A program made the translations under genes and the position numbers. A stretch of 33,334 nucleotides of DNA from Betaproteobacteria bacterium RIFCSPLOWO2_02_FULL_65_20 (GTDB taxonomy: Bacteria; Pseudomonadota; Gammaproteobacteria; Burkholderiales; SG8-39): contig MEQZ01000214.1 of NCBI GenBank assembly GCA_001770425.1, positions 3,588-36,921 on the forward strand, given 5' to 3'. Positions 1-33,334 of this stretch are shown in pieces (position 1 is the stretch's first letter; each line of letters opens with the position of its first letter). The notes under the pieces were generated by a model. The model did no database searches and was not told where the DNA came from. It saw nothing but the letters and a program-made list of their open reading frames with translations.

Positions 1-1
1 T

Positions 2-361
2 GCGCGCGAGCGCGCCGCCCCCGGTGCGCCCAAGGCCGCCGCCGCGCCGGCCCAGGCATCGTCCGCCCCCGCCCCCGCCCCTGCCCCCGCGCCCGCCCAG
101 GGCCAAACCGAGCGCCTCTTCGAGATCGCTGAAATCTCCGCTCACATCAATGGGCTGAAAATTTCGGACTACAGGGGTATCAACGCAATCGTGGAGCAGT
201 TCGTCCAGGCGCTGCGCCAGCACCCGGGACTGCAAATCATCGGCACGCGTTCGCCGTTCGACGCGCTCAACGAAAGGGCCGTCTCGGGCAATGTCGGAGA
301 GCAGGAGCGGGACGAGGTGCCGAATTTCACCGTGACCGTCAGCCGGCGGATCGGGACATGA
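2..361 (+). CDS. C-terminal part of a PilN-like T4P/secretion assembly protein (5' end outside window), with Ala-Pro-rich linker
   Basis: Open frame from base 2 to TGA 359-361, reading ARERAAPGAPKAAAAPAQASSAPAPAPAPAPAPAQGQTERLFEIAEISAHINGLKISDYRGINAIVEQFVQALRQHPGLQIIGTRSPFDALNERAVSG...SRRIGT*. Stop overlaps the next ATG (ATGA). PilN assignment is by operon context only. Confidence 0.55.
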   Translation, partial: ARERAAPGAPKAAAAPAQASSAPAPAPAPAPAQGQTERLFEIAEISAHINGLKISDYRGINAIVEQFVQALRQHPGLQIIGTRSPFDALNERAVSGNVGEQERDEVPNFTVTVSRRIGT

Positions 362-963
362 TGCTCGAGCGCTCCGACCTCAGACGACTGCGGATCCCAT
401 TCGTCGCGGCGCTGCTGCTTGCGGGCGTGGGGGCCGCGGCGCTGGTGTTCACCGAAAGAGGTCTCGCGGAGGCCGAACTGCTCAGAAAGGCGGGACACGA
501 CCGGCTCGTGACAGCCAGGGCCCAGCTGGCCAAGGTTTCGGAGGAAGAGCAGGAGATCCGGAACAATCTCGTACAGTTCAACCAACTCTCCGAACGCGGA
601 ATGACCGGCGCCGAGAACAGGCTGGACTGGATCGAAACCCTTACCGCCATCCAGAAGAAGCGCCGCCTGTTCCAGGTTCAATACGTGCTGGAGCCAAAGC
701 GCGCCGTGGACTATCCGGGCGTGGTCCAGAAAGACGGGGCTGCAATCTTCATGGCGAGCAGGGTGAAACTGGAACTGTTGCTGCTGCACGAAGAGGACCT
801 GCTCAACTTCTTGGCCGATCTGAGAGCCTCGCGCGGATCCTTCGCGTCATTGCGAGGCTGCGACATCTCGCGCGAAGGCGTAGTCGCCGGAGGCGGGCCG
901 CTGCGGGCGCGCCTGCACGCGAGTTGCGTCGTCGACATGATCACGATCAAGGCGCCGACATGA
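358..963 (+). CDS. PilO-like membrane-anchored protein of a T4P-like operon
   Basis: 201 aa with one N-terminal TM helix then a coiled-coil-like segment. Overlaps both neighbours by ATGA-type junctions. Confidence 0.6.
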   Translation: MMLERSDLRRLRIPFVAALLLAGVGAAALVFTERGLAEAELLRKAGHDRLVTARAQLAKVSEEEQEIRNNLVQFNQLSERGMTGAENRLDWIETLTAIQKKRRLFQVQYVLEPKRAVDYPGVVQKDGAAIFMASRVKLELLLLHEEDLLNFLADLRASRGSFASLRGCDISREGVVAGGGPLRARLHASCVVDMITIKAPT

Positions 964-1373
964 GGCCGATACTGCTGCTTGCGCTGCTGGCGGCCGTGCT
1001 GCGCGCACCGCCTGCGGGTGCGGCCGAGGATCTGGGGCGCATGTTCTTCACCCCGCAGCAGCGCCAGGACCTCGACCGGCGGCGCGCCGCAAACATCCAG
1101 GAGGCCGCGGCGGTCGTTCAGGAGAGCACCCTGACCGTCGAGGGGCAGGTGTCGCGCTCCAGCGGCAAGAACACGACCTGGATCAACCGCGTGCCGCTGC
1201 ACGACAGCTACCGCAGCCCCGACCCGGCGCAGGTGACCATCACCAGCGGGGAAGGCCAGTCCAGGGTCAAGCTCAAGGTCGGCCAGACCCTCGACAACGT
1301 GCGCGGCGAGGTCCGCGACAGCCTTGCCGGTGGACGGATTGAAGTGGAGAGGACTCCGCCCGCGGCGCGTTAG
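960..1373 (+). CDS. Secreted PilP/MshK-like small protein
   Basis: In-frame ATG at 960 overlaps the upstream stop. Signal peptide MRPILLLALLAAVLRAPPAGA, then VEGQVSRSSGKNTTWINR...VRLKVGQTLDN-type segment. Family assignment is weak. Confidence 0.55.
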   Translation: MRPILLLALLAAVLRAPPAGAAEDLGRMFFTPQQRQDLDRRRAANIQEAAAVVQESTLTVEGQVSRSSGKNTTWINRVPLHDSYRSPDPAQVTITSGEGQSRVKLKVGQTLDNVRGEVRDSLAGGRIEVERTPPAAR

Positions 1374-1392
1374 CCCGGACGGACGCTGCGCC

Positions 1393-3153
1393 ATGCGCGA
1401 TCCCATTCCTCCGTCGTCCCGGCGCACCACGCGCCAGCCGGGCATGGCGATGATCGCCCTGATCACGCTGCTGGCACTGCTCAGCGCCTACCTCATCTCC
1501 ACGCTGCTCTCCAGAACCAGTTCGGAGGTCCTGGTGGACCGTTCACAGCGGGCACAGGATGCGCTCCTGAAGGCAAAGGCGGCGCTGATCGCCTTTGCCG
1601 CCGACACCACCAGCACCGCCATCCAGCCAGGCGCGCTGCCGTGCCCGGACACCAACGACGACGGGAACGCCGAGGGATCGTGCTCCGGAACCAATGTCGT
1701 CCTCGGCCGGTTGCCCTGGAAGACGCTGGGCGTCGACGATATTCGCGACGCGAGCGGCGAGCGCCTCTGGTATGCCCTGTCACCCAGATTTCGAAAAATG
1801 TCGAGTACCGTCGTCAACAGCGACACCCGGGGACAGTTGACCATCACCGACGGCACGGCCTCATCGGGCAACATCATCGCCGTGGTGATCGCGCCCGGCC
1901 CGGCGCTCGGCGCGCAGAGTCAGAGCCGCACCGCCGCCAACGCGAACACTGCCGCCCATTACCTGGAAGGCACCAACGCGGGCACCACAGGCACCCTTAC
2001 CTATGCAACGGCAACGACCGCGCAGCCGTCGGATACCTTCAACGACCGGATCATCGCGATCACGGAGGCGGACTTGTTCGCCATGGTCGAGCCGGTCGTG
2101 GCCAGCATGATCGAGCGCGACGTCAAGCCCGATCTTGCAACCTACTATACGCAGTGGAGCAACAGATTCCCGTTTCCATCCCGGTTCGACAATCCCGACC
2201 CCGGCAGCAACAGCTACGTATCCCCTCCTGTGACCACCCGTACCCAGGCCCAGTACATCGGCGACATTACGCAGACCCCGGGCGGGCTGCTGCCGGTCAC
2301 CGCGTCAGTCACCTATCCCTGGACCGGCGGCTCCGGCGTGGTGACCTTGACCGGCGGGACGGCCGGAGGGATATCGGGGGTATCGTGCAGCGCGATCAGC
2401 TGGCCCCTCGATGCCTGGAACTGCAGCTTTGACATCGACGCGATCAACCTGGGCGGGAACAAGGCGAACTGGGGCCCGTGCAACGGGAATCGCTACTGCA
2501 TGATCGCCCCGAGCTTTACGGTGAGCGGCCGGGTTGGCGCCAACGCCGGGAAGAGCTTCCCCAAGTTGCCGAATGCGAGCGAGGTCACCGTGACCTCCTC
2601 CGGAGGAGGCAGCACGCGCAACCTGACCGCGCGCGCAATCAGCGGCACGCTGTCGGCGGCGGGCGTCGGCACCGTCACATTTTCCGGCACCTACTCCGGC
2701 AACGGAGCCAACGACCCCCCGCGCTACAGATCCTCGTCGTTCTCCCGCTCGATGAGAGTCAGGATTCCGGATATCTTGGTCAGCCCGCTCACCAGCAGTA
2801 CCAGTTGGTTCATCGCCAACGAATGGTATCGCCTCACCTACTACGCGGTTTCGCCGGGGCATCTTCCCGACGGCAGCGGAACCTGCACGGCGCTTCCGGG
2901 CACCCCGTCGTGCCTGACGGTGAACAAGATGCCGTCGTATTACGCCTCCCCCGGCACGGACAAGCGCGCTGTCCTGATCCTCGGCGGCCGCTCGCTGAAC
3001 GCGACATCGCGGCCGTCCGCAACCCTCGGGAATTACCTCGAGTCCACGAACGCCGCGCCGGCCGGCTACATTTTCGAACACCGCGCCGGCCTGCCCTCGT
3101 CGATCAACGACCGCGTGGTCGTCGTCTGCCCCGACAGCGCGCTGTGCCCATGA
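1393..3153 (+). CDS. Large PilX-like pilus-associated protein
   Basis: In-frame ATG at 1393. N-terminal TM GMAMIALITLLALLSAYLISTLL, then LPCPD...GRLPWKTLG...GERLWY motif. Long extracellular Ser/Thr/Gly-rich region. Confidence 0.65.
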   Translation: MRDPIPPSSRRTTRQPGMAMIALITLLALLSAYLISTLLSRTSSEVLVDRSQRAQDALLKAKAALIAFAADTTSTAIQPGALPCPDTNDDGNAEGSCSGTNVVLGRLPWKTLGVDDIRDASGERLWYALSPRFRKMSSTVVNSDTRGQLTITDGTASSGNIIAVVIAPGPALGAQSQSRTAANANTAAHYLEGTNAGTTGTLTYATATTAQPSDTFNDRIIAITEADLFAMVEPVVASMIERDVKPDLATYYTQWSNRFPFPSRFDNPDPGSNSYVSPPVTTRTQAQYIGDITQTPGGLLPVTASVTYPWTGGSGVVTLTGGTAGGISGVSCSAISWPLDAWNCSFDIDAINLGGNKANWGPCNGNRYCMIAPSFTVSGRVGANAGKSFPKLPNASEVTVTSSGGGSTRNLTARAISGTLSAAGVGTVTFSGTYSGNGANDPPRYRSSSFSRSMRVRIPDILVSPLTSSTSWFIANEWYRLTYYAVSPGHLPDGSGTCTALPGTPSCLTVNKMPSYYASPGTDKRAVLILGGRSLNATSRPSATLGNYLESTNAAPAGYIFEHRAGLPSSINDRVVVVCPDSALCP

Positions 3154-3968
3154 ACCGGTGCAGGGGATTCACGCTGGCCGAACTGGCGATTGCGCTGGTG
3201 ATCATCGGCCTGCTGCTCGCGAGCGCATTCGTTCCGCTGAACACCCAGATCGAACTGCGCGCAGTCACCGACACGCGGCGTATCCAGGAAAACGTGAAGG
3301 ACGCGATCACCGGCTTCGCCCAGGCCAACGGCCGCCTGCCCTGCCCCGCGGATCCGACCATCGCCTCGGGAGTTGCGAACGCCGGCACGGAGCGCGCGAC
3401 CTGCAATACCGGCGCCAACATGGTCGGCGTGGTGCCATGGGCGACGCTGGGCACACCCGAGCTCGACGCGTGGGGACGCCGTCTCACCTATCGCGTCGCA
3501 ACCATATTCGCCGACGCCATCGCCTCGGCCACCTACCAGTCCACCGGTCAGACGCCTACGTGTGACCCACCGACGAACCCGACGACTCCCGCCCCGGTAC
3601 TGGCGTCGTTTGCGCTGTGCTCCCTGGGCGATATCACGGTGTATACGCGGGACCCCGCCAACCACGCCACCACCACAGCCCTGGCGAGCGGAGTGGCCGC
3701 GGTCATCGTTTCACACGGCAAGAACGGCAACGGCGCCTACGTCCCCAGCGGCTCCCAGAAGACGGCGGCCGCCGCGAATACGGACGAATTGGCCAACGCC
3801 ACCTTTACTGCCGGGGCCACCAGCTTCTACAACCGCGATCCCACGCCAAGCGCGTCGGGCTGCAGCGACACCTCCGGCACGGCGTTCTGCGAGTTCGACG
3901 ACATCATCACCTGGATCTCGCCGCCGACGCTGGTCATGCGCATGGTGAGCGCGGGCAAGTTGCCGTAG
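3150..3968 (+). CDS. Type IV prepilin-like protein with class III-type N-terminal methylation motif
   Basis: ATG 3150 overlaps TGA of upstream gene. MNRCRGFTLAELAIALVIIGLLLASAF is a canonical prepilin N-terminus (G/FTLAE). LPCPAD...VPWATLG...DAWGRRLTYRV module. Confidence 0.85.
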   Translation: MNRCRGFTLAELAIALVIIGLLLASAFVPLNTQIELRAVTDTRRIQENVKDAITGFAQANGRLPCPADPTIASGVANAGTERATCNTGANMVGVVPWATLGTPELDAWGRRLTYRVATIFADAIASATYQSTGQTPTCDPPTNPTTPAPVLASFALCSLGDITVYTRDPANHATTTALASGVAAVIVSHGKNGNGAYVPSGSQKTAAAANTDELANATFTAGATSFYNRDPTPSASGCSDTSGTAFCEFDDIITWISPPTLVMRMVSAGKLP

Positions 3969-4013
3969 AATGCCGACGACCCGCATCACGGCCATCACAG
4001 CCCGTCTCCACCG

Positions 4014-5321
4014 ATGACGCATTCGCACACCTTCGTCGCCCGGCTGCGAGGCGCCGGCGTCGAGCCCGGCGACCCGGACGAGCTGCGCATCAAGAAATCG
4101 ATCATGGTCTTCGCCATGGGCCTGATGACGACCGCGCCGATGGTCTGGCTGGCGCTGTACTGGCTGCTCGGCCTGCAGCTCTCGGCCACGCTGCCTTTCG
4201 CCTTCCAGCTGATTTCGGTGCTGACGCTGGCGGTGTACATCATGACCGGCGGCTTCCGCTTCTTCCAGTACGCGCAGCTCGGCCTGTTCCTGTTCTTTCC
4301 GTTCGTGGCGCAGTTGTTGATCGGCAACTTCATCTCGGCGAGCGGCGTCGTCCTGTGGGGCATCCTCGCGCCGATCGTCGCGGTGCCGGTGCTGGGGCCC
4401 CGCGAATCGATGCCCTGGTTCGCGGCGCACGTGACTTTGCTGGCGATCTGCGGCTTCATCGACTTCCAGCTTCCGGGCGCGGCGGCTGCGACGCTCCGGG
4501 TGCCATCGAGCGTGAGCGGCGTCTTCTTCACGCTGAATTTCATCGCGATCTCCGGCATCAGCTACTTTCTGCTGCGCTACGCGGCGCAGCAGAAAGAGGC
4601 CTACGAGTCGCAACTGAAGCAGGCGCACCGCCTGCTGCAGGTCGAGCAGGACAAATCCGAGCGGCTGCTGCTCAACATCCTGCCCGGCCCGGTAGCCGAA
4701 CGGCTGAAGAAGGATGACGGCGCCGTCGCCGACGGATTCGCCGACGTCACGGTCATGTTCGGCGACATCGTCAACTTCACCCAGATCGCCGAAGGCATGG
4801 CCCCAGGCCAGATCTTCACCATGCTGAACAAGATCTTTTCCGGATTCGACGCGCTCGCCGATAAACACGGGCTGGAGAAGATCAAGACCATCGGCGATGC
4901 GTACATGGTCGCCGGCGGGCTCAACCTCGGAGAAGGTCCGGACTACACCGCCAAGATCGCGGACATGGCCCTGGACATGCGCGACATGCTCGCGCATGAC
5001 AAGTCGGTCAACGAACTGGGCCTGGCAATCCGCATCGGTATCGGCACCGGACCGGTCGTCGCCGGCGTGGTCGGCAAGAAGAAATTCATCTATGACCTGT
5101 GGGGCGATACCGTCAACATGGCCAGCCGCATCACCTCCGAGGGGGTCCCGGGCATGATCCAGGCCGACGCCATGACCTACCGCCGGCTGAAGAACCAGTT
5201 CGACTTCCACGCCCCCCAGACGCTCCACCTCAAGAGCAAGGGCGAGACGGTGGTATACCGGCTCATCGGCAGGACGACCGGGACCCACGACGACACCGGC
5301 GCCCGACTCGCCGATACATGA
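4014..5321 (+). CDS. Membrane class III adenylate/guanylate cyclase
   Basis: Multi-TM N-terminus. Cyclase catalytic motifs VTVMFGDIVNFTQIAEG, EKIKTIGDAYMVAGGL and YDLWGDTVNMASRI. Confidence 0.9.
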   Translation: MTHSHTFVARLRGAGVEPGDPDELRIKKSIMVFAMGLMTTAPMVWLALYWLLGLQLSATLPFAFQLISVLTLAVYIMTGGFRFFQYAQLGLFLFFPFVAQLLIGNFISASGVVLWGILAPIVAVPVLGPRESMPWFAAHVTLLAICGFIDFQLPGAAAATLRVPSSVSGVFFTLNFIAISGISYFLLRYAAQQKEAYESQLKQAHRLLQVEQDKSERLLLNILPGPVAERLKKDDGAVADGFADVTVMFGDIVNFTQIAEGMAPGQIFTMLNKIFSGFDALADKHGLEKIKTIGDAYMVAGGLNLGEGPDYTAKIADMALDMRDMLAHDKSVNELGLAIRIGIGTGPVVAGVVGKKKFIYDLWGDTVNMASRITSEGVPGMIQADAMTYRRLKNQFDFHAPQTLHLKSKGETVVYRLIGRTTGTHDDTGARLADT

Positions 5322-5833
5322 ATTCCGCGCAGCGAACCGTCGTCATCCTCGCCGCGATCAACCTCGCGCTGATGCTGCTCTTTCCTCCGCACGATTCGCT
5401 GTCGCTGTGGCGCGGAGGAACGCCGTCACTGGACGGCTTTTACTTCGTCTTCGACCGGCACTACAACAAGCAAACCAACGGCGACCTGCTGACACTGCAA
5501 ATCCTGTGGCTGCTCGCCAACACCGCGCTCGCCTGGCTGCTGCTGCAACGGCCGGCCGGCGAACGCATCATGAGCCGTCGCGCGGCGGTGCTCCTGGTCG
5601 TGGTCGCGAACCTCGCCGTGGTCCTGCTGTTTCCACCGTTCGAGAACTACGCGTCCGCGACGCGCATGTCGGGTACCTGGTTCGACGGATTCTATTTCGC
5701 GTTCGGCGACAAACTGCACCGGCGTTTCTACTTGCCGCTGCTCTACATCGAGGTGCTCTGGGTGCTGATCAACGGCGCGGTGCTGTGGCTGCTGTTGCGC
5801 GAACCGCCGCAGCAGGAAAGCGGCGGGTCCTGA
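5318..5833 (+). CDS. Small membrane protein with two tandem homologous halves
   Basis: ATG 5318 overlaps the cyclase stop region. Halves NLALMLLFPP...LDGFYFVF...ILWLLANTALAWLLLQRP and NLAVVLLFPP...FDGFYFAF...VLWVLINGAVLWLLLREP are visibly duplicated. Confidence 0.7.
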   Translation: MNSAQRTVVILAAINLALMLLFPPHDSLSLWRGGTPSLDGFYFVFDRHYNKQTNGDLLTLQILWLLANTALAWLLLQRPAGERIMSRRAAVLLVVVANLAVVLLFPPFENYASATRMSGTWFDGFYFAFGDKLHRRFYLPLLYIEVLWVLINGAVLWLLLREPPQQESGGS

Positions 5834-5882
5834 GCACGCGACGCCGTAACCAACCGCATCGCCCGTTCCCGGCATCCCTCGA

Positions 5883-5924
5883 TCTCCCGATTTCGCGAAG
5901 TTGCAACTTCGCGAAATCGGGAGA
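5883..5924. repeat. Palindromic element copy A: perfect 42-bp palindrome TCTCCCGATTTCGCGAAGTTG/CAACTTCGCGAAATCGGGAGA
   Basis: Read directly; 21+21 nt perfect inverted repeat with no spacer, between convergent genes ending at 5833 and 6015. Confidence 0.95.
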
Positions 5925-6014
5925 CATAGAGAACCCCGGATTCGTCTCCGGCGCTGGCTGCACTTGAGTGGTAACGGACGGCCGTTTCAGCATCAACGGC
6001 CCCTGACTCGGCGC

Positions 6015-7733
6015 TCAGGACCCCGGTTTCGGCCGCTTGGCCTCGCCCTTGAGCGTGAAGCCGACCTTGCCCGGTTCGTTCGACGACAGCACGATCGAAT
6101 AGCCCGAGATCTCAGCCAGGCGCGCGGTCTGGTAAAGACCGATCCCGTAGCCGGCCTCCGACGGCACCGGCCCGCGAAGCAGCCCGTGCAGCACCCCCGG
6201 CGCGACCGCAATCCCGCTGTCGGTCACCGTCAGATCGATTGTGCCGCTGCACTCGAACCGTGCCCGTATTTTCACCGTGTCATCGAGCTTGGACTTGCGC
6301 AGGGCATTCTGCAGGAAGTTGTCCCCGGCGCTGTCGAAGAGTTCCTTCGGCAGCAATGTCGTGTCGTCGATCTCTCCGGTCTCGAAATCGATTCCCCGGT
6401 TCTGGTAGCCGCGCTGGAACGCGTCCCACCAGGCCTGCGCAGTGATGAACCGGCCGGTATCGCTATCCGGTTTCCTCAGCTTGTCCACGGTCTGCTGCAG
6501 GCGCTGCGCGATCACCGGCAGTTGTCTGCGCATGAGCGCCGACAGCACCGAGGCGTCTTGCTCCCGCTCTGCCGCCCCGCACAGCACGTTGAGCGACTGC
6601 AGCAGGTTCTTGACGTCGTGGGTCATGCGCGCGCCGGTCTCGTGCACGGCCTGCAGGTACGTCTGCTGCTGCAGCTTCTCCTCGCGCAGCTTGGCGACGT
6701 AGAACTCCCCGAGCATCTGCCCGAGCAGGTGAAAATGCCAGATCAGCGACGGCGAGATGGCCGAGCGCGTGAACACCCGCAGGTGCATCGCCTGATTGGT
6801 GTACTCGACCGAGTTCTTGGAGACCGTCCCGAAATCCCCCGACTCACCGGCGGTGTGCCAGAACCCCCCCGACACCCAGGGCAGCCGGGCAAGTCCGGCA
6901 CAGGCTTCCTTCAGGAACCGCTCGGGCCGGGCTTCCAGTTGCGAAAGCTCGGCGAGAAAATACAGCCATTGCTCGAAAGGCAGACCGATCGACAGCAGGT
7001 AGCGCGAGAAATACATCGACAGTCCGTGAAAACCGGCGCGCGGATTCCAGGCGAGCGACAAGAGCAGCAGGACCGCCGCTATGGCGAGCAGACTGTAGCT
7101 GAGCGCCTGCGCATACGGAGCGTTGCCGACACGCATGAACGCGAACGTCCCCAGCACCAGCACCATGAGCAGCAGGAAAATCATGGTCGAGTACAAAAAG
7201 TCGACGACCTGTGGCGTCTCTGACGATTCGGCCTCGGCAGGAATGACGGCCATGACCAGGAACAGCACCGGCAGGCCGTATTGGGCCAGCAACTGGATTT
7301 CGATTGGCAACCCTTTCCCCAGGAACGTGTTGGGCACGATCCACAGCAGCAGCAGCGCGATCAGGTAGAACAGCACGACCAGGTAAAAACGCTGCAGCCA
7401 CCGCGCCTGGAACAGGAACACTTTCCCGCCGACGATGCCGGCGAACACGCTGACCCACAGCGCCAGCAGCCACCAGTTGAGGAAAAACAGCGTCGCGACC
7501 GCGATCACGACCATGCCAACCAACTGGGCCGCGGTCAGGCGCTGCTCGCCGCGCATGAACGGCTGCCAGATGATGAACAGGCCGAAGTGTGCGAGCATGA
7601 GGGCCCGTGCCCACGGATCCCCTGCGCCGCGCATGGCCGACAGGTGCAGCACCACCAGCATCGTGAGAAACAGGATGCGCCAGAAGCGCGTGGTCACCAG
7701 CTGTGAGGCCTGAAGGAGCTTAGTGGTCGCCAT
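6015..7733 (-). CDS. Membrane sensor histidine kinase
   Basis: Many N-terminal TM helices. H-box-like TGARMTHDVKNLLQSLNVL, N-box-like GDNFLQNALRKS, and G-box-like VTDSGIAV...GYGIGLYQTARLAEISG. Confidence 0.85.
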   Translation of the reverse strand: MATTKLLQASQLVTTRFWRILFLTMLVVLHLSAMRGAGDPWARALMLAHFGLFIIWQPFMRGEQRLTAAQLVGMVVIAVATLFFLNWWLLALWVSVFAGIVGGKVFLFQARWLQRFYLVVLFYLIALLLLWIVPNTFLGKGLPIEIQLLAQYGLPVLFLVMAVIPAEAESSETPQVVDFLYSTMIFLLLMVLVLGTFAFMRVGNAPYAQALSYSLLAIAAVLLLLSLAWNPRAGFHGLSMYFSRYLLSIGLPFEQWLYFLAELSQLEARPERFLKEACAGLARLPWVSGGFWHTAGESGDFGTVSKNSVEYTNQAMHLRVFTRSAISPSLIWHFHLLGQMLGEFYVAKLREEKLQQQTYLQAVHETGARMTHDVKNLLQSLNVLCGAAEREQDASVLSALMRRQLPVIAQRLQQTVDKLRKPDSDTGRFITAQAWWDAFQRGYQNRGIDFETGEIDDTTLLPKELFDSAGDNFLQNALRKSKLDDTVKIRARFECSGTIDLTVTDSGIAVAPGVLHGLLRGPVPSEAGYGIGLYQTARLAEISGYSIVLSSNEPGKVGFTLKGEAKRPKPGS

Positions 7734-7736
7734 TCG

Positions 7737-7781
7737 TTGATCCCCTCGATCCCCTTGATCCGGTTGATCCTGTCGATCCGC
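7737..7781. repeat. Five tandem 9-bp units (TYGATCCNN) immediately upstream of the histidine kinase start
   Basis: TTGATCCCC-TCGATCCCC-TTGATCCGG-TTGATCCTG-TCGATCCGC read directly. Confidence 0.85.
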
Positions 7782-7908
7782 CCCGGATCCCAGCCAGCGT
7801 GCCCGAACCAGTGGCCCGTGGAGCTACCCGGTTCGCCGTTGCAGGCACGATTTATGCCATTATCAGCCGCATGATCGGCCTCGTGGTCAACCGCAAATCA
7901 ACCGCGCG

Positions 7909-8685
7909 ATGATGGCATTGAATTTCATATTCACCCTTGCCGGCGCCACGCTGCTCGAGGCGACTCGCAACCGCCTGTTCTGGCTCGCGGCAATCGTGGT
8001 CGGCGTCGCGCTCGGGCTGGCGCAGTTCCTCAACCAGGTGGCCATCACCGAGTCGATCGAGATCCAGCTGGCGCTGCTCGCCGCGCTGCTGCGCGTCGCG
8101 GCGGTTTTCATCGTGGCCACGTTCATCATCACCAGCATGGTACGCGAAGCGAACGACAAGGTCACCGAACTCATGCTGTCGCAGCCGGCGCCCCGGTCGA
8201 GCTATTTTCTGGGCAAGTTCGCCGGCTATGCGCTGGTGGCCGTGATTCTCGCGCTGGCCTTCGCGCTGCCCCTCGCCCTGTTCGCCCCCACGGCGGGCCT
8301 CGCGGCCTGGGCGGCCTCGCTGGTAGGCGAGCTGCTGATCGTCACCTCGGTGAGCCTGTTCTGTGTCATTTCGCTCACCCAGGTCCTCTCGGCATTCGCG
8401 GCCACCGCGGGATTCTATTTGCTCTCCCGCTCCATGGCGGCAATGCAGGTGATCGCCGGCGCGTCGCTGACCACCGAGCACACGTTTGCCGACACCGCCA
8501 TCAACTGGATCGTCGATGCGATCGCGCTGCTGCTGCCGAGTCTGGATCGAATGGCCCGGACCGACTGGCTCGTCAATGCCGGTCCGGGCATGGATGAGGC
8601 ACTGGGACTGGTCGCCCAGAGCGCCCTCTACATCGTGCTGATCGCCAGCGCAGCCCTGTTCGATCTGCATCGCAAGAACTATTAG
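7909..8685 (+). CDS. ABC-2-type transporter permease-like membrane protein
   Basis: 258 aa, six predicted hydrophobic segments, N-terminal TLLEATRNRLFW and MVREANDKVTELMLSQPAPRSSYFLGKF typical of ABC-2 permeases. No ATPase gene adjacent in the window. Confidence 0.65.
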   Translation: MMALNFIFTLAGATLLEATRNRLFWLAAIVVGVALGLAQFLNQVAITESIEIQLALLAALLRVAAVFIVATFIITSMVREANDKVTELMLSQPAPRSSYFLGKFAGYALVAVILALAFALPLALFAPTAGLAAWAASLVGELLIVTSVSLFCVISLTQVLSAFAATAGFYLLSRSMAAMQVIAGASLTTEHTFADTAINWIVDAIALLLPSLDRMARTDWLVNAGPGMDEALGLVAQSALYIVLIASAALFDLHRKNY

Positions 8686-8695
8686 GCCCCCGCCG

Positions 8696-9409
8696 ATGGC
8701 CGAGCGCGCGCTCACCGATGTCCCGAAGCTGGTGCTGGCAATGCTCGCCGGCGCCCTCGCGCTGCAGATTGGGCTGAAGCTGGCCCATCCGGTGGTGCCC
8801 CCTGCGGCGTCGGACCTGCGCCCGCCGCCCAGCCAGTCGAGTTTGCGCCTTGCGTCGTTGGGGGACCCGATCCCGCTTGCGAAGCTGCTGATGCTCTACC
8901 TGCAGAGCTTCGACTACCAGGCGGTGAATCGCATCCCCTTTCGGGACTTGAACTACGACACCGTGCAGCAATGGCTGCTGCGGGTCCTCTGGCTGGACCC
9001 GCGAGGTCAGTACCCACTTCTGGCTGCGAGCCGTCTGTATGCGGATGTCCCGGATGAGCCCAAGACCCGGCTGATGCTCGAATTCGTCTATCGGCAGTTC
9101 CTGGACGACCCGGACCGCCGCTGGCCCTGGCTGGCACACGCCGCCGCCGTGGCGAAGCATCGCCTGAAGGACCTGCCCCTGGCCAGGCGCTACGCCGCCG
9201 CCATCCAGCAGCACGCCGGCGGCCCCGATGTGCCCCTGTGGGCGAAGCAGATGGAAGTCTTCATCCTGGAGGACATGGACGAACTGGAGACCGCGCGGAT
9301 CATGATCGGCGGGTTCCTGTCCAGCGGGACCGTCCGCGATCCGGCTGAAATCCGCTTTCTGGACCAGCGGCTGCGGGATATTGAGGCACGTTTGAAGTCC
9401 AAGCGCTAA
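8696..9409 (+). CDS. Hypothetical protein with one N-terminal TM, possibly TPR-like
   Basis: Intact ORF directly following the permease. Helical composition with WLLRVLWLDPRGQYPLLAASRLYADV segments. Confidence 0.55.
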   Translation: MAERALTDVPKLVLAMLAGALALQIGLKLAHPVVPPAASDLRPPPSQSSLRLASLGDPIPLAKLLMLYLQSFDYQAVNRIPFRDLNYDTVQQWLLRVLWLDPRGQYPLLAASRLYADVPDEPKTRLMLEFVYRQFLDDPDRRWPWLAHAAAVAKHRLKDLPLARRYAAAIQQHAGGPDVPLWAKQMEVFILEDMDELETARIMIGGFLSSGTVRDPAEIRFLDQRLRDIEARLKSKR

Positions 9410-9526
9410 CTCCTCTGAAAATAAACGGAATGTCGTAATTCCGTCAGATTCGTCGGGTTTTCGACAAAGCCCACGCGAAAATAGCGTGAAATAGTGCACA
9501 AACGGGGTTTTTATGGATTTTGAACC

Positions 9527-9541
9527 GGGCATGCCTTTTGC
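9527..9541 (+). promoter_or_regulatory. Candidate sigma-54 (-24/-12) promoter for the downstream prepilin gene
   Basis: GGGCATGCCTTTTGC against consensus TGGCACGNNNNTTGC: 9 of 11 defined positions match, with GG and GC doublets separated by exactly 10 nt. Confidence 0.65.
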
Positions 9542-9581
9542 GTGATTGGTCGCCTGGCCCATTTGGCTGGAGGGGATAATC

Positions 9582-10301
9582 ATGAAACAGTTCGGCAAAC
9601 AGCAGGCAGGTTTCACGCTCGTCGAAATCGCGATCGTACTGGTGATCATCGGCTTGCTGCTCGGCGGCATCCTGAAAGGGCAGGAAATGATCACCCAGGC
9701 CAAGATCAAGAACCTTATCAACGACCTGAATGGCATCACCGCGGCCATGAACAGCTACCAGGACCGGTACCGGGCGATTGCAGGCGATGACAAGAATGCG
9801 GACACGCGCTGGGCCAACACTACCATTAGGGGCAACGGGGACGGTGTAGTTCAGGATCCCTACCTGCTTGTAACGACGATCCCGACCGCCACTCTTGCTG
9901 CTGGCGGGGCGGCATCGGCTACCGCCCCCGAGTCGAGTTTGTTCTGGCATCACCTCCGTCTGTCCGGCTTTGTCTCAGGTACCGGCGCGGACCAACCCTT
10001 TAACGCCTTGAGCGGGAAGATCGGCGTCCAGACCGGGGCCGGTCTCTCGACATCCGCGTCGCCGACCACCGCCCCCGGAGTGACGCTTAGCGGCTTTGGC
10101 GGACTGATCCTGTGCTCGGGCAATCTTCCTGACAAGGTCGCGATTTCGGTTGATGCGCAACTGGATGACGCCAGCGGCGCCACCGGCAGCGTGCGCGCCA
10201 TCGTTCAGTCAGGCCTACCCCCCACTTTGGATGCCAGCGCGGCAGCTACGACTTATGTGGAGACCGGCACTAACATCTACACGCTCTGCCGGCAACTGTA
10301 A
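9582..10301 (+). CDS. Type IV prepilin-like protein
   Basis: MKQFGKQQAGFTLVEIAIVLVIIGLLLGGILKGQEM is a canonical prepilin N-terminus. GGAGGGG SD at 9569-9575. Start at in-frame ATG 9582. Confidence 0.9.
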   Translation: MKQFGKQQAGFTLVEIAIVLVIIGLLLGGILKGQEMITQAKIKNLINDLNGITAAMNSYQDRYRAIAGDDKNADTRWANTTIRGNGDGVVQDPYLLVTTIPTATLAAGGAASATAPESSLFWHHLRLSGFVSGTGADQPFNALSGKIGVQTGAGLSTSASPTTAPGVTLSGFGGLILCSGNLPDKVAISVDAQLDDASGATGSVRAIVQSGLPPTLDASAAATTYVETGTNIYTLCRQL

Positions 10302-10321
10302 GCCAAGCCTGCATCAACCGA

Positions 10322-10348
10322 AAAAGGCCCGCTTCACGCGGGCCTTTT
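10322..10348 (+). terminator. Rho-independent terminator after the prepilin gene
   Basis: AAAAGGCCCGC-TTCAC-GCGGGCCTTTT, perfect 11-bp stem with T tract. Confidence 0.9.
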
Positions 10349-10469
10349 CTATTCGGGCGCTGTGGTCGAAAACCCGCCCGCAATTGCTTCGCTCGCCGCG
10401 CCCGGCTTCCGCAGGCTTTGCATTTCGCGCTCCCGGCACCGTCCGGCGGGACAAGGCGCGTGGCCGGGC

Positions 10470-11798
10470 CTATAACGCCGCCGCATCAATTTGCTGCATC
10501 GGTTTTGCCATGACAAGCAGCTTTCCGGCCTGCGCCTCGACCAGGCCGGCAATGCGAAGAACGAGCGCTCTCTCATCCCCTGCGTAGTCGCCCTCCGCGG
10601 CCAGGTGCGCAGCCTGCTTGGGCGCGGCGTGCGCCATTCGCGTCATTTCCCGGCCGAGAAACGAACGCTGAAGCCCCGCTCGTCTGGCGAAATCTGCCCA
10701 GGCGAAAGGGCTCACGTCGTCGAGTCTGAATTCGTCGCCGTAGGCCATGGCGAATTCATGGTCGAGCCCTTCGTATTGAACGGCGCTCACCAGGTCGTAG
10801 AACGGCGCGATGGCGAGTCCGTCAGCTCTGCAAAAGAAGGACACGTTCTTGCCATGGGCATCCGCGTTGCCGATGAGGTACTGCAATATTGCCCAACGCG
10901 TGAGCGCCTGGCGTGTCAAGGCCTTCTGCGCGGTGCAGGACACTGCCGTGGAGAACAGACGCTCGAAACTGACCCCATCCCGAATATGGCGAACGTCCTT
11001 GCCAGAACCGAAATTGCGTTCGTATTTGTAGGCAACCGGCAGGTCCAGCGCCTGGCATGCGTCGATAAGGTGAATCCGTCGCACGCTGTCGTCACCGGCT
11101 TCGCGGTCGAAGCGTCGTACCACAAGCACAGGATGCGGAACGCGCGCAATGCTGACTTCGGCGGTGCGAAGTCCCAATTGCGCCGCAAGACGCGTGCAAA
11201 AATGCTCGTTGGCAACCAGCCCCGGCAGTCGGCTGTCGAGGGGCTCGGGCTTCAGGATATGCGTGGAGGCCAGCGCGCCTTCGACAAGATAGAAGCGATT
11301 GTCTTTCACGTAGACAGGCAATTTGTCCTGATATCCGGCAATCGACATGCGTACGCGCCCGTCCCAGACTGCGAACGGCACCTGCGCGCGCTCCTCGATG
11401 CGGCGGCGCAGTTCATCAACGGGAATTTCCCTATAGGTCGTCGGGCGGGAGTCCGGGACCGTGCCCTCCGAAAGGAACGAGAACGCCCCGGAAGTCTCCC
11501 CTCCCAACTCGCGTACAAGCCCGAAAATGTTGTTTTTCGATACCTGATGTGTCGTCGAGACAATGTCAAGCGCCCGTCCTTCGGGCAAGAGATTCTCAAG
11601 AAAGCGACGCACGGTGCTCGATTCGACCTGTGTTCCCGACAGAGGAAAATGCGGGGATAAAGGGTAGGCGTTCCCGGTAGCGAACCAAGTGGGTTCGTAG
11701 GCAAAGGAGAAACGCTCTTCGAGGGAATCGTAGCCGATGGTGCCGACACGCTGTGCGGCATCGAACACCCATAGGCTGTGCTGGTTCACCGGACTCAT
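10470..11798 (-). CDS. hipA: HipA-like serine/threonine kinase toxin
   Basis: HipA hallmarks: MSIAGYQDKLPV, STHILKP, NEHFCTRLAAQLGL, VVRRFDRE, IGNADAHGKNVSF, APFYDLVSAV. Confidence 0.92.
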   Translation of the reverse strand: MSPVNQHSLWVFDAAQRVGTIGYDSLEERFSFAYEPTWFATGNAYPLSPHFPLSGTQVESSTVRRFLENLLPEGRALDIVSTTHQVSKNNIFGLVRELGGETSGAFSFLSEGTVPDSRPTTYREIPVDELRRRIEERAQVPFAVWDGRVRMSIAGYQDKLPVYVKDNRFYLVEGALASTHILKPEPLDSRLPGLVANEHFCTRLAAQLGLRTAEVSIARVPHPVLVVRRFDREAGDDSVRRIHLIDACQALDLPVAYKYERNFGSGKDVRHIRDGVSFERLFSTAVSCTAQKALTRQALTRWAILQYLIGNADAHGKNVSFFCRADGLAIAPFYDLVSAVQYEGLDHEFAMAYGDEFRLDDVSPFAWADFARRAGLQRSFLGREMTRMAHAAPKQAAHLAAEGDYAGDERALVLRIAGLVEAQAGKLLVMAKPMQQIDAAAL

Positions 11799-12091
11799 TT
11801 GCGCGCCTGCCGGCTGAGCGTCGCCAGAACCTGTGAAATTTCAAGCTTGTCGAGAATGAGCAAGGTCAGCCCTAGACCGTCGAGCACCTTGAACAGGCTC
11901 TTCGTCGTGACTCCGGAAGCGGCGTTTTCCAGGCGAGAGAGGACGGTCACCGATACTCCGCAAAGCGCGGCGGCGTCGTCGATTCGCAGGCCCGCAGCAA
12001 GGCGCTGGGCGCGCACCGCGCGCCCAAGCGCGCCCGCATCGGCTACTTGTGGAGTGGCGGGGATGGTTGGTTTTGGCAGTGCAGGTGGCAT
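11795..12091 (-). CDS. hipB: HipB-like XRE-family antitoxin
   Basis: 98 aa helix-turn-helix: LGRAVRAQRLAAGLRIDDAAALCGVSVTVLSRLENAASGVTTKSLFKVLDGLGLTL. Overlaps hipA by 4 nt (ATGA). Confidence 0.9.
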   Translation of the reverse strand: MPPALPKPTIPATPQVADAGALGRAVRAQRLAAGLRIDDAAALCGVSVTVLSRLENAASGVTTKSLFKVLDGLGLTLLILDKLEISQVLATLSRQARK

Positions 12092-12165
12092 AGTTTACTG
12101 AGACAAGTAATAACAAGTGGAGCTGGGCAGAATTACAGGATATATCCAATAAGCGTAAATATACG

Positions 12166-12360
12166 TTACATTCCTTCGCTAATCAATAGTGTTTCCACTA
12201 TTAGTAAACACTTGGATATCGGCGCTTCGGCCGGCAATGGCGGGTCAGGCGAAAGTTCCCTGTTCGGCAGTTCTCCACCGCGCGCCGGTGCATACGCCAT
12301 CGGCAGCATGATCAAGGAAGCGAGACGCTCGCGCGCCAGCAGGCCCGACCGATCCAACAA
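12166..12360 (-). CDS. Small hypothetical ORF or remnant between hipB and the O-antigen ligase-like gene
   Basis: MLDRSGLLARERLASLIMLPMAYAPARGGELPNREL...; the frame stays open upstream with a coiled-coil-like KDKEVARLEREVDALHLLDRS. No recognised family and start uncertain. Confidence 0.3.
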   Translation of the reverse strand: MLDRSGLLARERLASLIMLPMAYAPARGGELPNRELSPDPPLPAEAPISKCLLIVETLLISEGM

Positions 12361-12392
12361 ATGCAGAGCATCGACTTCCCGCTCAAGTCGCG

Positions 12393-14126
12393 CTACCTCT
12401 TTATCCTTGCAATGAGCGGGGCGATCGCCGCTTGATCGACCCTCTGCGCTCGCTGCAACAGCGCCACGGATTCCCGCAGCGCCTCGGGAGATGGGCGGGC
12501 CAGGCGATCGATGAGCCGGCCCGCTTCGTCCTCGCGCCCGTCCAGCGCCAGGAAAAACGCCCGCCGGCCGACGATCGCGTTGGAGGGAAAGTAATGCATG
12601 ACCCGCTCGCTCCAGCGCAGCTTCTGGGCGAGATTATCGCGATCGAGCGGCGCGCCGATGCAAAGCCAGAACTCTGCCATCGGTGCGAGCAGCCCGTGGC
12701 CGAGTCGGCCGAGAATTTCCGCTTCCCGCGTCGCGGTGGCGCCCGCCAGCGCGCTGCCCGCGCCCGTGATTCGCGTGAGATCGAGTCTCCAGTAGTCGCG
12801 CAAGCCCAGGACCAATATGCCGGCCATTACCGCGCAGGCCGTGGCGGCGGCGACGCGATGAAGCACCGCGCCTCCTTCCCCCGAGGTTCGTCCCGGGACG
12901 CCAGCCATCGTTCCCATCAGCAGCGCGGTGACGCCCAGAAAGTGCGCGCTCCACAGCGGGTATTCGAGCAGCGAATGAATCAGTTCGACCCCGGTGGCCG
13001 CGACGATCCACCACGTCGCGGGCTGCAGCGCCGCGCGATGGCGGTGCCAGGCCTGCCAGCACCACGCGCCGACCCCGGCCAGCACCAGCGCGGCCCCGAC
13101 CGCGCCGGTTTCGGCCAGCAGCTGCAGCACCTGATTGTGAGGCGAGGTCCAGACTTCGAACTTATCCGTCATTTCGCGAGGCAATCCGGCCTCGAATGCG
13201 GCGCCTGCGAATTCCCCGATGCCGACGCCGGCGATCGGCGCGCCGGCGAACAGCCGCAGCGCCAGCGTCCACGCCTGCCAGCGGATGTCGCCCAACGGGT
13301 TGAACACGCGATCGTCCACACCCGCCGGCCCCAGGCCCAACTCACGGTTGAACCAGGGCACGGCGACATAGGCCACCAGCAGGGCCGCCGCGAGCGCAAA
13401 CGCCGCCCCGCGCAACCGGCGCATGTCGCCCCCGCGGCCACCCTCGCGCTGCCGGCGCGCCGAGGCTGCGCCCAGCGCGGCAAACCACAGGACGTAGAGT
13501 AGCGCGGCGCGCGAATCCGACAGCGCGATGGCCCAGACGAGCAGCGCTGCCGCGCACCCCGTCAGAGCCCCGCCCGCGCGCCCGCTCGCCCACAGGTACA
13601 GCAGCGCTGCGGTGCCGAGCGCGAGATAGTTGGCATAGAGGCTCGACTGCGCGATGTTGCCGTAGGCGCGGATGCCGTGCAGATCGGCGACGAGGTCCTC
13701 CAGCCAGACCGGGCGGCCGTAGAACTGTATGACCCCTGCCGCCGCGTTGGCCAGCGCGCCGGCCAGAATGCATGCAGCCAGCACGCCGGCGGTCCTCTCC
13801 AGGCTCGTCGCGGTTACCAGGCAGGCGCCCAGCCAGATCATCAGCACCGCGTACAGCACATAGACGACGGCCCACAGCGACATCTGCGGATAGGCCGCAT
13901 CGCGCGCGACGGCGCACACGGCCAGAAACGCGGCGAAGCCGATCATCCAGCGCGCCGGAACCGGCAACGCGAGCGCCGGAAAACGCGGGCTCGCCAGCGC
14001 GGCGGCGAACGCGGCCAGACCGAGCGCCGCCGCCAGCCATTCCGGGTAGAAACTGCGCAGCGGGAACTGATGGTAGGGAATGAGAAACGGCAGCAGGCAC
14101 ATGGCGCCCGCGAGCAGCAGGCTCAC
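12393..14126 (-). CDS. O-antigen ligase / PglL-type O-oligosaccharyltransferase-like membrane protein
   Basis: Multi-TM with RAYGNIAQSSLYANYLALGTAAL, SDSRAA and FEVWTSPHNQVLQLLAETGAVG, typical of the Wzy/WaaL/PglL superfamily. Start ambiguous: GTG 14126 proposed because the longer ORF to 14321 overlaps the Kef gene. Confidence 0.8.
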   Translation of the reverse strand: MSLLLAGAMCLLPFLIPYHQFPLRSFYPEWLAAALGLAAFAAALASPRFPALALPVPARWMIGFAAFLAVCAVARDAAYPQMSLWAVVYVLYAVLMIWLGACLVTATSLERTAGVLAACILAGALANAAAGVIQFYGRPVWLEDLVADLHGIRAYGNIAQSSLYANYLALGTAALLYLWASGRAGGALTGCAAALLVWAIALSDSRAALLYVLWFAALGAASARRQREGGRGGDMRRLRGAAFALAAALLVAYVAVPWFNRELGLGPAGVDDRVFNPLGDIRWQAWTLALRLFAGAPIAGVGIGEFAGAAFEAGLPREMTDKFEVWTSPHNQVLQLLAETGAVGAALVLAGVGAWCWQAWHRHRAALQPATWWIVAATGVELIHSLLEYPLWSAHFLGVTALLMGTMAGVPGRTSGEGGAVLHRVAAATACAVMAGILVLGLRDYWRLDLTRITGAGSALAGATATREAEILGRLGHGLLAPMAEFWLCIGAPLDRDNLAQKLRWSERVMHYFPSNAIVGRRAFFLALDGREDEAGRLIDRLARPSPEALRESVALLQRAQRVDQAAIAPLIARIKR

Positions 14127-14175
14127 CGCGCCGTGCGTCGCGCCGCGATCGGGATGAGTGATGGCCGATCCCCTC

Positions 14176-16146
14176 TCAGCCGCGCAGCAGCCGGATTTCC
14201 GCTGCTTCGAGCTGATCGCCGGTGCCGAGCAGCACCAGTACGTCTCCCTCCTCGAGCACCGTCTCCGAGGGCGGGGAACTGATGCGGGCGTCAACGCGCC
14301 GCAGCACCGTGAGCCTCGCACCGGATGCCTCCAGGGCGAGTTCGCGCAAGACTTTGCCCGCGGCGTAGCTGCCCGCGTCGAGCCGGACCGAATGCAGCCG
14401 CAGCTCGCGCGCCTCGTCGCCCGAGTCGGCCTCGTCGGACTCGCCGTGGAAGAAACCTCGCAGCAGGCCGTAGCGCTGGTTGCGCACCTCCTGGACGCTG
14501 CGCACCACGCGCCGCAGCGGCACGCCGAGCAACACCAGCGCGTGCGATGCGAGCATCAGACTGGACTCGAAAGTCTCCGGCACCACTTCCGCGGCACCGG
14601 CAGCGATCAGCTGGTCGAGGTCGGCGTCGTCGCGGGTGCGCACCACCACCGGCACCCCGGGGTTGAGTTCGCGCGCGTGGTGCAGGACCCGCAGCGCCGC
14701 AGAGGTATCGGCGAAGGAAATCACCAGCGCGCTGGCGCGCGCGATCCCGGCCGCGATCAGCGTTTCGCGACGCGTCGAATCGCCGTAGACCACCGGCTCG
14801 CCCGCGTTCGCGCCCTCTCGGACGTGCTGCGGATCCAGATCCAGCGCCACGTAGCGGATGCCCTCCCGCTCGAACAGGTGCGCAAGGCTCTGCCCGGTGC
14901 GCCCGTACCCGCAAATGATCACGTGGTGTTCGGTGGCCAGGCTTTTCACCGCGATCTGGTGCAGTTCCAGCGAACGCAGCATCCATTCGCTCGTCGCCAG
15001 CCGCAACACCAGCCGATCGCTGTACTGGATCAGAAACGGCGCAGCGAGCATCGACAGCAGCATCGCCGCGGAGGCGATCTGGACGAGCTCGCGCTCGAGC
15101 ACCCCGACGCTCGCAGCCAGCGCGATGATCACCAATCCGAACTCGCCCGCCTGTCCGAGCGCGAGCCCGGCGCGCAGCGCGGTTCCCGGCGTCCCGCCGT
15201 ACAGCCGCGACAGCCCGGCCACCAGCACCACCTTGAACAGCACCGGCAGCGCGAACAGGAACGCCACCAGCGCCAGGTTATCGCGCACGATGCGCAGATC
15301 CAGCTGCATGCCCACGCTCACGAAGAACAACCCGAGCAGCACCTCGCGGAACGGCTTGATGTCCTCCTCCACCTGGTGCCGGTACCCGGTTTCGGCGATC
15401 AGCATCCCGGCGAGGAATGCGCCCAGAGCGAGCGACAGGCCGGCGAGTTCGGTCAGCCAGGCCAGTCCCAGCGTGATCAGCAGGACGTTCAGGATAAACA
15501 GCTCGTGCGAGCGCCGGCGGGCGACGATATGAAACCATCCGCGCATCAGCTTCTGACCGACGAACAACAGCACGATCAGGACCACGGCCGCCTTGCCCAG
15601 CGCGATGGCGAGTTTGGCCGCCAGCTCGCCCTCGCCCTGGGCGAGGGTCGGAATCACGATGAGCAGCGGCACCACCGCAAGGTCCTGGAACAGCAGCACG
15701 CCCACCACCTGGCGGCCGTGAGGGGTTTCCAGCTGCAGCCGCTCGGCGTACATCCTCACCACGATCGCGGTCGAGGACATGGCGAGCGCGCCGCCGAGTA
15801 CCAGGCCCGGCTTCCATCCCAGCCCCGCCAGCACGCAGGCCGCAAGGCCCGCGGCCAGGGTAAGCGCGACCTGGGACAGCCCGAGGCCGAATACCGTGCG
15901 GCGCATCTGGAACAGCTTGGGCAGGCTGAACTCCAGGCCGATGGAGAACATCAGGAACACCACCCCGAACTCGGCCAGGTAGCGGCCTTCCTTGGATTCC
16001 GGAATCCAGCCCAGCGCGTGCGGGCCGATGACGATGCCGGCGAGCAGATACCCCAGCAGCGGCGGCAAGTGCAGCATGCGAAACACCACCACCACCAGCA
16101 CCGCGCTGGCGAGGAAAATCAGCACCAGCTCAAGCGTGCTGGTCAT
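14176..16146 (-). CDS. Kef-type cation/proton antiporter with TrkA-N/RCK and TrkA-C domains
   Basis: MTSTLELVLIFLASAVLVVVVFRMLHLPPLLGYLLAGIVIGPHALG; HVIICGYGRTGQSLAHLFEREGI nucleotide-binding motif; C-terminal EGDVLVLLGTGDQLEAAEIRLL. Confidence 0.9.
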   Translation of the reverse strand: MTSTLELVLIFLASAVLVVVVFRMLHLPPLLGYLLAGIVIGPHALGWIPESKEGRYLAEFGVVFLMFSIGLEFSLPKLFQMRRTVFGLGLSQVALTLAAGLAACVLAGLGWKPGLVLGGALAMSSTAIVVRMYAERLQLETPHGRQVVGVLLFQDLAVVPLLIVIPTLAQGEGELAAKLAIALGKAAVVLIVLLFVGQKLMRGWFHIVARRRSHELFILNVLLITLGLAWLTELAGLSLALGAFLAGMLIAETGYRHQVEEDIKPFREVLLGLFFVSVGMQLDLRIVRDNLALVAFLFALPVLFKVVLVAGLSRLYGGTPGTALRAGLALGQAGEFGLVIIALAASVGVLERELVQIASAAMLLSMLAAPFLIQYSDRLVLRLATSEWMLRSLELHQIAVKSLATEHHVIICGYGRTGQSLAHLFEREGIRYVALDLDPQHVREGANAGEPVVYGDSTRRETLIAAGIARASALVISFADTSAALRVLHHARELNPGVPVVVRTRDDADLDQLIAAGAAEVVPETFESSLMLASHALVLLGVPLRRVVRSVQEVRNQRYGLLRGFFHGESDEADSGDEARELRLHSVRLDAGSYAAGKVLRELALEASGARLTVLRRVDARISSPPSETVLEEGDVLVLLGTGDQLEAAEIRLLRG

Positions 16147-16191
16147 CGCTAAGCCTTTGTCGCATGCGGAAAATCCGACGTAACCCTCTGG

Positions 16192-16197
16192 TATACT
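16192..16197 (+). promoter_or_regulatory. Extended -10 promoter candidate (TGGTATACT) for kdsD
   Basis: TGG-TATACT at 16189-16197 lies 6 nt before the kdsD ATG at 16204. Confidence 0.45.
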
Positions 16198-16203
16198 GGC
16201 CCT

Positions 16204-17220
16204 ATGATAACGGCTGCTCCCCGCGCCAACCACTCCGGCGTGCACCCTCGTGTCTCCGCCGCCGCACTGGAGCTCGCGCGCAAAGTGCTCTCTATCGAGG
16301 CCGAGGCGATTCTGGCGCTGATCCAACGGCTCGACGGGCAGTTTCTCGATGCGGCGAACCTGCTCCTAGCCTGCAGCGGGCGCGTGGTCGTCTCCGGGAT
16401 CGGCAAGTCCGGCCACATCGCCCGCAAGATCGCCTCCACCATGGCGAGCACTGGAACACCCGCCTTCTTCGTGCATCCTGCCGAGGCAAGCCACGGGGAT
16501 CTGGGCATGATCCAGAGCGACGACGTGCTGATTGCGCTGTCGTACTCGGGTGAATCGGCCGAACTGCTCACCATCATCCCGGTCATCAAGCGCGAGGGTG
16601 CCAAACTCATCGCCATCACCGGAAACGACTCCTCCACCCTCGCACGGCAGGCCGATGTGCACCTGGACGCGCGCGTCGCGCAGGAAGCCTGCCCGCTCAA
16701 CCTGGCGCCCACCGCCAGCACGACGGCCGCGCTCGCGCTGGGGGACGCGCTCGCGATCGCGCTGCTGGACGCGCGCGGATTCAGCGAGCGTGATTTCGCC
16801 GGCAAGCATCCGGGCGGCGCGCTCGGCCGCAGGCTGCTTACCCTGGTGTCCGACGTGATGCGCACCGGCGAGGACGTGCCGCGCGTTCCCGACACGGCGA
16901 CGCTGTCCGAGGCGCTGATCGAGATGTCCCGCAAGGGCATGGGCATGACCGCGGTTCTCGACGCGCAGGCCCGGGTTGCGGGCATTTTCACCGATGGCGA
17001 CCTGCGCCGCGCGCTCGAGCGCGTCGGCGACATCCGCTCGGCGCGCATCGCCGAACTGATGGGACGCAGCCCGCGCACGATCGCCGCAGACAAGCTCGCC
17101 GCCGAGGCCGCGCAACTCATGGAGCGCCACAAGATCAGCCAGCTGCTCGTTGTAACTGCAGATGGAAGGCTTGCCGGGGCGCTGAACACGCACGACCTGT
17201 TCAGGGCAAAGGTCATCTGA
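16204..17220 (+). CDS. kdsD: Arabinose-5-phosphate isomerase (KpsF/GutQ family, SIS + CBS)
   Basis: GRVVVSGIGKSGHIARKIASTMASTGTPAFFVHPAEASHGDLGM, GKHPGGALGRRL, CBS pair. Followed by kdsC-lptCAB. Confidence 0.95.
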   Translation: MITAAPRANHSGVHPRVSAAALELARKVLSIEAEAILALIQRLDGQFLDAANLLLACSGRVVVSGIGKSGHIARKIASTMASTGTPAFFVHPAEASHGDLGMIQSDDVLIALSYSGESAELLTIIPVIKREGAKLIAITGNDSSTLARQADVHLDARVAQEACPLNLAPTASTTAALALGDALAIALLDARGFSERDFAGKHPGGALGRRLLTLVSDVMRTGEDVPRVPDTATLSEALIEMSRKGMGMTAVLDAQARVAGIFTDGDLRRALERVGDIRSARIAELMGRSPRTIAADKLAAEAAQLMERHKISQLLVVTADGRLAGALNTHDLFRAKVI

Positions 17221-17222
17221 GC

Positions 17223-17759
17223 ATGGATGGGAACACCGGCGACGCGGCCGAGCGGGCGCGGAGCATCAAGCTCATGATTTTCGACGTCGACGGCGTGCTC
17301 ACCGACGGCCGGCTGTATCTCTCGGACAACGGCGAAGAGATGAAGGCGTTCAATACGCGCGACGGACAGGGCATCAAATTGCTGCGCGAAAGCGGCATTG
17401 CGGTGGGAGTGATCACCGCGCGCAGCTCGCGCGTGGTCGAGCGCCGCGCCAGGGAACTTGGCATTGAGTTGCTGCGCCAGGGAGCCGCCGACAAGGCAGG
17501 CGCGTTCGCCGAACTGCTTTCGGGGCAGAAACTCCAGGCGAGCGAGGCGGGCTACATGGGTGACGACCTTGCCGACCTGCCGGTGCTCATACGCTGCGGC
17601 TTCGCGGCCAGCGTGCCCTCCGCGCCCGAGGCGGTGCGCACCCGCGCCCACTACGTGGCGCGGGCCGCGGGCGGCGAAGGCGCAGCGCGCGAAGTGTGCG
17701 AATTCATCCTGATGGCTCAAAATGCCCTCGAACACGCGATTGCACGTTATCTCGCATGA
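17223..17759 (+). CDS. kdsC: 3-deoxy-D-manno-octulosonate 8-phosphate phosphatase
   Basis: IKLMIFDVDGVLTDGRLYLSDNGEEMKAFNTRDGQGIKLL HAD motif, GYMGDDLADLPVL. Confidence 0.95.
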   Translation: MDGNTGDAAERARSIKLMIFDVDGVLTDGRLYLSDNGEEMKAFNTRDGQGIKLLRESGIAVGVITARSSRVVERRARELGIELLRQGAADKAGAFAELLSGQKLQASEAGYMGDDLADLPVLIRCGFAASVPSAPEAVRTRAHYVARAAGGEGAAREVCEFILMAQNALEHAIARYLA

Positions 17760-17769
17760 AGATCCGCGC

Positions 17770-18342
17770 ATGAAGATCCGAGTGGCCAACCTGCTGCCGA
17801 TCACGCTGATGCTGTTCCTGGCAGCGCTGACCCTATGGCTGCGTATCACGATGGAAACACCAGCCAGCAGCGGCAACGGCAGTCATCGCCACGACCCCGA
17901 TGCGATCGTCGACAACTTCGAGGTGGTCCGGCTGGACGATCAGGGCGCGGCGCAATATACGCTCACTGCGAACCGGATGATCCATTTCGGCGACGACGAT
18001 TCGACCGAGCTTGCGGGGCCGCGGGTGGTCAAGCTGGGCGCAGGCCCGAGGGTCACCATCACCGCCGAACGCGGCACCGTCACCCGCGATGGCGCCGAAG
18101 CGTTCTTTCACGGCAACGTGCTGGTGGTGCGGGCAGCCACGCCCGAGCGCGAGGAACTGCGCGTGCGCACCGACTACCTCCATGTGCTCGCCGAGCGGAA
18201 CATCGCGCGCACCGACCGGGCGGTGACCATCACCGAAGGGCGATCGGTGCTATCGGGCGTAGGCATGGAATTCGACGAGAACGCGCGCCGGTTTGCGCTT
18301 CTTTCCCAGGTGAGAGGCCGCTTTGACCAGCCCAGGAAATAA
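17770..18342 (+). CDS. lptC: LPS export protein LptC
   Basis: MKIRVANLLPITLMLFLAALTLWLRI TM, then HDPDAIVDNFEVVRLDDQGAAQYTLTANRMIHF. Syntenic position. Confidence 0.9.
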   Translation: MKIRVANLLPITLMLFLAALTLWLRITMETPASSGNGSHRHDPDAIVDNFEVVRLDDQGAAQYTLTANRMIHFGDDDSTELAGPRVVKLGAGPRVTITAERGTVTRDGAEAFFHGNVLVVRAATPEREELRVRTDYLHVLAERNIARTDRAVTITEGRSVLSGVGMEFDENARRFALLSQVRGRFDQPRK

Positions 18343-18922
18343 TGTGCTCCGGATCCTGATCGCGCTGGCGCTGGTGCTCGCATTGCCTGCCCGCGCCGAG
18401 CGGGCCGATCGCGACAAGCCGGTGAACATCGATTCGGACCGCATGAATGCCGACGATGCGCAGAAGACCGCGGTCTTCGACGGGCGCGTGGTGCTCACCC
18501 AGGGCACGCTGCTCATCCGCGCAGACCGCCTCACCGTGCGCCAGGACAGCGAAGGCTTCCAGTCTGCGACCGCGCTGGGAAAGCCGGCCACGTTCCGGCA
18601 AAGACGCGAAGGTCTGGACGAATACATCGACGGCGAGGCCGAGCGCATCGAATACGACGGGCGCGCAGACCGGGTGCAGCTGTTCAACGGCGCACGGATT
18701 CGCCGCGACGGCGGTGACGACGTGCGCGGCAGCATCATTTCCTACGACTCGAAGACCGAATTCTTCAGCGTGCAGTCGGCCAAGGACGCATCCCCGCAGA
18801 GCCGCGACGCCCGCGTGCGGGCGGTGATCATGCCCAAGAAGAAGGAGGGGAGCGGCATCGCACCTGCGGCGCCGCTCGAACTCAAGCCTGCGCCCGCCAT
18901 CGCAGCACCGCGCCAGGACTAG
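18323..18922 (+). CDS. lptA: LPS transport periplasmic protein LptA
   Basis: Signal peptide, [45 protein letters not shown]. Start is TTG 18323 or alternatively GTG 18344. Confidence 0.9.
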
Positions 18923-19025
18923 TGGCTTATACAGGTCATATCGGCAGCGACGCAGGGCGGCATTCCAATGCCGCCAAAGGCGCCGCGCACGACCGCGCCA
19001 CCGCCATGATCGGCGCGTTCCCGCG

Positions 19026-19748
19026 ATGAGCCGGCTGAGGACCGACACCCTGAAAAAGCGCTACAAATCGCGCGTGGTGGTCAAGGATGTCTCGCTGGAA
19101 GTGTCCAGCGGGGAGATTGTAGGCCTGCTCGGCCCCAACGGCGCCGGCAAGACGACCTGTTTCTACATGATCGTCGGGCTGGTCGCGGTGGACGGCGGCC
19201 GGATCTTCGTCGACGACCGCGACATCAGCCGCATGCCCATGCACCGGAGAGCCCGCCTGGGCCTGTCCTACCTGCCCCAGGAGGCCTCCGTATTCCGCAA
19301 GCTCACCGTCGAGGAGAATATCCGGGCGGTACTCGAACTGCAGGGTCTCGCCGAGGCCGAAATCCTGGAGCGCCTTCAGCAGCTGCTGCACGATCTGAGC
19401 ATCGCCCACCTGCACCATGCGACCGCCTTGTCGCTCTCGGGCGGGGAGCGCCGGCGGGTCGAGATTGCGCGCGCGCTGGCGACACAGCCCAGCTTCATTC
19501 TTCTGGACGAGCCCTTCGCCGGGGTCGATCCGATCGCCGTGCTGGACATCCAGCGCATCATCCGGTTTCTGAAGGAGCGCTCGATCGGCATCCTCATCAC
19601 CGACCACAACGTGCGCGAAACCCTGGGCATCTGCGACCGCGCCTACATCATCAACGACGGCTCGGTGCTCGCATCCGGCGACCCGGATGAAATCGTCCAA
19701 AATGAAAGTGTGCGCCGGGTCTATCTCGGCGAACACTTCAGGCTCTGA
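19026..19748 (+). CDS. lptB: LPS export ABC transporter ATP-binding protein
   Basis: Walker [10 protein letters not shown], signature [31 protein letters not shown]. LptB-specific [18 protein letters not shown]. Confidence 0.96.
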
Positions 19749-19841
19749 CATCATGATGCCAGCCTGCCGCGAGGCCCCAGTTCAACGTTCGCAGCGTCGG
19801 CAACGCTGCGCTGCCAACCGCGGCTCGCATCCTCGCGTGAC

Positions 19842-21284
19842 ATGAAACAGGCCCTGCAACTCAGGCTTACGCAGCATCTCACGCTGACGCCACAGCTGCA
19901 GCAGTCGATCCGGCTGCTGCAGCTGTCGACGATGGAGCTGAACCAGGAGCTTGAGAAATTCCTGATGGAAAACCCGCTGCTGGAAAAAGAGGATGCGGAG
20001 ACCGAGGCGCAGCCTGTCGGGCCCATCTTTCCGGCCCCGGCCGCCGAAGGCGAATCGCCTTCGGCGGCGGAAGCGCCCTCCGAGGCGCCGTCCGAGGAAA
20101 CAGGCGCGCAGACCGAGATCGACTGGTACAACGACGCGCCTGCATCGGGCGGCGGACGGGACGACGCCGAGGACTCCGACTATCCCCAGGTCGCCGCCGA
20201 ATCACCCAGCCTGCGCGAACACCTGCTGGCCCAGGTTTCGCTGACGAACATCGAGCCTCGGGACCGCCGGCTGGTCGAGCTTCTCATCGATGCCCTCGAA
20301 GAGAATGGCTACCTGACAATGCCGCTCGAGGAACTGGCCGAACTGATTCCGTCCGAACTCGGCGTGGAGCCCGACGAACTCCAGATCGCGCTGCGCAACC
20401 TGCAGAGCCTCGACCCCACCGGGGTCGGCGCGCGCAACGCACAAGAGTGCCTCGAACTTCAGCTCGTCGCGCTTCCCGAGGAGGCACCCGGCCGGACGCG
20501 GGCCCTGGCGATCGTCAGGCGGCATCTTGCCCTGCTCGCCGCGCATGACTTCGCGCGCCTGAAAAAGGCGCTGAACTGCACGGACGACCAGCTTCGCCAG
20601 GCGCAACAACTGATTCAGACGCTCAATCCGCACCCGGGCGCCGAATTCACGTCGTTCGAGACGAGCTATATCGTGCCCGATGTCATCGTAAGAAAGGCGA
20701 AGAACGTCTGGGTCGCCGGCCTCAACCAGGATGCAGTGCCCAAGCTGCGGATCAACCGGATGTACGCCGACATACTGCAGAACAACCGCGGCGACTCGGG
20801 CGGCCAGCTTTCGCAGAGGCTGCAGGAGGCGCGCTGGCTGATCAAGAACGTGCAGCAGCGCTTCGAGACGATCCTGCGCGTGTCGCAGGCGATCGTCGAC
20901 CGGCAGCGCCAGTTCCTCGAGCACGGTGAGGTCGCGATGCGCCCGCTGGTGCTGCGCGATATCGCCGAGACGCTAGGCCTGCACGAATCGACCGTCTCGA
21001 GGGTGACCACCCAGAAGTTCATGCGCACGCCGCGCGGCATTTTCGAACTCAAGTACTTTTTCGGCAGCCACGTCGCCACCGATGCGGGCGGCGCCTGTTC
21101 GGCGACGGCGATCCGCGCCCTGATCAAGCAGCTGATCGCCGCCGAGGAACCGAAAAAGCCGCTGTCCGACAGCAAGATCTCGCAGATACTGGGTCAGCAG
21201 GGCATCGTCGTGGCCCGCCGCACGATCGCAAAATACCGGGAGTCGCTGCATATCCCGCCGGTCAATCTGCGCAAGAGCCTGTAA
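19842..21284 (+). CDS. rpoN: RNA polymerase sigma-54 factor
   Basis: MKQALQLRLTQHLTLTPQLQQSIRLLQLSTMELNQELE; RpoN box VVARRTIAKYRESLHIPP. Confidence 0.97.
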   Translation: MKQALQLRLTQHLTLTPQLQQSIRLLQLSTMELNQELEKFLMENPLLEKEDAETEAQPVGPIFPAPAAEGESPSAAEAPSEAPSEETGAQTEIDWYNDAPASGGGRDDAEDSDYPQVAAESPSLREHLLAQVSLTNIEPRDRRLVELLIDALEENGYLTMPLEELAELIPSELGVEPDELQIALRNLQSLDPTGVGARNAQECLELQLVALPEEAPGRTRALAIVRRHLALLAAHDFARLKKALNCTDDQLRQAQQLIQTLNPHPGAEFTSFETSYIVPDVIVRKAKNVWVAGLNQDAVPKLRINRMYADILQNNRGDSGGQLSQRLQEARWLIKNVQQRFETILRVSQAIVDRQRQFLEHGEVAMRPLVLRDIAETLGLHESTVSRVTTQKFMRTPRGIFELKYFFGSHVATDAGGACSATAIRALIKQLIAAEEPKKPLSDSKISQILGQQGIVVARRTIAKYRESLHIPPVNLRKSL

Positions 21285-21365
21285 TTCAGGCGCAGGGTTC
21301 AATCTTCCTTTTTCCAACCCGGTCGAGAAGGAACCAAACAGCTTGGCTCGCTCTGGAATCCACAA

Positions 21366-21415
21366 TCTCCCGATTTCGGGAAGTTGCAACTTCGCAACTT
21401 CCCGAAATCGGGAGA
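21366..21415. repeat. Palindromic element copy B: 22-bp perfect arms, 6-nt loop AACTTC
   Basis: TCTCCCGATTTCGGGAAGTTGC-aacttc-GCAACTTCCCGAAATCGGGAGA, between rpoN and ptsN. Confidence 0.95.
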
Positions 21416-21558
21416 CGTATGCAAACCCCAATTCTTCCCCAGCGCTTCGCTGGCCGTTTGCGCTGCTGCCAAAACGTGTAGAATTGCGCCCCTGAGCGGC
21501 CTGCGAACCTCGTGGTGCACCGGGTCATGGCACTGGTTCCGGATCGCTCGCCCCGCCA

Positions 21559-22044
21559 ATGAACCTCATCGCCAAACTCCTTCCCCCGTCGAACATCCTT
21601 CTGGATCTGGATGTCACCAGCAAGAAGCGCATGTTCGAGCAGGCCGGCCTGCTGTTCGAGAACAACCAGGGCATAGGGCGCAGCGTCGTGTTCGACAGCC
21701 TGTTCGCGCGCGAGCGCCTGGGCTCTACGGGTCTGGGCCAGGGCGTGGCCATTCCGCATGGCAGGATCAAGGGGCTGAAAGATGCCGTCGGCGCGTTCGT
21801 GCGCCTGGCTTCCCCGGTTGCCTTCGACTCACCCGACGGCAAGCCGGTGAATCTCGTGTTCTTCCTGCTGGTACCCGAGCATGCGACCGAACGGCACCTG
21901 CAGATCCTCTCGGAACTGGCGCAGTTGTTCTCCGACCGCGAACTGCGGGAGCGGCTCGCGACCGAAAGCGACCCGGGAAGCCTTCATCAGACCATCACCG
22001 CGTGGCAACCCCATGTTGCAGATCAGCGTCGCGCAGCTTCATGA
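21559..22044 (+). CDS. ptsN: Nitrogen PTS EIIA (PtsN)
   Basis: LLPPSNILLDLDVTSKKRMFEQAG; LGSTGLGQGVAIPHGRIKGL (EIIA active His); syntenic with rpoN/hprK. Confidence 0.94.
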   Translation: MNLIAKLLPPSNILLDLDVTSKKRMFEQAGLLFENNQGIGRSVVFDSLFARERLGSTGLGQGVAIPHGRIKGLKDAVGAFVRLASPVAFDSPDGKPVNLVFFLLVPEHATERHLQILSELAQLFSDRELRERLATESDPGSLHQTITAWQPHVADQRRAAS

Positions 22045-22951
22045 CGACAATCGCGAGAAGCTGGGGCTGGCCTGGCTCGCAGGCCGCTCCGGCGCCGCGG
22101 CGTTGGTGCGCCGCGACACGGCGGATGGCGCAGCGCTGGTCGGCCACCTCAACCTGATTCACCCCAATCGCATCCAGGTAATAGGCAGCCACGAGACCGC
22201 CTATCTGGCCTCGTACGACGCGAGCGCGTTCGGACAACTCCTGGCCAATCTGTTGGCCGCGCGTCCGTCGGCGATCATTATCGCCGACGGCATTGTCCCG
22301 GATCCGCGTCTCATCGAATCGGCCGAAAATGCCGGCACGGCCGTGTTCGGCTCGCCCCGGACGGCGGCCCAGGTCATCGAGCACCTGCGCCATGTCCTCG
22401 CCAAGACGCTTGCGGAAATGACTTCGCTCCACGGCGTGTTCATGGACGTGCTCGGGCTCGGAGTCCTCATCACCGGCGACTCCGGCGTCGGAAAAAGCGA
22501 ACTCGCGCTTGAATTGATCAGCCGCGGCCACGGCCTGGTAGCCGACGACGTGGTCGAGATTTCACGCATCGCGGCGTCCGCCCTCGAAGGCCGCTGCCCG
22601 CCGCTGCTCAAGGATTTCCTGGAGGTGCGCGGTCTGGGCGTGCTCAATATCCGCACCATATTCGGCGAGACAGCCGTGCGCTCGAAAATGAACCTGAAGT
22701 TGATCGTGCAACTTCAGCGCCCGCCGCAGGCGGGCGCCCTGGAAACCGAGCGCCTGCCTCTGCACGAGATCTCCGAGGACATACTGGGGATCACGGTTCG
22801 CAAGGTCATGATCCCCGTGGCCGCGGGCAGGAACCTCGCCGTGCTGCTGGAGGCCGCGGTGCGCAACTGCATCCTGCAGCTGCGCGGCATCCACTCGATG
22901 CATGAGTTCCTCACTCGCCAGCGCGCGGAGTTGGACAAGAACGGCGGTTAG
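22013..22951 (+). CDS. hprK: HPr kinase/phosphorylase
   Basis: GVLITGDSGVGKSELALELISRGHGLVADD Walker A; overlaps ptsN. Confidence 0.95.
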   Translation: MLQISVAQLHDDNREKLGLAWLAGRSGAAALVRRDTADGAALVGHLNLIHPNRIQVIGSHETAYLASYDASAFGQLLANLLAARPSAIIIADGIVPDPRLIESAENAGTAVFGSPRTAAQVIEHLRHVLAKTLAEMTSLHGVFMDVLGLGVLITGDSGVGKSELALELISRGHGLVADDVVEISRIAASALEGRCPPLLKDFLEVRGLGVLNIRTIFGETAVRSKMNLKLIVQLQRPPQAGALETERLPLHEISEDILGITVRKVMIPVAAGRNLAVLLEAAVRNCILQLRGIHSMHEFLTRQRAELDKNGG

Positions 22952-23005
22952 TTACTTATGTCTCGGCACTTGACAGAGCCGGCGCACAACCGGGGTTTAT
23001 ATTGG

Positions 23006-23055
23006 TCTCCCGATTTCGGGAAGTTGCGCAGTTGCAACTTCCCGAAATCGGGAGA
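23006..23055. repeat. Palindromic element copy C (inverted orientation by flanks): 22-bp perfect arms, loop GCAGTT
   Basis: TCTCCCGATTTCGGGAAGTTGC-gcagtt-GCAACTTCCCGAAATCGGGAGA, between hprK and rapZ. Confidence 0.95.
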
Positions 23056-23116
23056 TGATGTACGCCAAGACAAGCCAGGCTTTCTGGTTCCAACTCCCCC
23101 GGCTTGAGCTCATCGA

Positions 23117-23956
23117 ATGCAACTGGTCCTGGTCAGCGGGCTGTCCGGCTCGGGCAAGAGCATCGCGCTCAATGTCCTGGAGGACAGCGGCTACTACTGC
23201 GTCGACAATCTGCCGGTCAAGCTGCTGCAGGAAACCGTGCAGCTGCTGCGCGATGCGGGAAACGCGCGTGTCGCGATGAGCATCGACGCGCGCAGCGGCG
23301 GCTCGCTCGCCCTCATCCCCGGCTACCTCGAGAACCTCAAGGCCCAGGGCGTCGATGTGCGCCTGCTGTTCCTCGATGCCACAGATCACGCGCTCATAAG
23401 GCGCTTTTCGGAGACCCGCCGCCGCCATCCGCTCGCACGGGGCAACATCACGCTCGAGGAGTGCCTGACGCGCGAGCGCGACCTGCTTTCCCCGATCGCC
23501 GAGGTGGGCCATCGCATCGACACGAGCGAGTTGCATCCCAACGCCCTGCGCACCTGGATTCGCGACCTGCTCGACGTCGACCCGCGGAGCATCGTGCTGC
23601 TGTTCGAATCGTTCGCATACAAGCAGGGCATTCCGCTGGATGCCGATCTGGTGTTCGACGTCCGCTGCCTGCCGAACCCTTTTTACGATCCCCGGCTGCG
23701 GCCGATGAGCGGCCTGCACCCGGATGTGGCGGGCTTTCTGGAGCGGGAACCGCAGGTCGGCAAGATGCTGGCCGACATACGCGACTTCGTGGCAACCTGG
23801 CTGCCGGCCTACACCGGCGACAACCGCAGCTATCTGACCGTGGCGATCGGCTGCACCGGCGGCCAGCACCGCTCGGTGTACTTCGTCGAGAAGCTCGCCG
23901 CCCATTTCCGCGCGCTCACATCGGTGGTGGTTCGGCACCGCAATCTGGCTGCATGA
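23117..23956 (+). CDS. rapZ: RNase adapter protein RapZ
   Basis: MQLVLVSGLSGSGKSIALNVLEDSGYYCVDNLPV; FKQGIP-like YKQGIPLDADLVFDVRCLPNPFY; IGCTGGQHRSVYFVE. Confidence 0.97.
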   Translation: MQLVLVSGLSGSGKSIALNVLEDSGYYCVDNLPVKLLQETVQLLRDAGNARVAMSIDARSGGSLALIPGYLENLKAQGVDVRLLFLDATDHALIRRFSETRRRHPLARGNITLEECLTRERDLLSPIAEVGHRIDTSELHPNALRTWIRDLLDVDPRSIVLLFESFAYKQGIPLDADLVFDVRCLPNPFYDPRLRPMSGLHPDVAGFLEREPQVGKMLADIRDFVATWLPAYTGDNRSYLTVAIGCTGGQHRSVYFVEKLAAHFRALTSVVVRHRNLAA

Positions 23957-24030
23957 ATGACGGCGGCACCTGAGTCCTATAGACAGTGCTGTCGCATGGC
24001 GCCGGTGAACTTGCGCGCGGCGCGCGCCAA

Positions 24031-24075
24031 CCGTGTTTTCCGCGCGGATGAAAAACATCCGCACGGAAGACACGG
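24031..24075. repeat. Long imperfect hairpin (20-bp arms, 2 mismatches, AAAAA loop)
   Basis: CCGTGTTTTCCGCGCGGATG-AAAAA-CATCCGCACGGAAGACACGG. Confidence 0.85.
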
Positions 24076-24117
24076 TTCGAGTTAAAGGCAAAGACATCCT
24101 TCGGGTTCTATACAAGA

Positions 24118-25218
24118 TCACCGATTGCGTACGGATGGCTTTTCATCCGTGCGCAATCGGCGATCCGCGCCCACGGCTTCTTGTCCGCGCAACATCGCAA
24201 GCAGCTTTTTCACCGGCACCGGCACCCCGGCCTGCCTCGCCTGCTCCAGGTCGAACCACGCCGTTCCGGGCTGCCCGGCGCGCGGCATGAGCCGACTGAC
24301 TTCGCATCGGCAGGGCCGGATGTCGAGCGTGAAATGGGTGAAGGCGTGGCGCAACGGCTGGAGGGCGAGCGGCTTGCCGACCTCGCATCCGAGCCGTGCA
24401 GCGCAATGCGCCCGCAGCTCGCCGTCAGCCGGCATTTCCGGAAACGACCACAGTCCGCCCCAGATGCCTGACGGGGGACGCTGCTCCAGAAGGATCTTGC
24501 CCTGGCGCATGAGCAGCAGCATCACCACCGAACGCACCGGCGTCGTCCTGCGCGGCCGGCGCACCGGATAGGCCGCCACGCTCCCACCGGCAAGCGCCGC
24601 GCAGCTCGAGGCAAGCGGACAGCGCCCACAGCCGGGCGATGCCCGCGTGCAAACCGTTGCGCCCAGATCCATCAGCGCCTGCGTATAGGTCTGGACGCCC
24701 CGCTTGGGCACCAGGGATTCGGCAAGCGACCAGAGCACGTTCTCCACCGCCTTGTTCGCCGTGAGTCCGCCCACCGCAAAATGCCGCGCGAGTACGCGCT
24801 TCACATTGCCGTCCAGAATCGCCTCGCGCGCGCCGAACGCAAACACGGCGATGGCCGCAGCCGTCGAGCGTCCGACGCCGGGAAGCGCTTGGAGCTCGAT
24901 GCGTTGTTCCGGGAACACCCCGTGATGCTCATCGAGAATCGCCCTTGCGGCCCGGTGCAGATTGCGCCCCCTCGAGTAGTAGCCCAGGCCCGCCCAAAGG
25001 CGCAGCACGTCCTCCAGTGATGCCCGGGCGAGGCTAGTCACGTTCGGGAAGCGCGCTCGAAACCGCTCGTAATAGGGAATGACCGTGCCGACCTGGGTCT
25101 GCTGCAGCATGACCTCCGACAGCCATATCGGGTATGGATCCCGCGTCCGCTGCCAGGGCAGATCGTGGCGGCCGTGACGCCGGTGCCAGGTGATGAGTCT
25201 CCTGGAAAAATCCTTCAT
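24118..25218 (-). CDS. mutY: A/G-specific adenine glycosylase
   Basis: DLPWQRTRDPYPIWLSEVMLQQTQVGTVIPYYERF; LPGVGRSTAAAIAVFAFGAREAILDGNVKRVLARHF; FeS Cys cluster CTRASPGCGRCPLASSC. Start at MKDFSRR. Confidence 0.95.
   Translation of the reverse strand: MKDFSRRLITWHRRHGRHDLPWQRTRDPYPIWLSEVMLQQTQVGTVIPYYERFRARFPNVTSLARASLEDVLRLWAGLGYYSRGRNLHRAARAILDEHHGVFPEQRIELQALPGVGRSTAAAIAVFAFGAREAILDGNVKRVLARHFAVGGLTANKAVENVLWSLAESLVPKRGVQTYTQALMDLGATVCTRASPGCGRCPLASSCAALAGGSVAAYPVRRPRRTTPVRSVVMLLLMRQGKILLEQRPPSGIWGGLWSFPEMPADGELRAHCAARLGCEVGKPLALQPLRHAFTHFTLDIRPCRCEVSRLMPRAGQPGTAWFDLEQARQAGVPVPVKKLLAMLRGQEAVGADRRLRTDEKPSVRNR
24121..24160. repeat. Second hairpin (17-bp arms, 1 mismatch) overlapping the 3' end of mutY
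   Basis: CCGATTGCGTACGGATG-GCTTTT-CATCCGTGCGCAATCGG; shares the apical CGGATG/CATCCG stem with the 24031 hairpin. Confidence 0.85.
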
Positions 25219-25296
25219 GGCAACGACCTGCGGAAACGCTTCATCCGCGGTCACTAAGCCGAACCCAAACGGGCGGGCTCGCTTCGGCATCCATCA

Positions 25297-25346
25297 TCTC
25301 CCGATTTCGGGAAGTTGCAATTTCGCAACTTCCCGAAATCGGGAGA
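25297..25346. repeat. Palindromic element copy D: 22-bp perfect arms, 6-nt loop AATTTC
   Basis: TCTCCCGATTTCGGGAAGTTGC-aatttc-GCAACTTCCCGAAATCGGGAGA, upstream of mutY. Confidence 0.95.
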
Positions 25347-25379
25347 CTCATGTAAACCCAAGATCTTCGCCAATCGCGG

Positions 25380-26285
25380 CTACTCGTTGGCGACGCCGAA
25401 CGGCACATGCCCGGTGGCGACGTGCCGGCTTGCCGATTCGCAGTGGCCGCGCTGGTCGTCGAAGAAAATGTCAGCGCCGAAGGCCATCAGGAAGCGGCCC
25501 TTGTCGAGCCCGCCCAGGAACAGCGCCTCGTCGATCCGGATGTTCCAGGCGCGCAGCGTTCTCACCACCCGCTCGTGCGCCGGCGCGCTGCGCGCGGTGA
25601 CCAGGCCGGTGCGGATCGGCGAAGCATCGGGCGGGTATTCCGACTGGATGCGGTGCAGCGCGGCGAGAAAGCTCTTGAAAGGCCCGCCCGAGAGCGGCTC
25701 CCTGGCCGCGTTCACCTCGGTCGCGGTGAACGCGGCCAGCCCTTCCTCCTTGTAGACGCGTTCGGCCTCGTCCGAGAACAGCACCGCGTCGCCGTCGAAG
25801 GCGATACGCAACTGATCGGTCAGCGCGGTGTTCCGGCCGATATTCGATGGCAGGATCGTCGCGGCGGCATGACCCGCGTCCAGCGCCTTGCGCACATCGA
25901 TCGGATTCGCCGACAGGAACAGGTGCGCATCGAATGCCGGCACGTACGGATAGGTGCTTTCGCCCCCGGTGAACGCCGCGCGCGAGATGTCGAGCTGATG
26001 GTGTTCGATGGAAGTCATGATGCGAAGCCCGGTGTCGGCCGTGTTGCGCGACAACAGGATGACTTCCACGCGCGGCCGGACCGGCGGCAGGGCATTGAGC
26101 GCGAGCAGCTTCTTCACCAGCGGAAATGCCACGCCAGGCGCGAGCCGCTGGTCCTCGTGTTCGCGCTGGTACTGGTAGTAGGCCTCGACGCCGAGTTCCT
26201 CGAACACGCGGTTGCTGTCCTCCAGGTCGAACAGCGCCCGCGAGGAGATGGCGACGACGAGTTTTCCGTCAAACGAGGCGGGCAT
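25380..26285 (-). CDS. 5'-nucleotidase (cytosolic NT5C1-like family)
   Basis: LVVAISSRALFDLEDSNRVFEELGVEAYYQYQREHED; VEVILLSRNTADTGLRIMTSI; ALFLGGLDKGRFLMAFGADIFFDDQRGHCE. Confidence 0.85.
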   Translation of the reverse strand: MPASFDGKLVVAISSRALFDLEDSNRVFEELGVEAYYQYQREHEDQRLAPGVAFPLVKKLLALNALPPVRPRVEVILLSRNTADTGLRIMTSIEHHQLDISRAAFTGGESTYPYVPAFDAHLFLSANPIDVRKALDAGHAAATILPSNIGRNTALTDQLRIAFDGDAVLFSDEAERVYKEEGLAAFTATEVNAAREPLSGGPFKSFLAALHRIQSEYPPDASPIRTGLVTARSAPAHERVVRTLRAWNIRIDEALFLGGLDKGRFLMAFGADIFFDDQRGHCESASRHVATGHVPFGVANE

Positions 26286-26402
26286 GATCAGGACCGGACA
26301 GGGATTGCGGCACGAGGCGCCAGTGTACAGCGGGCGCGGACGGCAGGCGTTCCCGAGCCGCCGTCTCGCCGCAGGCACCCGGTCCCTCGGCCCGTCGCCG
26401 AA

Positions 26403-27902
26403 TCAGAAACGGTGCCCGGCGCGATACTCGGTCAACAGGTTGTCGTCGGTGATAATGTCCAGCGGGCGCGAGTGATCGGCCTGCTCCCGCGCCACGTCGA
26501 TGAACGTCCGATCCAGGAAACTTCGTATCACTTTCCCGCTTCCGGGCGGGAACAACGGTGCACCGTCGAGAACCAGGCTTTGCAGCCGATCAAAGGCCGC
26601 CTGGGTGCGCAACCCGGGACGAAAATCATGGTCGCTTGCGACGACGAACCCTTGGTAGCGGTAGGCATTCCCGAATACCGCCGAGGCGGTGCGCAACACG
26701 TCGGGGGAACCCGTGCTGTTGTAGGCGAGGATGGCCCCCGGCGCCATGTGCGCCTTCACCTCGGACAGGAATTCCCTGGACAGCAGGCTCGATGCGTAGA
26801 CCCGCCAGTGCCACGTCGTATTGACGACCACGAGGTCATACCGGGCCCCCGGCTGACCCTTGAGCCACCGGCGACCGTCGTCGATATGCAGACGCACCCT
26901 GGCGTCGCGCAATGCGCTGAGTTGCCGCGGATAGTCCTGCATCGCCCCCAGGTAGCCGGGGTTGATCTCGATGATGTCGATTTGCTCGACGCCCGGAAAT
27001 GCCGTCACGAGCTTGAGCCAGCTGCCGATCGACAATCCGATCATCAGCACCCTGCGCGGGCGATCCTGCAGCGCCGACAGGATGAGCAGCCGGTCGATGC
27101 CATTCGAGTTGACCACGGGATCGAGGTTCGCCCGACCGTCATAGACATTGCCGCCGTACACTGCGTCGCCCGATTGCCCGCCGTCGTAGATGGTCACGAT
27201 GCCGTGGCGCGTCTCGACGATGCGCTTGATCGTTCCCGCGTCGGTCGCGACCAGGTGAATGAGCCGGTCGGGAAGCGCCCACGCAAGTCCGCACAGGGCG
27301 ATGCCCGCCGTGCCCAGCGCAGCGATGCGCCATGCCGGCCAGCACTTGAACAGGCAAAGCACACCCGCGAAGAAACCGAGCACGGCCACTACGGCAAAAC
27401 ACTGCTGCGTCGTAAGGATGTCCAGAAGCACAAAACCCGTCACGATCGGCCCCAGCGCCGAGCCCGCGATATTGAACGCGTACACCCGCGACATCGATCG
27501 CCCGACGCGATTGCCGGTCTGGTCCGAGCCCAAGTGGTGCGCGATCGGGAACACCACTGCCTTCAGTGCCGCGGTGATCATGACCAGCAGGCCGCCGCAG
27601 GCCTTCTGCCAGTTCTCCGCAGAGTGAGCGACGATGCCGTACAACCACGGGCTCGCGAGATCGAACACGCCGGAGGCCGTGAGGACCAGGCCGCTGACCA
27701 CCCACAGGTTCCGGGTCCCCGTGCTTGCCTCCTTGCCGATCCGCGCACCCAGTGCGATGCCCAGCAGATAGGCGGCCAGCACGAAGGAAAGCGCCTGGGG
27801 TACCGACTCGTTGGCGAAGCCGAACAGCCGGATCCAGAGAATTTCCTGGCTGAGAGACAGAAAGCCGGCAGCGAACGACAGTAGATGCGGCGCCCGGTTC
27901 AT
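26403..27902 (-). CDS. Membrane protein with C-terminal spermidine synthase-like domain
   Basis: N-terminal TM segments, then Rossmann-like RRVLMIGLSIGSWLKLVTAFPGVEQIDIIEINPGYL...RLHIDDGRRWL...YDLVVVNTTWHWRVYASSLLSREFL. Confidence 0.8.
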   Translation of the reverse strand: MNRAPHLLSFAAGFLSLSQEILWIRLFGFANESVPQALSFVLAAYLLGIALGARIGKEASTGTRNLWVVSGLVLTASGVFDLASPWLYGIVAHSAENWQKACGGLLVMITAALKAVVFPIAHHLGSDQTGNRVGRSMSRVYAFNIAGSALGPIVTGFVLLDILTTQQCFAVVAVLGFFAGVLCLFKCWPAWRIAALGTAGIALCGLAWALPDRLIHLVATDAGTIKRIVETRHGIVTIYDGGQSGDAVYGGNVYDGRANLDPVVNSNGIDRLLILSALQDRPRRVLMIGLSIGSWLKLVTAFPGVEQIDIIEINPGYLGAMQDYPRQLSALRDARVRLHIDDGRRWLKGQPGARYDLVVVNTTWHWRVYASSLLSREFLSEVKAHMAPGAILAYNSTGSPDVLRTASAVFGNAYRYQGFVVASDHDFRPGLRTQAAFDRLQSLVLDGAPLFPPGSGKVIRSFLDRTFIDVAREQADHSRPLDIITDDNLLTEYRAGHRF

Positions 27903-28522
27903 CGGGGTCTCCGGAACGCCAGCATCGCGACCAGCGCCACCGCCGAATTGAGCGCTGCCGCGGCACGCACACTTCCCGCCAGACCGAATTCCTGCAGCAG
28001 CACGAATCCCGCAAGCACGGCTCCCACTGACGCGCCCAGCGTATTCGCGTAATAGAGCATGCCAACGGCGCTGCCCACGTGATGATCGGTGGCATTCAAG
28101 TGCGCCACCAGGATCGGCAGGGTGGCGCCCATCAGGATGGTCGGGATGACGAGGATGGAGAAACTGGCCAGCGCGGTGAACTCGTCCCCGCCCGCGGCGA
28201 GCGCCGATCCCGTGGCCCCGATCAGTTGCGGACTGATGAATCCGTAGGCACCGATACAGAGCTCGGTCGCGGCAAATATCGTCAGCAGACGGAGCGGAAA
28301 TCTGTCGGCCACCTGCCCGCCGAGCAACGCACCGGCCCCCAGCCCGAACATGAAGACGGACACGATGACCGTCACCGACTCCAGATCGACGCCGAACAGG
28401 GCATACAGCATCCTTTGCCAGGCGATCTGATAGACGAGCGCGGCCGCCCCGGAGGCGAAGAACAGCCCGAACAAGATTGCGCGCCGGACACCCCGCAGGT
28501 CACTTGCCGCCTGCTTGCTCAT
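27899..28522 (-). CDS. MFS-like N-terminal half of a fused MFS/spermidine synthase-type membrane protein
   Basis: GAAALVYQIAWQRMLYALFGVDLESVTVIVSVFMFGLGAGALLGGQVADR is typical of this family. Overlaps the following gene by ATGA. Start MSKQ (28522) or M at 28546. Confidence 0.75.
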   Translation of the reverse strand: MSKQAASDLRGVRRAILFGLFFASGAAALVYQIAWQRMLYALFGVDLESVTVIVSVFMFGLGAGALLGGQVADRFPLRLLTIFAATELCIGAYGFISPQLIGATGSALAAGGDEFTALASFSILVIPTILMGATLPILVAHLNATDHHVGSAVGMLYYANTLGASVGAVLAGFVLLQEFGLAGSVRAAAALNSAVALVAMLAFRRPR

Positions 28523-28581
28523 CGGTCGCGCTTCTTCTCCTTCCAAGGCAAGCCGCCCTCAGGCGCGTTCCGCAGCGCCCA

Positions 28582-28707
28582 TCATTCTATTTTGGTGCCC
28601 GATGCCTTGATCACCTCGGCCCACTTCGCTATTTCCGCCTTCATGAACCGCTTGAACTCTTCGGGGGTGCTGACGCACGGTTCGAGGGCCACTTTCAACA
28701 CCCGCTC
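28582..28707 (-). pseudogene. C-terminal remnant of a Bug/TctC-type solute-binding protein
   Basis: Minus frame ERVLKVALEPCVSTPEEFKRFMKAEIAKWAEVIKASGTKIE*; TPEEF..F..AEIAKW..VIK..G is the usual Bug C-terminus. No intact 5' part. Confidence 0.7.
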
Positions 28708-28712
28708 CCCGC

Positions 28713-28862
28713 TCACCACGCCCGTGACGGGGCCGCTCCGGCTGGGGCCAGATCCCCATGCTTCGCCGCCATTTCTCTGAGTTCATTCTTCAGCACCTTG
28801 CCCACTGCGTTCCTGGTCAACGCATCCGCGAAGACAGTTTCCAGTCGCGTGCGCGCAAGAGG
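28713..28862 (-). pseudogene. C-terminal remnant of an AMP-forming acyl-CoA synthetase
   Basis: Minus frame LARTRLETVFADALTRNAVGKVLKNELREMAAKHG...*; matches the conserved C-terminal (L)PRNxxGKVLKxELR motif, with TAA stop upstream in frame. Confidence 0.65.
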
Positions 28863-28966
28863 TTACCGCATCCGCTACGGCTGCGCATCAAAACTGCCGC
28901 ACGCGAACTTCGGTAAGATGGGCAAGCAGCCGGGCGGCTGCGAGGTTCTCGCAATCGGGAGACGTC

Positions 28967-29815
28967 ATGAGTAAATCACTATGGCCGGAAGGCAAGCGCA
29001 TTGCGGTTGCGCTGACGTTCCTGCTGGAGAGCTGGTCCGAAGGCAAGGCGCCGCCTTATTCGCCGATGACGAGTCCGCCCAAGCCGGGCGCGCTCGACCT
29101 GGCGGGCATACAGTGGTCCGAGTACGGCGCCAGGGCGGGTGGCTACCGGCTGATGCGGATTGCCAAGCAGCACAACCTGCCCGCCACGTTCTGCGTCAAC
29201 GCCCGGGTCGCAGAACTTTTCCCGGCGGTGGTGAAGCAAGTCGTCGCCTCGGGGTTCGAACTGGCCGCCCACAACTATGCGCAGGACCAGGTGCTTCCCG
29301 GCCTCACGGAGGCAGAGGAGCGCGGTGTCATCCGGCGCAGCGTCAAGTTGCTCCAGGACGTCTCCGGCGTGAGGCCGTGCGGGTGGCTGAGTTCCACCAT
29401 CGCGACCACCGAGCACACTGCCGACCTGCTTGCGGAAGAGGGCATGCTCTGGCACGGGGACTACAACTACCTCGATCTTCCCTGCAGGGTCAAGACCAGG
29501 CACGGGTCCATTGTGGCCATCCCGCACAGCGACTATGCCGACAATCGCGTGCTGCGCGGGGCGCCGCGCGATTGGTACCAGTGCTACAAGGACATGTTCG
29601 ACTTCCTCTACCATCAGGAACCGGATGCCTTCATCAATATCACCATCCACGGCCACTTCGGCGGACGGCCGCTGATTTCTGCGGTGCTCGACCAGATGCT
29701 GCGTTACATCACCGGACATCCGGGCGTATGGTTTCCACGGCACGACGACCTCGCCCGGTGGGTGAACGACCGGAGCATCGACGAAATCACCTACGCCGAG
29801 CGGTTCTCGCTATGA
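28967..29815 (+). CDS. Polysaccharide deacetylase / PuuE allantoinase-like protein
   Basis: Intact 282 aa with GGYRLMRIAKQHNLPATFCVNARVAELFP, GFELAAHNYAQDQVL, GWLSSTIATTEHTADLLAEEGMLWHGDYNYLDLP. Confidence 0.82.
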   Translation: MSKSLWPEGKRIAVALTFLLESWSEGKAPPYSPMTSPPKPGALDLAGIQWSEYGARAGGYRLMRIAKQHNLPATFCVNARVAELFPAVVKQVVASGFELAAHNYAQDQVLPGLTEAEERGVIRRSVKLLQDVSGVRPCGWLSSTIATTEHTADLLAEEGMLWHGDYNYLDLPCRVKTRHGSIVAIPHSDYADNRVLRGAPRDWYQCYKDMFDFLYHQEPDAFINITIHGHFGGRPLISAVLDQMLRYITGHPGVWFPRHDDLARWVNDRSIDEITYAERFSL

Positions 29816-29850
29816 TCCGGTCTCATATGGTTCGAAACAAGGAGGAAAAC

Positions 29851-30816
29851 ATGAAAGCCATTCGATTGACGGCCCTGTCCCTGCTGCTCGCCCCGGTGCT
29901 TGCACTGGCCCAGGCATATCCATCCAAGCCGGTGCGCATGGTGGTTCCCTATTCGGCGGGCGGCGCGACCGACACGGTCGCGCGCGCGGTCGGCAATCGC
30001 CTCTCCGAGGCGCTTGGTCAGCAGGTGGTGATCGACAACCGCGGCGGCGCGAGCGGCATGATCGGCTCGGACATCGTCGCCAAGGCGGCGCCGGACGGCT
30101 ACACGCTGCTGCTGACGGTCGGCCCGCCGCACAGCGCGTTCCCCTTCTTCATGAAGAACGTTCCATTCGACACCGTCAAGGATTTCACCCCGATCATCGT
30201 CGTCGGCACCGCGCCGCAGGCGATCGTGGTGCATCCTTCGCTGCCGGTGACCTCGCTGAAGGGACTCATCGACTATTCGAAAAAGAACCCGGGCAAGCTC
30301 TCCTACGGCACCTCGGGCGTCGGCTCCTCGCAGCACATGGGCGGGCTGCTGCTCAACCGGGCGGCCGGCACCGACATGGTTCACGTGGCGTACAAGGGTG
30401 GCGCACCGGCGCTGAACGATGTGCTCGGCGGCCAAATCCCGGTCGCCATCGTGATCCTGTCCAACGTGATCACCCATGTGCGCGCCGGTAAGCTGCACCT
30501 GCTGGCGGTGCTGGAGGCGCAGCGCGCCAAGGCGGCGCCCGACACGCCGACCGTCGCCGAGGCCGGCGTGCCGGGCTACGCGGTGCCCGACACCTGGATC
30601 GGACTGGTCGGACCGGCGAGGCTGCCCGAGGCGATCGTCAACCAGGTGAATGCCGCCGTGCTGAAGGCGCTCGGCTTCGCGGACGTGCGCGCGCGGCTCG
30701 AGGCGGCCGGCTTCGAAGTCCGGGGCAATACGCCGAAGGAATTCGCCGACGGGATCGCGAAGGGCTACGAGACCTACCGGAGAATCGCGACCGAGGCTGG
30801 CATCAAGCCGGAGTAG
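29851..30816 (+). CDS. Bug/TctC family tripartite tricarboxylate transporter substrate-binding protein
   Basis: AQAYPSKPVRMVVPYSAGGATDTVARAVGNRLSEALGQQVVIDNRGGASGMIGSDIVAKAAPDGYTLL; GGAGG SD before ATG 29851. Confidence 0.95.
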   Translation: MKAIRLTALSLLLAPVLALAQAYPSKPVRMVVPYSAGGATDTVARAVGNRLSEALGQQVVIDNRGGASGMIGSDIVAKAAPDGYTLLLTVGPPHSAFPFFMKNVPFDTVKDFTPIIVVGTAPQAIVVHPSLPVTSLKGLIDYSKKNPGKLSYGTSGVGSSQHMGGLLLNRAAGTDMVHVAYKGGAPALNDVLGGQIPVAIVILSNVITHVRAGKLHLLAVLEAQRAKAAPDTPTVAEAGVPGYAVPDTWIGLVGPARLPEAIVNQVNAAVLKALGFADVRARLEAAGFEVRGNTPKEFADGIAKGYETYRRIATEAGIKPE

Positions 30817-30884
30817 TGCGCGACCATGATGTCCGAACGCGCCCGCGGTCGGATCCGCTGGCGCGGCCGGTGCTCAGCGGCCCG

Positions 30885-32249
30885 TCACTCGGCCTGGGCG
30901 AGCATTTGTCGCACTAGCTGTTCAACCAGATTCGTATTCACCCGGCCGGCCTCGAATTCCGGGTGGCCCATCACGAAGTGCAGGAATGTCAGGGTCGTGC
31001 CGATGCCCGAGACCGAGAACTGCTCCAGCGCCCGTCGCATCCGCGCCAGCGCTTCGGTCCGGTCGGTACCGTAGACGATCAGCTTGCCCAGCATCGAATC
31101 GTAGTACATGGGAATGGTGTAACCGGCATAGCAGTGGGTGTCCAGCCGGATGTTCGGCCCCTGCGGCGGGTTCCACTCCACGATCCGGCCCGGACTGGGC
31201 CGGAATCCCTCGGCCGGCAGTTCCGCATTGATGCGGCATTCGATGGCATGGCCGCGGAAGATCACATCGGACTGCGAGAAGCGCAGCCGTTCTCCGCGGG
31301 CGACGCGGAACTGTTCCTGCACCAGATCGATACCCGTGATCATCTCGCTGACCGGATGCTCGACCTGGATTCGCGTGTTCATCTCCAGGAAGTAGAACTT
31401 CTCCGCATCCTGGTCGACGATGAACTCGACGGTCCCGGCGTTCTCGTAACGGATGTTCCGCGCCAGCGTGACCCCCGCCTGCCGGATCTCTTCGCGGAGC
31501 TCTTCCGTAATGGCCGGCGCCGGCGACTCTTCAACCAGCTTCTGATGCCGGCGCTGCAGAGAGCAGTCGCGCTCTCCCAGATGGATCACGTTTCCGAAGC
31601 GGTCTCCGAGCACCTGGACCTCGATGTGCCGGGCATTCGGGATATAGCGCTCAAGGTAGAGGCTATCGTCCCCGAAGGCCGCGCGGGCCTCGGCCGAGGC
31701 GGATCCGAACATCTGCTGCATCTCCCCGTAATCCATCACGATCTTCATGCCGCGGCCGCCGCCACCCGCGGCCGCCTTCATCATCACCGGAAGACCGATG
31801 CGCTCGGCAAGCTTCGCCGCCTCCGCGTAGGAATGGACCTTCTCCGACCCGGGGAGGATGGGCAGGCCGTACTGGCGGGCGAGCGCCCGGGCCTGCAGCT
31901 TGTTGCCCATCTCCTGGATCTGTTCGGGTCTCGGTCCTACGAACGTAATCCCCTGCGCGGCACAAGCCTGCGCCAATTCCGGCGACTCGGCCAGAAAACC
32001 GTAGCCCGGATGGATTGCGTCCGATCCCGTCCCGAGGGCGGCGGAAACGATGGCTTTGATGTTCAGATAGCTGTCGGTAGTGTTGGCCGGACCGATACAG
32101 ACGGCGCGGCCCGCAATCCGCACGGGCAAGCTGTCCCGATCGGCTTCTGAAAAGGCGAGGACGGTCTCGATTCCCAGCGCTTCGCAGGCCCGGATGATGC
32201 GGACCGCGATTTCGCCGCGATTGGCGATCAGAACGCGGGAGACGGTCAA
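30885..32249 (-). CDS. accC: Biotin carboxylase subunit
   Basis: VLIANRGEIAVRIIRACEALGIETV; HPGYGFLAESPELAQAC; GGGGRGMKIV; EMNTRIQVEHPVSEMITGIDLV. Confidence 0.95.
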   Translation of the reverse strand: MTVSRVLIANRGEIAVRIIRACEALGIETVLAFSEADRDSLPVRIAGRAVCIGPANTTDSYLNIKAIVSAALGTGSDAIHPGYGFLAESPELAQACAAQGITFVGPRPEQIQEMGNKLQARALARQYGLPILPGSEKVHSYAEAAKLAERIGLPVMMKAAAGGGGRGMKIVMDYGEMQQMFGSASAEARAAFGDDSLYLERYIPNARHIEVQVLGDRFGNVIHLGERDCSLQRRHQKLVEESPAPAITEELREEIRQAGVTLARNIRYENAGTVEFIVDQDAEKFYFLEMNTRIQVEHPVSEMITGIDLVQEQFRVARGERLRFSQSDVIFRGHAIECRINAELPAEGFRPSPGRIVEWNPPQGPNIRLDTHCYAGYTIPMYYDSMLGKLIVYGTDRTEALARMRRALEQFSVSGIGTTLTFLHFVMGHPEFEAGRVNTNLVEQLVRQMLAQAE

Positions 32250-32809
32250 CTGCGAGCCCCCTTGCGAGAGCCCTTCGCGCCGGCCGAAGCGGCGGCCGCG
32301 GGCCGGACGCGGAAGAGAACATGCCCATACTCGATGAACTCGGCGTCCTGCACGCAGATCTCGGTGACCACGCCGCTCACGCCCGCCCGGACGGCGGTGA
32401 ATACTTTCATTACCTCGATCAGCCCGACCGTGGTATCGGCGGTCACCTCGGCGCCCACCGACACGAAGGGGGCGGCACCGGGTTCCGGCTTCGCATAGAA
32501 CCGCCCCATCAATGGCGCAACGATCGTGACTGTCCCGTCCTGCGCGCGAACTGCGTCCGCAGCCGCGGGTGCCGGCGCAACGGGTGCGGCGGCGACCGCC
32601 GCCGGGACAGCAGCGACCGGCGGCGCAGTCACCGACGGGGCGGGCACGGCCGCGCCCATGCCCGGCGGCGCGTTGCCCTTGCCGATCGTCACCTTCAGAT
32701 TTCCCACATCCAGCTGCAGAAAGTCGAAACTCGACCGATCCAGCGTTTCGACAAGCAGTGAAATTTGCCGGACTTCGTCATCGCTCAGCGAATCCAATGC
32801 GTTGCTCAC
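32246..32809 (-). CDS. accB: Biotin carboxyl carrier protein
   Basis: Ala/Pro linker, C-terminal biotinyl domain with VGLIEVMKVFTAVRAGVSGVVTEICVQDAEFIEYGHVLFRV; overlaps accC by 4 nt. Confidence 0.9.
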   Translation of the reverse strand: MSNALDSLSDDEVRQISLLVETLDRSSFDFLQLDVGNLKVTIGKGNAPPGMGAAVPAPSVTAPPVAAVPAAVAAAPVAPAPAAADAVRAQDGTVTIVAPLMGRFYAKPEPGAAPFVSVGAEVTADTTVGLIEVMKVFTAVRAGVSGVVTEICVQDAEFIEYGHVLFRVRPAAAASAGAKGSRKGARS

Positions 32810-32863
32810 TCTGTCTTCTCCTTCGTTCGTGACTCGATAATCACTTGTCCGCGCCGCTCGGAA

Positions 32864-33334
32864 TCAGCTCTGCACCAGCAGCGAATCGCTGCCCCGCTGC
32901 ACCTGCACGTAGCGCACCCGCTCGTGTTTGCCCAGTTCCTCGATCAGCGCGAGCAGGGGTATGCCCGCGCCCAGGTATTTCCTCGGCGGACCGGCCGCGC
33001 GCATCGCCCGGATCTCATCCTCGCCCTTCATGATGTAGCGCAGCAGGAACTCCTCGTCCGATACCCCGGGGCCGCCGAGCCTGCCCCGCAGTTCCTGCAG
33101 CGGGATATCGCGCATCCGTTTCGCAGCCATTTCTTTCAACTCTTTCGCCCTGGGGTTGGCAAGCAGCTTGTCCTTCAGGTTCTGATCCATCCACGGCTGA
33201 CCCGAATCTTCCCCGAAAACCCCCAGCGCAAACAGGATCAACTCGTCGATGACATGCTTGTAGCGTTCCCCCATGGTCACGTTGAGCGTGGACTGCGTAA
33301 CCACGAACTGCGAATGCGGCGTGATCATGATCGG
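32864..33334 (-). CDS. C-terminal part of an HMGL-type biotin-dependent carboxyltransferase (OadA / pyruvate carboxylase subunit B-like); runs off window
   Basis: PIMITPHSQFVVTQSTLNVTMGERYKHVIDELILFALGVFGEDSGQPWMDQNLKDKLLANPRAKEL...GVSDEEFLLRYIMKGEDEI; open at window end. Confidence 0.8.
   Translation of the reverse strand, partial: PIMITPHSQFVVTQSTLNVTMGERYKHVIDELILFALGVFGEDSGQPWMDQNLKDKLLANPRAKELKEMAAKRMRDIPLQELRGRLGGPGVSDEEFLLRYIMKGEDEIRAMRAAGPPRKYLGAGIPLLALIEELGKHERVRYVQVQRGSDSLLVQS

Follow-up and report, generated by a model that had tools for sequence, protein, structure and literature searches.

An intergenic, directional palindromic repeat of about 165 bp, restricted to one family of betaproteobacteria and probably mobile

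Here we describe a dispersed repeat, directional and intergenic, that is built around a long perfect hairpin, occurs in about 145 copies in its source genome and is restricted to one taxonomic family. As far as our literature searches show, this repeat family is undescribed, and it is of the dispersed palindromic or miniature mobile type. We consider it probable that its units form a non-autonomous, REP/MITE-like mobile family of about 165 bp with CTAA/TTAG edges, a central 22-bp perfect hairpin and no terminal inverted repeats. The repeat was met in a window of 33,334 nucleotides (by the window we mean the whole stretch of DNA analysed) from a MAG of 3.59 Mb in 257 contigs that is 87% complete (G000); its relatives by hprK are betaproteobacterial MAGs, two of which (G047 and G049) belong to the same genus.

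A preliminary description of the window had reported four palindromes, and a palindrome search recovered them at exactly those places: 5883-5924 (copy A), 21366-21415 (copy B), 23006-23055 (copy C) and 25297-25346 (copy D). The arm pattern TCTCCCGATTTCGNGAAGTTG has eight exact matches in the window, making up four inverted pairs, where 100 dinucleotide shuffles gave an expectation of 0. Both flanks are conserved beyond the hairpin and the flank motifs named earlier are real. Oriented by its flanks, copy C indeed points the opposite way to A, B and D; the unit size of some 100-110 bp proved too small, the actual unit being about 165 bp long. Scored with covariance model R1, copy A occupies 5823-5984 on the plus strand (121 bits; G000:C214:9410-9571) and has a short-loop hairpin, its perfect palindrome being shorter (42 bp), with the loop essentially absent and the GGAACCA block degenerate. 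Copy B (21307-21475, plus strand, 142 bits) has 22-bp arms and the 6-nt loop AACTTC, and lies between rpoN (19842-21284, plus strand, by Pfam) and an open reading frame at 21559. Copy C (22946-23114, minus strand, 150 bits) fills the gap from the TAG stop of hprK (22949-22951; gene by Pfam) to an ATG at 23117, the terminal TTAG of the unit being the hprK stop itself. In copy D, with loop AATTTC, the model match runs over 25238-25406 on the plus strand (132 bits) and the unit over 25238-25379, as the distal right flank is absent: the next gene (at 25380, minus strand; gene edge from a codon model) has its TAG stop about 33 nt after the hairpin, and this stop forms the right end.

The anatomy of the unit was drawn from 66 distinct copies of the source genome, together with an alignment (A1) of 49. 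A left flank of about 58 bp (CCTAAGCCGGacaAGCCGGAACCAAACgG..tGGCTCGtTTTGgcTTTCATCA) is followed by the central hairpin with its 22-bp arms (consensus TCTCCCGATTTCGGGAAGTTGC-loop-GCAACTTCCCGAAATCGGGAGA) and by a right flank, also of about 58 bp (CcTATATAAACCCAAATTCTTCGCCAGATCTGTCAACACTTGAGTCGTAAGAGACTAA). Its boundaries, CCTAA|GCCGG on the left and GTAAGNGACTAA on the right, are common to several genera, with CTAA at both edges and conservation ending outside them. The two ends (CCTAAGCCGG on the left, GTAAGNGACTAA on the right) do not form an inverted repeat, and RNAalifold predicted no stem other than the central one and one spurious outer pair. Coincidence between left and right surroundings, taken as a test of target-site duplication, was weak (best z of 4.2 among several hundred windows), and variants of the CTAA edge showed no clear co-variation within copies. 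Degenerate runs of heptamers (type ATCCTGA/ATCCTAA) border many copies in G049 (L175, L179, L182, L185 and L192), and the CTAA edge of these copies could fall within the runs. Units also occur in tandem with a different stem in each copy (L024; L130 6233-6491; L138 1941-2110).

The repeat is not confined to four copies with unconserved flanks. Model R1, built from the source genome, gave 149 matches there, four being second-strand matches of listed copies, which leaves about 145 copies as a lower bound (150 candidates were scored); their flanks are conserved, bearing out the view of an oriented dispersed family whose hairpin is embedded in a longer directional unit. Matches at E <= 0.001 turned up in 24 of the 98 genomes examined from its taxonomic family; three congeners and three members of a second genus were among them, with many full-length matches, the number per genome being a lower bound. 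In the case of the order, 300 genomes were sampled, ten of them in the same family, and none of the other 290 had a match. Two members of a short-loop subfamily, L204 1128-1289 in G048 and L182 1945-2106 in G049, share up to 92% identity while their flanking genes are unmatched, hinting at recent activity or transfer.

Copies keep strictly to the spaces between genes: with our simple purpose-made codon-model caller, no gene was found to contain any of the 135 copies considered, which came from five genome groups. Relative to the orientation of the element, the flanking genes were arranged -- at 60 copies, ++ at 35, +- at 25 and -+ at 11. The 3' end of the right-hand gene lay 70-79 nt from the hairpin centre, that is, at the element edge, in 35 of 85 cases, and its stop codon was TAG in 42 of the 68 cases with a gene end within 110 nt; TAG ends 147 of 422 called genes (35%) in the same loci, the tested cases included. 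On the other side, 18 of 139 copies have TAGG or TAAGG at the left edge, read outward, with an ATG or GTG following at Shine-Dalgarno distance, and many copies fill a same-strand intergenic gap from the upstream stop codon to the downstream start region. Very stable hairpins that often stand beside gene ends might be taken for bidirectional transcription terminators that have been multiplied. We regard this as most improbable, because the flank consensus on the two strands (CCTATATAAACCC and TGATGAAAGCC) lacks a T-run directly after the hairpin, divergent and co-directional gene pairs also have copies between them, and a terminator has no need of long conserved directional flanks.

This placement geometry suggests a model in which units insert at TTAG sites of the stop/Shine-Dalgarno type. 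A trans-acting enzyme directed to TTAG/CTAA would insert the unit at stop codons or stop/Shine-Dalgarno junctions, leaving TTAG on both sides and hence both adjoining genes intact, and the structure it recognises would be the hairpin, in the form of a cruciform or of folded single-stranded DNA. Among Y1-type genes, the only kind looked at, no autonomous partner or transposase was found. The family would add to the known repeats a lineage-restricted mobile element whose CTAA/TTAG edge often falls on stop codons, possibly a means of entering tightly spaced gene arrays while leaving the genes unbroken.

That the family has moved follows from its empty sites. The site of copy C is too short to hold the unit in five genomes (G047, G048, G001, G002 and G017) and that of copy D in six (the same five and G049), these calls being made on the gap between the flanking aligned genes, with lengths from BLAST coordinates and with G003, which has longer gaps, left out. 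By parsimony, copies C and D were gained in the lineage of the source genome. Other copies are held in common: those at L012/L211 and L156 in G000 stand at the same site and in the same orientation as L214 and L198 in G047, respectively, and L254 in G047 is orthologous to L274 in G048. Probably orthologous too are L147 in G000 and L201 in G047, with the hairpin broken by an assembly gap, and L132 in G000 and L225 in G083, a genome of another genus. At three sites the orientation is opposite in another species (copy B against L278 in G049, L009 against L219 in G003, and L255 against L190).

Functional RNA structure is ordinarily proved by covariation, which is strong here. The typical arms differ between species, being TCTCCCGATTTCGGGAAGTTGC in G000, TCTCCCGATTTCGGACCGTTGC in G047, TCTCGTGTTTTCGTGCAGTTGC in G048 and TCTCCCCTTTTCGTGCAGTTGC in G049, with a further stem type, TCCCGTCAATTTGTAAAGTTGC, in G001-G003. 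Nonetheless pairing between the two arms of a copy reaches 96-99% in G000, G047, G048 and G049; exchanging right arms at random among the copies of one genome lowers it to 72-89%. At three clear orthologous sites, with flank identities of 0.38-0.55, four, four and eight arm positions differ, and all 16 have changed on both sides and are still Watson-Crick pairs, with no one-sided change; compared with the genome consensus, the arms showed 254 both-sided paired changes versus 62 one-sided ones.

Such a pattern would be produced by a functional RNA or intercistronic regulatory element (an RNase III site, an mRNA stabiliser or an attenuator) in which selection for pairing brings about the compensatory changes; the many copies that span same-strand gene gaps from stop codon to start region, and the persistence of orthologous copies, speak in the same direction. 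We nevertheless find this reading unlikely, since the genes around the copies take all four arrangements, so that neither strand is consistently transcribed, occupied sites differ between close relatives, one and the same site can carry the element in opposite orientations, and one-sided changes, G-U intermediates included, are scarce. Nor is a named structured RNA supported, the preliminary description having seen a resemblance to a structured-RNA element: the Rfam 15 family models gave no match in the window at their gathering scores, and under relaxed thresholds the relatives yielded only sub-threshold matches of miRNA models to the perfect hairpins.

Loops bear on the same question. They are mostly 5-6 nt long (about 2 nt in the G049 subfamily), and G000 has them in either orientation with respect to the flanks: AACTTC 13 times, GAAGTT eight times, and several further reverse-complement pairs. 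Homogenisation of arms together with inversion of the spacer is the signature of template switching described in yeast (PMC8604942), which by analogy may be carried over to the source bacterium. Because the loops in both orientations and the homogenised arms make up this signature, we do not take the covariation to prove an RNA function; the both-sided changes and loop flips point to DNA-level copying of arm to arm as much as to selection on RNA, the two being inseparable by sequence alone. Loop sequences repeat the apex of the arm, and slippage could therefore yield some of them. The stems also appear to evolve in concert: mid-arm identity is 0.85 within G000 and 0.59 to G049 at an equal flank identity of about 0.48, although stem uniformity in G000, G049 and G015 is partly a matter of ascertainment, many copies having been picked by stem pattern; copies selected with the covariance model agree in direction. 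The flank comparison rests on multiple alignments, gapped pairwise flank identity having been discarded as no higher than that of shuffled flanks.

Under the mobile-repeat reading, replication template switching after insertion would copy arm onto arm and flip the loop, so that the palindrome stays perfect even as its sequence diverges into types particular to each species. Whether the hairpins are kept perfect mainly by such a DNA process (recurrent arm-to-arm template switching, or exchange of hairpin cassettes between copies) and not by selection on RNA is a proposal that we put forward tentatively, giving it somewhat less than an even chance. If it were true, both arms would be rewritten and the loop flipped in one step, compensatory double changes would arise by mutation, and the hundreds of orthologous and paralogous copies would be a natural record of a pattern usually taken as proof of functional RNA. 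In any event, the repeat is not obviously an RNA, and its large natural set of hairpins, with extreme covariation, few one-sided intermediates and two loop orientations, can serve to gauge the extent to which selected structure is mimicked by DNA template switching.

A second dispersed repeat lies in the window at 23985-24200 and consists of two long hairpins (AACCGTGTTTTCCGCGCGGATG.. and GATCACCGATTGCGTACGGATG..) about 90 bp apart. It has 24 matches in the source genome and dozens in G015, G017 and G049, and it stands next to hprK in other betaproteobacterial MAGs, with its stem differences compensated (L036 6142-6465, L041 6111-6251, L045 8209-8547, L048 6587-6724 and L053 6049-6099); at L045, 8288-8349 gave a weak R1 match. 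Adjoining the second of its hairpins is TTGTATAGAACCC (minus strand), and since this resembles the TATATAAACCC found next to the hairpins of the present family, the two families may be related.

Placing the repeat among known systems requires weighing whether a RAYT (Y1 HUH) transposase mobilises it as a REP/REPIN system whose tag is unusual and replaces GTAG. REPs with perfect palindromes do exist (group 3), and RAYT cleaves at a CT next to the hairpin (PMC8266576), a dinucleotide contained in the CTAA edges. There are two Y1 genes in the source genome, and RAYT-type (Y1) genes in 62 of the 98 family genomes, with no obvious relation to the element by eye. CGTC stands at the right foot of the hairpin in 63 of 139 copies, two of its bases lying within the stem. 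Against these points, GTAG occurs within 12 nt of either hairpin foot in only two of 139 copies, and none of the 15 Y1/RAYT gene regions examined, from nine genomes, includes a copy of the unit. One Y1 (RAYT-like) gene of the source genome, at L031, is followed by a different palindrome (GGGGACAGACCACG..CGTGGTCTGTCCCC, 2148-2200); this gene adjoins a small toxin-antitoxin-like pair and an assembly gap. The 22-bp arms, moreover, compare with stems of 5-13 bp in GTAG REPs and of 8-9 bp, with loops of 4-5 nt, in CGTC REPs (PMC3733652; for the GTAG unit and stem ranges also PMC8266576). We judge RAYT mobilisation to be quite improbable, and of the REP/MITE-like label proposed earlier the link to REP and RAYT finds no support, and the MITE part holds only loosely for a unit that has no terminal inverted repeats.

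Returning to the mobile repeat that we favour, it has in common with the GTAG and CGTC REPs, BIMEs and REPINs that all are intergenic palindromes of high copy number, and with the CGTC REPs, which have no dedicated transposase (PMC3733652), that none was found among the Y1-type genes examined. It differs from them in its unit of about 165 bp instead of 20-50 nt, flanks conserved on both sides, no GTAG, a stem of 22 bp instead of 5-13, and orthologous copies kept with rewritten stems. The BRE of Bordetella is likewise betaproteobacterial, intergenic and sometimes tandem, but it is set apart by its description, with about 90 bp, 69% GC and at most 29 copies (PMC3110155), and R1 had no match in the 290 genomes of other families of the order. 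MITEs such as Correia/NEMIS, too, are short, non-autonomous and intergenic, lie near gene ends and can form hairpins once transcribed; unlike them, the present unit is without terminal inverted repeats and its palindrome is central, not terminal. No named family was found to match, in keeping with the preliminary description, which had recognised none. Another relevant system is bcr1 of the Bacillus cereus group, a chromosomal, intergenic, directional, foldable and mobile repeat of about 155 bp for which we know of no transposase. Taken by its description, bcr1 is set apart by its other lineage, its different target-site motif (TTTAT) and, to our knowledge, the lack of a long perfect central hairpin, and is alike in size, intergenic placement, direction, foldability and mobility without a known transposase.
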